64,000 nt of DNA, from assembly GCF_001524445.2 (NCBI RefSeq), contig NZ_CP013417.1, forward strand, positions 558,001-622,000. The letters run 5' to 3'. The DNA comes from Burkholderia savannae. GTDB lineage: Bacteria > Pseudomonadota > Gammaproteobacteria > Burkholderiales > Burkholderiaceae. The notes under the pieces are model-generated. The model was not told where the DNA came from. It ran no database searches and saw only the letters and a list, made by a program, of their open reading frames with translations. Shown here piece by piece: positions 1 to 64,000 of this stretch (position 1 is its first letter; each line of letters starts with the position of its first letter). Position numbers and translations under genes: made by a program.

Positions 1-871
1 CGACGCGGTCGATCCGGACACGCTCGATGCATGGCGCGTCGCGTACGGCCAGCTCGCGGCGATTCTGATCGGCGCGGAGGCGAATCTGTACGAGAACGCC
101 GCGTGGAGCGGCTTCCGCCCGTTCAAGGTCGCGAAGAAGGTGCGCGAGAGCGACGAGATCACGTCGTTCTACCTGACGCCCGCCGACGGCGGCGCGGCGC
201 CAGGGTTCGAGCCGGGCCAGTACGTTTCGGTGAAGCGCTTCGTCGGCGACATGGGCGTCGACCAGCCGCGCCAGTACAGCCTGTCCGACGCGCCGCACGG
301 CCAGTGGCTGCGCATCTCGGTCAAGCGCGAAGCGGGGCGCAGCGAGGAAGTGCCGGCGGGCAAGGTGTCGACGCTGATGCACGACGGCGTCGGCGTCGAT
401 TCGATCGTCGAGGTCACCGCGCCGATGGGCGACTTCACGCTGAACCGCAACGCGTCGACGCCCGTCGTGCTGATTTCGGGCGGGGTTGGGATCACGCCGA
501 TGATGTCGATGGCGTCGGCGCTCGTCGCGTCTGGCAGCGAGCGCGAAGTGCGCTTCCTGCACGCTTGCCGGTCGGCGCACGCGCACGCGTTCCGCGACTG
601 GCTGAACGATGCGGCGGACGCGCATCCGAACGTGAAGCGTGCGGTGTTCTACGAGGAAGTCGGCCCGAACGACCGGCCGGGCGTCGATCACGACCACGAA
701 GGGCGGATCACGCCGGCGGCGCTCGAGCGCCACGCGCTCGTGCCGGACGCCGACTACTACATCTGCGGTCCGATCGCATTCATGAAGCAGCAGCGCGATG
801 CGCTCGTCGCGCTTGGCGTCGCGCCGGAGCGCGTGCAGACGGAGATCTTCGGCTCGGGCGCGCTCGAATGA
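1..871 (+). CDS. hmp: Flavohaemoprotein (nitric oxide dioxygenase), C-terminal part
   Basis: The reading frame is already open at the window edge (first full codon at base 2) and stops at 869-871, so this is the 3' part of a gene that begins outside. The visible residues are the end of the globin domain followed by a ferredoxin-reductase-like FAD/NAD module. The FAD-binding motif RQYSLSDAP lies near base 270, the NAD-binding glycine motif GGVGITPMM near 480, and YYICGPIAFMKQQ near 755. Hmp enzymes oxidise NO to nitrate with O2 and NAD(P)H and protect against nitrosative stress in the cytoplasm. About 290 residues are visible of a family near 400. A strong intrinsic terminator follows 41 bases after the stop. 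Recognition is firm. The haem-binding N-terminus cannot be checked. Confidence 0.93.
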   Translation, partial: DAVDPDTLDAWRVAYGQLAAILIGAEANLYENAAWSGFRPFKVAKKVRESDEITSFYLTPADGGAAPGFEPGQYVSVKRFVGDMGVDQPRQYSLSDAPHGQWLRISVKREAGRSEEVPAGKVSTLMHDGVGVDSIVEVTAPMGDFTLNRNASTPVVLISGGVGITPMMSMASALVASGSEREVRFLHACRSAHAHAFRDWLNDAADAHPNVKRAVFYEEVGPNDRPGVDHDHEGRITPAALERHALVPDADYYICGPIAFMKQQRDALVALGVAPERVQTEIFGSGALE

Positions 872-912
872 CGAAGCGCTCGCGAACGGCGAACGTTCGC
901 TGAAGCGAAACG

Positions 913-943
913 AAAAAGCCCGGCGTTTCGAGCCGGGCTTTTT
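913..943 (+). terminator. Intrinsic terminator after hmp (works on both strands)
   Basis: A 12-base arm at 913-924 (five A then GCCCGGC) pairs perfectly with 932-943 (GCCGGGC then five T) around a 7-base loop. The flanking A and T tracts make it a terminator in either direction, so it may also end the convergent aroG transcript. Confidence 0.9.
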
Positions 944-1442
944 CTTTGGGCACGGCCTGCTCGACGCGGACTGGAATCGTGTCGATCAGGGGCGGGCATG
1001 CGCCTGATCGAGCCGTCCTTCCGATTTCCGTCGATATGGCTCACTGCGTCGCGGTCGGGCGATCATGGAGTCTTTCGCGCGTTCGCCGCGCTTCGTCGCG
1101 CATGCCCGACGCGCGCGGTGAAGTGCGGTGAAGTTCGGCGGAGCGCGGCGTCTGAAGCGGGCCGGGCGGCGAGTGCCGCGTGCGTTGACGCGGCGGCCGC
1201 CGAGCGATGCGCGCACTACGCGACCGGTCACGTCTCGCGTGCGACGGCGCACGCGGACGACGCACCGAGAATATGGCGCGAAGCGCGGGCCGCGAGCATC
1301 GGGCCGCGAACCGCGGCCCGAACGAACCGAACGAACCGAACGAACCGAACGAACCGAACGAACCGAACGAACCGAACGAACCGAACGAACCGAACGAACC
1401 GAACGAACCGAACGAACCGTCGCGCGGCAACGCCCGCCGCGC
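944..1442. other. Intergenic region between convergent hmp and aroG
   Basis: About 500 bases with no gene I can support. Long open frames cross it on both strands, but they are GC-driven and the 9-base repeat keeps them open. It contains the tandem repeat at 1321-1419 and otherwise shows nothing recognisable. Confidence 0.6.
1321..1419. repeat. Tandem repeat, 11 copies of a 9-base unit
   Basis: Eleven perfect copies of AACGAACCG fill these 99 bases with no interruption and end 23 bases beyond the aroG stop codon. The unit length is a multiple of three, so copy-number change never shifts a frame. It lies outside both neighbouring genes. This is a typical variable-number tandem repeat. No spacer structure is present, so it is not a CRISPR. 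Confidence 0.97.
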
Positions 1443-2516
1443 TCAGTTCCCGCTGCCGCGCGAGACGCGCCGCGCCTTCACCGCTTCGGCGAGGCCTTCG
1501 AGCACCTTCACGCTGTCGTCCCAGTTGATGCACGCGTCGGTGATGCTCTGGCCGTACGTGAGCGGGGAGCCTTCCTTCAGATCCTGGCGGCCTTCGACGA
1601 GATGCGACTCGACCATCACGCCGACGATCCGCTCGTCGCCCGCGCCGATCTGCCGGCCGATGTCCGCGCAGACCGGAATCTGGTTCTCGTGCTTCTTCGA
1701 GCTGTTCGCGTGGCTCGCGTCGATCATCAAGCGCGCGGCGAGGCCGGCCTTGCCGATGTCCGTGCAAGCGGCGTTCACGCTGTCCGCGTCGTAGTTCGGC
1801 GCCTTGCCGCCGCGCAGGATCACGTGGCAATCCTCGTTGCCGGCCGTCGACACGATCGCCGAGTGGCCGCCCTTCGTCACCGACAGGAAATGGTGCGGCT
1901 GCGATGCGGCCTTGATCGCGTCGACCGCGATCTTCACGTTGCCGTCGGTGCCGTTCTTGAAGCCGACCGGGCACGACAGCCCCGACGCGAGCTCGCGGTG
2001 CACCTGCGATTCGGTCGTGCGCGCGCCGATCGCGCCCCACGAGATCAGATCGGCGATGTACTGCGGGCTGATCATGTCGAGGTATTCGGTGCCGGCGGGC
2101 AGCCCCATCTCGTTGATCTGCAGCAGCAGCTCGCGCGCGGTGCGCAGGCCGTCGTTGATCTTGAAGCTGTTGTCGAGGTGCGGATCGTTGATGAGCCCCT
2201 TCCAGCCCACCGTCGTGCGCGGCTTCTCGAAGTACACGCGCATCACGATCTCGAGTTCGCTCTTGAAGCGCTCGCGCTCCTTGACGAGCCGGCCCGCGTA
2301 TTCGAGCGCGGCCTTCGTGTCGTGGATCGAGCACGGCCCGATGATGACGATGAGGCGGTCGTCCATCCCGTGCAGGATTCGGTGCATCGCCTGGCGCGAG
2401 TTGTAGATGAGCTCCGACACCGCTTCGCTCAGCGCGAATTCGCGGATCAGGTGCGCGGGCGGAATCAGCTCCTTGAGTTCTCGGATGCGGACGTCGTCGG
2501 TATTGTGCGGGGGCAT
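1443..2516 (-). CDS. aroG: 3-deoxy-7-phosphoheptulonate synthase (DAHP synthase, class I)
   Basis: A 357-residue class I DAHP synthase of the AroF/AroG/AroH family (usual length about 350). It condenses phosphoenolpyruvate with erythrose 4-phosphate, the first step of the shikimate pathway. Near the N-terminus the IIGPCSIHD motif around residue 60 carries the metal-binding cysteine. KPRTTVGWKGL follows at about 96, and the conserved SVTKGGHSAI and IDASHANSSKKHE segments lie further on. The start ATG has GGAG about nine bases upstream. A strong terminator hairpin lies about 160 bases upstream on the same strand and may end tldD or attenuate aroG. I cannot tell from sequence alone whether the allosteric effector is Phe, Tyr or Trp. 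Confidence 0.95.
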   Translation of the reverse strand: MPPHNTDDVRIRELKELIPPAHLIREFALSEAVSELIYNSRQAMHRILHGMDDRLIVIIGPCSIHDTKAALEYAGRLVKERERFKSELEIVMRVYFEKPRTTVGWKGLINDPHLDNSFKINDGLRTARELLLQINEMGLPAGTEYLDMISPQYIADLISWGAIGARTTESQVHRELASGLSCPVGFKNGTDGNVKIAVDAIKAASQPHHFLSVTKGGHSAIVSTAGNEDCHVILRGGKAPNYDADSVNAACTDIGKAGLAARLMIDASHANSSKKHENQIPVCADIGRQIGAGDERIVGVMVESHLVEGRQDLKEGSPLTYGQSITDACINWDDSVKVLEGLAEAVKARRVSRGSGN

Positions 2517-2927
2517 GCTTGGGTTCTCCGGTTCGGGGCGCCGCCCGGCGTACGCGGGTGCGGCTAGCTGTTCAATTCGACAATTCGGGTGATTCGGGAA
2601 AGCCGGTGGATCGATTCGTCTGCCGCTGTCGCGAACCGGCGGGGCGAAAAAAAACCGCCGGGTTCGCCGGCGGTTTTTCGGGAATTCGGTTGCGCTTCGC
2701 GCGCCATCACTCCTCTCGATCCGCCAGCGGCCTGAGATGCCAAAAAAAGTAAAAGTAAAACTTTGCGGACATGGCGGAAATGCGGCTCATCAATGAAGCG
2801 ATACGAGAACGAGATTTATACCCGGTCGGGGCGCGGCTGGCAATCCTGTGACTCTAAAAATGCGGGCAATCCGCGCAATGTCGTCGATTCGCGCGAATTG
2901 TCTGCGCCGCGATGCGGCAACGCCGCA
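2517..2927. other. Intergenic region between tldD and aroG
   Basis: About 410 bases. It holds the terminator/attenuator hairpin at 2651-2677 and an A-rich stretch at about 2739-2760, which is T-rich on the coding strand of aroG. A 47-codon open frame (minus strand, 2564-2707) has an AGGAG only two bases from its ATG and overlaps the hairpin. I do not call it as a gene. Confidence 0.5.
2651..2677 (-). terminator. Intrinsic terminator downstream of tldD / upstream of aroG
   Basis: AAAACCGCCGG at 2651-2661 pairs perfectly with 2667-2677 around a 5-base loop. Read on the minus strand the hairpin is followed by eight T residues. It lies 250 bases after the tldD stop and 135-160 bases before the aroG start. 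It is therefore either the tldD terminator or a leader attenuator, depending on where the aroG promoter sits. Confidence 0.88.
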
Positions 2928-4397
2928 TTACGACGCGGTGCCGCCGACCGTCATGTTGTCGAGCCGCAGCGTCGGCTGGCCGACACCGACGGGCACGCTC
3001 TGCCCCTCCTTGCCGCACACGCCGACGCCCGTGTCGAGCTTCATGTCGTTGCCGATCATGCTCACGTACTTGAGCGATTCCGGGCCGCTGCCGATCAGCG
3101 TCGCGCCCTTCACCGGATACGTGATCTTGCCGTCCTCGATCATGTACGCCTCGGACGCCGAGAACACGAACTTGCCGTTCGTGATGTCGACCTGGCCGCC
3201 GCCGAAGTTCACCGCGTAGAGGCCGTGCTTGACCGATTCGATGATCTCCTGCGGGTCCTTGTCGCCGTTCAGCATGTACGTGTTCGTCATGCGCGGCATC
3301 GGCAGCGCCGCGTACGATTCGCGCCGCGCGTTGCCGGTGACGGGCATCTTCATCAGGCGCGCGTTCAGCGTGTCCTGGATGTAGCCCTTCAGGATGCCGT
3401 CCTCGATCAGCGTCGTGCACTGCGTCGGGTTGCCTTCGTCGTCGATGTTGAGCGAGCCGCGGCGGTTCGGCAGCGTGCCGTCGTCGACGACGGTCACGCC
3501 CTTCGCGGCGACCTGCTCGCCGATGCGGCCCGCGAACGCCGACGAGCCCTTGCGGTTGAAGTCGCCCTCGAGGCCGTGGCCGATCGCCTCGTGCAGCAGC
3601 ACGCCCGGCCAGCCCGGCCCGAGCACGACCGTCATCGCGCCGGCCGGCGCGGGGCGCGCATCGAGGTTCACGAGCGCCGCGTGCACCGCGTCGTCGACGT
3701 AGCGCGACAGGACTTCATCGGTGAAGTAGCCGTAGTCGAAGCGGCCGCCGCCGCCGCCGGAGCCGATCTCGCGACGGCCGTTCTGCTCGGCGATCACCGT
3801 CACCGACACGCGCACGAGCGGGCGGATGTCAGCCGCGAGCGCGCCGTCGCTGCGCGCGACGAGCACGACGTCGTATTCGCCCGCGAGGCCCGCCATCACC
3901 TGCTTGATCCGCGGGTCGCGGCCGCGCGCCATTTGCTCGACGCGCTCGAGGAGCTTCACCTTCGCGGTCGCGTCGAGCGACGCGAGCGGATCGGCGGGCA
4001 GGTACAGGTCGCGGCCCGACACGCCCTTCAGCGACGATGCGACGCGGATCTTCTGCTTGCCGCCGCCCGCGGCGGCGATCGCCTTCGTCGCGGCGGCCGC
4101 CTGGAGGATCGCGTCGGGCGACAGGTCGTCCGAATACGCGAACGCGGTGCGCTCGCCCGCGACCGCGCGCACGCCGACGCCCTGGTCGATGCTGAAGCTG
4201 CCCGATTTGACGATGCCTTCCTCGAGGCTCCACGCTTCGCTGCGGGTGGCCTGGAAGTATAGGTCCGCGTAGTCGACGCGATGCGTGAAGATGTCGGCGA
4301 GCGTGCGCGTGAGAAGGCTCTCGTCGAGGCCGTACGGCGTGAGCAGGATGTCCTTCGCGAGCGCGAGATTGCGGATGCCGGGTTCGATGATGTTCAT
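2928..4397 (-). CDS. tldD: Metalloprotease TldD
   Basis: A 489-residue TldD (E. coli protein about 480). With its partner TldE/PmbA it forms a cytoplasmic zinc protease that trims unfolded peptides such as modified microcin precursors. The zinc-binding motif [13 protein letters not shown] (an HExxxH pattern) is intact in the middle of the protein. The start chosen is the ATG at 4397 that opens [10 protein letters not shown]. The frame is open further upstream, but those residues look like read-through of spacer. It is the last gene of the yhdP-nit-tldD operon, 109 bases after the nitrilase-family stop. No tldE/pmbA lies in the window. Confidence 0.94.
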
Positions 4398-4506
4398 GCG
4401 GATTCGGGGATTCTCAATTTCTGAAACGGTTGTCGGACGCGCTTTCTTTCCGGTAGATGGATCGCGGCGGCCGTCTTTCAATGGCGGCTGAGCGACGCCG
4501 CGGCGC

Positions 4507-5334
4507 TCATGCGAGCACGCGGTGCCGCCACGCGGGCAGGCTCTGCCGCACGTCGGCGATCCGCGCGGGATCGATTTCGCCCGCGACGACGCCCGCGCCT
4601 TCGTCGCGCACCGCGACGATTTCGCCCCACGGATCGACGAGCATGCTGTGGCCCCACGTACGGCGGCCGTTCTCGTGCTTGCCGCCTTGCGCGGCGGCGA
4701 GCACATAGCATTGATTCTCGACCGCGCGGGCCCGCAACAGCGTCTCCCAGTGCGCGCGGCCCGTCGTGTACGTGAACGCCGACGGCACGACGATCATCGC
4801 GCAGTCGCCCATCTGCCGGTACAGCTCCGGAAAGCGCAGATCGTAGCAGACCGACAGGCCGACCCGGCCGAGCGGCGCGTCGAACGTGCGCACCGCGTCG
4901 CCCGCGCGGATCGTGCGCGCCTCGTCGAACGATTCGTCGCCCTTCTCGAAGTTGAACAGGTGGATCTTGTCGTAGCGGGCGGCCTCGCGGCCGGACGGGT
5001 CGAACACGAGCGTCGTGTTCAGCACGCGCGACGGCTCGGGCGCGCAAAGCGGCAGCGTGCCGCCGATCACCCAGACCCCGTGCTCTTTCGCGCGATCGGC
5101 GAGAAAGCGCTGGATCGGGCCATCCCGATACGGTTCGGCGAGCGCGAGCTTGTCGGTGTCGCGGTGGCCCATGAAGCAGAAATACTCGGGCAGCAGCACG
5201 AGCCGCGCGCCCGAGCCCGCCGCGTCGGCGATCAGCCGGCCGGCGTCGGCGAGGTTGCGCTCGAGATCGGGCGTGCTGACCATTTGCAGCGCGGCGACCC
5301 GAAACGGCGAGGCTAAGGCGTGGCGATCGGTCAT
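4507..5334 (-). CDS. Carbon-nitrogen hydrolase (Nit1 / deaminated-glutathione amidase-like)
   Basis: A 275-residue single-domain nitrilase-superfamily amidase. The catalytic triad is visible as Glu50 (VLLPEYF), Lys123 (YDKIHLF) and Cys163 ([10 protein letters not shown]). The YDKIHLFNF and [11 protein letters not shown] signatures are typical of the Nit1/Nit2 group, which hydrolyses deaminated glutathione or alpha-keto amides. This is a repair role inferred from the family. It lies between yhdP (45 bases upstream) and tldD, an arrangement common in beta- and gammaproteobacteria. The exact substrate cannot be read from sequence, and omega-amidase is the main alternative. Confidence 0.9.
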
Positions 5335-5379
5335 GACGGATTCGGTTGCCGAAAAAAGGGTGCGGGCCCGGCGGCCGCG

Positions 5380-8300
5380 TCAGTGGTCGGCGGCCGCGGG
5401 CGCGTAGCCCATCTTACCCCGATCGCCGCCGACACGCTCGATGTGCGGATGCGCCCACGAGCCCGTGATCGCGTAGTCCACCGCGAACGCGTGCGCGAGC
5501 GTCTCGGACAGCGCGAGATTCGCGGCGAGCACGCCGAGGCCGAGGAACGGATTGACGATCGCCGCGCCGATCGCGGCCGCGCTCGCGCTGACCTTCGGCG
5601 CGACGTGCGCGTTCAGGTCCTGCGTTTCGTGCGCGAGGTCGACGGAGCCCGTCACCGTCACCTTCGCGGGCGACGTCTTCATTTCGAAATCCTGCGTATG
5701 CGCGATGCCGTTGTCGATCCGGCCGGTGCCGGTGATCGTCTCGAACGGCAGGCCCTTGCCGATCACGTCGCGGAAATCGAGCGTCAGGAAGCGCGCGAGG
5801 CCCTGCAGGCTCAGCACGCCGAGCAGCTTCGCCGCGCCCGGATCGACCTTCAGGATCTGGCCGTGCGCGAGGTCGAGCGACAGGCGGCCGTTCAGCGTCG
5901 GATAGTCGATCGCGGTCGGGCCGCCGCGCCACGCGACCTTGCCCGACAGCGTGCCGCGCCCGTTCGCGACCGTGCGCGGCAGGCCGACGCGGTCGAGCAG
6001 GGCGCCCGCGTCGTCGATCGCGAGCGTGAAGTCGAATACCGTGCGGCGCGGCGCGTCGTCCTCGCCGGCGCCGCGCGCGAGCGCGCGCCGCGACGTGCGC
6101 CAGTTCGCGGTCGCGGTGAGCTTGGCGGCCGGATTCGCGAGCTCGAGCTTGTCGAGCTGCCAGACGGGGATGCCGTTCTCGTCGATGTTGCGCGCGTCGA
6201 CTTCGAGCCGGCCGATGTCGTGGCCGCGCGCGACGACCTGATCGACGACGAGATCGATCGCCGGCATCGCGTGGTTGGTGGGCGTCGGCAGATCGATCGC
6301 GCGGCCGACGAGATCGTGCTCGGCGCTCTGCGGGATCACGAGCTTCGCGAGCCGCGCGCTCAGCACGCCCGCGCCCGTCGGGCCGCCGCCCGGCGCCCAC
6401 GACAGGTAGCCCGACACCTGGTTCGACGCGATGTTCGCCTGCCACAGATCGTCGATGTGCGACGCGCCGACGATCACGTTCTCCCAGTTGCGCTTGAGCA
6501 GCTTCAGCGTGCCGAAGTGCAGCGCGAAGCGCTTCGGCGCGAAGCTCGCGAGATCGACGGGCGACGCGGCCGGCTTCTCGCGCGCGTGCGCGGACTTGCC
6601 GAAGCCCTGCGCGAACGTTTGCCACGCGTCGGCGTCGAGCTCGTGCACGTCGATCGCCGCGCTTACGCCTTCCTGCGGCATGTCGGGCATCCGGTTCATC
6701 CCGACCGCGCCGCGCACCGCGCGCACCGGCTGCCCGCGCTCGATGTCGAGCAGGTAGGTCGCCGCGAGCGGGCCGAGCTTCAGGTCCGCGCGCTCGAGCG
6801 GCTTGCCGCCCGCCTGCGGCTCGGGCGCGAGCGCGAAGCTGAACGGCATCGGCGTGCCGGCCGGCTTCGCGAACGGCGCGGGGAACTCGAGCGCGACGCC
6901 CGTCAGATCCGAGTTCGCGGTGATGTCGGGCAGGCCGCCCTTCGCGCCGCGCACGGCGATCTGGTACGGCGCGTCGCCGACGACGCGCTCGAGCGCGGCC
7001 GCCGCCGCACCGCGCAGGTTCAGCCCGCGCGCGGCGTCGAGCGACAGGCGGCCGTCGACGTCGAACGCATAGCGGCCGTTCGCCGACAGCGCGCCGCTCG
7101 CGCGCACGTCGCCGCCGAGAAAGCGTGCGGTCAACCGGTCGACGCTCGCCGTGTGATCGGTGAAGCGGAGATTGCCGCGCAGCCGCGTGACGGGCGGCAC
7201 GCCGTCGGCCTCGAGCGTGTTGCCGGCGAAGCCGAGCGCGGCGTCGACGCCGACGTGCGGATGCGGAACATGCTGCGGGATCGTCAGCTTGAGCGCGAGC
7301 GTCGCGGGGCCCTGCGCGCGCACGAGGTTGCCGACGTGGCCCGTCATCCCGGCAACCGCGCTGTGGTTCGCGTAGTCGAGCAGATCGGCGAGCGGGCCGT
7401 GCGCGCGGCCCTCGATCACGAGCGGCGAATGCGTCGGATTGCCGAGGTCGTCGATGCGCCCCGTCACCTTCGTGAGCGCGACGCCCTTGTAGCGCGCGCG
7501 GCCGATGTCGAAGCGCAGCTTGTTCTGCGCGAGCTCGAACACGCCGTCGATGCCGTCGAGCGCGGGCCACACGTTCGGCGTGCCGTTCGCGAGCGTGCGC
7601 GGCGGCTGCGGCGTCGGCTCGAACCGGCCGCCCGAAAACGGCGCGACGATGTGGAACACGCCCGCCTTCGGATCGTGCTCGTACGGGAACGTCTCGAGCG
7701 GGCCCTTCGCGACGATCGTCGCGCCTTTCTTCACCTGGCCCGCCTGCAGCGCGTGGCCGAGGTAGAGGCGCAGGTGGTCGGACAGGCTCGTCGGCAGGTA
7801 GCGGGTGATGCGCGCGACGGCCGCGCGCTCGAAGTCGGCCTTCAGGTCGAGCGAGCCGCGGCCGTGGCCGGGGTTCGCGTAGCTGCCCGCGACTGCGATC
7901 GCCGCGTCGGCGTTCTCGACGTGGAACTCGGGCACCGCGACGTCGACCCGCGCGTGCCGCTCGCCCGGCGCCGGCGTGACCGTCCAGTTCGCGCGGCCGC
8001 GCAGACGGTCGAACGCGAGGCGCGGCTCGTCGAACACGCCGGGCACCGTGACGGCCGCGTCGACGGTGTCGAAGCTCGCCGCGCCGCCTTTCTCGTCCGC
8101 GTCGACGTGGCCCCACAGGTTCTCGACGCCCGGAATCCCCGCGCGCGGGTGGCCGTGCGGCGACAGCCCGGGCGGCGGCTCCTGCGCCTCGAAACTGATT
8201 CCCTGCAGATCGCCCTGGAACCGGTAGCGGATGATCGGGGTGGTGCCGCTCTGGCGCTCCTGGTCGACGAACGCGGGGCTCGCCGGCTTCGCGCGCTCGA

Positions 8301-9573
8301 CCTCGATCGTGTAGTTTGCAACAAGCCCGCGCGGATCGAAGCGCACGAGCTCGTTGCGCAGCCGCGCCGGAAGCGGCAGCCCGCGGATGAATTCGGCGAG
8401 GATGCCGAGATCGACGCGGTCGCCGGACACGCTCAGCAACTGGCCCTCGTCGACGCTCGGCACGCGGTAGCGCGCGGTCAGCGTGTGCAGCGCGAGCGCG
8501 CGCGAGATCGGCGTGCCGTCGGGCAGCGGCGGCTGGCCGAGCTCCGCGTGCAGCCGCGACAGGTGCAGCGTGTAGTCGCGCTTCGGCTCGATCGCGAGAT
8601 CCCAGCCGAAGCGCGCGACGGGGATGTCGAGCCGCGGCTGCGTCGGGCGCACGCGCAGCGCGACGTCGTAGCCGCGCAGCTCGCCGCCCGCGCGGTACAG
8701 ATGGCCGTCGCCGAAATGCGCCCAGATCGCGTTGTCGATCCGGCCCGCGTAGGCGGTGAGGCGAATGTTCACGTAGCGCGCGAGCGTCGGCAGGTCGACG
8801 GGGCCCGTCGACAGGTACGCGTCGCCCGTCCAGTTCGACGGCTTGCCGACCGGCGCGAGCGCCTTGTGGACGAAACGCGCGCGAAAGTCGAGCGGGCCCT
8901 GGAACAGCGTGCCGTTCGCGGGCGCCTGCAGCGCGATCCGGTGGACGATTCCGTCGTTGAGCACCGCGATCCGGATGCCTTTCAGCGCGAGCTCGGGCGC
9001 GTCGTGCTGCGCGTCGCGCCAGCGCAGCGTGCCGCCGCGCAGCACGATCGCCTCCTGTTTCAGCAGCCACGCGCTGAACGTGTCGTCCGCGCCCGTCTTC
9101 GTCGTCGGCACCGCGACGCCCGCGACGAAGAGCGAGCCGTCCGCGCGGCGCTCGGTCAGAAGGTCGGGGTCGTCGACGATGAGGCTCGACAGCGTCGGCG
9201 CGAGGCGCGCGAGCGAGCGCCATGACAGCGCGGCCGTCGCGTGCGGCACCGACAGCGCGACGCGGCCGTCGCGGCCGCGGATCGTCAGCTCGCTGATGTC
9301 GACGCCCGGCTGCATTCCCGACCAGTGCGGCGCGAGCCGGCCGATCCGCAGCTCGGCGTGCAGCTTTTGCGACACGAAGGCTTCGATCCGCGGGCGGTAC
9401 TCGTCGATGCGCGGCAACAGCACGTAGCGCAGCCCGAGGAAGGCGGCGGCCGCGACGAAGTAGGCGGCGAGCGCGATCGCCAGCAAGCCCTTGAACACGC
9501 GACGCAGGACCGGGTGATGGTGCTGCGGAGGTCCGGCTTCGGTCGTTGCGGCGGAATCCTGACGGTCGGACAT
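5380..9573 (-). CDS. yhdP: YhdP/AsmA-family large membrane-anchored protein
   Basis: A 1,397-residue protein of the YhdP family. YhdP, with TamB and YdbH, bridges the two membranes and moves phospholipid to the outer membrane. A single N-terminal membrane anchor is visible at roughly residues 28-50 (LLAIALAAYFVAAAAFLGL), followed by a very long periplasmic region rich in beta-strand-like repeats. The C-terminus carries the AsmA-like segment, with LLGVLSLQGLARFLTLDFRD about 130 residues from the end. It is the first gene of the yhdP-nit-tldD operon and diverges from glnE. Very long open frames on the opposite strand are GC shadows. Confidence 0.9.
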   Translation of the reverse strand: MSDRQDSAATTEAGPPQHHHPVLRRVFKGLLAIALAAYFVAAAAFLGLRYVLLPRIDEYRPRIEAFVSQKLHAELRIGRLAPHWSGMQPGVDISELTIRGRDGRVALSVPHATAALSWRSLARLAPTLSSLIVDDPDLLTERRADGSLFVAGVAVPTTKTGADDTFSAWLLKQEAIVLRGGTLRWRDAQHDAPELALKGIRIAVLNDGIVHRIALQAPANGTLFQGPLDFRARFVHKALAPVGKPSNWTGDAYLSTGPVDLPTLARYVNIRLTAYAGRIDNAIWAHFGDGHLYRAGGELRGYDVALRVRPTQPRLDIPVARFGWDLAIEPKRDYTLHLSRLHAELGQPPLPDGTPISRALALHTLTARYRVPSVDEGQLLSVSGDRVDLGILAEFIRGLPLPARLRNELVRFDPRGLVANYTIEVERAKPASPAFVDQERQSGTTPIIRYRFQGDLQGISFEAQEPPPGLSPHGHPRAGIPGVENLWGHVDADEKGGAASFDTVDAAVTVPGVFDEPRLAFDRLRGRANWTVTPAPGERHARVDVAVPEFHVENADAAIAVAGSYANPGHGRGSLDLKADFERAAVARITRYLPTSLSDHLRLYLGHALQAGQVKKGATIVAKGPLETFPYEHDPKAGVFHIVAPFSGGRFEPTPQPPRTLANGTPNVWPALDGIDGVFELAQNKLRFDIGRARYKGVALTKVTGRIDDLGNPTHSPLVIEGRAHGPLADLLDYANHSAVAGMTGHVGNLVRAQGPATLALKLTIPQHVPHPHVGVDAALGFAGNTLEADGVPPVTRLRGNLRFTDHTASVDRLTARFLGGDVRASGALSANGRYAFDVDGRLSLDAARGLNLRGAAAAALERVVGDAPYQIAVRGAKGGLPDITANSDLTGVALEFPAPFAKPAGTPMPFSFALAPEPQAGGKPLERADLKLGPLAATYLLDIERGQPVRAVRGAVGMNRMPDMPQEGVSAAIDVHELDADAWQTFAQGFGKSAHAREKPAASPVDLASFAPKRFALHFGTLKLLKRNWENVIVGASHIDDLWQANIASNQVSGYLSWAPGGGPTGAGVLSARLAKLVIPQSAEHDLVGRAIDLPTPTNHAMPAIDLVVDQVVARGHDIGRLEVDARNIDENGIPVWQLDKLELANPAAKLTATANWRTSRRALARGAGEDDAPRRTVFDFTLAIDDAGALLDRVGLPRTVANGRGTLSGKVAWRGGPTAIDYPTLNGRLSLDLAHGQILKVDPGAAKLLGVLSLQGLARFLTLDFRDVIGKGLPFETITGTGRIDNGIAHTQDFEMKTSPAKVTVTGSVDLAHETQDLNAHVAPKVSASAAAIGAAIVNPFLGLGVLAANLALSETLAHAFAVDYAITGSWAHPHIERVGGDRGKMGYAPAAADH

Positions 9574-9756
9574 GCGGCGAAGGGGCGGCGGTATGGTAGT
9601 TTTGCGAACTGACGTTCAAATGTATCACACGGGTTCCCGCAGGCGGCTTTCGCGACGCCGCCGTTGCGGGCTGTCCGGCCGGCCGCGCGCGCCGGCTCCG
9701 TGCGCCGCCGGCGCGCGGCGGCCCGCGGCCTTTCACCGCGCCACGCGCGTTCGACG

Positions 9757-12537
9757 ATGACCGACGCTTCCGACCTGCCGTCCCTTTCCTACTCGCACTA
9801 TCTCGCCCGCGCGGTCGCGGCGCGGCCGGCGCTCGCCGCGCGCATCGCCGCGTGGGCGGCCGCGCCCGTCGCCCGCGCGGCGCTCGATTCGCGCCTCGAC
9901 GCGCTGCTCGCCGAAGGCGGCCAGCCGCCGTCCGAGGACGCGTTGAAAAAGGCGCTGCGGCAGCTGCGCGCCGAGGCGTTCGGCGCGATCGCCGAGCGCG
10001 ACCTGTCGGGGCGCGCCGATGTCGCCGAAGTCACGGGCGCGATGACGGACCTCGCGGAGGCCGCGATCCAGCGCTCGCTCGCGCTGCTGTCGGCCGAGCT
10101 CGAGGCGCTGTACGGGGAGCCCCGCGGCCCGTCGGGCGAGCGGCTCGCGCTCGGCGTCGTCGGGATGGGCAAGCTCGGCGGCCGCGAGCTGAACGTATCG
10201 TCGGACATCGACTTGATCTTCGTCTACGAGGACGACGGCGAGACGGCGGGCGGCGCCCGCGCGCCGATCTCCGCGCAGGAGTTCTTCACGCGGCTCGGCC
10301 GGCGCCTGATCGGCGTGCTGTCCGAGGCGACCGCCGACGGCTACGTGTTTCGCGTCGACATGCGGCTGCGCCCGAACGGCGATTCCGGCCCGCTCGTTTG
10401 CAGCCTCGGCATGCTCGAGGAGTACTTCTACGTGCAGGGGCGCGAGTGGGAGCGCTATGCGTGGATCAAGGGCCGGCTCGTGACCGAGCGCGAAAGCGCC
10501 GCCGCGCGCCGCCTCGCGCAGCAGCTCGACGCGATCGTCAAGCCGTTCGTCTACCGGCGCTATCTCGATTTCGGCGTGATCGGCGCGATCCGGTCGCTGC
10601 ACGAGCAGATCCGGCAGGAGGCGCGGCGGCGCGCGACGATGCGGCCCGACAAGGCCGACGACATCAAGCTCGGCCGCGGCGGGATTCGCGAGATCGAGTT
10701 CAGCGCGCAGGTGTTCCAGCTGATTCGCGGCGGGCAGGACGCGGGCTTCCGGGTGCGCCCGACGCTCGCCGTGCTGCGCCACGCGAGCGCGAGCGGCCTG
10801 ATCGCGGAAGACGTGCGCGCGGGCCTCGCCGACGCCTATCTGTTCCTGCGCACGCTCGAGCACCGGCTGCAATACCGGAACGACGCGCAGACGCATGCGA
10901 TGCCCGTCGATCCGGCCGAGCGTGCGGCGCTCGCGGCGTCGCTCGGGTTCGCCGATTACGCGGCGCTCGCGGCGGAGCTCGACCGGCACCGCGCGTTCGT
11001 CGAGGCGCAGTTCGACCAGGTGTTCGCCGACAAGGCGGGCGGCGGCAAGCGCGGCGCGGACGAAGGCGGCGCGGCGGGCTGCATCTGGAGCGGCGCGCTC
11101 GCCGACGACGGCGCCGACGACGCGCTCGCCGCGCGCCTGGCCGAGCTCGGCTTCGCCGATCCGGCGGCGGTGCTCGCGCGGCTGCAGGCGGTGTGGCGCT
11201 CGTCGCGCTACACGGGGCTGCCGGAATCGAGCCGTGTGCGCTTCGACCGCGTCGCGCAGCGCGCGCTCGAGGCGGCGCCGCGCATCGACGCCGCGCATCG
11301 CGACGAGACCGTGGTGCGCTGCTTCGACCTGCTCGAGACCGTCGGCCGGCGCGGCGCGTATCTCGCGCTCCTGACCGAATATCCGGCGGCGTTGCAGCGG
11401 GTGCTGTCGGTGCTCGGCGCGACGCGCTGGGGCGGCGGCTACCTGATCCGCCACCCGCAATTGCTCGACGAGCTGCTCGACGACGAAGCGATTGCGAGCC
11501 CGTTCGACTGGCCGGCGTTCAAGGACGCGCTGCGCAAGCGGCTCGCCGCCGCCGACGGCGCCGAGCACCAGATGGATCTGTTGCGCCACGCGCACCAGGC
11601 CGAAGTGTTCCGGATTCTGCTGCTCGATCTGGCGGGCAAGCTGTCGGTCGAGCACGTGAGCGACCGCCTGTCGGAACTCGCCGACGCGATGCTCGACGTG
11701 ACGATCGGCGTCGTCTGGGCGCAGCTCGCGAAGCGGCACTGCGACACGCCGCGTTTCGCGGTGATCGCGTACGGCAAGCTCGGCGGCAAGGAGCTCGGCT
11801 ACGCGTCCGATCTCGACCTGATTTTCCTGTACGACGATCCGGACGAGCGCGCGGCGGACGTCTACACGACGTTCACGCGGCGCCTGATCACGTGGCTCAC
11901 CACCGCGACGGGCGCGGGCACGCTGTTCGACATCGACCTGCGGCTGCGGCCGAACGGCGAGGCGGGGCTGCTCGTCACCGATCTCGACGCGTTCCGCCGC
12001 TATCAGCTGCGCGAGGGCGACGCGGCGAACACCGCGTGGGTGTGGGAGCACCAGGCGCTCACGCGCGCGCGCTACAGCGCGGGCGACGCGCGGATCGGCG
12101 CGGCGTTCGAGGCGATCCGCGTGCAGGTGCTGACGACGCCGCGCGACGCGGCGGTGCTCGCGACCGAGATCGTCGGGATGCGCGACAAGGTGTTCGCCGG
12201 GCATCCGAACACGAGCGAGCTGTTCGATCTGAAGCACGACCGCGGCGGGATGGTCGACATCGAGTTCATCGTCCAGTACTGGGTGCTGCTGCACGCGGCG
12301 CGCCATCCGGAGATGATTCGCAACACCGGCAATATCGCGCTGCTGCGCGAGGTGTCGCGCTTCGGGCTGATGAGCGAGGAGGAAGCGGAGACGGTCGGCG
12401 CCGCCTACCGGATCTACCGGAGGCTGCAGCACCGGCTGCGGCTCGACGGGATGGAGAAGGCGCGCGTCGAGCCGGAGCGGGTCGCGGCCGAGCGGGACGC
12501 GGTGGCCGCGCTGTGGAATCGCGTGTTCGGGGCGTAG
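9757..12537 (+). CDS. glnE: Bifunctional glutamine synthetase adenylyltransferase/deadenylase
   Basis: A 926-residue GlnE that adenylylates and deadenylylates glutamine synthetase in response to PII and glutamine, setting nitrogen assimilation. Two nucleotidyltransferase domains are visible. The first has GMGKLGGRELNVSSDIDLI near residue 137, and the second has AYGKLGGKELGYASDLDLI near residue 670. Each is followed by a DxRLRPNG segment (DMRLRPNGDSG and DLRLRPNGEAG). The start is the ATG at 9757 that opens MTDASDLPSL. The frame is open upstream to 9664, but with Arg-rich spacer-like residues. It is divergent from yhdP with a 183-base spacer. Confidence 0.95.
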   Translation: MTDASDLPSLSYSHYLARAVAARPALAARIAAWAAAPVARAALDSRLDALLAEGGQPPSEDALKKALRQLRAEAFGAIAERDLSGRADVAEVTGAMTDLAEAAIQRSLALLSAELEALYGEPRGPSGERLALGVVGMGKLGGRELNVSSDIDLIFVYEDDGETAGGARAPISAQEFFTRLGRRLIGVLSEATADGYVFRVDMRLRPNGDSGPLVCSLGMLEEYFYVQGREWERYAWIKGRLVTERESAAARRLAQQLDAIVKPFVYRRYLDFGVIGAIRSLHEQIRQEARRRATMRPDKADDIKLGRGGIREIEFSAQVFQLIRGGQDAGFRVRPTLAVLRHASASGLIAEDVRAGLADAYLFLRTLEHRLQYRNDAQTHAMPVDPAERAALAASLGFADYAALAAELDRHRAFVEAQFDQVFADKAGGGKRGADEGGAAGCIWSGALADDGADDALAARLAELGFADPAAVLARLQAVWRSSRYTGLPESSRVRFDRVAQRALEAAPRIDAAHRDETVVRCFDLLETVGRRGAYLALLTEYPAALQRVLSVLGATRWGGGYLIRHPQLLDELLDDEAIASPFDWPAFKDALRKRLAAADGAEHQMDLLRHAHQAEVFRILLLDLAGKLSVEHVSDRLSELADAMLDVTIGVVWAQLAKRHCDTPRFAVIAYGKLGGKELGYASDLDLIFLYDDPDERAADVYTTFTRRLITWLTTATGAGTLFDIDLRLRPNGEAGLLVTDLDAFRRYQLREGDAANTAWVWEHQALTRARYSAGDARIGAAFEAIRVQVLTTPRDAAVLATEIVGMRDKVFAGHPNTSELFDLKHDRGGMVDIEFIVQYWVLLHAARHPEMIRNTGNIALLREVSRFGLMSEEEAETVGAAYRIYRRLQHRLRLDGMEKARVEPERVAAERDAVAALWNRVFGA

Positions 12538-12573
12538 CGGGGAGCGGGTAGCAGGTGGTGGGAAGGGCGGAGG

Positions 12574-12609
12574 GACGAGAAGGACGAGAAAGACGAGAAA
12601 GACGAGAAG
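12574..12609. repeat. Short tandem repeat, 4 copies of a 9-base unit
   Basis: Four copies of GACGAGAAR (R is G, A, A, G in turn) begin 37 bases after the glnE stop. It is outside the coding region. Confidence 0.85.
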
Positions 12610-12895
12610 GCGCTTGCGCGCGGCCGCTGCCCGACGCTCGCGACGCCGGGCGAACTCGCCGGCGCCGCCGTGCGCCGATTGTCGCGCGATTTGTCCGGGT
12701 GCGCCGGAGGGGCGCAGCGATGCGCTGGGGCGCCGACGATGTCTGCGGCTGTAGCTCTGTGGCTGAGCTGCGGAAACGGAGATGGAGACAGCCGGACGTG
12801 TCAGGAATTTCGTGTGCTGAGGCCGGTTAAAGATCTCAACTGATGGCGGAGGTGAATCGCTCGCCGGACAGAATGGCGAACTGATTGACTGCTTG

Positions 12896-12972
12896 CCGCC
12901 AGCCGCCAGCCGCCAGCCGCCAGCCGCCAGCCGCCAGCCGCCAGCCGCCAACCGCCAACCGCCAACCGCCAA
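12896..12972. repeat. Tandem repeat, 11 copies of a 7-base unit, in two sub-blocks
   Basis: Seven copies of CCGCCAG are followed directly by four copies of CCGCCAA (77 bases), then three CCGCGA hexamers at 12973-12990. The clean split into two variant blocks suggests expansion of single units by slippage. It ends 70 bases before the recN stop, outside any gene I can support. Confidence 0.95.
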
Positions 12973-13041
12973 CCGCGACCGCGACCGCGACCGCAGCCGC
13001 GCCGCGCGGGTTCCGTCGCGGCCGGCATGCATGCCGCCGCG

Positions 13042-14691
13042 TCACGCGGTCAGCATCTCCTTTGCGTGCTTGCGCGTCGTCGCGGTGATCTCGAGGCCGC
13101 CGAGCATCCGCGCGACTTCCTCGATCCGGTTCGCACGGTCGAGCGGCACGACCGTCGACACGGTGCCGCCTGCGCCGTCCTGTCCCTTCGCGACCTGGAA
13201 ATGCTGGTCGCCGCGCGCCGCGACCTGCGGCAGGTGCGTGACGCACAGCACCTGCCGCATCTGCCCGAGCTGATGCAGCAGCCGCCCGACCACCTCGGCG
13301 ACGCCGCCGCCGATGCCCGTGTCGACTTCGTCGAAGATGAGCGTCGGCGTCGGGCTCGCCGCGCTCGCGATCACCGCGAGCGCCAAGCTGATCCGCGCGA
13401 GCTCGCCGCCCGACGCGACCTTCGCGAGCGGCCGCAGCGGCACGCCCGCGTGGCCCGCGACGCGGAACTCGACCTGCTCGAGCCCGTGCGCGCCGCCTTC
13501 GGCGAGCGGCACGAGCGCGACCTCGAAGCTCCCGCCCGCCATCGACAACTCCTGCATGCCCGTCGTCACCGCCGCGCCGAGCGCCTTCGCGGCCTGCGCG
13601 CGCGCCTTCGACAGCTTCCTCGCGTCAGCGAGATACGCTTCCTTCGCCTTGTCGGCGATCGCCTGCAGCGCGCTCAGATCGGCGGCGGCGTCGAGCTCGG
13701 CGAGCTGCGCGCGGCGCGCTTCGTGCTCGTCGTGCAGCGTCTCGGGCGGCAGCCGGAACTTGCGCGCGGTCGAGTGCAGCGCGTCGAGCCGCGTTTCGAC
13801 CTGCGCGAGCCGATCCGGATCGAGGTCGAGCCGCTGCGCATAGTGCGACAGCGAGTACGACGCCTCCTGCAACTGGATCTCGGCCGGCTCGAGCGACGCG
13901 AGCGCGTCGTTGAGCGCGGGATCGTACTCGGCGAGGCTTCTGAGCTTCGATACGATCGCGCCCAGTTGCGTGAGCATCGCGTCGTCCGATTCGGAGATCG
14001 CGTCGAGCGCGCCCTGCACGCCGTCGATCAGGTTCGCCGAATGCGTGAGGCGCTTGTGTTCGGCGCTGATCTCGGCCCATTCGCCCGGCTGCGGCGCGAG
14101 CTTGTCGAGCTCGGCGAGCTGCCACGCGAGCTTTTCGCGCTCGAGCTGGCGCTCGCGCTCGTGCGCTTGCGCGGCGTCGATCGCCTGCGTCGCGTCGTGC
14201 CACGCGCGGTAGCCGCGCGCGACCGCGCCTGCGTCGGCGACGAGCCCCGAGTGCGTGTCGAACAGCTCGCGCTGCGCGTCGGCGCGCATCAGCAACTGAT
14301 GCGCGTGCTGGCCGTGTATGTCGACGAGCATCTCGCCCACTTCGCGCAGCTGCGCGAGCGTCGCGCTCGTGCCGTTGATGAACGCGCGCGAGCGGCCGCC
14401 CGCGTCGACGACGCGCCGCAGCATTACCGTGTCGTCGGCGTCGAACGCGTGCTCGTCGAGCCAGCGCACGACGCGGTCGTGCGGCGTGAATTCGGCGCTG
14501 ATGTCGGCGCGGCTGCTGCCGGTGCGCACGACGCTCGCGTCGGCGCGCTCGCCGAGCGCGAGCGCGAGCGCGTCGATCAGGATCGATTTGCCGGCGCCCG
14601 TTTCGCCTGAGAAAACTGTGAAGCCGCTGTCGAATTCGAGATCGAGCGCGGCGACGATGACGAAGTCGCGGATCGAGAGGTGGCGGAGCAT
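13042..14691 (-). CDS. recN: DNA repair protein RecN
   Basis: A 549-residue RecN, an SMC-like ATPase that acts in double-strand break repair. The Walker A motif GETGAGKS is at about residue 30. The middle is a long Ala/Glu/Arg-rich coiled-coil region. The C-terminal half carries the signature VASGGELARISLAL and a Walker B segment with FDEVDTGIGG. The start is the ATG at 14691 (MLRHLSIRDF). It lies 28 bases downstream of nadK in the same direction, the usual nadK-recN pair. LexA control is expected from the family, but I did not find a clear SOS box in the 28-base spacer. Confidence 0.95.
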   Translation of the reverse strand: MLRHLSIRDFVIVAALDLEFDSGFTVFSGETGAGKSILIDALALALGERADASVVRTGSSRADISAEFTPHDRVVRWLDEHAFDADDTVMLRRVVDAGGRSRAFINGTSATLAQLREVGEMLVDIHGQHAHQLLMRADAQRELFDTHSGLVADAGAVARGYRAWHDATQAIDAAQAHERERQLEREKLAWQLAELDKLAPQPGEWAEISAEHKRLTHSANLIDGVQGALDAISESDDAMLTQLGAIVSKLRSLAEYDPALNDALASLEPAEIQLQEASYSLSHYAQRLDLDPDRLAQVETRLDALHSTARKFRLPPETLHDEHEARRAQLAELDAAADLSALQAIADKAKEAYLADARKLSKARAQAAKALGAAVTTGMQELSMAGGSFEVALVPLAEGGAHGLEQVEFRVAGHAGVPLRPLAKVASGGELARISLALAVIASAASPTPTLIFDEVDTGIGGGVAEVVGRLLHQLGQMRQVLCVTHLPQVAARGDQHFQVAKGQDGAGGTVSTVVPLDRANRIEEVARMLGGLEITATTRKHAKEMLTA

Positions 14692-14719
14692 GGGTGTCGT
14701 CGGAGGATGGCGTCAGGAC

Positions 14720-15625
14720 TTATGCGTCGTCGTCTTCTTCTTCGCTCGACGGGTGTTCGTTCCAGTGCAGCTTCTTGCGCAGCGTCGCGTAGTAGCTGTA
14801 GCCGACGGGATGCAGGAACGGCACCGTGTGCTTCGAGCGGCGCACCTCGATCGTGTCGTTCAGCTCGAGTGCGGTGAACGATTGCATGTCGAAGTTCACG
14901 TTCACGTCGCGCCCGCCGATGATCTGGATCGCGATCTTCGAATCGTCCGGCAGCACGATCGGCCGGTTCGACAGCGCGTGCGGCGCGATCGGCACCAGTA
15001 CGATCCCCTGCAGCTGCGGATGCAGGATCGGCCCCTGCGACGACAGCGCGTATGCGGTCGAGCCCGTCGGCGTCGCGACGATGAGGCCGTCCGAGCGCTG
15101 GTTGTACATGAACCGGCCGTCGACCGACACGCGCAGCTCGGCCATGCCGGAGAAGCCGCTGCGGTTGACGACGACGTCGTTGAACGCGAGCGCGTGGTAG
15201 ATCGGCTCACCGCTGCGCACGATCCTCGACTCGAGCAGCGTGCGTTCCTCGCGCTCGTAGCTGCCCGCGAGCATCATCGGCACGACTTCCTGCATGTCGG
15301 ACGCCGGGATGTCGGTGATGAAGCCGAGCCGGCCGTGGTTGATGCCGATGAGCGGCGTCTTGTACGGCGCGAGCTGGCGGCCGATGCCGAGCATCGTGCC
15401 GTCGCCGCCCAGCACGACCGCGACGTCGGCGCGCGCGCCGATCTCGGCGGGCGTGAGCGCCGGGTAGCCCGCGCTGCCGATCGCCTGCGCCGTGTCCGCC
15501 TCGAACACGACTTCGAAGCCGCGCTTCGCGATGCACGCGGCCAGCGACACGAGCGGCTCGGCGATGCCGGGCGTGTTGCTGCGTCCGACGAGCGCGACGG
15601 TATGGAATTGGTGGCCGATTTTCAT
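14720..15625 (-). CDS. nadK: NAD kinase
   Basis: A 301-residue ATP/polyphosphate-dependent NAD kinase that makes NADP. The [11 protein letters not shown] motif with the catalytic Asp, the [10 protein letters not shown] segment and [16 protein letters not shown] are all present. The start is the ATG at 15625 ([12 protein letters not shown]), which fits the family. The frame is open further upstream, through repeat-derived residues. The C-terminus is a short acidic run (SSEEEDDDA). It precedes recN and diverges from hrcA across a 200-base spacer. Confidence 0.94.
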
Positions 15626-15701
15626 GCCGGCATTACACCATAGCTCGATGACGAAAAGAACCGCTCGCCGGCCCGGGGGGCGGCAAAACGGGCCAAGGGC
15701 G

Positions 15702-15771
15702 GTCGCAAGCCGGTCGCAAGCGGGTGCAAGCGGGTGCAAGCGGGGCAAGCGGGGCAAGCGGGGCAAGCGGG
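15702..15771. repeat. Tandem repeat of 9/10-base units between nadK and hrcA
   Basis: One CGGTCGCAAG unit is followed by two CGGGTGCAAG units (15721-15740) and three CGGGGCAAG units (15741-15767), with a degenerate copy before. The array occupies the middle of the only divergent promoter region between nadK and hrcA and ends about 55 bases before the hrcA ATG. Copy-number change could alter promoter spacing or context. That is inference. Confidence 0.85.
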
Positions 15772-15825
15772 CGGCGCGCACGGGATGCTCGCGGGCGCCG
15801 CCCGGTTGCGCTAAAATTTTCCGTC

Positions 15826-16848
15826 ATGCTAGATCCACGCGCACGAACCCTCCTCAAGACCCTGATCGAGCGGTATATCGCCGACGGTCAGCCGGTCGGA
15901 TCGCGCACGTTGTCTCGTTATTCCGGGCTCGAGCTGAGCCCGGCGACGATCCGCAACGTGATGTCCGACCTGGAGGAGCTCGGCCTCGTGTCGAGCCCTC
16001 ACACGTCGGCGGGGCGCGTGCCGACGCCGCGCGGCTATCGCCTGTTCGTCGACACGATGCTGACCGTCGAGTCGCCGATCGATGCCGACGCCGTCACGCG
16101 GCTCGTGCAGACCACGCTGCAGGCGGGCGAGCCGCAGCAGAAGGTCGTCGCGGCCGCGGCGAGCGTGTTGTCGAACCTGTCGCAGTTCGCGGGCGTCGTG
16201 CTGACGCCGCGCCGCAGCCACGTGTTCAAGCAGATCGAATTCCTGCGCCTGTCGGACAAGCGGATACTCCTCATCATCGTGACGCCCGAAGGCGACGTGC
16301 AGAACCGCATGATCGCGACGCAGCGCGACTACACGCCCGCGCAGCTCACCGAGGCGTCGAACTACATCAACGCGCACTTCGCCGGCCTGTCGTTCGACGA
16401 GGTGCGCCGCCGGCTGCGCGAGGAAATCGACGAGCTGCGCGGCGACATGACGGCGCTGATGCACGCGGCCGTCACGGCGAGCACCGAGGAGGCCGACGAC
16501 GAGGAAACCGTGCTGATTTCCGGCGAGCGCAACCTGCTCGAAGTGGCGGATCTGTCGTCCGACATGGCGCGGCTGCGCAAGCTGTTCGACGTATTCGACC
16601 AGAAGACGAGCCTGCTGCAACTGCTCGACGTGTCGAGCCACGCGCAGGGCGTGCAGATCTTCATCGGCGGCGAATCGACGCTCGTGCCGATCGACGAGAT
16701 GAGCGTCGTGACGGCGCCGTACGAGGTCAACGGCAAGATCGTCGGCACGCTCGGCGTGATCGGCCCGACGCGGATGGCCTACAACCGCGTGATTCCGATC
16801 GTCGACATCACCGCGCGCCTCCTGTCGATGACGCTCAGCCAGCAGTAA
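15826..16848 (+). CDS. hrcA: Heat-inducible transcription repressor HrcA
   Basis: A 340-residue HrcA (usual length 330-350), the repressor that binds CIRCE operators of groESL/dnaK-type operons and is released on heat shock as GroEL is titrated. The N-terminal winged-helix is visible ([20 protein letters not shown], then [10 protein letters not shown] and [12 protein letters not shown]). The C-terminus has the conserved [18 protein letters not shown]. The ATG at 15826 has no Shine-Dalgarno and a TAAAAT only nine bases before it, which raises the possibility of a leaderless message. I found no canonical CIRCE sequence in the window, so its target probably lies elsewhere. Confidence 0.95.
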
Positions 16849-17002
16849 CCGGTTCCGTCCGCGTTTCATCGCCGTTTCATCATACTTTTTCGGCATCCGA
16901 CGCCGTTTTCCCCTCGCTCGAATCCGTCACCGCCATCGTGCCGGCGCGCCGCTCGCCGTGCAATCGGCCGGACGGCCGACTGGTGGCCCCGGGCCGCCCC
17001 GC

Positions 17003-17008
17003 TATAAT
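17003..17008 (+). promoter_or_regulatory. Probable -10 box for hemH
   Basis: A perfect TATAAT lies 38 bases before the hemH start codon in the otherwise GC-rich hrcA-hemH spacer. No good -35 hexamer is visible at the right distance. Confidence 0.55.
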
Positions 17009-17046
17009 GAGTGTCGTTCGATTCGGTGCCCAGGCACGCTCTTTCC

Positions 17047-18114
17047 ATGCGTTTTGACCTCGAACCGCCGTCGCACGCGTCGGCCGCCCACCGCGTCGCC
17101 GTGCTGCTCGTCAATCTCGGCACGCCCGACGAGCCGACGCCGCGCGCGGTGCGCCGCTATCTCGCGCAATTCCTGTCCGATCCGCGGGTCGTCGAGATCC
17201 CGCAGCTCGTCTGGCAGGCTCTCCTGCGCACGCTGATCCTGCCGCTGCGCAGCCGCGCGTCCGCGAAGAAGTACGCGGCCGTCTGGCTGTCCGAAGGCTC
17301 GCCGCTGCGCGTGCATACGGAGCGCCAGGTCGAGAGCGTGCGGCCGCTCTTCGCGGCGAACGGCTACCGGGTGATCGTCGAGTACGCGATGCGCTACGGC
17401 ACGCCGAGCATCGCCGACGTGCTCGCGCAGCTCAAGCGCGCGGGCGCCGAGCGCGTGCTGCTGCTGCCGATGTACCCGCAATATTCGGCGTCGACGACGG
17501 CCACCGCGTTTGACGCGGCGTTCGCCGCGCTCGGCCGGATGCGCAACCAGCCCGAGATTCGCACCGTGCGCCACTACGCCGACCATCCGGCCTACATTCA
17601 CGCGCTTGCCGAGCAGGTTCGCCACTATTGGGCGGTGCACGGCCGGCCCGCGTTCGATTCGGGCGACAAGCTCGTGCTGAGCTTTCACGGCGTGCCGAAG
17701 CGCACGCTCGATCTCGGCGATCCGTACCACGATCAATGCCAGCAGACGGCCGCGCTGCTGATGTCCGCGCTCGGCCTGACGACGTTCGAGTGCCGGGTCA
17801 CGTTCCAGTCGCGCTTCGGCAAGGCCGAGTGGCTGCAGCCCTATACCGCGCCGACGCTCAGGGAGCTGGGCGCGGCGGGCGTGCGCCGCACGGACGTGTT
17901 CTGCCCGGGCTTCACCGCCGACTGCCTCGAGACGATCGAGGAAATCGGGATCGAGGGGCGCGGCGAGTTCCTGCACGGCGGCGGCAAGGAGTTTCACCGG
18001 ATTCCGTGCCTGAATGCGTCGCGCGCATGGATCTCGGCGCTCGGCGAGATCGCCGCCGAAAACCTGCAAGGCTGGCCGGTGCGCGCGGCGCCGGCACCGG
18101 AGGCCGTGAGCTGA
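17047..18114 (+). CDS. hemH: Ferrochelatase
   Basis: A 355-residue ferrochelatase that inserts Fe2+ into protoporphyrin IX, the last step of haem synthesis. Key segments are [20 protein letters not shown] near the N-terminus, [17 protein letters not shown] with the catalytic His, and the C-terminal [16 protein letters not shown]. The start is the ATG at 17047 (MRFDLEPPS). A longer frame begins at 17011, but that ATG overlaps the -10 region. It lies five bases upstream of hslR and is probably co-transcribed with it. Confidence 0.95.
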
Positions 18115-18119
18115 CCGCC

Positions 18120-18527
18120 ATGAATTTCAAGATATCGACCGAACCCGGCGCGCGGCTGCGCATCGACAAGTGGCTCTGGGCTGCGCGCTTTTTCAAGACC
18201 CGTTCGCTCGCGGCCGACGCCGTCGAAAAAGGGCGGGTGAGGATCGGCGGCGCGGCCGTCAAGCCGGCGAAGGAGGTGCGCGTCGGCGATCGGGTCGACG
18301 TGACGATCGAAGGCGTCGTCTGGGAGGTTGACGTGCTCGGCGTGTGCGACGTGCGCGGGCCCGCGAGCGTCGCGCAGACGCTCTACGCGGAGACGGAAGC
18401 GGGGCGGGAGAAGCGTCTCGCGGAACTCGAGCGGCGCCGGCATTTCCGCGAGCCGGCGGCGCAGTTGCACGGGCGGCCGACGAAGCGGGACCGCCGCGTC
18501 ATCGACAGATTTTCGAATGAGAACTGA
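18120..18527 (+). CDS. hslR: S4-domain RNA-binding protein, HslR (heat shock protein 15) family
   Basis: A 135-residue S4-domain protein. The S4 motif begins at RLRIDKWLWAARFFKTRSLA and runs through VRIGGAAVKPAKEVRVGDRV. A basic C-terminal tail (GRPTKRDRR) follows. HslR/Hsp15 recognises stalled 50S subunits carrying nascent chain-tRNA and helps recycle them. The ATG at 18120 starts five bases after the hemH stop. Identification is by the S4 fold and size. The specific Hsp15 role is family inference. Confidence 0.88.
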   Translation: MNFKISTEPGARLRIDKWLWAARFFKTRSLAADAVEKGRVRIGGAAVKPAKEVRVGDRVDVTIEGVVWEVDVLGVCDVRGPASVAQTLYAETEAGREKRLAELERRRHFREPAAQLHGRPTKRDRRVIDRFSNEN

Positions 18528-18660
18528 ATAGCTGATCGAACGTCGCGCGTGCGCTGCCGTATTCGGTCGTCCGTTCGGTGACGGCGCCCGATAGGCAGAT
18601 GGTCGTCGTGCCGGCGATGAGTACCAGCGCGACTGCCGAGATAGCGAAGGTCAGTTTCAC
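18499..18660 (-). CDS. Small hypothetical protein with N-terminal signal/membrane segment
   Basis: A possible 53-residue protein starting at a GTG with a good Shine-Dalgarno (GAGGGGAG about six bases upstream). Residues 3-22 form a hydrophobic segment (LTFAISAVALVLIAGTTTIC) behind a Lys, like an uncleaved signal anchor. The rest is polar (TERTTEYGSARATFDQLF). It converges on hslR and overlaps its last 29 bases. I do not recognise the family. Evidence is limited to the ribosome site and the signal-like start. Confidence 0.4.
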   Translation of the reverse strand: MKLTFAISAVALVLIAGTTTICLSGAVTERTTEYGSARATFDQLFSSHSKICR

Positions 18661-19026
18661 GGTACTCCCCTCGAGAAGACGGGTGAAAGGGCCTCTGGTC
18701 CGGTGTCGGGCGACTGTCGGGGTAGGGTATACGTGCTCCGCGACACGCCTGATGGAAGTGTAGTTCAGCGCATTGGTGCGATCCAGCGAACGGTCGGTAA
18801 GGGTTGTTACAGGCCGTTTCGGCCCGAATTCGCGACGCGCGGCCGCATCGCACCGCAATGCGGCGCGATGCCTTCGCCGGGGGCGCGATTCTTGCGGAAA
18901 CTCCTCTTGAATTTGCCGCCCCGGGCCCCATTTGCACCGATATTGTGCGGCGCCGGCCGTTTGCCCGCAAAAGCGCGGAACCGGTTGCCGTTTTGGCATT
19001 AACCTCTAAACCGACTTTCTAGCGAT
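18528..19026. other. Spacer between hslR and grpE
   Basis: About 500 bases. They hold the small minus-strand frame above and the heat-shock promoter of grpE. Nothing else is recognised. Confidence 0.5.
18906..18933 (+). promoter_or_regulatory. Sigma-32 (heat shock) promoter of grpE
   Basis: CTTGAAT at 18906-18912 and CCCCATTT at 18926-18933 match the RpoH consensus (CTTGAAA, 11-16 bases, CCCCATNT), with 14 bases between CTTGAA and the -10. The grpE ATG lies 93 bases downstream. Confidence 0.85.
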
Positions 19027-19563
19027 ATGGAAAACACGCAAGAGAACCCGACTGACCAAACGACTGAAGAAACCGGTCGCGAGGCGCAGGCCGCGGAAAA
19101 CGCGGCGCCGGCTGCCGAAGCCGCGCTCGCCGAGGCTCAAGCCAAGATCGCCGAGTTGCAGGAAAGCTTCCTGCGCGCGAAGGCGGAAACCGAAAACGTG
19201 CGCCGCCGCGCGCAGGATGACGTCGCGAAGGCGCACAAGTTCGCGATCGAGGGCTTCGCCGAAAACCTGCTGCCCGTGCTCGACAGCCTCGAGGCGGCGC
19301 TCGGCGATACGTCCGGCGATCTCGCGAAGGTCCGCGAAGGCGTCGAGCTGACGCTGCGCCAACTGGCGAGCGCGCTCGAGAAGGGCCGCGTCGCGGCGCT
19401 CAATCCGGTCGGCGAGAAGTTCGATCCGCATCTGCACCAGGCGATTTCGATGGTGCCGGCCGACCAGGAGCCGAACACGGTCGTCGCCGTGCTGCAAAAG
19501 GGGTACACGATCGCCGACCGCGTGCTGCGTCCGGCGCTCGTGACGGTCGCGCAGTCGAAGTAA
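19027..19563 (+). CDS. grpE: Nucleotide exchange factor GrpE
   Basis: A 178-residue GrpE, the ADP/ATP exchange factor and thermosensor of DnaK. The N-terminus is an acidic, Ala/Gln-rich disordered tail followed by the long helix ([20 protein letters not shown]). The C-terminal beta domain contains [11 protein letters not shown] and [20 protein letters not shown] sigma-32 promoter precedes it. It is the first gene of the grpE-(trx)-dnaK-dnaJ block. Confidence 0.96.
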
Positions 19564-19572
19564 GCGGCGGCG

Positions 19573-20006
19573 ATGGCGGGCACGGGCGTCGACGCGGCGG
19601 CGTTCGCGGCGTTCGACATGCGGGCGCTGGATGCCGCGAATTTCGACGCCGGGCTCGCGAGCGCGGGCGATGCGCTCGCCGCCGTGTCCTTCTGGGGCGC
19701 CCCCAAGGGGGCTTGGCTCGCGGCGCCGACTGCTTCAACTGCGAAATCGCGAAGAAGGCGATGCTCGCGAACCCTGACGCGATCCGCGCGCTCGGCCTCG
19801 AATGGTTCCATGGCGACGCCTACGAACATCGCGCGCTCGCGCGGCGCTTCGCGCTGCACGGCGTGCCGACCTGGTTGTTCTTTCGGCGCGTCAGGAAGCT
19901 CGGCCGGGCGACCAGCCGGCACGGGCTCGCGCAGTTCGAGGCGGCCGTCGCCGCGGCCCGCGCGAAGGCTGACGCCGCGGGCGAAGCCGGGCGTCCCGCC
20001 GATTGA
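19573..20006 (+). pseudogene. Thioredoxin-like gene split by a 26-base insertion (frameshift)
   Basis: Two adjacent frames together spell one thioredoxin-fold protein of about 137 residues. Bases 19573-19701 encode an N-terminal part ending in AAVSFWG. The next frame, read from about 19722 to 20006, continues GADCFNCEIAKKAML with a CxxC active site, then HGVPTWLFF with the cis-Pro loop. Between them are 26 extra bases (19702-19727), bounded by two GGCGCC copies, that shift the frame. Removing the 26 bases restores SFWGADCFNC exactly. A TTG at 19713 could start a 97-residue product that keeps the CxxC but loses the first strand. It sits between grpE and dnaK, so a redox-chaperone role is plausible for intact homologues. 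Confidence 0.75.
19702..19727. repeat. 26-base insert with palindromic core and GGCGCC duplication
   Basis: The core GCCCCC-AA-GGGGGC (19700-19713) is a hairpin. GGCGCC occurs at 19696-19701 and again at 19722-19727, so the insert looks like a short element plus a 6-base duplication. It breaks the thioredoxin-like gene. Confidence 0.6.
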
Positions 20007-20037
20007 AAAAATTTAATGGCCGCATCGTCTTCGGGGT

Positions 20038-20065
20038 CTTGAAAACGGCGCGGCCGCACTTATTT
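20038..20065 (+). promoter_or_regulatory. Probable sigma-32 promoter of dnaK
   Basis: CTTGAAA at 20038-20044 matches the heat-shock -35. ACTTATTT at 20058-20065, after 13 bases, is a partial match to CCCCATTT. The dnaK ATG is 83 bases further on. The -35 is convincing and the -10 is weak. Confidence 0.5.
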
Positions 20066-20148
20066 CGAGTGCAGAGTCGAATTTGGCGCGGCGCGGCGGA
20101 TGCAACCCGGCGCGACGCAGCGAACGGAATTTCTGGAGATTAGGAAAA

Positions 20149-22098
20149 ATGGGAAAGATCATCGGTATTGACCTCGGCACCACGAACTCGTGCGTCGCCG
20201 TGATGGAAGGCAATCAGGTCAAGGTCATCGAGAACTCGGAAGGCGCGCGCACGACGCCGTCGATCATCGCCTACATGGACGACAACGAGGTCCTCGTCGG
20301 CGCGCCCGCCAAGCGTCAATCGGTGACGAACCCGAAAAACACGCTCTTCGCGGTCAAGCGCCTGATCGGCCGCCGCTTCGAGGAAAAGGAAGTGCAGAAG
20401 GACATCGGCCTGATGCCCTACAAGATCACCAAGGCGGACAACGGCGACGCGTGGGTGGAAGCGCACGACCAGAAGCTCGCGCCGCCGCAGGTATCGGCCG
20501 AAGTGCTGCGCAAGATGAAGAAAACCGCTGAGGATTACCTCGGCGAGCCGGTCACGGAAGCCGTGATCACGGTGCCGGCGTACTTCAACGACAGCCAGCG
20601 TCAGGCGACGAAGGACGCAGGCCGCATCGCCGGCCTCGAAGTCAAGCGGATCATCAACGAGCCGACGGCCGCGGCGCTCGCGTTCGGCCTCGACAAGGCC
20701 GAGAAGGGCGACCGCAAGATCGCGGTGTATGACCTCGGCGGCGGCACGTTCGACGTGTCGATCATCGAGATCGCGGACGTCGACGGCGAAATGCAGTTCG
20801 AAGTGCTGTCGACCAACGGCGACACGTTCCTCGGCGGCGAGGACTTCGACCAGCGCATCATCGACTACATCATCGGCGAGTTCAAGAAGGAGCAGGGCGT
20901 CGACCTGTCGAAGGACGTGCTCGCGCTGCAGCGCCTGAAGGAAGCCGCCGAAAAGGCGAAGATCGAGCTGTCGTCGGGCCAGCAGACCGAAATCAACCTG
21001 CCGTACATCACGGCCGACGCGTCGGGCCCGAAGCACCTGAACCTGAAGGTCACGCGCGCGAAGCTCGAGGCGCTCGTCGAGGAACTGGTCGAGCGCACGA
21101 TCGAGCCGTGCCGGATCGCGATCAAGGACGCGGGCGTCAAGGTGTCGGACATCGACGACGTGATTCTCGTCGGCGGCCAGACCCGCATGCCGAAGGTCAT
21201 GGAGAAGGTGAAGGAGTTCTTCGGCAAGGACCCGCGCCGCGACGTGAACCCGGACGAAGCCGTTGCCGTCGGCGCGGCGATCCAGGGCCAGGTGCTGTCG
21301 GGTGACCGCAAGGACGTGCTGCTGCTCGACGTGACCCCGCTGTCGCTCGGCATCGAGACGTTGGGCGGCGTGATGACGAAGATGATCAACAAGAACACGA
21401 CGATCCCGACGAAGCACGCGCAGGTGTATTCGACGGCGGACGACAACCAGGGCGCCGTGACGATCAAGGTGTTCCAGGGCGAGCGCGAGATGGCGGCGGG
21501 CAACAAGCTGCTCGGCGAGTTCAACCTCGAGGGCATCCCGCCCGCGCCGCGCGGCGTGCCGCAGATCGAAGTGACCTTCGACATCGACGCGAACGGCATC
21601 CTGCACGTCGGTGCGAAGGACAAGGCGACCGGCAAGGAGAACAAGATCACGATCAAGGCGAACTCGGGCCTGTCCGAAGCCGAGATCGAGAAGATGGTGA
21701 AGGACGCGGAAGCGAACGCGGCGGAAGACCACAAGCTGCGTGAGCTCGCCGAATCCCGCAACCAGGGCGACGCGCTCGTGCACAGCACGAAGAAGGCGCT
21801 CACCGAGTACGGCGACAAGCTGGAGGCGGGCGAGAAGGAGAAGATCGAAGCGGCGCTCAAGGAGCTCGAGGACGTGCTGAAGAGCGCGTCGAGCGACAAG
21901 GCGGCGATCGATGCGAAGATCGAAGCGGTCGCGACGGCGTCGCAGAAGCTCGGCGAGAAGATGTACGCCGACATGCAGGCGCAGCAGGCCGGCGCGGCGG
22001 GCGCTGCCGGCGCGGCAGCCGAAGGTGCGGCGCAGGGCGGCGCGCAGGCGGCCGACGACGTCGTCGACGCCGACTTCAAGGAAGTGAAGAAGGACTGA
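20149..22098 (+). CDS. dnaK: Chaperone protein DnaK (Hsp70)
   Basis: A 649-residue Hsp70. The start is the ATG at 20149 ([20 protein letters not shown]), with GGAG and AGG upstream. ATPase-domain signatures [16 protein letters not shown] (here [17 protein letters not shown]) and [12 protein letters not shown] are intact. The substrate domain follows after [17 protein letters not shown]. The C-terminal lid ends in an Ala/Gly/Gln tail and the acidic [12 protein letters not shown]. It is followed by a perfect 16-base-pair hairpin and then dnaJ. Confidence 0.97.
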
Positions 22099-22114
22099 AG
22101 CCGGGTCGAGGTTC

Positions 22115-22153
22115 GGCCGCGCCGGGCGCCCACGCGAGGCGCCCGGCGCGGCC
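22115..22153 (+). terminator. Strong GC hairpin after dnaK
   Basis: A 16-base perfect stem (22115-22130 with 22138-22153) and a 7-base loop start 17 bases after the dnaK stop. Only two T residues follow, so it may be a partial terminator or an RNA-stabilising structure. Confidence 0.7.
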
Positions 22154-22243
22154 TTCCCGGGTCCGTTGCTTCACTGCCGAATTGGCGGATCATACTTGCG
22201 CCTGGCGGGCCTCGCGGCTCTCCGGGCACATTTGTTTTATGGC

Positions 22244-22289
22244 GAGCGCCGCGCCGGCCGGCTTCTGCGGGCCGGCCGGCGCGGCGCTC
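22244..22289 (+). other. Second GC hairpin in the dnaK-dnaJ spacer
   Basis: An 18-base perfect stem (22244-22261 with 22272-22289) encloses a 10-base loop, and no T-run follows. It lies 73 bases before the dnaJ ATG. With the hairpin at 22115-22153 it fills most of the 263-base spacer. Confidence 0.75.
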
Positions 22290-22361
22290 AACCAGTCGCA
22301 AGACTTTACTGGAAGCGAGAGGAGCCGTTGCGCGCGCTTCGCGCGGCGGCATTGAAACGAT

Positions 22362-23492
22362 ATGGCGAAACGGGATTACTACGAGGTTCTGGGCGTCGCG
22401 AAGAACGCGAGCGACGACGAAATCAAGAAGGCATATCGCAAGCTCGCGATGAAGTACCACCCTGACCGCAATCCGGACAGCAAGGACGCGGAAGAGCATT
22501 TCAAGGAAGCGAAGGAAGCCTATGAAATGCTGTCGGACGGCCAGAAGCGGGCGGCGTACGACCAGTACGGCCACGCGGGCGTCGACCCGAACGTGGGGGC
22601 GGCCGGCGCGCAAGGCTTCGGCGGTTTCGCCGATGCGTTCGGCGACATCTTCGGCGACATCTTCGGCCAGGCGGCGGGCGGCGGCCGCGCGCGCGGCGGC
22701 CCGCAGGTGTATCGCGGCGCGGACCTGCGCTACAGCATGGAAATCACGCTCGAGCAGGCGGCGCACGGCTACGACACGCAGATCCGCGTGCCGAGCTGGG
22801 CGTCGTGCGGCGTTTGCCACGGCTCGGGCGCGAAGCCGGGCACGAAGCCGGAAACCTGCCCGACCTGTCACGGCCAGGGCACGGTGCGGATGTCGCAGGG
22901 CTTCTTCAGCATCCAGCAGACCTGTCCGAAGTGCCACGGCACCGGCACCTACATCCCGGAGCCATGCGTGCATTGCCACGGCTCGGGCAAGGTGAAGGAA
23001 ACCAAGACGCTCGAGGTGAAGATTCCGGCGGGCATCGACGACGGCATGCGTATCCGCTCGGCGGGCAACGGCGAGCCGGGCATCAACGGCGGGCCGTCCG
23101 GCGATCTGTACGTCGAGATCCACATCAAGCCGCACTCGGTGTTCGAGCGAGACGGCGACGATCTGCACTGCCAGATGCCGATTCCGTTCACGACGGCGGC
23201 GCTGGGCGGCGAGATCGAAGTGCCGACGCTCGCCGGCCGCGCGTCGTTTACGGTGCCGGAAGGCACGCAGTCGGGCAAGACGTTCCGTCTGCGCGGCAAG
23301 GGCATCAAGGGGCTGCGCTCCAGCATCGCGGGCGATCTGTACGTGCACGTGCAGGTCGAGACGCCCGTGAAGCTCACCGAGCAGCAGCGCGATTTGCTCA
23401 AGCAGTTCGAGAAGTCGCTCGCGGAAGGCGGCCCGCGTCATAGCCCGCAGAGCAAGAGCTGGTTCGACCGGGTGAAGAGCTTCTTCGAGTGA
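22362..23492 (+). CDS. dnaJ: Chaperone protein DnaJ (Hsp40)
   Basis: A 376-residue type I DnaJ. The J-domain with the HPD motif ([20 protein letters not shown]) is at the N-terminus, followed by the Gly/Phe linker ([18 protein letters not shown]). The zinc domain has four CxxCxGxG-type repeats ([40 protein letters not shown]), and then the C-terminal substrate domains. It stimulates the DnaK ATPase and delivers substrates. It belongs to the grpE-dnaK-dnaJ block but is separated from dnaK by two strong hairpins. Confidence 0.97.
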
Positions 23493-23523
23493 CGGACGGC
23501 ACGCAGCACGCAGGTGATGCAGG

Positions 23524-25560
23524 ATGACTGACGAAGCGGGCGCGGTGTTCGCGCTCTTCGACGATTGCGACTCGACCGCGGCAGCGCGGTCGAGTCGTTT
23601 GTATTTGGGGTTCTCGCACGAGCGCGTCTGCGCCGATCCGGCCGAGCTCGACGCGGTGTGCGCGGCCGTCGCCGACGATGCGCGGCGCGGGCTGCACGCG
23701 GCCGTGCTCGGCGATTACGAATTCGGGCGCGACCTGCAGCTCGGAACGCGCGGCGGCGGCGTGCTGCGTTTTCTGCTGTTTTCCGAATGCGCGAAGCTGT
23801 CGCGCGACGAAGTCGACGCGTGGCTCGCTTCGCGCGACGGCGGCTTGGCCGAGCCGTCGGCGGCGGGCGTCGCGCACGTGACGAAGAGCGTCGCGCGCGA
23901 CGCGTTCGACGCGGCGATCGCCGCCGTGCACGACGCGCTGCGCGCGGGCGACTCGTATCAGATCAACTACACGTACCGGCTGCGCTTCGAGGCGTTCGGC
24001 GCGCCGCTCGCACTGTATCGCCGCCTGCGCGCGCGCCAGCCGGTGCGCTACGGCGCGCTCGTCGCGCTGCCGGGCGGTGCGTGGGTCGTGTCGTGCTCGC
24101 CGGAGCTGTTCGTCGAGAAGTCGGGCGCGCTCCTGCGCGCGCGGCCGATGAAGGGCACCGCGCCGCGCTCGGACGATCCGCGCGAGGATGCGGCAGCGGC
24201 CGTGTTTCTTGCGAACGACGCGAAAAACCGCGCCGAGAACGTCATGATCGTCGATCTGCTGCGCAACGATCTCGCGCGGATCGCGCGCACGGGATCGGTG
24301 ACGGTGCCGGCGCTCTTCTCGGTCGAGCCGTATGCATCGGTGTGGCAGATGACGTCGACGGTCGAAGCCGGCATCGTCGGCGGCGCGACGTTCGCCGACG
24401 TGCTGCGCGCGCTTTTCCCGTGCGGCTCGATCACGGGGGCGCCGAAGCACAAGACGATGCAGCTGATCGACGCGATCGAGACGACGCCGCGCGGGCTCTA
24501 TACGGGCGCGATCGGTTGGCTCGATGCGCCGCCGGACGACGGCGGGCGCGAAATTGCCGGAAAGGGCGGTGCGGCCGACGTTCCTTCGGCGCGCGCGCCG
24601 AAGGATGGCGGCCACGGATCGACGCATAACGAACCGCGTGCGGAAACCGCCGCGAAAAACCGAGAGGCGCATGCGTCGAGCGAACCCCGCTCGTGCGCCG
24701 CGACGCATGCGTGCGGCGACTTCTGCCTGTCGGTCGCGATCCGCACGCTGACGCTCGCCGCGCCGGCGGCCGACGGCGCGCGGTGCGGCACGATGGGCGT
24801 CGGCGCGGGCATCGTGCTCGACAGCGTCGCCGCCGACGAATATGCGGAGTGCGAATTGAAAGCGCGATTCCTGACCGATGCCGATCCCGGCCTTCAGCTG
24901 TTCGAGACGATGCACGCGACGCGCGAGGCCGGCGTGCGCCATCTCGAGCGCCATCTCGCGCGGCTGCGTTCGAGCGCCGACGCGCTCGGCTTCGTGTTCG
25001 ACGAAGCGCAGGCGAAGCGGCGCATCGACGCGCGCTGTGCGCAGCTCGCCGATGGCGAGCACCGCGTTCGCGTCGCGCTCGCGAAGGACGGCGCGCTCGA
25101 TGTCGCGGCCGCGCCGCTTGCGCCGCTCGCGGGCGACGCGGTCGACGTGCTGCTCGCCCCCGAGCACGGCTTCGCGCCGATGCGCTCGGGCGACCTGTTG
25201 CTCGCGCACAAGACGACGCGCCGCTCCGATTACGATCGCGCGTGGAAGGACGCCGAGACGTACGGCGCGTTCGACATGCTGTTCTTCAACGAGCGCGGCG
25301 AGCTGACGGAAGGCGGGCGGGCGAACGTGTTCGTGAAGCTGGACGGGCGCTGGCTCACGCCGCCGCTGGCGTCGGGCGTGCTGCCGGGCGTGATGCGCGG
25401 CGTGCTGCTCGACGATCCGGCGCTGCAGGCGTCCGAGTGCGTGCTCACGCTCGACGACGTGCTGCGCGCCGACGCGCTGATGCTGACGAACGCGCTGCGC
25501 GGCGCGGTGCCTGCGCGGCTCGTGCGAGGCGGCGAGACGGCGGCGGAACGGGGGCGATAG
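23524..25560 (+). CDS. pabB: Fused aminodeoxychorismate synthase component I / aminodeoxychorismate lyase (PabB-PabC)
   Basis: A 678-residue fusion making p-aminobenzoate for folate. Residues 1 to about 430 are PabB (chorismate-binding), with [40 protein letters not shown] and [19 protein letters not shown]. From about 455 the fold-type IV PLP lyase PabC begins ([20 protein letters not shown]), with the PLP lysine in [15 protein letters not shown] and [19 protein letters not shown]. Inside PabB, residues about 338-400 form an extra hydrophilic low-complexity loop. The gene starts 31 bases after dnaJ, so read-through from dnaJ is likely. PabA (the glutaminase) is not in the window. Confidence 0.93.
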
Positions 25561-26118
25561 GCGCGCCGACGGCGGCCGGACACGCGCTCGTTTATGTGGC
25601 CCGGCCCGCGACGACTGCAGTCGGCACGGTCTGGACGGGCGGCGTTGTCGCGGCGACGGGCATGCTCCCGAGCGAGGGCGGCCGCGTCGACGTGCGCCGC
25701 AGGCCGCGGTTGCCGGTTCGCGGTTGCGGCCTGCGAGTTGCATGATGTGGCGATCGCGCGATCGCGGCGACGGTGGCGGCGTGCGCGCAACATCGATATC
25801 GCATCAGGAGCGGCATACGCGTGGAGCGCCCGATCAGCCGCGGTCGGGCGGCGGTCGACGGGCCGCGCGGAGCGCCGCATTGTTTCGGCAGGGCGGCTCG
25901 CACCGGCGCGAGCTCCGAGGCGCGACGCCGTTCGGGCGCGCGCGCCACGAATGCATCGGCTCGTGCACCCGCCCGCTCTCGCATCGCGCCGCGACCAATA
26001 AAAAAGCGGCATCCGCCTGCGTCGGATGCCGCACTTTTTTGACGGTGCGGCGCCCGAACCTCGCTTGCGCCGCGTAAGCGAAGCGCCGCCGTGCGAAACG
26101 ATTCGGACGGCCGCGCCG
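25561..26118. other. Intergenic region between convergent pabB-pabC and panB
   Basis: About 560 bases with no gene I can support. Apart from the terminator at 26000-26039 nothing is recognised. The open frames are Arg/Ala-rich shadows. Confidence 0.6.
26000..26039. terminator. Bidirectional intrinsic terminator before panB 3' end
   Basis: GCGGCATCCG at 26006-26015 pairs with 26023-26032 around a 7-base loop. A run of A lies on the left and a run of T on the right, so it ends the panB-side transcript and could also end the pabB side. Confidence 0.88.
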
Positions 26119-26934
26119 TCAGAACGAATGCTCGGGCCCGGGGAAACCGCCGTCCTTCACCGCGCGCACGTAAGCCTCCACCGCCGCGAAGATGCCCGGC
26201 TGCCCGTGCATGAAATCCTTGACGAAGCGCGGCCGCTTGCCCGGGAAGATGCCGAGCATGTCGTGCAGCACGAGCACCTGGCCCGAGCACTCGACGCCCG
26301 CGCCGATGCCGATCGTCGGAATCGACAGCTCGCGCGTGACTTCGGCCGCGACGAGCGTCGGCACCGCTTCGAGCACGACGAGTTGCGCGCCCGCTTCCTC
26401 GACCGCGCGGGCGTCGCGCAGCAACTGCGCGGCGCCCGCTTCCGTCTTGCCCTGCACCTTGAAGCCGCCGAACGCGTGAACCGACTGCGGCGTGAGCCCG
26501 ACGTGCGCGCACACGGGCACCGACCGCTCGACGAGGAAGCGCACCGTGTCGCCGAGCCATTCGCCGCCTTCGAGCTTGACCATCTGCGCGCCCGCGCGCA
26601 TCAGCTTCACCGCGCTCGCGAACGCGTCGGCGGGCGTGCCGTACGAGCCGAACGGCAGGTCCGCGACGACGAGCGCGCGCGGCTGCACGCGCGCGACGCA
26701 GGCGGTGTGATACGCGATGTCGTCGAGCGTGACGGGCAGCGTCGTCGTCTGGCCTTGCAGCACGTTGCCGAGCGAATCGCCGATCAGCAGCACGTCGACG
26801 TTCGCGCGGTCGAGGAGGGCGGCGAAGCTCGCGTCGTAGCAGGTCAGCATCGCGATCTTCTCGCCGGCTTCACGCATCGCCTGCAGCTTGGGTACCGTCA
26901 CGGCCGGTCGGCTGGATTCCTGGAGGTAGGTCAT
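26119..26934 (-). CDS. panB: 3-methyl-2-oxobutanoate hydroxymethyltransferase (ketopantoate hydroxymethyltransferase)
   Basis: A 271-residue PanB, which adds a hydroxymethyl group from methylene-tetrahydrofolate to ketoisovalerate in pantothenate synthesis. Metal- and substrate-binding segments [33 protein letters not shown] and PTIGIGAG are present. The start is the ATG at 26934 ([10 protein letters not shown]). It is the last gene of the minus-strand hda-panB operon, 62 bases after the deoxynucleoside kinase. The same operon carries the folate gene folK. Confidence 0.95.
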
Positions 26935-26996
26935 GGGAGGTCCGATTCGATGGTGAAAGAAAGGGCGGCGTCGCGACGGGCGACCGCGCGCGTGCG

Positions 26997-27680
26997 TCAG
27001 CGCGCGCTGCCGCCCTTGACGAAGAATTCCTTGCGGCCGCGCATCGACGCGATGCGGTCGACGAGCAGCGCAAGGTCGTCGGGGGAGTCGAGCGGATTCA
27101 GGTGCTCGGCCGCGACCGTCAGTACGGGCGTACGGTCGTAGTGATAGAAGAATTCGTTGTATGCGTCGCAGAGCGAGCGCAGATAGGCATCGCCGATCTG
27201 CAGCTCCATCGGCTCGCCGCGCTTCTGGATTCGCGCAAACAGCACTTCGGGGCTCGCCTGCAGATAGACGACGAGGTCGGGGGCGGGCGCCGGCGTGTCG
27301 AGGTGCGCGGCGAGCGACCGGTACAGCTGCCATTCGTCGTCGGGCAGCGTGAGCCGCGCGAAGATTTCGTTCTTCTGCGGCATGAAATCCGCAACGATCG
27401 GCGTGTTCGCTTCGTATGTCGCAGCAATCTCGCGCGCCTGGCGCTCGCGCTGCAGCGCGAACGCGAGCTGCGTCGGCAGCGCGTAGCGCGCGGTGTCGCG
27501 ATAGAAGCGTTCGAGAAACGGGTTGTCCTGCGGGCGTTCGAGGAGCGCGCGCATCGACCAGCGTTCGGCGAGCAGCGTCGCGAGCGTCGTCTTGCCGACG
27601 CCGATCGGCCCTTCGATCGCGAGGTAGCGGCACGGCGGCCGCCAGTCGGGGGCAGTGACGGTGAGCGGTGTCGAGTTCAT
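26997..27680 (-). CDS. Deoxynucleoside kinase (dAdo/dGuo kinase-like)
   Basis: A 227-residue P-loop kinase of the deoxynucleoside kinase family. Walker A is at [16 protein letters not shown] near residue 20-35. Also visible are [10 protein letters not shown], the substrate-site region [14 protein letters not shown] and a lid-like [10 protein letters not shown]. It phosphorylates deoxynucleosides for salvage. Whether the substrate is dGuo, dAdo or a pyrimidine cannot be read here. Its ATG at 27680 overlaps the folK stop by four bases (ATGA), so translation is coupled. Confidence 0.86.
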
Positions 27681-28204
27681 CGGCAGCGGTTTTTTTCGGC
27701 GGCGGCCCGCATGGCCAGGCACTGGCAGGTCTGGACCTTCTCGATGCGCTGGTGCGCGACGTCCGCGAGGAATTCGTCGGCGCGGCCGCGCGCGGGAATC
27801 GCGAGCGCCGGATCGATCTCGACGAGCGGCACGAGCGCGAACGCGCGTTCGGTCAGGCGCGGATGCGGGACGACGAGGTCGGGTTCGGCGATCGTCAGTT
27901 CGCCGTAGAGCAGGATGTCGATGTCGAGCGTGCGCGGCGCGTTCCGGTACGGACGCTCGCGGCCGAAGTGGTGCTCGATCTTCTGGCAAAGCGCGAGGAG
28001 CGCACGCGCGGCGAGCGTCGTGTCGATCTTCACGACGCAGTTGTAGTAATCGCCGCCGTCCGCGTCGACGGGCGCCGTCCGGTACAGGCTCGACTTGCCG
28101 AGCACCGTGATGGTGTGCTGCTGGGCGAGGCAGACCACTGCGTCCTTCAAGGCCTGGCGCGCGTCGCCGAGATTGGCCCCCAGCCCGAGATAAGCAACCG
28201 TCAT
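27677..28204 (-). CDS. folK: 2-amino-4-hydroxy-6-hydroxymethyldihydropteridine pyrophosphokinase
   Basis: A 175-residue FolK (HPPK), which activates the pterin with a pyrophosphate for folate synthesis. It has the N-terminal [10 protein letters not shown], the central SSLYRTAPV, and the family signature [15 protein letters not shown] with the Mg-binding Asp pair. The start is the ATG at 28204. It follows pcnB by 35 bases and overlaps the deoxynucleoside kinase start by four bases. Confidence 0.95.
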
Positions 28205-28239
28205 GGCTTTCCTTCCTACGTCGTTCGACGGCGCAAGCG

Positions 28240-29802
28240 TCAGTCGTTCGCGTCGGACTCGCCGCGCACGGCGCCTTCCGTGCCCTCGGCGCTTTCGTCC
28301 GTCCGGCGGCTGCGTCCGCCGCGGCGGCGCCGCTTGCGAGGCGACTTGTCGCGGCTGCCGCCCTGCGTGAGGAGAGCCTCGCGCGTCGCGGCGTCGCCGT
28401 CGATGAAATCAGTCCACCACTGTCCGACGGCGGGATCGAGCTCGCCGGATTCGCAGCGTAACAGGAGGAAATCATACCCCGCTCTGAATCGTTGGTGTTC
28501 GAGCAGCCGCAGCGCGCTGCGGCCGGAGCGCTTCTCGAGGCGCAACTGCAGCCCCCAGATCTCGCGCATGTCGGCCGAATAGCGCTTGTGGATCGCGAGC
28601 TTCTCGGTCTGCATGTCGATCACGTCGTCCATCGCGCGATTGATCGCGGGAACCGGATACTCGCCGTTTGCGGCGTACTGCTCGAAGCGCTGGCGCATGT
28701 CGTGCCAGAGGAGCGTCGCGAACAGGAAGCCGGGCGACACCGGCTTGCCCGCGCGCACGCGCGCGTCGGTGTTGTTCAGCGCGAGCGTGACGAACTTCTC
28801 GCCCTGCGGCTGTTCGAGCACGACGTCGAGGAGCGGCAGCAGCCCGTGGTGCAGCCCCTGCTTGCGCAACTGCTTCAGGCACGCGAGCGCGTGGCCCGAC
28901 AGCAGCAGCTTCAGCATCTCGTCGAAGAGGCGCGCGGCCGGCACGTTGTTGATCAGATCGGCGAGCTCCTTGATCGGCTCGCGCGTCTTTTCCTCGATGT
29001 CGAAGCCGAGCTTCGCCGCGAAGCGCACGACGCGCAGCATCCGCACCGGGTCCTCGCGGTAGCGCGTCGCCGGATCGCCGATCATCCGCAGCAGGCGCGC
29101 GCGCATGTCGGCCATCCCGTCGTGATAGTCGAGCACGGTCTGCGACGCGGGATCGTAGTACATCGCGTTGATCGTGAAGTCGCGGCGCGCCGCGTCCTCG
29201 TGCTGCTCGCCCCACACGTTGTCGCGCAGCACGCGGCCGCTCGCGTCGACCGCGTGCGTGCGGCGGTCGAGCTCGTCGCGCTTCAGGCGCTTCGCGGGCG
29301 CGGGGTCGGCGGGCTCCTGCGGCGCGTCGACGAGCGCGCGGAACGTCGACACCTCGATCAGCTCCTGCCCGAACTGCACGTGGACGATCTGGAAGCGCCG
29401 GCCGATCAGCCGCGCGCGGCGGAACAGGCGCTGGACCTCGGTCGGCGTCGCGTCGGTCGCGACGTCGAAATCCTTCGGCGCGATGCCGAGCAGCAGGTCG
29501 CGCACGGCGCCGCCGACGATGAACGCGCGAAAGCCCGCTTGCTGCAGCGTGTCGGTCACGCGGATCGCGTTTTTCGAGATGAGCGCGGGATCGATCGCGT
29601 GAACGCTCGCGGGCACGACGGTCGGCTCGCCGTTGCGGGCCTTCTTTGGCGCGCTACGCGCGGATTTCGCGCGGCTCGCGGCGGCGGGCGCGGCCGATGC
29701 GCCGCCAACGGCGGCTTCGCGCGGGGCGGCCGGGGCCTGCGGCGCGTCTTGCGCCTCGCGGGCGTCCTGCCCGAACAGCTTGCGGATGAGTTTCTTGATC
29801 AC
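28240..29802 (-). CDS. pcnB: Poly(A) polymerase I
   Basis: A 520-residue PcnB that adds 3' poly(A) tails to RNA and promotes decay. A basic, Ala-rich N-terminal extension of about 70 residues precedes the nucleotidyltransferase core. The core has AFIVGGAVRDLLLG and the catalytic DFDVATDATP, then RRDFTINAMYYDP and a DPVRMLRVVRFAAKLGF segment. The C-terminus is Arg/Lys-rich (SPRKRRRRGGRSRR). The start is taken as the GTG at 29802 because it overlaps the TGA of the upstream HAD gene by four bases (GTGA). tRNA nucleotidyltransferase is the nearest alternative, but length and tail favour PcnB. Confidence 0.92.
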   Translation of the reverse strand: MIKKLIRKLFGQDAREAQDAPQAPAAPREAAVGGASAAPAAASRAKSARSAPKKARNGEPTVVPASVHAIDPALISKNAIRVTDTLQQAGFRAFIVGGAVRDLLLGIAPKDFDVATDATPTEVQRLFRRARLIGRRFQIVHVQFGQELIEVSTFRALVDAPQEPADPAPAKRLKRDELDRRTHAVDASGRVLRDNVWGEQHEDAARRDFTINAMYYDPASQTVLDYHDGMADMRARLLRMIGDPATRYREDPVRMLRVVRFAAKLGFDIEEKTREPIKELADLINNVPAARLFDEMLKLLLSGHALACLKQLRKQGLHHGLLPLLDVVLEQPQGEKFVTLALNNTDARVRAGKPVSPGFLFATLLWHDMRQRFEQYAANGEYPVPAINRAMDDVIDMQTEKLAIHKRYSADMREIWGLQLRLEKRSGRSALRLLEHQRFRAGYDFLLLRCESGELDPAVGQWWTDFIDGDAATREALLTQGGSRDKSPRKRRRRGGRSRRTDESAEGTEGAVRGESDAND

Positions 29803-30485
29803 GACGGTTGGAAGAGGTCGAGGATGCGCCAGCCGTGTTCGCGTGCGTATGCGCGCAGCGTGTCGTCGGGATTGGTCGCGATCGGGTCGGTGACTTTTTC
29901 GAGGAGCGGAATGTCGTTGTGCGAATCGCTGTAGAAGTAGCTGCGATCGAAGTCTTCCCAGCGCTTGCCGAGCGACGCGAGCCACGCCTGCGTGCGCGTG
30001 ATCTTGCCTTCGCGGTAGCTCGGCGTGCCGCGCGGGCGGCCGGTGAACGCGGAGTCGGGACGGCCGTCGACGGTTTCCACTTCGCACGCGATCAGCGTGT
30101 CGACGCCGAACGCGGTCGCGATCGGGCGCGTGATGAATTCGTTCGTCGCGGTGACGATGCAGCAGAGGTCGCCCGCGTCCTGGTGCCGGCGCACGAGCTC
30201 GATCGCGGCGGGCAGCATCGCCGGCCGGATCACCTCGTGCATGTACTGGTCGTGCCATTGCGCGAGCTGCGCGCGCGAATACTTCGCGAGCGGCGTGAGC
30301 ATCGCGCTCAGGTACGCGTGGATGTCGAGCTTGCCGGCCTTGTAGTCGGCGTAGAAGCGGTCGTTCTGACGCGAGAAGCTGTCCGCGTCGACGATGCCGA
30401 GACGGACCATGAAGCGGCCCCACTCGTGGTCGCTGTCGGTCGGGATCAACGTGTGATCCAAGTCGAAAAGTGCCAAATTAGTCAT
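29799..30485 (-). CDS. HAD-superfamily (SerB-like, subfamily IB) phosphatase
   Basis: A 228-residue HAD hydrolase. The N-terminal LALFDLDHTLIPTDSDHEW holds the DxDxT nucleophile motif. IVTATNEFITRPIA is motif II, and the GKRWEDFDRSYFYSDSHNDIPLLE region holds motifs III and IV. The domain arrangement is that of subfamily IB (SerB, histidinol-phosphatase-like), so a small phosphorylated metabolite is the likely substrate. Which one is not known. It follows hda by 21 bases and overlaps pcnB by four. Confidence 0.88.
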   Translation of the reverse strand: MTNLALFDLDHTLIPTDSDHEWGRFMVRLGIVDADSFSRQNDRFYADYKAGKLDIHAYLSAMLTPLAKYSRAQLAQWHDQYMHEVIRPAMLPAAIELVRRHQDAGDLCCIVTATNEFITRPIATAFGVDTLIACEVETVDGRPDSAFTGRPRGTPSYREGKITRTQAWLASLGKRWEDFDRSYFYSDSHNDIPLLEKVTDPIATNPDDTLRAYAREHGWRILDLFQPS

Positions 30486-30506
30486 GGATGCGCATTTTAC
30501 TTGAAG

Positions 30507-31232
30507 CTACTTGAACCGGCCCGGGGCGGCCTCGTCGCGCTCCGGCGCGGCCAGCATCGCGCGCAGGAGCGGCAGCGTCACCGCCCGCTTTTGCTCGAGC
30601 GAGAAGCGGTCGAGCGCGTCGAGGAGCGCCATCAGGCTCGGCATGTCGCGGCGGAAATGGGTAAGGAGGTAGAACGGCACGTCGTCGGCGAGCGCGATCC
30701 CGCGCTCCTTCGCCGCGTGCTTGAGCACGGCCACCTTGCCTTCGTCGGTGAGCGGCGCGAGATGGAACACGAGCCCCCAGCCGAGGCGGGTGCGCAGGTC
30801 CTCGCGGACGTCGAGCGCGAGCGGCGCGGCGGGGCCGGCCGCGACGAGCGCCGTCATCGGATGCGCGCGCACTTCGTTGAACAGGTTGAAGAGCGCGATC
30901 TGCTGCGCATCGTTGAGCGCGTCGCAGTCGTCGACCGCGTAGAGCGACGCGCGCGGATCGAACACGAACGCGTCGAGCCCGCTTTGCGGGCTCACGTAGC
31001 GCGCGTGGCCGTACGTCGTGTCGTGCACGAGCGCCTGCAGCAGGTGACTGCGGCCGCTGCCCGCTTCGCCCCATACGTAGAACGTGCGGTCGGCCACGGG
31101 GCCGGCCGCGAGCGCGAGATCGAGCTCGCGCAGGCGCGTGACGAGCTCGGCGTTCGTGCCCGAGTAGAAATTGTCGAACGTCGCGGGCGGCGGGGTGCCG
31201 AGGTCGAGCGTCAGTTGACGGGATACAGTCAC
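30507..31232 (-). CDS. hda: DnaA regulatory inactivator Hda
   Basis: A 241-residue DnaA-AAA-domain protein without the DNA-binding domain. Hda with the DNA-loaded beta clamp stimulates ATP hydrolysis on DnaA and prevents re-initiation. The N-terminal SRQLTLDLGTP carries a clamp-binding-like QLTLDL. The P-loop YVWGEAGSGRSHLL is a variant, with Arg-Ser where GK(S/T) is usual. The start is a GTG at 31232, immediately before that clamp motif. It is the first gene of the hda-HAD-pcnB-folK-dNK-panB operon and diverges from purM. Confidence 0.9.
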   Translation of the reverse strand: MTVSRQLTLDLGTPPPATFDNFYSGTNAELVTRLRELDLALAAGPVADRTFYVWGEAGSGRSHLLQALVHDTTYGHARYVSPQSGLDAFVFDPRASLYAVDDCDALNDAQQIALFNLFNEVRAHPMTALVAAGPAAPLALDVREDLRTRLGWGLVFHLAPLTDEGKVAVLKHAAKERGIALADDVPFYLLTHFRRDMPSLMALLDALDRFSLEQKRAVTLPLLRAMLAAPERDEAAPGRFK

Positions 31233-31483
31233 GGTGCGAATCGGGTCCGGTGTTGCGTGCCCGAAGGGCGGCGGCGCGTGAACGGCATCGTCGGCGAGCG
31301 TCCGCGTCCGCGGCCGCTCGCGGCGGGCCGGCAGGCGGCGCGCCGCGAGCGGGTGGCCCGCCGTGCGGCGGCGCCCGCCAGGCGAGGGCGCGGCCGCTCG
31401 AGCGGCGAAAACGGTGACGAATGGAGCACGATGCGTTCCCTGATGAATCGATGCGGGGAATTCCGGCCGCCCGGCCGGCTTCG

Positions 31484-31502
31484 GGTAAAATCGCATTTTA
31501 CC
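31484..31502. promoter_or_regulatory. Inverted repeat in the hda-purM promoter region
   Basis: GGTAAAA-TCGCA-TTTTACC, a perfect 7-base inverted repeat with a 5-base centre, ends 19 bases before the purM ATG. It contains a TAAAAT -10-like hexamer. It could be an operator or only an overlap of promoter sequence. It does not match the E. coli PurR box. Confidence 0.45.
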
Positions 31503-31521
31503 GACCTTCTCGCATTCCCCC

Positions 31522-32577
31522 ATGAATCCTCCGAAATCCGCTCCTGACGCTCAAGGTCTGTCCTATCGCGACGCGGGCGTCGACATCGACGCGGGCGATG
31601 CGCTCGTCGACAAGATCAAGCCCTTTGCGAAGAAAACGCTGCGCGACGGCGTGCTCGGCGGCATCGGCGGGTTCGGCGCGCTGTTCGAAGTGCCGAAGAA
31701 GTATCGCGAACCGGTGCTCGTGTCGGGCACCGACGGCGTCGGCACGAAGCTCAAGCTCGCGTTTCATCTGAACAAACACGACACGGTCGGCCAGGATCTC
31801 GTCGCGATGAGCGTGAACGACATCCTCGTGCAGGGCGCCGAGCCGCTGTTCTTCCTCGACTATTTCGCGTGCGGCAAGCTCGACGTCGACACGGCCGCGA
31901 CCGTCGTCAAGGGCATCGCGCAGGGCTGCGAGCTGTCGGGCTGCGCGCTGATCGGCGGCGAGACGGCGGAGATGCCGGGCATGTATCCGGACGGCGAATA
32001 CGATCTGGCGGGCTTCGCGGTCGGCGCGGTCGAGAAGAGCAAGATCATCGACGGCAGCACGATCGCCGAGGGCGACGCGGTGCTGGGCCTCGCGTCGAGC
32101 GGCATCCATTCGAACGGCTTCTCGCTCGTGCGCAAGATCATCGAACGCGCGAATCCGGACCTGTCGGCCGATTTCCACGGCCGCTCGCTCGCCGACGCGC
32201 TGATGGCGCCGACCCGCATCTACGTGAAGCCGCTCCTCGCGCTGATGGAGAAGATCGCGGTGAAGGGCATGGCGCACATCACGGGCGGCGGCCTCGTCGA
32301 GAACATTCCGCGCGTGCTGCGCGACGGCCTCACCGCCGAACTCGACCAGCGTACGTGGCCGCTGCCGCCGCTGTTCCAGTGGCTGCAGCAGCACGGCGGC
32401 GTCGCCGACGCGGAAATGCACCGCGTGTTCAACTGCGGGATCGGGATGGCCGTGATCGTATCGGCCGCCGATGCGGATGAAGCGCTCCGCCAGCTGACCG
32501 ACGCCGGCGAGCAGGTGTGGAAGATCGGCGCCGTGCGCGCGAGCCGCGAGGGCGAGGCGCAGACGGTCGTGGTCTGA
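31522..32577 (+). CDS. purM: Phosphoribosylformylglycinamidine cyclo-ligase (AIR synthase)
   Basis: A 351-residue PurM (usual 345-350), the ATP-dependent ring closure forming aminoimidazole ribonucleotide in purine synthesis. Visible are [26 protein letters not shown], the conserved [28 protein letters not shown] and the C-terminal [12 protein letters not shown]. It is divergent from hda and followed by a strong terminator, so it is probably a single-gene unit. Confidence 0.96.
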
Positions 32578-32605
32578 CGCGCCGCGCCGTCGGGATGTTC
32601 ATCGA

Positions 32606-32639
32606 AAGCCGCCCGGAGCCGATCCGGGCGGCTTTTTTT
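32606..32639 (+). terminator. Intrinsic terminator of purM
   Basis: A 12-base perfect stem (AAGCCGCCCGGA at 32606-32617 with 32623-32634), a 5-base loop and a run of T follow 29 bases after the purM stop. Confidence 0.93.
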
Positions 32640-32806
32640 CTGGGCCGCGCGCTGCGCCGATGACGGCCGCGCATGGGGCCGGAGCAAGTGCCGAAGCGCC
32701 AGCAGCTTTGCACGGGTCGGGATTAGGCGCTGATGCGCCGAGTTTCGTCGACGTCCGCCCGGCATGAGCGCTGAAGCGCCACCTGTGGTCGATAGGAGGA
32801 ACGACG

Positions 32807-33199
32807 ATGACCGACGACGAACACGCGATTCGCGAACTGATCGAAACCTGGTTCGTCGCGAGCCGGCGCGGCGATCTGACGACGGTGCTCGATCTGATCG
32901 CCGACGACGCGATCTTCATGGTGCCCGGCCGGCCGCCGTTCGACAAGGCGGCGTTCGCCGCCGCGTCGCGGGACGCGAATGCGGTGAGCCCGCCGCCGCG
33001 GATCGACGGCCGCTACCGGATCGACGAATTGCGCGTGCTGGGCGACTGGGCGTACCTGCGCAACTTCCTCGAAATCGACGTGACGCCGCCGGGCGGCGAC
33101 ACCATGCGCCGCTGCGGCCATACGCTGACGATCCTGCGCAAATCGGACGGCCGCTGGCGGCTCGTGCGCGACGCGAATCTGCTCGCGTCGCCCGCCTGA
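32807..33199 (+). CDS. SnoaL/NTF2-like domain protein (SgcJ/EcaC-type)
   Basis: A 130-residue single-domain protein starting at an ATG with a strong AGGAGG eight bases upstream. The pattern DDEHAIRELIETWFVASRRGD, then LIADDAIFMVPGRPP and WRLVRDANLL is typical of the SgcJ/EcaC/DUF4440 branch of the NTF2 fold. Members are small ligand-binding or isomerase-like proteins with no general function. It stands alone between purM and the convergent miaA. Confidence 0.82.
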   Translation: MTDDEHAIRELIETWFVASRRGDLTTVLDLIADDAIFMVPGRPPFDKAAFAAASRDANAVSPPPRIDGRYRIDELRVLGDWAYLRNFLEIDVTPPGGDTMRRCGHTLTILRKSDGRWRLVRDANLLASPA

Positions 33200-33226
33200 C
33201 GGGCGGGGCGGGCGGCGTGCAGCCCG

Positions 33227-34201
33227 TCAGGCCGGCGCGCGGCCGTCGAGCACCCGCTCGAGCGCGTCGACCGCGCGCGCGGTCGCGTCCGTGGCGCAGC
33301 AATCGACGACGACCCGCTCCGGCATCGCGCGCAGCCATGTCAACTGCCGCTTGCAGAGCTGCCGGGTCGCGAAGATGCCCTTGTCGCGCATCGTCCGGTA
33401 GTCGGTCACGCCGTCCAGATACTCCCACGCCTGCCGGTAGCCGACGCAGCGCATCGACGGCAGGCCGAGATGCAGATCCTCGCGCCGGCGCAGGCGCTCG
33501 ACTTCGTCGATGAAGCCCGCCTCCAGCATCGCGTCGAAGCGCGCGGCGATGCGCGCGTGCAGCACCGCGCGGTCCGACGGCTCGAGCGCGACGGGCACGA
33601 ACCGCAGGCCCGCCGCCGCGTCGTCGTCGCGCGGCGGCGCGGCGAGGAGCGCGGACATCGGCCGCCCCGTCAGCCGATACACCTCGAGCGCGCGCTGAAT
33701 GCGCTGCGAATCGTTTGGCGCGAGCCGCGCGGCCGTCGCCGGATCGACGCTCGCCAGGCGCGCGTGCAGCGCGGGCCATCCGTCGCGCGCGGCTTCGGCG
33801 TCGAGCGTCGCGCGCACCTCCGGGTCGGCCGCCGGCAGGTCGTTCAGGCCCTGCGTCAGCGCCTTGTAGTAGAGCATCGTGCCGCCCGCGAGGAGCGGCG
33901 TGCGGCCGCGCGCGGCGATTTCGGCGACGACGCGCAGCGCGTCTGCGCGGAATTCGGCGGCCGAGTAAGCGTCGGCCGGATCGACGATGTCGATCAGATG
34001 ATGCGGCACGGCCGCGCGCTCGTCGCGCGTCGGCTTCGCGGTGCCGATGTCCATTCCGCGGTAGACGAGCGCCGAATCGACGCTGACGATCTCGATCGGC
34101 CGGCGCGCGGCGAGCGCGAGCGCGGCGGCCGTCTTGCCGGACGCGGTCGGGCCGAGCAGGCACGCGACCGTCCGCGCGGGTGCTGCGGTGCGTTCGCTCA
34201 T
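33227..34201 (-). CDS. miaA: tRNA dimethylallyltransferase
   Basis: A 324-residue MiaA that prenylates A37 of tRNAs reading codons that begin with U. P-loop [15 protein letters not shown] is near the N-terminus. [18 protein letters not shown] and HHLIDIVDP follow, then [10 protein letters not shown] and [13 protein letters not shown]. The ATG at 34201 overlaps the mutL stop by four bases (ATGA), so the two are translationally coupled. A longer frame upstream would run into mutL and is rejected. Confidence 0.95.
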
Positions 34202-36237
34202 TGGCCGCGCATGAAGAGCCGGTCGAGATCGCCGAGCGTCAATTGATACCAGGTCGGCCGGCCGTGGTTGCATTGGTCCGCGCGCTCAGTCGCCTCCATC
34301 TGGCGCAGCAGCGCGTTCATCTCGTCGAGCGTGAGCCGCCGGTTCGCGCGCACCGCGTGATGGCACGCGAGCGTGCCGAGCAGTTCGTGCTGGCGCTCGG
34401 TCAGCACCCGCGAGCCGCCGAATGCGTGCAGATCCGCGAGCACCGCGCGCGCGAGCGCCTGCAGGTCGGCATCCTTCAGGAGCGCGGGCACCGCGCGGAT
34501 CGCGAGCGTCGTCGGCGACAGCACCGCGAGATCGAAGCCGAGCGCGTCGAGCGTCTCGCGCTCTTCCTCGGCCGTGCCGATCTCGACGGGCGTCGCGCTC
34601 ATCGACACAGGAATCAGCAGCGTCTGCACGGCCACCGTGCGGTCGGCGAGCGCGCGTTTGAACTGCTCGTACAGAATCCGCTCGTGCGCGGCGTGCATGT
34701 CGACGATCACGAGGCCGCGCGCGTTCTGCGCGAGCACGTAGATGCCGTGGATCTGGCCGACCGCGAAGCCGAGCGGCTGCTCGTCGTGCATCGGGAGGGC
34801 GGACGCATCCGCCGCCGAGAACGCGGGCGACGCGGCGCCGCCCGGCATGGTCGCGAAGCGGTGAGCGCTCGGCGTATCCGCTGCATCCGTCGCGTCGCGT
34901 GCCTCGAGCCCGTCGCCCGTCGTTCCGTGCGGCGTGCCCGCGTCTTTCCGGCCGAAAAGCGCGTCGTACAGCGCGAGCGGTTGCGCGACGGGCAGCGTGC
35001 CTTGCGTCATCCGCGATTGCCGCAGCCATGTGTTGCCGGGCGCCGGCTGGCCGGCGCCGGCGTCCGCGCCGGCCGCGAGGCCCGGGCGGACGAACGACGC
35101 GCCCGGCGCGGCGAACGATTCGGTCGACGCCGGCTCGACCGGCGAAAGATGCGCGGCGTGGCCGCCCGCGGTCGTTTCCGGCGATGCGCCCGCATGCCGC
35201 GCGAGCGCGCGCTGCACCGCATGGAACACGAACTGGTGGATCGAGCGCGAATCGCGGAAGCGCACCTCGATCTTCGACGGATGGACGTTCACGTCGACGG
35301 CTTCCGGCGGCAGGTCGAGGAACAGCACGTACGACGGATAGCGGTCGCCGTGCAGCACGTCCTCGTACGCGGCGCGCGCCGCATGCGTGAGCAGCTTGTC
35401 GCGCACGAAGCGGCCGTTGACGAAGAAGTATTGCTGGTCCGCGCGGCCGCGGCTCGCGGTGGGCAGCCCCGCGCAGCCGTAGACGGCAAGCGGCCCGGCG
35501 CGCTCGTCGAGCGGCAGGTGCGCGCTCGAGAAGCCTTCGCCGAGAATCTTCGCCACGCGCGCCGCCGGCTCGCTCGCGTTCCAGTGCTCGACCGCGCGGC
35601 CGTTGTGCAGCACCGAGATCGCGACGTCCGGCCGCGCGAGCGCCGCGCGGCGGATCATCTCGAGGCAATGGCCGAATTCGGTCTGCTCGCTCTTCAGGAA
35701 TTTGCGGCGCGCGGGCGTGCTGAAGTACAGCTCGCGCACTTCGATCGTCGTGCCGCGCGTGCCGGCCGCGGGCGCGAGCACGCCCGTCTGCGCGTCGATG
35801 CGCGTCGCGTGCGCGGCCTCCTCGGTGCGGCTCGTGATGAACATTTCGGCGACCGATGCGATCGACGCGAGCGCCTCGCCGCGGAACCCGAGCGTCGCGA
35901 CCGCCTCGAGCTCGGCGAGCGAGCGGATCTTGCTCGTCGCGTGGCGCATCAGCGCGAGCGGCAGCTCGTCGGCGGGAATCCCGCAGCCGTCGTCGGTGAT
36001 CGAGATGCGCTTGACGCCGCCTTCGTCGAGCATGATGCGCAGCGTGCTCGCGCCCGCGTCGAGCGCGTTTTCGACGAGCTCCTTGACGACGGACGCGGGC
36101 CGCTCGACCACTTCGCCCGCCGCGATCTGGCTGATCAGCTGATCGGGCAGCGGCTGGATCGCGCGCAGTTGGCGCGGCGCGGACGGGGAGGCGCCGTCGG
36201 GCGTCGCGCCCACGGCGGAATCGGTGAATTCGGACAT
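34198..36237 (-). CDS. mutL: DNA mismatch repair protein MutL
   Basis: A 679-residue MutL. The GHKL ATPase signatures are complete: [35 protein letters not shown] and [16 protein letters not shown], then the [13 protein letters not shown] transducer segment. A Pro/Ala-rich linker precedes the C-terminal dimerisation domain. In the C-terminal domain I do not see the DQHAxxExxxxE endonuclease motif. Instead it reads [15 protein letters not shown], and the core [12 protein letters not shown] does match that pattern in variant form, so endonuclease activity is undecided. The start is the ATG at 36237 ([10 protein letters not shown]). It is the first gene of mutL-miaA. Confidence 0.94.
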
Positions 36238-36431
36238 GGCGGAATTATAGCGAGCCTGTGCCGGGCGTCGCCCGCCGCGCTCGGTGCGCGACGTCGCTCG
36301 CCGACCAAATTTCACGGTCGCTTAAGGCACTTTCGGTATCATGACAGCATGGATTTTTCGCATCCGGCCCTGCTTCTGGCCTTTTTGCGGCCGGCGCGCG
36401 CTCACTTCGTCACCGACACAAGGAAACGCAT

Positions 36432-37112
36432 TTGGAAACGCTGCTTCATTTCGTCAGCCTCGTCTTGCACATCGATGCATTTCTCGGCGATTTCATCCGG
36501 CAGTATGGCGCCTGGGTCTATCTGGTGCTGTTCCTGATCGTTTTCTGCGAAACCGGGCTCGTGGTCTTCCCGTTCCTGCCGGGCGATTCGCTGCTCTTCA
36601 TCGCGGGCGCGTTCGCGGCGACGGGCGAAATGACGCTCGCGGGGCTCATCGTGCTGCTGCTCGTCGCGGCGGTCGGCGGCAATACGGTCAACTATCTGAT
36701 CGGCCGCGCGATCGGGCCGAGAGTCTTCAACACGCACATTCCGGGGCTCGAGCGCTTCCTCGATCGCGCCGCGCTGCAAAAGACTCACAACTTCTACGAG
36801 CGGCACGGCGGCAAGACGCTCGTGCTCGCGCGTTTCATCCCGGTCGTGCGCACGTTCGCGCCGTTCGTCGCGGGCGCATCGGCGATGAGCTTCGCGCGCT
36901 TTCAGCTGTTCAACGTGATCGGCGCGCTGATCTGGGTGCTGCTGCTCGTGTTCCTCGGCTACTTCTTCGGCAACATTCCGTTCATTCGCCATTACCTGAA
37001 CGTGATCGTGCTCGTCGGGATCGGCGCGGCGGTGATTCCCGTCGCGATCGGCGCGCTGTGGAAGCTGCTGCGCCGCAAGTCGGACGGGCAGAAGACGCAG
37101 GGGAGCCGCTGA
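36432..37112 (+). CDS. DedA-family membrane protein
   Basis: A 226-residue DedA/SNARE-associated (VTT) family protein of the inner membrane. The start is a TTG at 36432 with AGGAAA about eight bases upstream. There are several hydrophobic segments (about 28-46, 52-75, 150-172, 185-205). The family motif around FPFLPGDSLLFIAGA and the later LARFIPVVRTFAPFVAGAS, with its conserved Arg residues, are present. DedA proteins act as lipid (undecaprenyl phosphate/phospholipid) transporters and affect envelope stress and cationic-peptide resistance. It diverges from mutL and is followed by a terminator. Confidence 0.92.
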   Translation: METLLHFVSLVLHIDAFLGDFIRQYGAWVYLVLFLIVFCETGLVVFPFLPGDSLLFIAGAFAATGEMTLAGLIVLLLVAAVGGNTVNYLIGRAIGPRVFNTHIPGLERFLDRAALQKTHNFYERHGGKTLVLARFIPVVRTFAPFVAGASAMSFARFQLFNVIGALIWVLLLVFLGYFFGNIPFIRHYLNVIVLVGIGAAVIPVAIGALWKLLRRKSDGQKTQGSR

Positions 37113-37422
37113 GCGGCGAGAGGCGGGAGCCGCCGCGACGCGTGCGGCCTGCGACGCGCGCGGCACGGTGCGCAGGATTGCACGGCGTGGCATGAGCCAC
37201 GCCGTTTTTCATGGTGCGTCGTGCGGCGTGATTCGGCTCGACGCGTGAACGGCCTGTCGCCGCATGGCAAGCTGGAACGGAAACGATCGCCGAATGCGAC
37301 GCCGCCCGCTTCGAAGAGGGGGGCGACGATGGAAGGGCCAAGCGGGGCGGCCTGCGCGGTGCGCACCGCGCGAGCATGTCGTCGCGACGGTGCGATTGCG
37401 CGGCGCGCGCCGCGCGACGGCG
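37113..37422. other. Spacer between convergent dedA and mscS genes
   Basis: About 310 bases. The terminator at 37182-37209 is the only element recognised. No gene is supported. Confidence 0.6.
37182..37209 (+). terminator. Intrinsic terminator after the dedA-family gene
   Basis: ACGGCGTGGC pairs with GCCACGCCGT across a 4-base ATGA loop (37182-37205), followed by TTTT. Confidence 0.9.
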
Positions 37423-38250
37423 TCAGGACTTGACGGCATCCGCGGTCGTCCGATGCGCGATCGGGGTTTCCGGCGTCGGATAGCCGGCTTCGCGGAACGT
37501 GTCGAGGATCGCGCGATTGGTGTCGCAGTACACCTGCCAGTAGTTCCCGGGTTGCGTCGACGGCCGCACGAACAGGAGCGGGCCTTCCGGCGTGAACGAC
37601 AGCACGCCGACGTCGGGCGCCGGATGCTTGACGACGTTCGGGATCAGCTCGAGCGCCGCCTTCAGGCGCCGGATCGCATCGGACGCGTCGACGCCGTTCG
37701 CGATCTTCGCCGTCAGATCGACGCGACGCGTCGGCGTCGCGCTGTAGTTCGCGATGTTGTCGGAGAAGATCTTGTTGTTGCCGACGAGCGTGACGACGTT
37801 GTCTCCCGTGACGATCGTCGTGCCGAAGAGGCCGAGCTCCTTGACGGTGCCCGTCACGCCGCCCGCCGAGATCACGTCGCCGACCTTGAACGGGCGCAGC
37901 ACCTGCATGAACACGCCGGCCGCGAAGTGCGCGAGCAGGCCGCCCCACGCGGTGCCGACCGCGAGGCCGAGGCCCGCGAGCAGCGCGGCGAACGAAGTGG
38001 TTTGCACTCCGAACACTTGCAGGATCGCGAGGATTAGGAGCACCGTGAGCAGCACGCTGACGACGGACTCCAGATAGTGCGACAGCGTCGTGTCGACTTT
38101 TCCGCTTCTGCGGATGATCTTGCCCATCAGGTTCGTGACGATCCGGATCGCCCAGCGTCCGATGATCCAGAGCGCGATCGATGCGATGACTTGCAGGCCG
38201 AAATCGATGCCGCGAGTGACGATGAAGGTTTGCACGGAGGCGAGATCCAC
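37423..38250 (-). CDS. mscS: Small-conductance mechanosensitive channel (MscS family)
   Basis: A 275-residue MscS-size channel (E. coli 286) that releases solutes on hypo-osmotic shock. Three membrane helices are visible: near residues 15-32, 55-75, and the pore helix FAALLAGLGLAVGTAWGGLLAHFAAG with Gly/Ala packing. The beta domain follows (PFKVGDVISAGGVTGTVKELGL, then NNKIFSDNIANYS). I chose the GTG at 38250 because GGAG lies about nine bases upstream. An upstream GTG at 38295 would add 15 residues but has no ribosome site. Confidence 0.9.
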   Translation of the reverse strand: MDLASVQTFIVTRGIDFGLQVIASIALWIIGRWAIRIVTNLMGKIIRRSGKVDTTLSHYLESVVSVLLTVLLILAILQVFGVQTTSFAALLAGLGLAVGTAWGGLLAHFAAGVFMQVLRPFKVGDVISAGGVTGTVKELGLFGTTIVTGDNVVTLVGNNKIFSDNIANYSATPTRRVDLTAKIANGVDASDAIRRLKAALELIPNVVKHPAPDVGVLSFTPEGPLLFVRPSTQPGNYWQVYCDTNRAILDTFREAGYPTPETPIAHRTTADAVKS

Positions 38251-38361
38251 GAAGAGGTCTCCAAATGAATTGAACGGAGGCGGCCGTGAAGCCACGCGAA
38301 AAGGGGCTTTTTTATAACCGACTCGCGGCGATGGGGCAACCTTCGCCGCGCGACCGGTGCG

Positions 38362-39198
38362 TCACGTGGAGCGATGCGGCGTGAAAGGAACCTGCCGGAT
38401 GTTGCCGCGGCGCGCAATGATCGCCGTGCTTTCCGGGATCTTTTCCCACGCGTCGTGCAGGTCGACGAGCGGCTCGGACAGCACGAGGAAAGCGTCGTCG
38501 CCGATTGCCTGGATGCGCGGATCGTGCGGATACAGCTCGTGCAGATGGTGGAACGACGCGCTGTGAAAGAGCGAGCGCGAGTCGCGCTCGCTCGAATAGC
38601 GGACCGCGACGACCTGCTCGCCGTCGGTCGCGCAGACGGTCATGTTGAGCGGCGCGTCGACGCGATGATGTGCGCCTGCATCCTCGATCGTTCCCGCCAT
38701 TCGCTCGAGCGCGGGCAGCGGATCGTGCTCGAGCCCGAACGTGAGCGCGAGATGGAACATCACTTCGGAGTCCGTCGAACCTTCGATCGACGCGAAGAGC
38801 GCGGGATCGATGCGCATCATCAGCTCGCGCCGCAGCGTGTGATAGTGACGGATCAGCCCGTTGTGAGCGAACAGCCAGCGGCCGCGGCGAAACGGGTGGC
38901 AGTTGGTTTCCTGCACGGGCGTGTCGGTCGCCGAGCGAACGTGCGCGACGAAGAGCGGCGAGCGGATCGCACGCGCCGCTTCGCGCAGGTTGCGGTCGTT
39001 CCATGCGGGACTCACGCAGCGGTAGAGGAACGGAATCTCGTCGGGTTCTCCGTACCAGCCGATGCCGAAGCCGTCGCCGTTGGTCGTCGTCGCGCCCATC
39101 CGCGAATGCAGGCTCTGGTCGATCAGCGAATGCTTTGCGCGAAACAGCACGGTTTCGAGCTGGATCGGATTGCCGGTGTAGGCGAGCCAGCGGCACAT
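38362..39198 (-). CDS. Class II glutamine amidotransferase (YafJ-type)
   Basis: A 278-residue stand-alone glutaminase domain. The start is the ATG at 39198 so that Cys2 (MCRWLAYTG) becomes the N-terminal nucleophile. A GAGGTG lies just upstream. NGDGFGIGWYG, HVRSATDTPVQETNCHPF and WLFAHNGLIRHY are the class II glutaminase segments. No synthase domain is attached, so the acceptor is unknown. YafJ/Gat-II homologues are poorly characterised. Confidence 0.9.
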   Translation of the reverse strand: MCRWLAYTGNPIQLETVLFRAKHSLIDQSLHSRMGATTTNGDGFGIGWYGEPDEIPFLYRCVSPAWNDRNLREAARAIRSPLFVAHVRSATDTPVQETNCHPFRRGRWLFAHNGLIRHYHTLRRELMMRIDPALFASIEGSTDSEVMFHLALTFGLEHDPLPALERMAGTIEDAGAHHRVDAPLNMTVCATDGEQVVAVRYSSERDSRSLFHSASFHHLHELYPHDPRIQAIGDDAFLVLSEPLVDLHDAWEKIPESTAIIARRGNIRQVPFTPHRST

Positions 39199-39354
39199 CG
39201 TAAGCACCTCCGTCGAACGCGCGCGGGCGGATCGATCGCCGCGATCATCGTGATCGCCGAGATTCGCCGCGCAGACTGCGATGTGCGAAGCCTAGCCGAT
39301 TTTGCGCGCGCCTGCTGCTAGGCGGCTCTGGGCCGAGCGCGGCGCAAAACGAAA

Positions 39355-39382
39355 CGGGCCGCATGCGCGCGCATGCGGCCCG
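39355..39382 (-). terminator. Perfect 28-base palindrome, probable manC/capsule operon terminator
   Basis: CGGGCCGCATGCGC and its exact reverse complement abut at 39368/39369. Read on the minus strand the hairpin is followed by TTTCGTTTT, and it lies 80 bases after the manC stop. It probably ends the minus-strand capsule operon. Confidence 0.8.
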
Positions 39383-39461
39383 TTGCCGGGGCGGCCCCGT
39401 TTCGTCACGCATCGTCACGCTCCGCCCGCGCTCGCGCGCGTGCGGAGCGCGGCTCGACGCG

Positions 39462-40892
39462 TTATGTCGCGGACGTGCGTCCGTACGTATCCTCGAAGCG
39501 AACGATATCGTCCTCGCCGAGGTACGCGCCCGACTGGACTTCGATCAGCTCGAGCGGAATCTTGCCGGGGTTCTTCAGGCGGTGCGTGGCGCCGAGCGGA
39601 ATGTAGGTGGACTGATTTTCGGTCAGGATGATTTCGTTGCCGTCGTTCGTGACGAGCGCGGTGCCCTTCACGACGATCCAGTGCTCCGCGCGATGATGAT
39701 GCATCTGCAGGCTCAGTTGCGCGCCCGGATTGACGACGATGCGCTTCACCTGGAAGCGGTCGCCCTGATCGATGCCTTCGTACGAGCCCCACGGCCGGAT
39801 CACGCGGCGATGCGTGACGGATTCGTGCCGGCCCGACGCGTTCAGCCATTCGACGACCTTCTTCACGTCCTGCGCGCGGTCGCGATGCGCGACGAGCACG
39901 GCGTCCGCGGTTTCGACGATGACGATGTTGTCGATGCCGATCGCGGCGACCATTCGATGCTCGGCGCGGATGTACGAGTTCTCGACCGAGTCGGTGTATA
40001 CATCGCCGATGAGCGCGTTGCGCTGCGCGTCGGTGGCCGCGATGTCGGCGAGCGCGCTCCACGAGCCGATGTCGTTCCAGCCGAGATTCGCGGCGACGAC
40101 GACGGCTGCGCGCTCGGTCTTCTCCATCACCGCATAGTCGATCGACACGTTCGGGCTTGCCGCGAACGCTTGCGGATCGAGCCGCAGGAAATCGCAATCG
40201 CGCTTCGCCGCATCGAGCGCGAGCTCGGCCTGGCGCGCGATGTCGGGCGCGTGGCTGCGCAGCTCGTCGAGATACGTCGACGCCTTCAGCATGAACATCC
40301 CGCTGTTCCAGTAGTAGCCGCCGTCCGCGACGAAGCGCTCGGCGGTCGGGGCATCCGGCTTCTCGACGAACGCGTCGACGCGATAGACCTGCGCGTCGCC
40401 CGCGAGCGCCGCGCCGCGGCGGATGTAGCCATAGCCGGTGTGCGCCTGCGCCGGGGTGACGCCGAAGGTGACGAGATGCTCGTCGGCCGCGACGGTCGCC
40501 GCCGTCTTCACGACGTCGACGAATGCGGCTTCGTTGTCGATTGCGTGATCGGACGGCAGCACGAGCAGCAGCGCATCGGGCGATTCGCGCAGCGCGAGGA
40601 GAGCGGCGATCGCGATCGCGGGCGCGGTGTTGCGCCCCATCGGCTCGAGGACGATCGACGACGGCGTGATCCCGACCTGGCGCAACTGCTCGGCGACGAG
40701 GAAGCGCTGCTCGTTGTTGGTGACGACGATCGGCGCGCCGATGCCTTCGACGTCGCGTACGCGCAGTGCGGTCTGTTGGACGAGCGTGTTGTCGCCGGTG
40801 AGCTTCAGATACTGTTTCGGATAGCCGCCGCGCGACATCGGCCAGAGGCGAGTGCCGCTGCCGCCGCACAGGATCACCGGAAAAATGTTCAT
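39462..40892 (-). CDS. manC: Mannose-1-phosphate guanylyltransferase / mannose-6-phosphate isomerase
   Basis: A 476-residue bifunctional ManC/AlgA-type enzyme making GDP-mannose (and isomerising Fru6P/Man6P). The nucleotidyl-transfer signature ILCGGSGTRLWPMSRGGYPK is at the N-terminus, and FVEKPD lies mid-protein. The C-terminal cupin isomerase domain contains QMHHHRAEHWIVVKGTA. The start is the ATG at 40892. It is the last gene of the minus-strand capsule operon but uses the strong GC-rich codon bias of the core genome, unlike its neighbour kpsC. In the pseudomallei group manC borders the capsule I locus. Confidence 0.94.
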   Translation of the reverse strand: MNIFPVILCGGSGTRLWPMSRGGYPKQYLKLTGDNTLVQQTALRVRDVEGIGAPIVVTNNEQRFLVAEQLRQVGITPSSIVLEPMGRNTAPAIAIAALLALRESPDALLLVLPSDHAIDNEAAFVDVVKTAATVAADEHLVTFGVTPAQAHTGYGYIRRGAALAGDAQVYRVDAFVEKPDAPTAERFVADGGYYWNSGMFMLKASTYLDELRSHAPDIARQAELALDAAKRDCDFLRLDPQAFAASPNVSIDYAVMEKTERAAVVVAANLGWNDIGSWSALADIAATDAQRNALIGDVYTDSVENSYIRAEHRMVAAIGIDNIVIVETADAVLVAHRDRAQDVKKVVEWLNASGRHESVTHRRVIRPWGSYEGIDQGDRFQVKRIVVNPGAQLSLQMHHHRAEHWIVVKGTALVTNDGNEIILTENQSTYIPLGATHRLKNPGKIPLELIEVQSGAYLGEDDIVRFEDTYGRTSAT

Positions 40893-41160
40893 GAATGACC
40901 TCGGTTTGCAAAGCTGTTCTGGCTCGTGCCGCTGAACCAGTGGTTTTCGATTCTTTCGACGCGCCGGCCTGCCTTGTTTCGTCGGCCGATTTTCAACTGT
41001 CAGGATGATCTTGGCGAATCGCATTTCGCCGTGCGATTCGCCATCGTGCGTGCGATAGTACATTACGCATCCAACGCCAAGCCTTCACGAGCGGCCGCGC
41101 TCGATTGCCGCGCACCCGCTCCAGCGGCCGAGGTACCCAATGGCGTCCTTCAAAGAGCGC
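40893..41160. other. Spacer between kpsC and manC; join between host-like and cassette-like DNA
   Basis: The 268-base gap is long for this packed operon. Base composition changes across it from host-like (manC side) to cassette-like (kpsC side). It may carry a separate manC promoter. No gene is recognised. Confidence 0.45.
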
Positions 41161-43095
41161 TTACCTTCTTTGCACCTGCCGCTGCCGGGCGACTGCCCAA
41201 AGCAAATGCTTGAGTACATTGCGGGTCCAGCGAAATGCTTTGCGAAGGGCTCGATGTGGATCGTCGCGCACATGCTCCAATGGCCGTGCCGCGAGCGGAG
41301 CCAGTTTCCGCACCACTGATTCGGGCGTAACATAAAGCTCAGTGCTCCAATTCCAGTAGATCGGATAACGTAACAGAACGCCGGCGACCAGCATCTCGAG
41401 TGTAAGCGTGCGCCGTCGCCACGGTATCGGCCGGATTGCATCCGACGTGAGTCCCCATCCAGCGTAAAAAGGCAAGCCGTATGTGAAGACTTTTTTTCCA
41501 CGTAGTAGCGCATCGAAACCAGCGAGGGACGATAGCGTGTGCACTTCATCCGCGTACTCGATGAGCGAAAGCACATCAGCATCGGTGTCGACGACGTCGG
41601 CCAAGCGATACGCGTCAACGAGCCCGATTCGGTTGCCGGAAAGTACGTCCGGATGCGGTTTATACACAATGAATCCATCGGGATTACGCGCGCGCACTTC
41701 GCGAAGCAAGGCCTCGGCGGAACCGAACAGGCTCGTGCCGAAGCGGATCGACGCATCGTCGGCCACTTGACCGGGCACGAGCAATAGCGCTCTACCGGCT
41801 GGCGCGCGCCAATTCGGTTTCCGTCGGCCAAGGTTGTATTTCGTGACTCCCGAGCGCACGATCAACTCCCGCAGCGCTTCTGCACGCACGAGTTCAGCAT
41901 TATCAAATTGCGTCTCATTGAGGATGTCCGTCAGATCGCTGGGCCCCCGTGCATCGAAATAGATACCGCGCCGGTCGATGACCTGACTCAGCGGCGCACT
42001 CATGTCCGAGCCCAGGCCCAGTGAGTGGAAAAAGCCATCTTCCATGCGAATGACGCGGGCACCTGGCGCAATGCTTTCGACATGTTTGCTGCCCCACAAT
42101 GCAATCCACTCGTTCGGACTTACCGCGCGAGGCGAATGCGGCCAGCGCAACGTGCCCCCGCCGGCGCTGAGAAATGGTGTCGCAAATGGGCGCTTCCAAA
42201 GTTGAAAGCGCACGCCGGCGATATGAGCGTAATCGCTGAATCGGTCGCGGATCGCGTACTGCAACTCGATGCTGTCAAGCACTTGATCGAGGCTGCACGG
42301 TTCCTCACTGTCTGGGGCCATGTAGTGCGACAGCCGCAGATAGACGGCCTCGAACAGTGCGGCGAGAGTCGGACGCGCGCGGCGCTCGGGCAAAGGAATG
42401 TCATCCTGTGTCAGTCCCCAGCCCGCGTAAAAAGGCTTGCCGAAAACCCGCACTGGTATACCGGCAATCAGGGCCTCCAAACCCTCGAAAGCGTCGACCG
42501 TGTAGACATGGTCAATTTGGCTCAAGACGGAAAAGAAGTGGTATCCCTGTTCAATCTTGCGTGCGCGTTCGGGAAACCGCGGCGTGAGCTGCCACGCCCC
42601 GGACGCGTTGTCCGAAGATGGCCACAGCCACAGTTCTGCGTCAGGATGTTCGTCCCTCGCCGTGGAGAGCATTCGCAGAAATGTTGTGCTCCCCCCGAAG
42701 CCAGCGCATTTCCGCTGATCGATGAGCAGAATTCTGCGCATGCGTGGTACGACCGACAATCCTGCGGGACACCCGCGCCTTACAGTCCGCTCGCGTCCCG
42801 CTCCGGTGAGGACGAGACGCTTCATGAGCCGCACCACATCGGGCGATTCACCCAGCGCCCTGTCATGCGCGAAGAGCCGGTTTAGCGCGTCGCACATCGT
42901 TGTCTGGGGATTGCCGCGATAAGGCGGCGCGAACCACGACAACATCGGCACACCGGCCGCGCCTGTTGACCAGATGGGCCCTGGCATAATCACTACCGCG
43001 TCATCACGAACGATGCGCGCAAGCTTGAGCAGAAGCTTGCCGTGAAAGCGGTCCGTTCGGGTTGCGCAGCCTTGAACGCAAACTGGAATTTTCAT
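41161..43095 (-). CDS. wcbA: Capsule polysaccharide linker synthase KpsC-like (WcbA)
   Basis: A 644-residue KpsC/LipA-type protein. Two related glycosyltransferase domains are visible as a duplication: VFGKPFYAGWGLTQDD at about residue 220 and TYGLPFYAGWGLTSDA at about 560, each after a VHT/VYT-type segment. KpsC proteins are beta-Kdo transferases that build the poly-Kdo linker joining group 2 capsules to phospholipid. KpsS starts that linker and is encoded at 54932. The gene lies 31 bases after the heptose kinase. The symbol follows B. pseudomallei gene order and is an inference. Confidence 0.9.
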   Translation of the reverse strand: MKIPVCVQGCATRTDRFHGKLLLKLARIVRDDAVVIMPGPIWSTGAAGVPMLSWFAPPYRGNPQTTMCDALNRLFAHDRALGESPDVVRLMKRLVLTGAGRERTVRRGCPAGLSVVPRMRRILLIDQRKCAGFGGSTTFLRMLSTARDEHPDAELWLWPSSDNASGAWQLTPRFPERARKIEQGYHFFSVLSQIDHVYTVDAFEGLEALIAGIPVRVFGKPFYAGWGLTQDDIPLPERRARPTLAALFEAVYLRLSHYMAPDSEEPCSLDQVLDSIELQYAIRDRFSDYAHIAGVRFQLWKRPFATPFLSAGGGTLRWPHSPRAVSPNEWIALWGSKHVESIAPGARVIRMEDGFFHSLGLGSDMSAPLSQVIDRRGIYFDARGPSDLTDILNETQFDNAELVRAEALRELIVRSGVTKYNLGRRKPNWRAPAGRALLLVPGQVADDASIRFGTSLFGSAEALLREVRARNPDGFIVYKPHPDVLSGNRIGLVDAYRLADVVDTDADVLSLIEYADEVHTLSSLAGFDALLRGKKVFTYGLPFYAGWGLTSDAIRPIPWRRRTLTLEMLVAGVLLRYPIYWNWSTELYVTPESVVRKLAPLAARPLEHVRDDPHRALRKAFRWTRNVLKHLLWAVARQRQVQRR

Positions 43096-43126
43096 GAAAT
43101 CGACAACGCGCGTCGTGACGACACGT

Positions 43127-44050
43127 TCAGAATGCGTTGAGCTCCTCTAGTGAAATGGGGGCGGTACCTACCTTGCCGACAACGATACCTGCGGCGCGAT
43201 TGGCCACGTGCGCCGCATCCTCCATGCCGCAGCCTGCTCCTAATGCGACAGCCATTGTTGCGATCACGGTATCGCCAGCGCCCGACACATCGTAGACTTC
43301 GCGGGCCTGTGCCGGGATACGAATGTGCCGGTCGTCGATGAATAGACTCATGCCTTCTTCCGATCGCGTGACGAGGAGGGCTTTGAAACCGAGCCGATCA
43401 CGCAGAGCAAATGCCTTGCTTTCGAAGTCGGCCTCCGATGACGGCGTGCCGACAACCATCGCGAATTCCTCACGGTTCGGCGTGAGTAGCGTTGCTCCCT
43501 CGTATGGCGAATAATCCGCCCCTTTCGGATCGACGAGCACGATTTTTCCTTGCTTCCGAGCCATCTGCATCATCGTGCGCAAGTGTGCAAGTCCGCCTTT
43601 CCCATAATCGGAGAATACGACGACACTGTAACCATCCAACGCCGCTTCGAACGACGATATGAGCGGCAACAGCAATTCATGATCCGGCCGCTCTTCAAAG
43701 TCGGCACGCACGACTTGCTGACCCCGTGCGAGCAGACGAAGCTTGATAGTCGTTTGAAACCTTGAATCGCGATGAAAGCCGCATCTGATGTTCGATTTCT
43801 GGAGCAGTTCCACGAGGTCGTCTCCTGCCGCGTCCGCGCCGACTACCGACATGATCATGGTTTTTGCGCCGAGGTTGGCGACGTTGACAGCAACGTTGGC
43901 TGCACCGCCGGGCGTCGTACGAACGTCGCGGACGAGCACGACCGGTACCGGCGCTTCAGGTGAAATGCGCCGTGTGTCGCCGAACCAGTATCGATCGAGC
44001 ATGACATCTCCTGCAACCAGAACCTTTGCTGATGAGAAGTTCGCGGTCAT
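43127..44050 (-). CDS. D-glycero-beta-D-manno-heptose-7-phosphate kinase-like (HldA/RfaE N-domain)
   Basis: A 307-residue PfkB-family sugar kinase matching the N-terminal domain of HldE/RfaE. Residues about 7-48 read KVLVAGDVMLDRYWFGDTRR, then PGGAANVAVNVANLG. The C-terminal active-site motif YDVSGAGDTVIATMA is intact, with the catalytic Asp in GAGD. The nucleotidyltransferase half of HldE is absent, so it is HldA-like. It would make heptose 1,7-bisphosphate for a nucleotide-activated heptose. No gmhA, gmhB or transferase partner lies in the visible locus. The ATG at 44050 overlaps the upstream GT4 stop by four bases. Confidence 0.88.
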   Translation of the reverse strand: MTANFSSAKVLVAGDVMLDRYWFGDTRRISPEAPVPVVLVRDVRTTPGGAANVAVNVANLGAKTMIMSVVGADAAGDDLVELLQKSNIRCGFHRDSRFQTTIKLRLLARGQQVVRADFEERPDHELLLPLISSFEAALDGYSVVVFSDYGKGGLAHLRTMMQMARKQGKIVLVDPKGADYSPYEGATLLTPNREEFAMVVGTPSSEADFESKAFALRDRLGFKALLVTRSEEGMSLFIDDRHIRIPAQAREVYDVSGAGDTVIATMAVALGAGCGMEDAAHVANRAAGIVVGKVGTAPISLEELNAF

Positions 44051-45201
44051 GAGGTCAACTCTGAAATAAGGTGTTCCGCAATCTCAAAATGTTGTTTCCA
44101 CGTTGGCGCGTGGAATCCCGCCAATCGGGCGATCTGCGCTTTGCGTTCTCTGGAGTCGGAGCGCGTGTAAGCGTCAATGCGGTCCGTCCACGCCGGACCG
44201 TCGAGTGGGTCCAGATAGTCGGGAATCTCTCCCGAAATTTCTCGAAACACGTCGAGATTACTGGCAATCACCGGCACACTTGTCGATAGGGCCTCGATAA
44301 GTGGCATGCCGTATCCCTCGACTAATGACGGGAATACAAGCGCTTGTGCGTGATGCAGATATGTGGCTAAGCCCGTGTCATTGCAATGGGTGAGTTCGAT
44401 GACCTTAGAATTCAGGTTTTCGCAACGGTCGAGCATGTCGATTGCGTTTTCGCATTCCCACCCGCGCCGTCCGATGATAACGAGCACCGGCGCGTGTTCT
44501 CCTAAGCGTTCGACCAACCGCTTCCAGACGTGGAGGAGAAACCAATGATTCTTTCGAGCCTCTATTGTGCCTAACATGACGAAGTATGACTCCGCCATCG
44601 GGCGAACCGCACTCGGCTTTGGCAGGCGCGCAGATGCCAGCGGCGCAACGGCGCAGCGCGGAACCGGCTTTTGGACCTTAGCCGCGTACTCTTCCAGTTC
44701 TCGTTGCGTCGCATGCGAGTTTAAAATGAGCCCGACTTTCGGCGATAGCATTGCCTCGAGTCGTCGCCGATGCACTACAGCTTCCCCTGGGCGGCAGTAC
44801 TCGGGATGCGTGACGGGTATCAGGTCATGAAGAAACAGAACCAGCCTCCAATTGCGGCGCCTTGCCTGCTCGACATAGGTGGGCTGATCGAGCCCGCTAT
44901 GGCCGGTATTGATCAATATTGACGCAGTGCTCCCGCGATCCCAATTACATACATACGCACTGCCCAGACAGCGACGAACCATACTGGTAAAACCGCTGTC
45001 GGAACAATGTAGGGAGTCGTACAGACGCTGAGATTGCCGCTCGTTCAAGACGACCCAGCGCCCCGCGAACCTCACCACAGCGCGCGAACGCGCGCGAAAA
45101 TGTTCGACGTACTCCAGGCCTACCCGGTCGACGCCAGTCGGTAGCAATTTTTGAAGGCGGCGATCCACCAGCCTTGTCACATCAATCAATACTGTGTTCA
45201 C
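44047..45201 (-). CDS. Glycosyltransferase family 4 (WcbB-like)
   Basis: A 384-residue GT-B glycosyltransferase. The N-terminal half is variable and contains NSHATQRELEEYA. The C-terminal donor domain begins YFVMLGTIEARKNH and contains HHAQALVFPSLVEGYGMPLIEA with the ExxGxxxxE-type motif. It probably adds a capsule backbone sugar, but donor and linkage cannot be read. The start is a GTG at 45201, 17 bases after the wza-like stop. It overlaps the kinase gene by four bases. Confidence 0.88.
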   Translation of the reverse strand: MNTVLIDVTRLVDRRLQKLLPTGVDRVGLEYVEHFRARSRAVVRFAGRWVVLNERQSQRLYDSLHCSDSGFTSMVRRCLGSAYVCNWDRGSTASILINTGHSGLDQPTYVEQARRRNWRLVLFLHDLIPVTHPEYCRPGEAVVHRRRLEAMLSPKVGLILNSHATQRELEEYAAKVQKPVPRCAVAPLASARLPKPSAVRPMAESYFVMLGTIEARKNHWFLLHVWKRLVERLGEHAPVLVIIGRRGWECENAIDMLDRCENLNSKVIELTHCNDTGLATYLHHAQALVFPSLVEGYGMPLIEALSTSVPVIASNLDVFREISGEIPDYLDPLDGPAWTDRIDAYTRSDSRERKAQIARLAGFHAPTWKQHFEIAEHLISELTS

Positions 45202-45218
45202 GTGAACGCGTCTCCAAA

Positions 45219-46382
45219 CTACCGTGCCGTATTGACCAGGCTGCTTACGGTGAAGATCGACGACGTCAATATGTTGAGAAACTTTTGCAGCTCGGCTGCG
45301 GGCGCGTTGGCCATATAGAGCACGTCCCTGTTGTTGATCGGAAAGTCCTGGGCGACCAGGAAGCTGCGAGGATCCTTCAAATCGAGTCGGTAGATAACGG
45401 GTATCTTGCCTTCAGCGGTATGTGGCCACGACTCGGCCCGTCCGCCAAGGGTACTGGGATCTTCGAAGCGAAATATGAAAAGCCCTTGCGCGTCTGCTCG
45501 CTGATCGTCCGATCCGCCGATTCGCCCAAGCGCTTGCGTCAGGCTGATTCCCTTCGCTTCAAATTCAACTTCCTGATTTTTGCCGGTCGCGCCGAGTGCG
45601 ATGAAGCTCGACGACTGGTAGATAGCGGTTACGACGTCACCCGGCCGGAGCATGATGTTCTGATTCGGATTCCGGATGATCGAATCGAGCGGCATCGAAT
45701 AGTGTTGTCCGCCCCTCGTGAGCTGAATCGTTATTTTGCTCACGGCCTGTTTTACGCCGCCCGCTGCTGCCAATGTATCCAGCAGTCGTTCTCCTTTGGC
45801 AGTCAGCGGCATGCGCGTACTTGCGTTGACTTCTCCAACGACGGTTACGTTCGAGCTGGTGTTTTTTGTGATTCTTACCAGCACTTGCGGCTGATGGGCT
45901 TTGCCGGTCAACCGTCGCGTGATCGCCTCCTCAATCTCGCGCGGAGTCTTGCTGGCGGCTTTCACAGACCCAGCGAAGGGCACGTTGATCGTGCCCTCTG
46001 CATTCACCATCTGCTCCGGAAAAGTCGTGGCCCGGCTCGCACCCATCTCGTCGCCCAGGCTGGCCGACAACTGGCCGAACAGCGTTGCGGGTGGTGCTTC
46101 CCAAATGGATACCTGGAGTACGTCGCCGGGGCCGACCAGATACTCGGCTACAGGTTGGCTGGGAAAAACCTGAGCGAAGGTCGTGTTCTTCCGTTCGCCG
46201 AGCAGGCGTTGGGTGACACTTTCGTTGATGTCGATGACGGGTATCGGGAGTGCCGCCTTCTGCTCAGTGATGTCCTTCTTGCTTGGTCCGGATGTCGGTA
46301 GCCAGGTTGGGGTAGTGCTGCAGCCTCCAGTCATCAATATCAGCACTGTAACGGCAATAGCCCGCATTGACGAAGTTGCCAT
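45219..46382 (-). CDS. wcbC: Capsule polysaccharide export outer-membrane lipoprotein (Wza-like, WcbC)
   Basis: A 387-residue polysaccharide export (PES/SLBB) protein with a lipoprotein signal: ILMTGGC puts the lipid-carrying Cys near residue 21. YLVGPGDVLQVSIWEAPPAT begins the export domain, followed by SLBB segments (VTVVGEVNAS, MLRPGDVVTA). Such proteins form the outer-membrane channel, with the KpsE-type protein as periplasmic partner. It lies 12 bases after the methyltransferase stop. Confidence 0.92.
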   Translation of the reverse strand: MATSSMRAIAVTVLILMTGGCSTTPTWLPTSGPSKKDITEQKAALPIPVIDINESVTQRLLGERKNTTFAQVFPSQPVAEYLVGPGDVLQVSIWEAPPATLFGQLSASLGDEMGASRATTFPEQMVNAEGTINVPFAGSVKAASKTPREIEEAITRRLTGKAHQPQVLVRITKNTSSNVTVVGEVNASTRMPLTAKGERLLDTLAAAGGVKQAVSKITIQLTRGGQHYSMPLDSIIRNPNQNIMLRPGDVVTAIYQSSSFIALGATGKNQEVEFEAKGISLTQALGRIGGSDDQRADAQGLFIFRFEDPSTLGGRAESWPHTAEGKIPVIYRLDLKDPRSFLVAQDFPINNRDVLYMANAPAAELQKFLNILTSSIFTVSSLVNTAR

Positions 46383-46394
46383 AATTGCGATGTA

Positions 46395-47429
46395 TCAGAG
46401 CGGCTTTTGGGCGAATAAACCGAAACAAGTAGACGGGAAGCCGTCGACAACAAGTTTCAAGTGCGGGTACTGGGGAAACTTTTGTGTGAGATATCCGGGG
46501 TCTCCTGGAAACGGCGGCACATCGAGAAACCAGTCTACCGGGTGGTCGCCGGTCTCGTAGGAAACAGGTGGAACGTCAAAGCCTTGTCGGGCAAGGCGCT
46601 CCCGAAGACGCTCGAAGTCGCTCCGCCTGAAAAGTACTGTGCCCCAGTTGTCGATAGTGTCGGAATCGCTCGCAAAGTTAAATTCTGTCGTGTGGACCGC
46701 AATACCTCCCGGCTTTAAAACTTTCAGCGAATTCTCAACAAACGACAACCCGCGCTCGATAGAGCCAAGATGCTCAAACGCGCACATAGACCAGCAGAAA
46801 TCAAATTGTCCGTGCAGGGAAGACGGTATGTCGTTCATATCGACAAACTGAAGTGAAACGTGCTTGTCAAACGCGTTCCGTGACACCAAGTCCGGTTTCC
46901 AGAGAAGGTCCAAACTGGATGCGTGCTGCGCAGTGTCTTTCCAGCCAGAAGCCGCAGCCGCGTGTGGCATGAGGTCGGTAGCCACTACTTCGACACCCTT
47001 GCTGGCGAAGAGTGAAGGAAGCGGTTCTTCGCCACATGCAAAGCCAAGTCCCTTCACGCCGTGTCGCAGAAGATCGAATGAGTGCAGCGCTGATACGACA
47101 TACGCGAGTTCCCAGACCTTTCTGTGAAGAATTGGTTCGATATGTAGTTCTTGGCAAACTGAACGAAACCAGATTTGATCGAAATCTTTCAGTTCCGTTG
47201 CTTTCCAGTTCCTAGGGAATGGGGATGCGTCGACGCTAATTGATTTGCGCGAAGAATCCTTCTCCAGAAGGAGTCGTGCAAGTAGATACCCATAAACCTT
47301 TAAATTCCATCGAATTGCAAGGTCATTTCGCGTTATTTCGGCTAGCGAATTTATGTTGGGCTGCCCGTTTCGGGTGACGAGCATTACCAATTCTCTTAGC
47401 TGGGTTTCGTCAAGGCTCTTGTCTGTCAT
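46395..47429 (-). CDS. SAM-dependent methyltransferase of the capsule cassette
   Basis: A 344-residue class I methyltransferase. The glycine motif is a variant, GLGFACGEEPLP, at about residue 130, followed by the acidic VVATDLMP. FDFCWSMCAFEHLGSIERGL and LKVLKPGGIAVHTTEFNF give the post-motif segments. About 115 residues precede the fold, with no match I recognise. It probably methylates a capsule sugar or the chain end. That is inference from position between the GT9 and wza-like genes. Confidence 0.82.
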   Translation of the reverse strand: MTDKSLDETQLRELVMLVTRNGQPNINSLAEITRNDLAIRWNLKVYGYLLARLLLEKDSSRKSISVDASPFPRNWKATELKDFDQIWFRSVCQELHIEPILHRKVWELAYVVSALHSFDLLRHGVKGLGFACGEEPLPSLFASKGVEVVATDLMPHAAAASGWKDTAQHASSLDLLWKPDLVSRNAFDKHVSLQFVDMNDIPSSLHGQFDFCWSMCAFEHLGSIERGLSFVENSLKVLKPGGIAVHTTEFNFASDSDTIDNWGTVLFRRSDFERLRERLARQGFDVPPVSYETGDHPVDWFLDVPPFPGDPGYLTQKFPQYPHLKLVVDGFPSTCFGLFAQKPL

Positions 47430-47580
47430 GGATAATGATTCTCAATTTCAAATTAAAGAAGTAAATCTGATGCGTGGTCAAGTAATTTCGGTCACTTGAG
47501 AATTTGATTGTTCAACGGACGATTGATTTATAAATGTGTAGTCATCGATGCTCGAGTGGTTTCGCAATATGTATGTACTT

Positions 47581-49530
47581 TTATTCTCGGCCATAGAGAA
47601 TCCAGTTCCGAATATGAGTCAATACATTAGTTCTCGGATTTGGCCGATCGAAGTTTGCTTTTAGGGCCGTTAAAATCTGTTCTGTAGCGATGGAGCGCAA
47701 ACATATACTCTCGCGGCCCCTCGTTAGATGACAAGGCTTGTGTTCGTTGCGCCAACACGGGGAACACGGGAATTCCGATTTCTTGGGGGTTATGTATTTT
47801 ACATGAGGATAATGACGACAGAAAACGCGCCCGCTCGTAGGGCCGAAGATTGCGACAGTTTTGACGTCCAGCGCAGCGGATAGATGAACGAACGATGAGT
47901 CTACGGCAACAAGTCGCTGGCACTTGGTAAGTAGGGCTACGCTTTTCCTTAATGGCATTAATATCTTATGAATATTGTAAGAAACGTAACCAGAGATGGT
48001 TTCATGGTGAAAAATCAGAACGCAATGATCCTGGCTCAAGCGCTTTGCCAAGTTTTCCATATCCGGCCAATTCTTGTAGCTGTCAACGGAAAAGGGCTGA
48101 ATTCCTACGACGGGCAGGCCATCAGGGTTAATTTGACTCAGATACAACGTAGCCCATTCCGTTTCTTCGGTTGTAACTTGATAGGACGGCAAAAAACCAA
48201 CCGAGCGTCTGACATATGATTTTGATACACCCATGGCGCGTGCAAAAATTTCAATGCGACTACTCCGAACGTTCGGGTATTGTCTTGCCTCGATGCGTCC
48301 CGCCGGGCAATCCGTAAGGTTGATCCAGCGGTTATACTGTGCTAAGTCCACGTTGTCGCTGTTTACATCAATAATTCGTACCCCTTTGAGTCCCTCGAAG
48401 ATCGGGTGAAACGATTTCGGCACGGCAAAATCGATCTGTGCTCTGGGATATCTTTTAACGAGAGCTCGAAGACCCGCAGTCATCATGACCACGTCCCCGA
48501 TTCCACCCATGGCCCGCGTGATCAAAACTCGGCGTTTCGGCTTTGATGCAAGGAGGGGAATATGCCACCGCCAGCCGGTCTGGTCAGTCCTATGCTGAAC
48601 ACCGGTCGGCCCGGACATCGACGACGATCTGAACGAATGAAGCAGATGTAACACACCCAAATAGATGCCCCATAGAGGCTTATGAGCGCGGAGAGGTCGC
48701 AACACCGGATTGGAGCCTGCGAGCCTCGCGACATTAGCTAGGAGAAATGGCAGGCGGTAATGTAATGGAACTTCGTTGCGAAGGGAGGCGCGAAAGGCGC
48801 CCCGGTAGGTCTTAACGATTTGCGAAATAAAGTCGATGCGAAGCTGTTCGTTCGAATGGATGCTGCAAATTCCCTTCCAGAGGACAGTTTTGTATTCGTC
48901 GAGGTGGTTGCTTGCCGCAAGGATATACATTAATTTTTGGTACAGCTTCGGTAATTCCCGACGGTTAGGCAATAGGTAAGGCTTGCGTACTAACCTTAAT
49001 GCAACCTCCGATGCATGTTCATGCCGCCCAGCTATCGCGTCGAGATATGCGCGATGTAAGCTGATCGATTGAGCAATGCGAGGAAATTTCACCGCACCCG
49101 TTCGTAGTGCGATATCGACGACAGCACTCGCTTCGGGCAAGTAATTGCGGTCAGTGAATGCGCCGGCAAGTTGGTTGAGGCCTCGAAACCATTCCTCACT
49201 GTAGCCGATAAGACCTTGAGATAGGCACGACAGGTCACTCAGTAAATCTTTTGTGAATTCGTTTGCTTTTGCAAAATCTAGTTGTAGCAAATCTGTCAAG
49301 TGCTGGTCAACGCAGCATGTGACAGAAAAGAAAATGTAACGGTCGTGCAGAGCTTGCCTACGCTCTTGCTTATTTAATTTCAGCCACGCATGAAAAACGG
49401 GCGCATGGTGATTTTCGTAGGCTATTCCGCTTAGATCGAGCGTGATCATCGAGTCGATCGTCTCGTTCCCTCGCTCATTCCCGGACGTAATGGGTAGGCT
49501 TGCGACTACCACTGATGTTGATGTAGTCAT
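47581..49530 (-). CDS. Glycosyltransferase family 9 (heptosyltransferase-like) with N-terminal helical domain
   Basis: A 649-residue protein with two parts. Residues 1 to about 300 are helical with no clear family, possibly TPR-like. From about 335 a GT9 domain begins (RVLITRAMGGIGDVVMMTAG). It ends with the donor-site segment VAVDSSFVHLSAALDVKTVA and FGPTSGRV, then a Cys-rich stretch (PCSPCWRNEHKPC). GT9 enzymes usually transfer heptose from ADP-heptose, which fits the HldA-like kinase in the same operon. The gene is markedly AT-richer than the core genome. It starts eight bases after kpsT. Confidence 0.84.
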   Translation of the reverse strand: MTTSTSVVVASLPITSGNERGNETIDSMITLDLSGIAYENHHAPVFHAWLKLNKQERRQALHDRYIFFSVTCCVDQHLTDLLQLDFAKANEFTKDLLSDLSCLSQGLIGYSEEWFRGLNQLAGAFTDRNYLPEASAVVDIALRTGAVKFPRIAQSISLHRAYLDAIAGRHEHASEVALRLVRKPYLLPNRRELPKLYQKLMYILAASNHLDEYKTVLWKGICSIHSNEQLRIDFISQIVKTYRGAFRASLRNEVPLHYRLPFLLANVARLAGSNPVLRPLRAHKPLWGIYLGVLHLLHSFRSSSMSGPTGVQHRTDQTGWRWHIPLLASKPKRRVLITRAMGGIGDVVMMTAGLRALVKRYPRAQIDFAVPKSFHPIFEGLKGVRIIDVNSDNVDLAQYNRWINLTDCPAGRIEARQYPNVRSSRIEIFARAMGVSKSYVRRSVGFLPSYQVTTEETEWATLYLSQINPDGLPVVGIQPFSVDSYKNWPDMENLAKRLSQDHCVLIFHHETISGYVSYNIHKILMPLRKSVALLTKCQRLVAVDSSFVHLSAALDVKTVAIFGPTSGRVFCRHYPHVKYITPKKSEFPCSPCWRNEHKPCHLTRGRESICLRSIATEQILTALKANFDRPNPRTNVLTHIRNWILYGRE

Positions 49531-49538
49531 TGTCGTAA

Positions 49539-50213
49539 TTACCCTAGTCCGAGGATATGCTGGCTGTAGTGCTCATATGCATCGGATACATCGTCGAAGC
49601 GTATGATCGTACCCTGGTCGAGAACGGCGGCGCTGTTGCAGAATTTCATAATAAATCCGACATCGTGAGAAACGATGATGAATGCTCGATCTTTGCGTTT
49701 TTCGAACAGCTCATGAACGCACTTCTCATGAAATCTGGCATCACCAACTGCAATAATTTCGTCAATTAAATAGCAATCGAATTCGATGGCGAGTGAGAGT
49801 GCAAACGCAAGGCGCGCTTGCATACCGCTTGAATATGTTTTGACTGGCTCGCGCAAATACTTGCCAAGCTCCGCAAATTCCTCTACAAAGCCGCGAATTG
49901 ATTCATGATCGATGTTATAAATTCGAGAGATAAAACGAAGATTGTCGAGGCCGGTCAAGCTTCCCTGAAAGCCGCCTGCAAAAGCCAGGGGCCAGGATAC
50001 GGCCATCTCTCGCTGAATCAAGCCGCTGTCAGGAGATTCCTGGCCGCTGATCAAGCGGATGAGCGTCGATTTGCCGGCCCCGTTTTTCCCGAATATGCCT
50101 ATTTTTTCGCTGCGTTCAATAGTTAAACTTATTCTGTTGAGCACCGTATGGCTACCGGTCCTTGACTTATATCGCTTCGTAACGTTTCGCAGGGAGAGCA
50201 TCTTGACGCCCAT
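49539..50213 (-). CDS. kpsT: Capsule ABC transporter, ATP-binding protein (KpsT/Wzt-like)
   Basis: A 224-residue ATPase of the polysaccharide exporter class. It has Walker [15 protein letters not shown], signature [15 protein letters not shown], Walker [14 protein letters not shown] and the switch His in IIVSHD. There is no C-terminal carbohydrate-binding extension, so it belongs to the KpsT (group 2 capsule) rather than the long Wzt type. It lies three bases after kpsM. An internal ATG (residue 5, [11 protein letters not shown]) is an alternative start. Confidence 0.94.
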
Positions 50214-50216
50214 AAG

Positions 50217-51020
50217 CTATGTGAGCATCTTCATGCGTCGGTCACCCATCAATAAAAGTGCGACGAGAGTCATAGAGAGGCAGAAAAGGAATGTATAAGA
50301 AACGCTGAAATGAAAGCGATTCGAATTTCCCCAGTAGCCAGCACGCATCATTTCAACCGCGTTCGTCATAGGAAACCACAATACCACATTCTGAAATGTT
50401 TGTGGCAGCCAGTCGACCATAAAGAAAGTGCCACTTACCGCCAGTAAAAAATAGCTGCCGGGGTGCCACAATCGTTCGACCAAATCGCTATGCTCGCTGA
50501 GGCAGCCTAGAATTATTCCGAGACATGCGCTAAACCAGCATAAAAAAAACCAGCCGATGACGATCAAAGACAGATCAGCCGGAAAGCTCATCAAATCGAT
50601 CCCAATCATTACTACGATCAAAAGCACGAGCGATGCTGTAACGCCAGCCACTTCCAGCAGCATCCGAGCAAAAAAAATGTCCTGGATTTTCACTGGCCTA
50701 TGGTGTAGCAGGCTGCGATTCGGCTCGATTGCTTTTAGCCCGCGGAACGAGCAAGTTCGCCACAAAAGCAGACTAGAATAGCCAGTCACGACAAACGGCG
50801 TAACCGGGACACGGAAGCCGTGCATGCTGTGTGTAATGTTCCAGAGAATGACGACACCCACCGTAAAGATGATGGGCTCCAGTAACAACCAAAGAAAACC
50901 GATATTGTGGCGACCGTAACGCGTGATAATCTCACGCATTAGCAGTGCGCCGATCACACGCAATTGAATCCTTAATGCGGACCGGATCGATTGGCGCTCA
51001 CGTTCGCGACCGTTATTCAT
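50217..51020 (-). CDS. kpsM: Capsule ABC transporter, permease (KpsM/Wzm-like)
   Basis: A 267-residue ABC-2 type permease with about six membrane helices. Typical segments are the amphipathic N-terminus LLMREIITRYGRHNIGFLW, the helix IIFTVGVVILW, and late WFPMTNAVEMMRAGYWG. With KpsT it exports the lipid-linked polysaccharide across the inner membrane. Its start overlaps the end of kpsE by eight bases. Confidence 0.94.
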   Translation of the reverse strand: MNNGRERERQSIRSALRIQLRVIGALLMREIITRYGRHNIGFLWLLLEPIIFTVGVVILWNITHSMHGFRVPVTPFVVTGYSSLLLWRTCSFRGLKAIEPNRSLLHHRPVKIQDIFFARMLLEVAGVTASLVLLIVVMIGIDLMSFPADLSLIVIGWFFLCWFSACLGIILGCLSEHSDLVERLWHPGSYFLLAVSGTFFMVDWLPQTFQNVVLWFPMTNAVEMMRAGYWGNSNRFHFSVSYTFLFCLSMTLVALLLMGDRRMKMLT

Positions 51021-52203
51021 GGTGCTCGTTGATGCCGTGAACCAAGAGCATCAATATCCCCCAAATTATCAATGAGATAACCAAGGTAATAACGATATTG
51101 GTGAGGCGTCGGGGTTCGAGAGATGCATCTGGAAAGCTGGGGCGCGCAATTCTCTCAAGATAAAGTTGCTTGCGTTGCGCTTCGTTGCGAGCCTGCTCGA
51201 GCGTACTCATGGCGCTGGCCAACATCTTGTCCGCAAACTCCTTGTCAAGTTCCAAACGTTGATATTCGGACGCTTTGCTTGCCAGCGACCGGTCTGACGC
51301 TCCGGCGATGCGTGCTGATTCAGTGTTGATGGCTTCAGTGAGCAACTGTGCTCGTTGCCTAAAAGCGGGGAGCTGCGGGCTATCTTTGGCAAGTTTCTCT
51401 AGTAGGGAAATCTGCGCCTTGGTAGAGATCAGTTCATCTTGCAGTTTTGCGACTTGCTGGAGGGGGATGCCCGATTGCTTTTCGGGGTCCATGACGCCTT
51501 GCTTGTCTCGATAGTGAGCCAAGGCTACCGCAGCGGCCTTCGATCTTGCCTCTGCCCCTGTGACTTCTCCAGAGGCGAACCGAATCATGTCAAGGCGTGC
51601 GCGCTCGTTTAGCTTGTTGACGAGTGCTTCGCTCATCTCAAGCAAGCGCTCATTTAACGCATGCGCGTCTTTGGCCGTAAAGGCGCGTGCTTTCAAGGTC
51701 AAGATCGAAGAGGTCGATTCGACTTGTACATCGACCATCTTTTGGTAATAGCGATAGAACTTCTCGTAGCTATCGTTTCGGCCGAACGCGTCGAAGCGGC
51801 TCACGATGTCGACAGACGGTGCACCGAAGGCGGCCTTGATATGTAGATCCCGATCTGCCGAGATGAGCGCATCACGAGAAAGAATGAACTCCTGGATCGT
51901 ATAGGCGTCATCCTGCGATCGGCTGAAACCTGCCTGGCTTAGAAAGAAACCAAACGGTGATATGCCTTGACGGTCAGGGCTGCGAACCAAAAATTTGGCC
52001 TCGGAGACATAGATGTTTGACGCGATCAGGCCATAATAGATGATGGAAACTATGGTCGGCAGTACGACGAGGATCAGAAACAGGGTATTTACTCTACTGA
52101 TCATGCCAAGAGTGTGTTGCAGTTTTATGAAGCTTGCTCGAGACCGCTTCAGGAGGATCTGATTTTCCAAAGCTCTTTCCAGTTTTAACTGAAGATGCTG
52201 CAA
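51013..52203 (-). CDS. wcbD: Capsule export inner-membrane/periplasmic protein (KpsE-like, WcbD)
   Basis: A 396-residue KpsE/BexC/CtrB-type polysaccharide co-polymerase. Membrane helix one is near residues 40-60 (TLFLILVVLPTIVSIIYYG). A long periplasmic coiled-coil region follows, and a second helix lies at about 365-385 (NIVITLVISLIIWGILML). It couples the ABC exporter to the outer-membrane channel. The only usable start before an in-frame stop is a TTG at 52203 with no Shine-Dalgarno. It is the first gene of the minus-strand capsule operon. Confidence 0.9.
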   Translation of the reverse strand: MQHLQLKLERALENQILLKRSRASFIKLQHTLGMISRVNTLFLILVVLPTIVSIIYYGLIASNIYVSEAKFLVRSPDRQGISPFGFFLSQAGFSRSQDDAYTIQEFILSRDALISADRDLHIKAAFGAPSVDIVSRFDAFGRNDSYEKFYRYYQKMVDVQVESTSSILTLKARAFTAKDAHALNERLLEMSEALVNKLNERARLDMIRFASGEVTGAEARSKAAAVALAHYRDKQGVMDPEKQSGIPLQQVAKLQDELISTKAQISLLEKLAKDSPQLPAFRQRAQLLTEAINTESARIAGASDRSLASKASEYQRLELDKEFADKMLASAMSTLEQARNEAQRKQLYLERIARPSFPDASLEPRRLTNIVITLVISLIIWGILMLLVHGINEHHE

Positions 52204-52975
52204 ATATATTAGCTAGGTACCCATCCGTTCGCTACGCTCCAGCGCTGCAAAGCAGGTATTCCGTGGAGGCCGTCCGTCTTTGCGTGGACATTGTGCTTTC
52301 AATGCCTTCAGCCACCCGGCTATCCGAGGTGTGGGCGAGACGTTGGGCGCAGGATGTGCGCAGCTAGCCATAGGTCGGACGGATCAAATGCTAGATCGAC
52401 GATGGCCTCGATCTGCGAGTCGACTCGGCTTTTCCAGGAGCGTTTGGTGCAGCAACAGCATCCTGAATGCGGTAGGCCCAGTCGCAGGGCAAGACTGCCA
52501 GAGGGCGGAGTTGTCTGACGTCGTCGAGTTGGTTGGGCAATTCAAGCATATCGACCTTGGTGCGGGCAACTTTCTGTACCTCGGGCATAGCGATCTCCTG
52601 ACAGTTTCGCCGCACGTTTTGTCGCGAAGGGCATAGCTGAAGCGGCAATGCGTGCCAGTGCGACAAACTAACACTAACAATTTGCCGGATTGTGTAGACA
52701 AATCCGGCGCACCCCAAACGAAGACTTCCAATGTGCGCGCTGCTGCAATCTTTTCCATGCCGGCCCATCGGAAAGGAAAGAGTTGCGTCTCGAAGAGAAG
52801 CAGTATAAACACGAAAATTATGTAATCGGCAAGCTTCTTCATGCAGTTTCGGCGGTTCGCATTATGAATTTCATACGCTGGACTGGCTACTGTTGATCTA
52901 TACTCCGTACGAACCCGCGCGCACTGGCGGCGTCTTCAAGTCCAGGAGCGCCGTTGCTGGAGCAGCTGTTCTTCC
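52204..52975. other. Divergent capsule promoter region, possibly with gene remnants
   Basis: About 770 bases between kpsE and the nested insertion sequences. Before the IS elements came in, it was continuous with the start of kpsS and so held the promoters of both capsule operons. A 65-codon frame with a good ribosome site (52391-52588) and a longer frame beginning MKKLADYIIFVFILLLF (minus, from 52842) suggest decayed coding DNA. I do not recognise either. Confidence 0.5.
52391..52588 (-). CDS. Small hypothetical protein
   Basis: A 65-codon frame starting at an ATG with CAGGAG seven bases upstream (MPEVQKVARTKVDMLELPNQ...). I do not recognise it. The first 45 residues look protein-like and the last 20 (PGKAESTRRSRPSS) look random, so it may be a truncated remnant. 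It lies upstream of, and parallel to, kpsE. Confidence 0.3.
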   Translation of the reverse strand: MPEVQKVARTKVDMLELPNQLDDVRQLRPLAVLPCDWAYRIQDAVAAPNAPGKAESTRRSRPSSI

Positions 52976-52978
52976 TTA

Positions 52979-53836
52979 GAGCGTGTTATGCACTTTCAAA
53001 AATACGGAACGGTATGAGTCAGCATCAAAGTGACGAAGACAACGAAATGCAATCCGGCGAGGGTTTCGGGCAAGCGCTCGTAGTCGCGCGCGAGCCTGCG
53101 AAAACGGTTGACCCAGCCGAAGCTACGTTCGACCACCCAGCGCCGTGGCAGAAGCACGAAGCCCTTCTTCGCCTCGGACAATTTGATGACCTGCAACTCT
53201 ATGCCTTCGTCACGTGCTGCCTGCGCCGCGTGTTCGCCGGTATAGCCTTGGTCAGCAAAAGCGAGCTTCACCGTCTGGCCCGTAGCCTGCTGAACCTGCC
53301 GCGCCAGTTGTTGCACCTGAGTGCGCTCCTGCTCGTTAGCCGGCGTGATGTGCACCGCCAGCAGATGGCCCAAGGTGTCGACAGCCATGTGCACTTTGCT
53401 ACCGCGTTTGCGTTTGTAGCCGTCATATCCCGCGCGCGGACCGCTCTCGCACGTCGATTGCAACGTCCGCCCATCGAGAATCACCGCGCTGGGTTGGCCC
53501 TGACGTCCATGTGCCAGACGAATGATCGAACGCAGATCGTCTGTCATCGCCTCAAAGCAGCCTGTGCGCAGCCATCGTTGGGTTTGCTGGTACACGGCCT
53601 CCCACGGCGGGAAGTTCGTCGGCAACAGCCGCCACGGTGCGCCTGCACGGGCCAACCAGCGCAACGCGTTGTAAAGCTCGCGCAATTCATATTGCCGTTG
53701 TGGGGCCTCTTCCTTCATCAGCGTCAGATACGGCACGACGAAGCTCCATTCTTCGTCCGTTACGTCACTTGGGTAGGGTCTGCGTTTTTCCATCTCCCTT
53801 GGACGGTGGCGCCGATGAAAAGTGCATAACACGCTC
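52979..53836 (-). mobile_element. IS5-family insertion sequence, IS427/IS402-like
   Basis: An 858-base element with inverted ends GAGCGTGTTATGCACTTT (left, 52979-52996) and its complement at the right (53819-53836), flanked by a TA dinucleotide on both sides (52977-52978 and 53837-53838). TA duplication and size fit the IS427 subgroup of IS5. It encodes one intact transposase and sits inside the TTAG target duplication of the next element. Confidence 0.9.
52996..53793 (-). CDS. IS5-family transposase (IS427-like)
   Basis: A 265-residue DDE transposase. The start is the ATG at 53793 (MEKRRPYPSDVTDEEW). LYNALRWLARAGAPWRLLP is the N-terminal DNA-binding part. Catalytic regions are SAVILDGRTLQST (first Asp), KLAFADQGYTG (second Asp) and RRWVVERSFGWVNRFRRL (Glu). 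No frameshift or stop is present, so it looks active. It ends at the left inverted repeat. Confidence 0.92.
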   Translation of the reverse strand: MEKRRPYPSDVTDEEWSFVVPYLTLMKEEAPQRQYELRELYNALRWLARAGAPWRLLPTNFPPWEAVYQQTQRWLRTGCFEAMTDDLRSIIRLAHGRQGQPSAVILDGRTLQSTCESGPRAGYDGYKRKRGSKVHMAVDTLGHLLAVHITPANEQERTQVQQLARQVQQATGQTVKLAFADQGYTGEHAAQAARDEGIELQVIKLSEAKKGFVLLPRRWVVERSFGWVNRFRRLARDYERLPETLAGLHFVVFVTLMLTHTVPYF

Positions 53837-53839
53837 TAG

Positions 53840-54899
53840 GGAAACGCTGAATTATCCAGCTCGGCGGTCATCGTGGAGGCCGCCCGGGACGTTGTGATGT
53901 GAGGTTGATGGAACGGATCGATAGTGATGAAACGGCAGATCAGCTTTGCAGAAGCGGAAAGCGCGGGCAAGAAGCGTTGTGACCAAGCGTCAGCGCTTCC
54001 TGACTGAGATGGAGAATGTCGTGCCGTGGCCGCGTTTGATCTCGGCGATCGCGCCGTATTACCCGAAAGGCGAACGAGGTCGGCCGCCGATCGGTCTGGA
54101 ACGCATGCTGCGAATCTACTTTTTGCAGCAGTGGTATGGCCTGTCTGACGAGATCGGCATTTCGCTGTGCGAGCGTGGACTGCTGATGAAGGAAGGCACG
54201 CTGGTCGACGCGACGATCATCGAAGCGCCGCCGTCGACCAAAAACGCTGAGAAGACTCGAGATCCGGAAATGCACCAAACGAAGAAAGGTAACGAATGGC
54301 ACTTCGGCATGAAGGCGCACATCGGCGTCGATGCGAATTCGGGACTGATTCACAGCGTGGTCGGCACATCTGCCAACGTATCCGATGTCTCACAAGCCCA
54401 TGCGTTGCTGCACGGGCATGAAGAGGAAGCGTTCGGCGATGCCGGCTACGTCGGCGTAGACAAGCGCGACGAAATGAAGGGCAAGTCGGTGAAGTGGAGC
54501 GTGGCGGCCAAGCGAGGCAAGATCAAGGCCATGCAGGACGGTCTGCTGAAGGAACTGGTGATCGCGGCTGAACGGACCAAGGCGCAGATTCGTGCGCGGG
54601 TCGAGCATCCGTTCCATATCGTCAAAAACCTGTTTCGTCATCGCAAGGTGCGCTACAAGGGGCTGGCCAAGAACACGGCGCAGTTGTTCAGCCTGTTCGC
54701 ATTGGCGAACCTGGTGATCGCGCGAAATCGGCTGCACTCGGCACATGACGGCAATCCGTCTTGTGTGTGAAAAATGCGAGAAGTGAGGCCCGTTTCCGCA
54801 TCGAACTCACCAAAATGAGCCTCACTTCGCTTCGCCATCCGAAAATGACGACCCGGCGCTTCCGATAACCTTCGCGCTGGGCCTTTGATCAGCGTTTCC
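53840..54899 (+). mobile_element. Decayed IS5-group insertion sequence with TTAG target duplication
   Basis: Ends GGAAACGCTGA (53840-53850) and TCAGCGTTTCC (54889-54899) are perfect 11-base inverted repeats. The right flank is TTAG (54900-54903). The left TTAG is split by the IS427-like element: T-TA at 52976-52978 and the final G at 53839. At 1,060 bases it is shorter than the usual 1.2 kb, in keeping with an internal deletion in its transposase. Confidence 0.85.
53927..54773 (+). pseudogene. IS5-group transposase, frameshifted and internally deleted
   Basis: The start ATG at 53927 opens MKRQISFAEAESAGKKR. An extra T at about 53978 then shifts the frame. The rest of the protein continues in the next frame from 53979 (VTKRQRFLTEMENVVPW) to the stop after 54770. 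A second lesion removes about 50 residues: QQWYGLSDE (near 54150) runs straight into LCERGLLMKEG. The DDE catalytic segments (TLVDATIIEAPPSTKN, the SDVSQAHALLHG region, RVEHPFHIVK) remain. The element cannot make a normal transposase by itself. Confidence 0.82.
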
Positions 54900-54931
54900 T
54901 TAGAGGTTTTCTTAATCTTCGTGCTCTTTCG

Positions 54932-56224
54932 ATGAGACGCTCGTTCCTCGTGTTACAGGGGCCCGCATCGCCATTTTTTGAGGTGTTATGCGCTATGCTG
55001 CTCGCCCGTCGCCATATTGTCCGGCGTGTCAACTTTTGCGGTGGCGATGTTGCGTATTCTGGCAAGGAGCCCGCGTGGAACTATGCCGGGGCGTCAAGTG
55101 ACCTTGCGTTTTGGTATAGCGATGTGCTGAGCACCGGGGACTTCAGCGACGTGCTTATGTTTGGCGACTGCCGTGCGATTCATCGGCCAGTCCACGTGGT
55201 TGCGCAATCGCTCGGCGTCAGGGTGCACGTATTCGAAGAAGGCTATGTGCGGCCGAATTGGATTACGCTGGAACCGTTTGGCGTCAATGGCCGCTCTATG
55301 CTGCCTCTTGATCCGACGTGGTATAGGGAACGGCGCGAGACCAATCCTCCGGGCCAGCCAACCGGGTATAGCCTCCAGATCCGAGCATGGCACGACATTC
55401 ACTACCGAATGGCCAACGCGCTCCATGCATGGCGGTTCCCGAATTATCGGAGCCATCGTCCATATAACGGATTCGTCGAATATGCAGGCCTCGCCAATCG
55501 TTTTGCCCGGCTCAGCAGGTACAAGGCGGAGGCGCGTCGAGTTGCGTCAGCGCTTGTCACTGAGCGGCGCCCCTACTATCTATTCCCGCTGCAGCTGAAT
55601 TCGGATAGTCAGATCATCGAGCATTCGCCGTTCTCTGGGATTCGCGAGGTCATCAGCAAGGTATTGCATTCGTTTGCGGATCATGCGCCATCCGATGCGC
55701 TGCTTGTAGTCAAAAATCATCCGCTCGATACCGGCCTGATAGGCTCTCATCGCCAAGTCCGTTCCCTTGCAGGACAACTAGGGATGGCGGATCGTGTGCG
55801 CTATATAGAGGCCGGCCACCTGCCGACCCTGCTCGAGCGCGCGCGCGGTGTAGTTGTCGTCAACAGCACGGTGGGTTTGTCCGCACTCCACCACGATCGA
55901 CCGCTGATGACACTTGGAGCGGCGGTCTATTCGATGCCGGGCATGACGTGGCAGGGGAGTCTGGACGACTTCTGGCAACGGGCTGAGAGCCCAGACGCGG
56001 CACTGTATCAGGCGTTCATCGACTATGTGATTCGCCACACACAAATCAACGGCGATTTCTACAGTCGCTCGGGCATCGCGATGGCCGCAGCCGGTGCGGT
56101 TAGCCGTCTTGAGGCGGCTACGTCTCCGTTTGCTGTCGGACAGACGTCCCTATCCTCCGAATCAAGCATTTTGCCCCAGCAGCATATGCTGCCTCCCCAA
56201 TTGAAAGAGGCCGCCCGTGGCTAG
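54932..56224 (+). CDS. wcbO: Capsule linker-initiating Kdo transferase KpsS-like (WcbO)
   Basis: A 430-residue KpsS-family protein. Near the start it has FLVLQGPASPFFEVLCAMLL, typical of KpsS. YVRPNWITLEP lies near residue 107-117, RRPYYLFPLQLNSDSQI in the middle, and KNHPLDTG with GVVVVNSTVGLSALHHDRPL in the donor domain. KpsS adds the first beta-Kdo to lyso-phosphatidylglycerol, and KpsC (encoded at 41161) extends it. The ATG is only 28 bases from the IS target duplication, with no ribosome site that I can see, so expression may be altered. Composition is cassette-like. Confidence 0.88.
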   Translation: MRRSFLVLQGPASPFFEVLCAMLLARRHIVRRVNFCGGDVAYSGKEPAWNYAGASSDLAFWYSDVLSTGDFSDVLMFGDCRAIHRPVHVVAQSLGVRVHVFEEGYVRPNWITLEPFGVNGRSMLPLDPTWYRERRETNPPGQPTGYSLQIRAWHDIHYRMANALHAWRFPNYRSHRPYNGFVEYAGLANRFARLSRYKAEARRVASALVTERRPYYLFPLQLNSDSQIIEHSPFSGIREVISKVLHSFADHAPSDALLVVKNHPLDTGLIGSHRQVRSLAGQLGMADRVRYIEAGHLPTLLERARGVVVVNSTVGLSALHHDRPLMTLGAAVYSMPGMTWQGSLDDFWQRAESPDAALYQAFIDYVIRHTQINGDFYSRSGIAMAAAGAVSRLEAATSPFAVGQTSLSSESSILPQQHMLPPQLKEAARG

Positions 56225-56248
56225 AGAACTCGCAGGATACGTCGGCCG

Positions 56249-57034
56249 ATGACTGCGTGTTCTTCTCGCTGCATAGTGATCACCGGCGCCAGTGCAGGGC
56301 TCGGCGAAGCGCTCGCCAGGTGTTATGCCGAACGTGGTGTTGTGTTGGGGCTTGTGGGGCGGAACGCCACGCGTCTCGGAGTCTGCGCGCAGCACTGTCG
56401 TGACGCCGGGGCTGAGGTAGTCACTGCGCTCCTCGACGTGCGAGATTCCGAGAAGACGCGGGAGTGGTTATCGCGCTTCGACCAATCGCATCCAATTGAT
56501 CTCTTAATTGCGAACGCAGGTGTTGCGAGTACCCTTGCATCGTCTAGCGATTGTGAAGACTTTGCACGAATAAGCGTGGTCATGGACACGAATTTCTACG
56601 GCACGATGCACACGATTTTGCCGGTTCTTGAGTGCATGCGTATACGCGGGCGTGGCCAAATCGCGCTCATCAGCTCGCTCGCCGCGCTGCGCGGCATGGC
56701 GATTTCGCCCGCCTATTGCGCGAGCAAGGCGGCGATCAAGGCGTATGCCGATTCGGTCCGTCCGTTGCTCGCGCGCGACGGCGTCAGGCTGTCCGTGATC
56801 CTGCCGGGCTTCGTGAAGACGGCGATGAGCGACGTATTCCCGGGCGACAAGCCGTTCCTGTGGTCCGCCGACAAGGCGGCCGCCCACATCCGTCGCAAGC
56901 TTGCCGTCGGGCGCGCGGAAATCGCGTTTCCGGGGCTGCTCGCGTTCGGCATGCGTCTGCTGCAATTGCTGCCTGCGGCGCTGGCGGACGCGATCCTCGG
57001 CAGGCTGTCGTATTTGCCGCGCGAGGAGCGCTAG
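56249..57034 (+). CDS. wcbP: Short-chain dehydrogenase/reductase (WcbP)
   Basis: A 261-residue SDR. The cofactor motif VITGASAGLGEALA (TGxxxGxG), the NAG motif in LIANAGVAS, the catalytic Ser in LISSLAA and the YCASKAA dyad are all intact. It may modify a capsule sugar or the acyl product of the PKS. The substrate is unknown. Codon use changes sharply inside the gene near base 56640. The first half resembles the AT-richer cassette and the second half the GC-rich core. It starts 24 bases after kpsS. Confidence 0.88.
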   Translation: MTACSSRCIVITGASAGLGEALARCYAERGVVLGLVGRNATRLGVCAQHCRDAGAEVVTALLDVRDSEKTREWLSRFDQSHPIDLLIANAGVASTLASSSDCEDFARISVVMDTNFYGTMHTILPVLECMRIRGRGQIALISSLAALRGMAISPAYCASKAAIKAYADSVRPLLARDGVRLSVILPGFVKTAMSDVFPGDKPFLWSADKAAAHIRRKLAVGRAEIAFPGLLAFGMRLLQLLPAALADAILGRLSYLPREER

Positions 57035-57035
57035 C

Positions 57036-58571
57036 GTGAGCGGCGGGCTCGCGCTCACCCTTGCGATCGCGGCTGCGCTGTCGTTCGCCCTCGATGCGCT
57101 CGCGACGCCGCGCGCACGCTGGCGGCGGCCACCCGCGGCCGTCGCGCTGCACGGGCTCGCGGTCGCGTTCGTCGGCTGCTGCGTGTTGTTCGTCACTGCG
57201 CGCGTGCTGTTCTCGACGTTCGTCGCGGTTGCGCTCGTGGGCCTGACGGCGGTTGTCAGCAACGCGAAATACGAGTCGCTGCGCGAGCCTTTCGTGTTCA
57301 CCGATCTCAGCCTTTTCAGCCAGTTGTTTTCTCATCCGCGTCTGTATCTGCCGTTCCTGAGCGTGGGCAAGGTCGCGGCGATCGCGGCAGGGATCGCGCT
57401 GCTCGCCGCCGGGTACTGGGCCGAGGCGCCGCTCGCGCCGCGTCCGTTTGCGACGTCGGCCGCGGCAATCGTCGCGTGCTTCTTTTGCGGCGGCGCGCTT
57501 GCAAAGCGCCTCGCGCTCACGCTCGACGCGAGCGCCGACCAGCTGCGCAACGGATTCTTCGCGACCTTCGTCGCCTATCTGCTGAACGGGCTGCGGCCGG
57601 CGACGCTGCGCGCGTTCGAGCGCGCGGCGGCGGCGAGCCCGTTCGCCGACGGCCGGCCCGCCGCGTATCCGGACGTGATCGTGATCCAGAGCGAATCGTT
57701 CTTCGATGCGCGGCGTGTCGTGAGCAGCGTCGAGCCGTCGCTCTTCGAGCATTTTGATCGCGCTCGGCGCGAGTCAATGTTTTACGGCGAGCTTGCAGTG
57801 CCCGCGTGGGGCGCCAACACGATGCGCACCGAGTTCGCGATGCTGACGGGGCTCGCGTCGGATCGCCTCGGCTACGCGCGCTTCTATCCTTACGCGTTTC
57901 TGCGCCGCGCGTGCGATTCGCTCGCCGGCTGGTTCCGGCGCGGCGGCTACGGGACGGTTGCGATTCATCCTTACTATGCGGACTTCTTCGGCCGCGCGCG
58001 CGTGTTCCCGCTATTGCATTTCGAGCGCTTCCTCGACATTCGGCATTTTGGCGACGCGCCGCGCGCGGGCCCGTACGTGGCCGACGCGGCGGTCGCGGAT
58101 GCGCTGATCGCCGAGCTCGACGCGCCGCGCGCGAAGCCGCTCTTCGCGTTCGCGATGACGATGGAGAACCACGGCCCGCTGCATCTGGAGACGGTCGAGC
58201 CGGACGAATCGCGCGCGCGCCACGCGCTCGGCGACGGCGCCGATTGGCGCGACTTCACTGTTTACTTGCGTCACGCCGCAAATGCGGATGCAATGATCGG
58301 GCGACTGCTCGAGCATTTGCGCGCTCGACGGCGTGACACGGTCGTGTGCTTCTATGGCGACCATGTCCCGGCGCTGCCGCACGTTTTCGGTAAGCTGGGC
58401 GTCGCGCCCGAGCGCAGCGACTACTTTATCTGGCGGAACTTCGGCACTCCTGACGCTTGTCGGCGGGATGCGCGCGTCGAAGAGCTCGGCTCGATTCTGC
58501 TTCGTGCGACCGAGGCGGAAGAGGCGGGCAGTCCTCGGGCCAGTGCATCGGAAAAAACGACACAAAGATGA
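57036..58571 (+). CDS. wcbQ: Membrane sulfatase-fold transferase (WcbQ, LTA-synthase/phosphoglycerol transferase-like)
   Basis: A 511-residue protein with about five N-terminal membrane segments (about 5-20, 32-52, 54-75, 106-125, 135-150) and an alkaline-phosphatase-fold domain from about residue 210. DVIVIQSESFFDARRV provides the metal-binding Glu/Ser region, WGANTMRTEFAML the Thr nucleophile region, and CFYGDHVPALP the late Asp-His metal site. Such enzymes transfer phosphoglycerol or phosphoethanolamine to envelope glycans. The start is a GTG at 57036, one base after the wcbP stop, with GAGGAG upstream. The TGA overlaps the wcbR ATG by four bases. Confidence 0.87.
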   Translation: MSGGLALTLAIAAALSFALDALATPRARWRRPPAAVALHGLAVAFVGCCVLFVTARVLFSTFVAVALVGLTAVVSNAKYESLREPFVFTDLSLFSQLFSHPRLYLPFLSVGKVAAIAAGIALLAAGYWAEAPLAPRPFATSAAAIVACFFCGGALAKRLALTLDASADQLRNGFFATFVAYLLNGLRPATLRAFERAAAASPFADGRPAAYPDVIVIQSESFFDARRVVSSVEPSLFEHFDRARRESMFYGELAVPAWGANTMRTEFAMLTGLASDRLGYARFYPYAFLRRACDSLAGWFRRGGYGTVAIHPYYADFFGRARVFPLLHFERFLDIRHFGDAPRAGPYVADAAVADALIAELDAPRAKPLFAFAMTMENHGPLHLETVEPDESRARHALGDGADWRDFTVYLRHAANADAMIGRLLEHLRARRRDTVVCFYGDHVPALPHVFGKLGVAPERSDYFIWRNFGTPDACRRDARVEELGSILLRATEAEEAGSPRASASEKTTQR

Positions 58572-61500
58572 ATGTAAAGATTGCAATTGTTGGGATGGCG
58601 TGTCGCTTTCCCGGTGGCGTAGAGAGCCCGGACGCGTTCTGGCGGCTGCTGTGCGACGAGCGCGACGCGGTCACCGAGATGCCCGCCGAGCGATTCGGTA
58701 CGGACTTCTATCGACATCCGTCGAAGCGCGAACCGGGTAAGAGCTACACGTTCGCCGCGGGCGTGCTGGACAATGTTGCCGGTTTCGACGCGGCCTTCTT
58801 CGGCATTTCGCCGCGCGAGGCGACCCAGATGGACCCGCAGCAGCGCCTGCTGCTCGAGCTCGCGTGGGAAGCGTTCGAGGACGCCGGCGTGCGTCCTGCC
58901 GACATGCGCGGACGCAACTGCGGCGTATACGTCGGCGTCGCGAGCCCGGACTACGGCAATCGCAGTATGGACGACCTGAATTCGGTCGATCCGTACTCGG
59001 CGACGGGCAACACGCTCAGCATCGCGTCGAATCGCGTGTCCTATCTGTTCGATCTGCGCGGGCCGAGCATGTCGATCGACACCGCGTGCTCGTCGTCGCT
59101 CGTCGCGCTGCATCAGGCGATTCAGGCGCTGCAGACGGGCGATGCCGAGCTCGCCCTCGCGGGCGGCGTGAATCTGCTCGCGCATCCTTTCGGTTTCGTC
59201 AGCTTCTCGAAGGCATCGATGCTGTCGCCGCGCGGCCGCTGCCGCGCGTTTGACGCGACGGGCGACGGCTACGTGCGCGCCGAGGGCGGCGCGTTCGTGC
59301 TGCTGAAACCGCTCGAGCGCGCGCTCGCCGACGGCGACACGATTCATGCGGTGATCGCGGGCTCCGGCGTGAACTCGGACGGCTACTCGCCGGGCGGCAT
59401 CAGCGTGCCGGGCGCGGCGACGCAGGCCGCGCTGCTGCGCGACGTGTATCGGCGCGCGGGCATCGATCCGCGCTCGCTCGCCTATCTCGAAGCGCACGGC
59501 ACGGGCACGGCGGTCGGCGATCCGATCGAGGCGCGCGCGCTGATCGACGTCGCGGGCGCGCAGCGTCCGGAGCACGATCCGCTGCTGATCGGCTCGGTGA
59601 AGACCAACATCGGCCATCTCGAGACCGCGTCCGGAATGGCGGGCCTCGTCAAGGCCGTGTGCTGCCTCAAGCACCGCGCGGTGCCGCGCTCGCTGCATTT
59701 CGAGACGCCGAATCCCAACATCGATTTCGCGGGCGGGCGGCTGCGCGTCGTCGATCGCTATACGCCGCTCGATGCGCGCGGCGCGCCGCTCGCGATCGGC
59801 GTCAATTCGTTCGGCTTCGGCGGGACGAATGCGCACGTCGTGCTGACGGAAGCGCCCGCGCCGGGCGACGCCGCGGCGCGCAATGCGCGGTTCGCCGCCG
59901 ATGCGAGTGCGAACGACGCGCCGCCGCCGCTCGTGCTGACGGCGCGTGCGCCGCAGGCGCTCGCCGCGCTGGCCGCGCGTTATCTGCAGCGTCTCGACGA
60001 CGGCTGCGCGTGGCACGCGCTCGCCGCCAACGCGGTGCGGCGCAAGCAATGGTTTGAAGCGCGGGCGGTTGTCGGGCCCGCGAGCGCGGCCGACGGTCGC
60101 GCGGCGCTCGCCGCGCTCGCGCAGGGCGGCGCGCCGGTGCCCGCGTGCGTCGCGCAGGCGCACGCTGCCGAGCACGATGTGCGCGTCGCGCTCGTCTTTT
60201 CAGGCAACGGCTCGCAATGGACGGGGATGGGCCGGCAGCTTTACGCGGAAGATGCGGTGTTTCGCGCTGCGCTCGCCGAAGTCGACGCACTATGGTGCGC
60301 GGACGGCAGCGCATCGCTCGTCGACGTGATGTGCGCTGGCGCGAGCGCCGAATGGCTCGCCGCGACCGAGAACGCGCAACCGCTTCTGTTCGCGATTCAA
60401 GTGGGGATCGTGCGCGTGCTCGACGCGCGCGGCGTGTGCTTCGACCGGGTCGTCGGCCACAGCGTCGGCGAGATCGCGGCGGCGTGGGCGGCGGATGCGC
60501 TGTCGCTCGCCGACGCGGTGCACGTCATCAAGATTCGCAGCCGAGCGCAAGGGCTCACGCGCGGCAGCGGACGGATGGCTGCAGCGGGCGTCGGCGAGGA
60601 CGTCGCGCGCGCGCTGATCGCGCAGCTCGAGCTCGGTGCGAGCGTCGAGATCGCAGGCGTGAACAGTCCGCAGTCGGTGACGCTCGCGGGCGCGCTCGAC
60701 GCGCTGCAGGCGATCGAGGCGTCGCTGCGCGCGAACGGTCAGTTCTTCCAGTTGCTCGACCTCGATTACGCCTTCCACAGTCGGCAGATGGAGCACATCG
60801 AGCCCGTCGTGCTCGAGCAGCTCGCGGGCCTCGCGCCGCGTGCGGGCACGGGCGGATTCGTGTCGACCGTCACGGGCGGGCGCTTTGCAGGCGACGCGCT
60901 TGACGCGCGCTATTGGTGGCGCAACATCCGCGAGCCGGTGCGTTTCGGAGACGCGATTGCGGCCATCGTGTCCGAGGGCATTCGTCTGTTCATCGAAGTA
61001 TCGCCGCATTCGATCCTGCGCACATACGTGAAGCAGACGCTGACCGCGCTCAAGCTGTCCGGCGCGACGCTGCCGACGCTCAAGCGCCAACAGGACGGCG
61101 CGCAGATGTTGCGCTATGCAGTCGCGTCCGCGGTCGCACACGGCGCGCGGATCGATCCCGACCGCCTCGCGCCCGACGCGCCGCGCGTCGCGCTGCCGAC
61201 TTATCCGTGGCAGCGCGAGCGCCACTGGCTCGATCCGAGCCCCGAGGGCTACGATCTAGTCAATCGCCGCCGCGCGCATCCGCTCCTCGGCTACCGGCTG
61301 CGAGAGCATGCGTTCGCGTGGGAGAACCAGCTCGATCCCGCGCGCGTGCCGATGCTCGCCGATCACGTCGTCGACGGCGGCGCCACGTTCCCCGGCGCGG
61401 GCTACGTCGAGATGGCGCTCGCCGCCGCGTGCGCGTTTTTCGGCACGTCGGACTGCGCGATCGAGAATCTCGAGATCCGAGCGCCCGTCGTGTTTCAGGG

Positions 61501-64000
61501 GCAGCACGCGAAGCTGTTTCGCTTCACGATCGAGCCGCGCACCGCGTCGTTCAGGATCGAGACTCGCGATCGGATGAGCGATGCGCCGTGGGTCGAGAAC
61601 GTCGTCGGCCGGCTGCTCGAAAGCGGCAATGCGCTGAGCGCGTCGAGCGCCGTGTCGCCCGAGACGCTCGCGCGCCTCTACGCGCAGCCCGCGTCGAGCG
61701 CCGACGCGCTCTACGACGGCGCGGCGGCGCTCGGTCTCGCGTACGGCCCTGCATTTCGCTGGGTGCGTGCGCTGAGGATTGCGGGCGACGCGGCGCTCGC
61801 CGACGTCGCCGCGCCACAGGCCTGTGGCGATGCCGCCGAGCTCGCTGCGTACCTGCTGCATCCGGCGTTGACGGACGGCGGCTTTCATCCGCTCTTCGCG
61901 CTGCTCGCGCACGGCGGCGGCGCCGATGCGCACGCGGCGTACGTGCCGGTTCAACTGGGACGCATCGATTTTCTGCGCGGGGATGTCGTCGCGCGGGTGC
62001 TCGCGCGGATCGAGCGGCGCAATCCGCATTCGATCGTCGCGTCGTTCGAGTTTCTCGACGCAGGCGGCGCGATCGTCGCGCGTCTCGCCGCGTGCCGGTT
62101 CCGCCGCGTCGACCTCGTCGGCCGGCGGCACGCGCCGCCCGCGCGCTTTGTCTATGCGCTCGATGCGAAGCCGCTGCCGTCGGCGTTCGACGCGAGCGCG
62201 CTGCCCGCGCCCGAACGGCTCGTCGAGGGCGCGGTTGCGACGCTCGCGTCCCGCGAGGATCTCGCGCGACGCACGAGCCATCTGACCGAGATGCTGCCGC
62301 TCTTCGACGTGCTCGCGAGCGCATACGCACTGCGCGCGCTCGATGCGATCGACGCGTTTCAGCAGCCGGTGCCGCCCTCGGACGAGCGCGCGGGGCTCGT
62401 CGCGCGTCTTGCCGCGATGCTCGTCGAGGACGGGCTCGCGCAGTGGGACCGCGCGCGGCTCGTGCGCAGCGATGTCGCGTGCGCGACGCTGCCCGCGCTC
62501 GACGAATTGTGGCGCGGCTTGCTCGCCGAGTCGCCCGCGCATGTCGCGGAGCTGACGCTGCTCGCGCATTGCGGCACCGAGCTGCCGGCCGTGTTGCGCG
62601 GCGAGAAGCCGGCCGCGCAGGTGCTGTCGCCAACGGGGGGCAGCCTCGTCGAGCACTTCTACGAAGCGTCGCCGACCTGGTCTCATGCTCAGGCGCTCGT
62701 CACGGCCTGCGTCGAGCAGGCGCTCGACGCGTGGCGCGTACCGCGGCGGCTGCGCGTGCTCGAGATCGGTGCGCCCGGCCGCGACGTGCTGCAGCCGCTT
62801 TGCGCCGCGCAGTTGGCCGCGCGCTGCGACTATGCGATCGCCGGCACACCTCGGCAGCTCGCGGGCTTCGACGCGGCGGCGCATCCGTCGGTGCAGACGG
62901 TCGCGTTGAAGACGGGCGACGGCTTTGCGCTCGACACCGACGATCGCACGCCCTACGACGTCATACTGATCGATCGCGCGCTCGCCGCGCAGCACGATTC
63001 GCTCGGATTCCTGAACGTCGTGTTCGGGCATCTGGCGCCGGGTGGGCTCGTCGTCGCCGTGGAGGCGCGCGGCGGCCGTTTCGCCGACATCGTGTTCTCG
63101 CTCGCCGAGGGCGGCGCGAATGCATCGCGCGGCACGCCGCTAGCGCCGGCCGAGATTCAGTCGTTGCTCACGCACGCGGGCTTTCGCGACATCGCGCGCC
63201 ATCTCGAGCAATCGCTCGATCTCGAGGGCGTGCCGACGTTCATCGTCGCACGCAAGCCCGCGGCGAAGGCGGGTGACGCGCGCGAAGCGCTCGACGGCGG
63301 CGTGTGGGACAGCCTCGATACCGCCGCGTACGCAGAGCGCTGGCTCGTGGCGACGGGTGACGACGGCGACGCGGGCATGGTGCTCGCGGGTGCGCTCGCG
63401 AGCACCGGCTGCTATGCGGAGGCCGTGTCGCTGCAGCGGATGGCCGAGATCGTTGCGGTCGCGTCGCCCGCGCAGCAGCATCATCTGGTGTTCGTCGCGC
63501 CCGATGCGGCGCTGGCGGCTGATGCCGACGGCGCCGCGATGATGCGTGCGCAGCAAACGGGCGTCGTCTCGCTCGCGCGGCTCGTGCGCGAACTCGGCGT
63601 CGTCGACGCGACGGCGAGCGTGCGGCTGTCGGTCGTCACGCGCGGCGGCGCGCCGTTCGCGCTCGACGCGCCGCTCGATCCGGCGCAGGCGGGCCTCTGG
63701 GGATTCGGCCGCGTGCTCGCGAACGAGCATCCCGAATTGTCGTGCCGGCTTGTCGACGTGCATCCCGACTGCGACGCGGCGCCCGATGCGCTCGTGCGCG
63801 AGCTGCTAGCCGACGATGCCGAGGAAGAGGTGCTGCTCACGCCGCGCGGGCGCTTCGTGCCGCGCATGCTGAGCGCCGCGCAGATCGACGCGCGCGCGGT
63901 TGACGCGATCGGCGAGCGGCGGCCGGCGGTGCTCGCCTTCGATTCGCCGGGTTCGCTGCGCAATCTCGAATGGTTCGCGCTGCCGGCGCGCGAGCTGGAG
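58568..64000 (+). CDS. wcbR: Type I polyketide/fatty acid synthase of the capsule locus (WcbR), 5' part
   Basis: The frame runs 1,811 codons without a stop to the window edge. Domain order: ketosynthase (about 1-430) with Cys174 in DTACSSSLVA and His310 in EAHGTGTAVGDP; acyltransferase (about 537-820) with Ser632 in VGHSVGEIAA; dehydratase (about 900-1185) with His933 in ADHVVDGGATFPG. Next is a methyltransferase-like region (about 1355-1500) whose glycine motif LEIGAPGRD is degenerate. From about 1630 the start of an ER/KR-type half is visible. Related genes in the pseudomallei group make an acyl chain needed for capsule assembly. The ATG overlaps wcbQ by four bases. Composition is core-like. 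Confidence 0.92.
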   Translation, partial: MNVKIAIVGMACRFPGGVESPDAFWRLLCDERDAVTEMPAERFGTDFYRHPSKREPGKSYTFAAGVLDNVAGFDAAFFGISPREATQMDPQQRLLLELAWEAFEDAGVRPADMRGRNCGVYVGVASPDYGNRSMDDLNSVDPYSATGNTLSIASNRVSYLFDLRGPSMSIDTACSSSLVALHQAIQALQTGDAELALAGGVNLLAHPFGFVSFSKASMLSPRGRCRAFDATGDGYVRAEGGAFVLLKPLERALADGDTIHAVIAGSGVNSDGYSPGGISVPGAATQAALLRDVYRRAGIDPRSLAYLEAHGTGTAVGDPIEARALIDVAGAQRPEHDPLLIGSVKTNIGHLETASGMAGLVKAVCCLKHRAVPRSLHFETPNPNIDFAGGRLRVVDRYTPLDARGAPLAIGVNSFGFGGTNAHVVLTEAPAPGDAAARNARFAADASANDAPPPLVLTARAPQALAALAARYLQRLDDGCAWHALAANAVRRKQWFEARAVVGPASAADGRAALAALAQGGAPVPACVAQAHAAEHDVRVALVFSGNGSQWTGMGRQLYAEDAVFRAALAEVDALWCADGSASLVDVMCAGASAEWLAATENAQPLLFAIQVGIVRVLDARGVCFDRVVGHSVGEIAAAWAADALSLADAVHVIKIRSRAQGLTRGSGRMAAAGVGEDVARALIAQLELGASVEIAGVNSPQSVTLAGALDALQAIEASLRANGQFFQLLDLDYAFHSRQMEHIEPVVLEQLAGLAPRAGTGGFVSTVTGGRFAGDALDARYWWRNIREPVRFGDAIAAIVSEGIRLFIEVSPHSILRTYVKQTLTALKLSGATLPTLKRQQDGAQMLRYAVASAVAHGARIDPDRLAPDAPRVALPTYPWQRERHWLDPSPEGYDLVNRRRAHPLLGYRLREHAFAWENQLDPARVPMLADHVVDGGATFPGAGYVEMALAAACAFFGTSDCAIENLEIRAPVVFQGQHAKLFRFTIEPRTASFRIETRDRMSDAPWVENVVGRLLESGNALSASSAVSPETLARLYAQPASSADALYDGAAALGLAYGPAFRWVRALRIAGDAALADVAAPQACGDAAELAAYLLHPALTDGGFHPLFALLAHGGGADAHAAYVPVQLGRIDFLRGDVVARVLARIERRNPHSIVASFEFLDAGGAIVARLAACRFRRVDLVGRRHAPPARFVYALDAKPLPSAFDASALPAPERLVEGAVATLASREDLARRTSHLTEMLPLFDVLASAYALRALDAIDAFQQPVPPSDERAGLVARLAAMLVEDGLAQWDRARLVRSDVACATLPALDELWRGLLAESPAHVAELTLLAHCGTELPAVLRGEKPAAQVLSPTGGSLVEHFYEASPTWSHAQALVTACVEQALDAWRVPRRLRVLEIGAPGRDVLQPLCAAQLAARCDYAIAGTPRQLAGFDAAAHPSVQTVALKTGDGFALDTDDRTPYDVILIDRALAAQHDSLGFLNVVFGHLAPGGLVVAVEARGGRFADIVFSLAEGGANASRGTPLAPAEIQSLLTHAGFRDIARHLEQSLDLEGVPTFIVARKPAAKAGDAREALDGGVWDSLDTAAYAERWLVATGDDGDAGMVLAGALASTGCYAEAVSLQRMAEIVAVASPAQQHHLVFVAPDAALAADADGAAMMRAQQTGVVSLARLVRELGVVDATASVRLSVVTRGGAPFALDAPLDPAQAGLWGFGRVLANEHPELSCRLVDVHPDCDAAPDALVRELLADDAEEEVLLTPRGRFVPRMLSAAQIDARAVDAIGERRPAVLAFDSPGSLRNLEWFALPARELE

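What the first reader, a model, noticed from the sequence alone, without database searches (positions are those of the whole stretch)
41161..56650. Swapped serotype cassette between conserved capsule flanks
Seen: manC, the second half of wcbP, wcbQ and wcbR share the strong GC-rich codon bias of the core genome. Everything from kpsC to the first half of wcbP is visibly AT-richer with relaxed codon use, most of all the methyltransferase and GT9 genes. Known: in the pseudomallei group manC-wcbA and wcbO-wcbR border the 6-deoxyheptan capsule genes. Inference: homologous recombination in the conserved ends has replaced the middle with a different polymer module (GT4, GT9, methyltransferase, HldA-type kinase), giving a hybrid capsule of unknown structure.
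Basis: partly seen in the sequence, partly recalled or inferred. Interest (0 to 1): 0.8.

Follow-up and report, generated by a model that had tools for sequence, protein, structure and literature searches.

The report
Foreign capsule cassette between conserved flanks
A bacterium of the Burkholderia pseudomallei group has had the middle of its capsule gene cluster replaced by a cassette from outside the group, a kind of surface-coat switching already known at this chromosomal site; the cassette type itself may be undescribed and may make a heptose-based coat.

Summary
Observation confirmed: GC3 falls from 0.88 (manC) to 0.52-0.67 (kpsC to kpsS) and rises from 0.61 to 0.88 inside wcbP. The swap has independent support. 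Flank genes match relative G017 at 88-96% nt, while the middle has saturated dS and lacks three genes. The right junction lies at 56,670-56,677 in wcbP, at the same offset in B. mayonis (G021), which shares the cassette. manC and wcbQ track the species; kpsC and the kpsT-M-E-S block reject that placement (p 3.5e-5 or less).

Corrections: composition alone proves little, since AT-rich capsule genes are usual at this locus. The GT4 occurs in 24 of 24 loci read. The replaced stretch includes the Kdo transferases and the export set. The resident type was probably the GC-rich Gmd/FkbM capsule of G017. The exchange is not recent. Its source is mixed: kpsC and wcbP N-half point to Cupriavidus/Ralstonia, the export block to other Burkholderia. 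Two IS elements precede kpsS. Exchange at this site was published in 2010. The polymer (HldA-type kinase, GT9, methyltransferase; perhaps methylated heptose) is inferred only.

The parts
39462..40892 (-). manC, mannose-1-phosphate guanylyltransferase/mannose-6-phosphate isomerase; conserved left flank, GC3 0.88
   Evidence: TIGR01479 706.6 bits over cut-off 372.95; groups with the pseudomallei-complex rows, 100/99
40903..41135 (.). left junction zone upstream of manC: identity to G017 falls from 0.94 to 0.72 at 40,903-40,929; homology is lost near 41,135 (read by eye from the alignment)
41161..43095 (-). kpsC (Kdo transferase, Capsule_synth regions); first cassette gene
   Evidence: PF05159 153.2 bits; in one group with Cupriavidus/Ralstonia and environmental rows, 100/100
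43127..44050 (-). HldA-type heptose-7-phosphate kinase, second copy in the genome
   Evidence: TIGR02198 386.1 bits over cut-off 345; other copy at C1:992593
44047..45201 (-). GT4 glycosyltransferase, present in every locus read
   Evidence: PF00534; 24 of 24 loci
45219..46382 (-). Wza/KpsD-type outer-membrane exporter; on the same strand as kpsC here and in G021, on the opposite strand in the 22 other loci
   Evidence: PF02563, PF22461
46395..47429 (-). class I SAM methyltransferase, cassette-specific among the loci read
   Evidence: PF08241; 2 of 24 loci; model pLDDT 83.9, Foldseek rows are methyltransferases and related folds
47581..49530 (-). GT9 glycosyltransferase with a ~270-residue helical N-terminal part
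49539..50213 (-). kpsT, ABC transporter ATPase
   Evidence: PF00005
50217..51020 (-). kpsM, ABC transporter membrane protein
   Evidence: PF01061
51013..52203 (-). kpsE, inner-membrane export protein
   Evidence: TIGR01010 358 bits, below its cut-off 437.5; no Pfam family
52977..54907 (.). insertion holding two IS5-family elements between the divergent operons, not present in the G021 gap; ends about 25 bp before the kpsS start
54932..56224 (+). kpsS (Kdo transferase), cassette side
   Evidence: PF05159 325.9 bits; trees; AU tests
56249..57034 (+). wcbP, SDR; mosaic gene, N-half cassette side, C-half resident; junction 56,670-56,677 (about codon 141)
57036..58571 (+). wcbQ, sulfatase-family protein; conserved right flank
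   Evidence: PF00884; groups with the complex 100/99
58568..64000 (+). wcbR, polyketide synthase (runs to 66,196, beyond the window); conserved right flank
   Evidence: PF00109, PF00698, PF14765 in the part inside the window

Best explanation
An ABC-transporter-dependent (Kps) capsule locus whose middle was replaced, in a lineage ancestral to or shared by this strain and B. mayonis, by a cassette from outside the pseudomallei complex. Shown: conserved manC and wcbQ-wcbR ends; a sharp crossover inside wcbP that leaves a mosaic wcbP; a replaced set that includes the Kdo transferases KpsC and KpsS, the KpsT-KpsM-KpsE-Wza export chain and a GT4, plus three genes rare at this locus (HldA-type kinase, GT9, methyltransferase). 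The source is mixed: kpsC and the N-half of wcbP group with Cupriavidus/Ralstonia, the export block distantly with a type seen in four other Burkholderia. Inferred: the crossover was homologous recombination in conserved wcbP sequence, because the donor carried a wcbP relative. Inferred: KpsS and KpsC build the Kdo linker on lipid; the conserved GT4 adds an early or common residue; the kinase raises the supply of activated heptose; the GT9 transfers heptose as main-chain polymerase, with its helical N-terminal part perhaps gripping the primer; the methyltransferase modifies the chain; KpsM/T/E and Wza export it; resident WcbP (C-half), WcbQ and WcbR act on it or its anchor as before. The 6-deoxyhexose chemistry suggested by Gmd in the G017 type would thus be exchanged for heptose chemistry.
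For: GC3 shift at the same place as the sequence junction. Flanks G000-G017 dS 0.09-0.28 against 1.7 to saturation in the seven shared capsule genes. Site patterns 88 against 1 and 2 for G000+G021 in 56,240-56,740, and no clear excess in the flanks. Same junction offset in G021. Core tree puts G000, G017 and G021 together 100/100 with G042/G038 next. kpsC: one clade with G017, B. thailandensis, B. savannae and B. oklahomensis rejected, p 8.0e-6, and with G042/G038 added p 3.5e-5; placed with Cupriavidus/Ralstonia and environmental rows 100/100. kpsT-M-E-S block rejects the trio, p 2.9e-7, and the five-genome clade, p 4.4e-9. wcbP N-half joins Cupriavidus basilensis 98/92; wcbP C-half is nearest G021, G017, G042, G038, though its five-genome group has only 58/85. 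A 266-bp, 68%-identical manC 5' fragment stands between manC and kpsC in G021, as a donor remnant would. Kinase over the HldA cut-off; GT9 fold like ADP-heptosyltransferases.
Against: Single-gene tests are mixed. The trio clade is not rejected for GT4 (p 0.215), wza (0.301), wcbP N-half (0.119), nor for kpsC-GT4-wza concatenated without outside genera (0.219); the five-genome clade is not rejected for kpsS (0.088) or wcbP N-half (0.138). kpsE and the concatenated kpsT-M-E-S block place G000+G021 with Burkholderia G027, G055, G007 and G001 (100/99), on long branches, and kpsS joins C. basilensis at only 64/40, so an origin outside Burkholderia is shown for kpsC and the N-half of wcbP alone. No donor cassette with the same gene set was found; listed KpsC relatives beyond B. 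mayonis are about 63% identical at most. The left junction is blurred. Heptose and methylation have no chemical evidence. The IS block may silence the locus in this strain.
Confidence: 0.78

Rival explanations
1. No swap: the capsule genes are simply AT-rich and fast-evolving, inherited vertically with relaxed codon use.
For: AT-rich capsule genes are common at this locus in the genus; dS G000-G021 in the middle is up to about twice that of the flanks, as relaxed codon bias could give.
Against: G017, as near as G021 in the core, has saturated dS and a different gene set in the middle with intact flanks; sharp junction at 56,670-56,677; kpsC clade rejected.
Confidence: 0.03
2. The reverse direction: the AT-rich cassette is ancestral in the complex, and G017, B. 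thailandensis, B. savannae and B. oklahomensis were converted to a genus-typical GC-rich cassette.
For: The core tree weakly joins G000 with G017, not with G021 (88/80), so a single gain in G000+G021 is not the simplest history; flank site patterns are nearly even. In kpsC, GT4 and wza trees G017 groups with G032, not with its sister species G042/G038, so the left half of G017's locus has its own history of exchange.
Against: In the kpsS, kpsT and kpsE trees and the kpsT-M-E-S block G017 groups with G042/G038, as vertical descent predicts; G017's capsule GC3 equals its flanks; G000/G021 kpsC sits with Cupriavidus/Ralstonia.
Confidence: 0.13
3. Two independent acquisitions of related cassettes by this strain's lineage and by B. 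mayonis, or transfer between them, rather than common descent of the cassette.
For: dS 0.31-0.57 in the cassette against 0.15-0.31 in the flanks; near-trichotomy of the three species.
Against: Same junction offset in wcbP in both; no clear excess of G000+G021 shared sites in the flanks, as a recent transfer between them would leave.
Confidence: 0.2
4. A defective locus: the IS block in front of kpsS has turned the capsule off, so the cassette has no present function in this strain.
For: A 1,931-bp insertion ends about 25 bp before the kpsS start and is not in the G021 gap.
Against: All cassette reading frames are open; a consensus scan found one promoter-like site against 0.9 expected, so it says nothing either way.
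Confidence: 0.2

Closest known systems
B. thailandensis EPS / B. pseudomallei-like CPS exchange (Sim et al. 2010, PMC2945791; abstract and passages seen)
   Same: A whole polysaccharide cluster exchanged at this site of chromosome 1, with lower G+C in the incoming cluster (59.2%).
   Different: There the boundaries were placed at BTH_I1324 and BTH_I1343, so the manC and wcbT ends went with the exchange, and the incoming cluster is the 6-deoxyheptan CPS. Here manC and wcbQ-wcbR are kept, the right junction is inside wcbP, and the incoming cassette has GT9, methyltransferase and HldA-type kinase.
G017-type capsule locus (KpsC clade with B. thailandensis, B. savannae, B. oklahomensis)
   Same: Same flanks, same Kps export and Kdo-transfer framework, same GT4 next to kpsC.
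   Different: Middle has Gmd, a further SDR, three more GT4s and an FkbM methyltransferase; GC3 0.79-0.92 in the genes shared with the window; wza on the other strand.
   Same: Carry the kinase (68 and 71%) and the GT9 (51 and 50%) between manC-kpsC and kpsS; the G238 stretch read ends in kpsS.
   Different: No match to the methyltransferase in these stretches; different kpsC; wza, kinase and GT9 on the other strand.
E. coli group 3 Kps cluster recombination (PMC10433991, abstract and outline seen)
   Same: Serotype region exchanged between Kps ends; the ends themselves can vary.
   Different: Here the exchanged stretch takes the kps end genes with it, and the retained ends are manC and wcbQ-wcbR.

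Membership tests
ABC-transporter-dependent (Kps) capsule locus | KpsC and KpsS (Capsule_synth) | tested here: met
   PF05159 153.2 and 325.9 bits
ABC-transporter-dependent (Kps) capsule locus | KpsM/KpsT ABC transporter and Wza/KpsD exporter | tested here: met
   PF01061, PF00005, PF02563
ABC-transporter-dependent (Kps) capsule locus | KpsE-type inner-membrane protein | tested here: inconclusive
   TIGR01010 near-full-length match, 358 bits, below the curated 437.5
ABC-transporter-dependent (Kps) capsule locus | surface polysaccharide on a Kdo-linked lipid | not testable with these tools
   needs capsule chemistry
B. pseudomallei CPS I (6-deoxyheptan) locus | heptose-modifying set between the ends (GHMP-type WcbL kinase, GmhA, WcbM, WcbN, WcbK; names recalled) | tested here: not met
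   no GHMP kinase, SIS or nucleotidyltransferase family among the ten kpsC-to-kpsS genes scanned
B. pseudomallei CPS I (6-deoxyheptan) locus | manC and wcbP-wcbQ-wcbR at the borders | tested here: met
   gene families; no B. pseudomallei sequence was compared directly
G017-type (Gmd/FkbM) capsule | Gmd and FkbM methyltransferase in the middle | tested here: not met
   absent from the ten cassette genes; present in G017
HldA heptose-7-phosphate kinase | TIGR02198 over its cut-off | tested here: met
   386.1 over 345; catalytic residues not checked
GT9 glycosyltransferase | PF01075 over its cut-off and a GT9 fold | tested here: met
LPS core heptosyltransferase I/II | TIGR02193/TIGR02195 over cut-off | tested here: not met
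   39.5 of 185.3 and 46.5 of 134.6 bits
Autotransporter heptosyltransferase (TibC type) | N-terminal beta-barrel and four-Cys iron finger (Cys 339, 342, 358, 370 in TibC; PMC4358343, passages seen) | tested here: not met

The most novel reading that the evidence does not exclude
The capsule locus of the pseudomallei complex carries old capsule alleles, partly from other genera, that persist through speciation (trans-species polymorphism): this strain and B. mayonis keep one foreign heptose-type allele with the same mosaic wcbP junction, while their equally close relative G017 keeps the other. The GT9 with a helical N-terminal part, whose relatives often share contigs with its methyltransferase partner in unrelated bacteria, would be a mobile capsule-polymerase module.
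Probability: 0.3. Interest if true: 0.55.

Novelty: new member of a known kind. Interest (0 to 1): 0.42.

Why it matters
It adds a further capsule type, of outside origin, to a chromosomal site that in this group holds either the B. pseudomallei virulence capsule or other polysaccharides, and gives near-base-level evidence for how types are exchanged. Capsule-based tests and vaccines for this group assume which species carry which capsule, so knowing how far the site is interchangeable across species is useful. The chimeric wcbP and the GT9-methyltransferase pair give concrete objects for capsule biochemistry.

Tried and rejected
Iron-finger heptosyltransferase reading of the GT9: four Cys invariant in the 76 rows aligned (the window protein and 75 of 190 listed-or-counted hits), but similar Cys-rich ends occur in other GT9 proteins, and the N-terminal part is helical, not a beta-barrel; rejected. 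TPR reading of that N-terminal part: TPR families match at most 2 of 76 members each (best 7e-4) and not the window protein; left open. No separate fold match of the N-terminal part was listed, which the tool says is barely a test. A plasmid-borne donor: no GT9 match in PLSDB; methyltransferase, kpsC and wza relatives there are all under 60% identical. A phage relative of kpsS: one 25% partial match. No tRNA gene and no Rfam family at gathering score in the window, so no tRNA-linked island inside it. Literature on B. mayonis or B. savannae: 16 papers in the listing, none read; the listings showed no paper on this cassette, so absence from print is only as wide as those searches. The mixture model was not used in the protein trees (LG+G4 only); rows L041-L045 (duplicates or long branches) were dropped before the AU tests; an attempt to scan L141/L100 stretches for families failed and was not repeated.
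Full report
What is there. The window is G000:C1:558001-622000 of a 7.43-Mb genome. The locus runs manC (39,462-40,892, -), kpsC, an HldA-type kinase, a GT4, a Wza/KpsD-type exporter, a methyltransferase, a 649-residue GT9, kpsT, kpsM and kpsE (all -), then two IS5-family transposases, then kpsS, wcbP, wcbQ and wcbR (all +). wcbR ends at 66,196, past the window.

Composition. GC3 is 0.835-0.917 in eight upstream genes, 0.876 in manC, 0.52-0.67 in the ten cassette genes, 0.609 then 0.876 in the two halves of wcbP, and 0.816 in wcbQ. On the codon index wcbP's second half and wcbQ (0.55) lie between cassette (0.21-0.34) and manC (0.735). The control weakens composition as proof: across the loci read, capsule genes at this site are usually AT-richer than manC (kpsS 0.57-0.86 in Burkholderia), and only 5 of 24 genomes, G017 among them, are GC-rich in every gene measured.

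Comparison with relatives. Of 65 Burkholderia genomes, 41 have a wcbQ match. I read the locus in 24 of these 41, G042 and G038 in two contigs each. manC, kpsC and the GT4 are present in 24 of 24; the kinase in 4, the GT9 in 3, the methyltransferase in 2 (G000 and G021). In the whole-genome search 7 of 65 have a methyltransferase relative at E 1e-20, five of them at 40-45% identity. wza lies on the strand opposite to kpsC in 22 of 24, and on the same strand only in G000 and G021. G021 (contig 3,838,800, named B. mayonis in protein records) has the same cassette at 83-91% nt without the IS elements. G017 has mutL, dedA, mscS and manC at 92-96% nt and wcbQ and wcbR at 89%, with one flank gene (GATase) matched only in two pieces (95 and 88%), but a different middle: no kinase, methyltransferase or GT9 match, and the shared capsule genes at 43-64% protein identity.

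Junctions. A two-segment fit of G000 against G017 puts the right junction at 56,672 (56,670-56,677), identity 0.63 before and 0.91 after; G021 against G017 gives the same offset, 432 (427-437). This is about codon 141 of wcbP, so the NAD-binding half is cassette-type and the catalytic half resident (the SDR motif placement is recalled). On the left, identity drops from 0.94 to 0.72 at 40,903-40,929, upstream of manC, and homology ends near 41,135 by eye. In G021 a 266-bp, 68%-identical extra manC 5' fragment stands between manC and kpsC, as expected of a remnant of a donor's own manC; the shorter manC-kpsC gap of G000 gave no match to it.

Phylogeny. Six core genes from 19 genomes unite G000, G017 and G021 (100/100) with G042/G038 as sister (100/100); G000+G017 has only 88/80. 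Shared derived sites in the flanks are nearly even: G000+G017 / G000+G021 / G017+G021 are 80/54/59 on the near left, 145/155/115 on the far left, and 93/109/99 on the right after the first window; in 56,240-56,740 they are 1/88/2. manC and wcbQ place G000 with the complex (100/99 each). AU tests of one clade for {G000, G021, G017}: kpsC 0.045, GT4 0.215, wza 0.301, kpsT 0.011, kpsM 3.0e-7, kpsE 4.6e-4, kpsS 4.1e-4. With G042 and G038 added: kpsC 0.0022, GT4 0.021, wza 0.012, kpsT 0.028, kpsM 0.0061, kpsE 2e-39, kpsS 0.088. wcbP N-half: 0.119 and 0.138, not rejected; wcbP C-half: trio 0.413, and the five already together at 58/85. kpsT-M-E-S concatenated: 2.9e-7 and 4.4e-9; kpsC-GT4-wza concatenated: 0.219 and 7.6e-4.

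Source. With 20 of the 120 listed KpsC relatives added by hand, G000 and B. mayonis join Cupriavidus, Ralstonia and environmental rows (100/100), while B. thailandensis, B. savannae, B. oklahomensis and G017 form a separate clade (100/100); holding them together is rejected (8.0e-6, or 3.5e-5 with G042/G038). wcbP N-half joins Cupriavidus basilensis (98/92) and kpsS joins it weakly (64/40). Against a single outside donor, kpsE and the kpsT-M-E-S block join Burkholderia G027, G055, G007 and G001 (100/99, long branches), so the cassette is probably itself a mosaic. The resident type has a mixed history too: on the right G017 groups with its sister species G042/G038 (kpsS, kpsT, kpsE and the block), on the left (kpsC, GT4, wza) with G032.

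Age. dS between G000 and G021 is 0.31-0.57 in the cassette and 0.15-0.31 in the flanks; between G000 and G017 it is 0.09-0.28 in the flanks and 1.7 to saturated in the seven shared capsule genes. The cassette was therefore not passed recently between G000 and G021.

IS block. The kpsE-kpsS gap matches G021 up to 52,976 (73%) and again from 54,908 (94%); the 1,931 bases between hold two IS5-family elements with 25-bp and 17-bp inverted ends, each with one full copy in the genome. The block ends about 25 bp before kpsS and may change expression of kpsS-wcbR.

Known or new. Sim et al. 2010 (PMC2945791, abstract and passages seen) described replacement of the B. thailandensis EPS cluster by a B. 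pseudomallei-like CPS, with boundaries at BTH_I1324 and BTH_I1343 and lower G+C in the incoming cluster; PMC10913486 (passages seen) describes B. pseudomallei-like CPS genes in B. cepacia. The process is thus known; this cassette type, its mixed outside source and the wcbP mosaic were not met in my searches (listed under Tried and rejected). I rate it a new member of a known kind.

Noticed in passing
window 52,977-54,907: Two adjacent IS5-family elements, one with a 25-bp and one with a 17-bp inverted end, sit between the divergent capsule operons and end about 25 bp before kpsS; not in the B. mayonis gap.
   Followed up: partly
L067 6285-6548 (G021): A second, partial, 68%-identical manC 5' fragment lies between manC and kpsC in B. 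mayonis.
   Followed up: partly
G000:C1:632000-646000 (L006, L007): A second polysaccharide locus downstream, with a Wza-like gene (25% to the capsule wza-type gene) and a further Capsule_synth match (72.6 bits at C1:639950).
   Followed up: no
G003, G012, G060: These genomes have a wcbQ relative (60-62%) but no full KpsS match, so WcbQ may act outside Kps capsules too.
   Followed up: no
G026, G037, G058: wcbQ is matched in two separate pieces in these genomes.
   Followed up: no
G014:C5:2253147-2253932: A 40%-identical relative of the cassette methyltransferase lies next to manC, outside the capsule stretch read.
   Followed up: no
G017 locus (L069, L070): Left capsule genes of G017 group with G032 and right ones with G042/G038, a sign that its own locus is also a mosaic.
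   Followed up: partly
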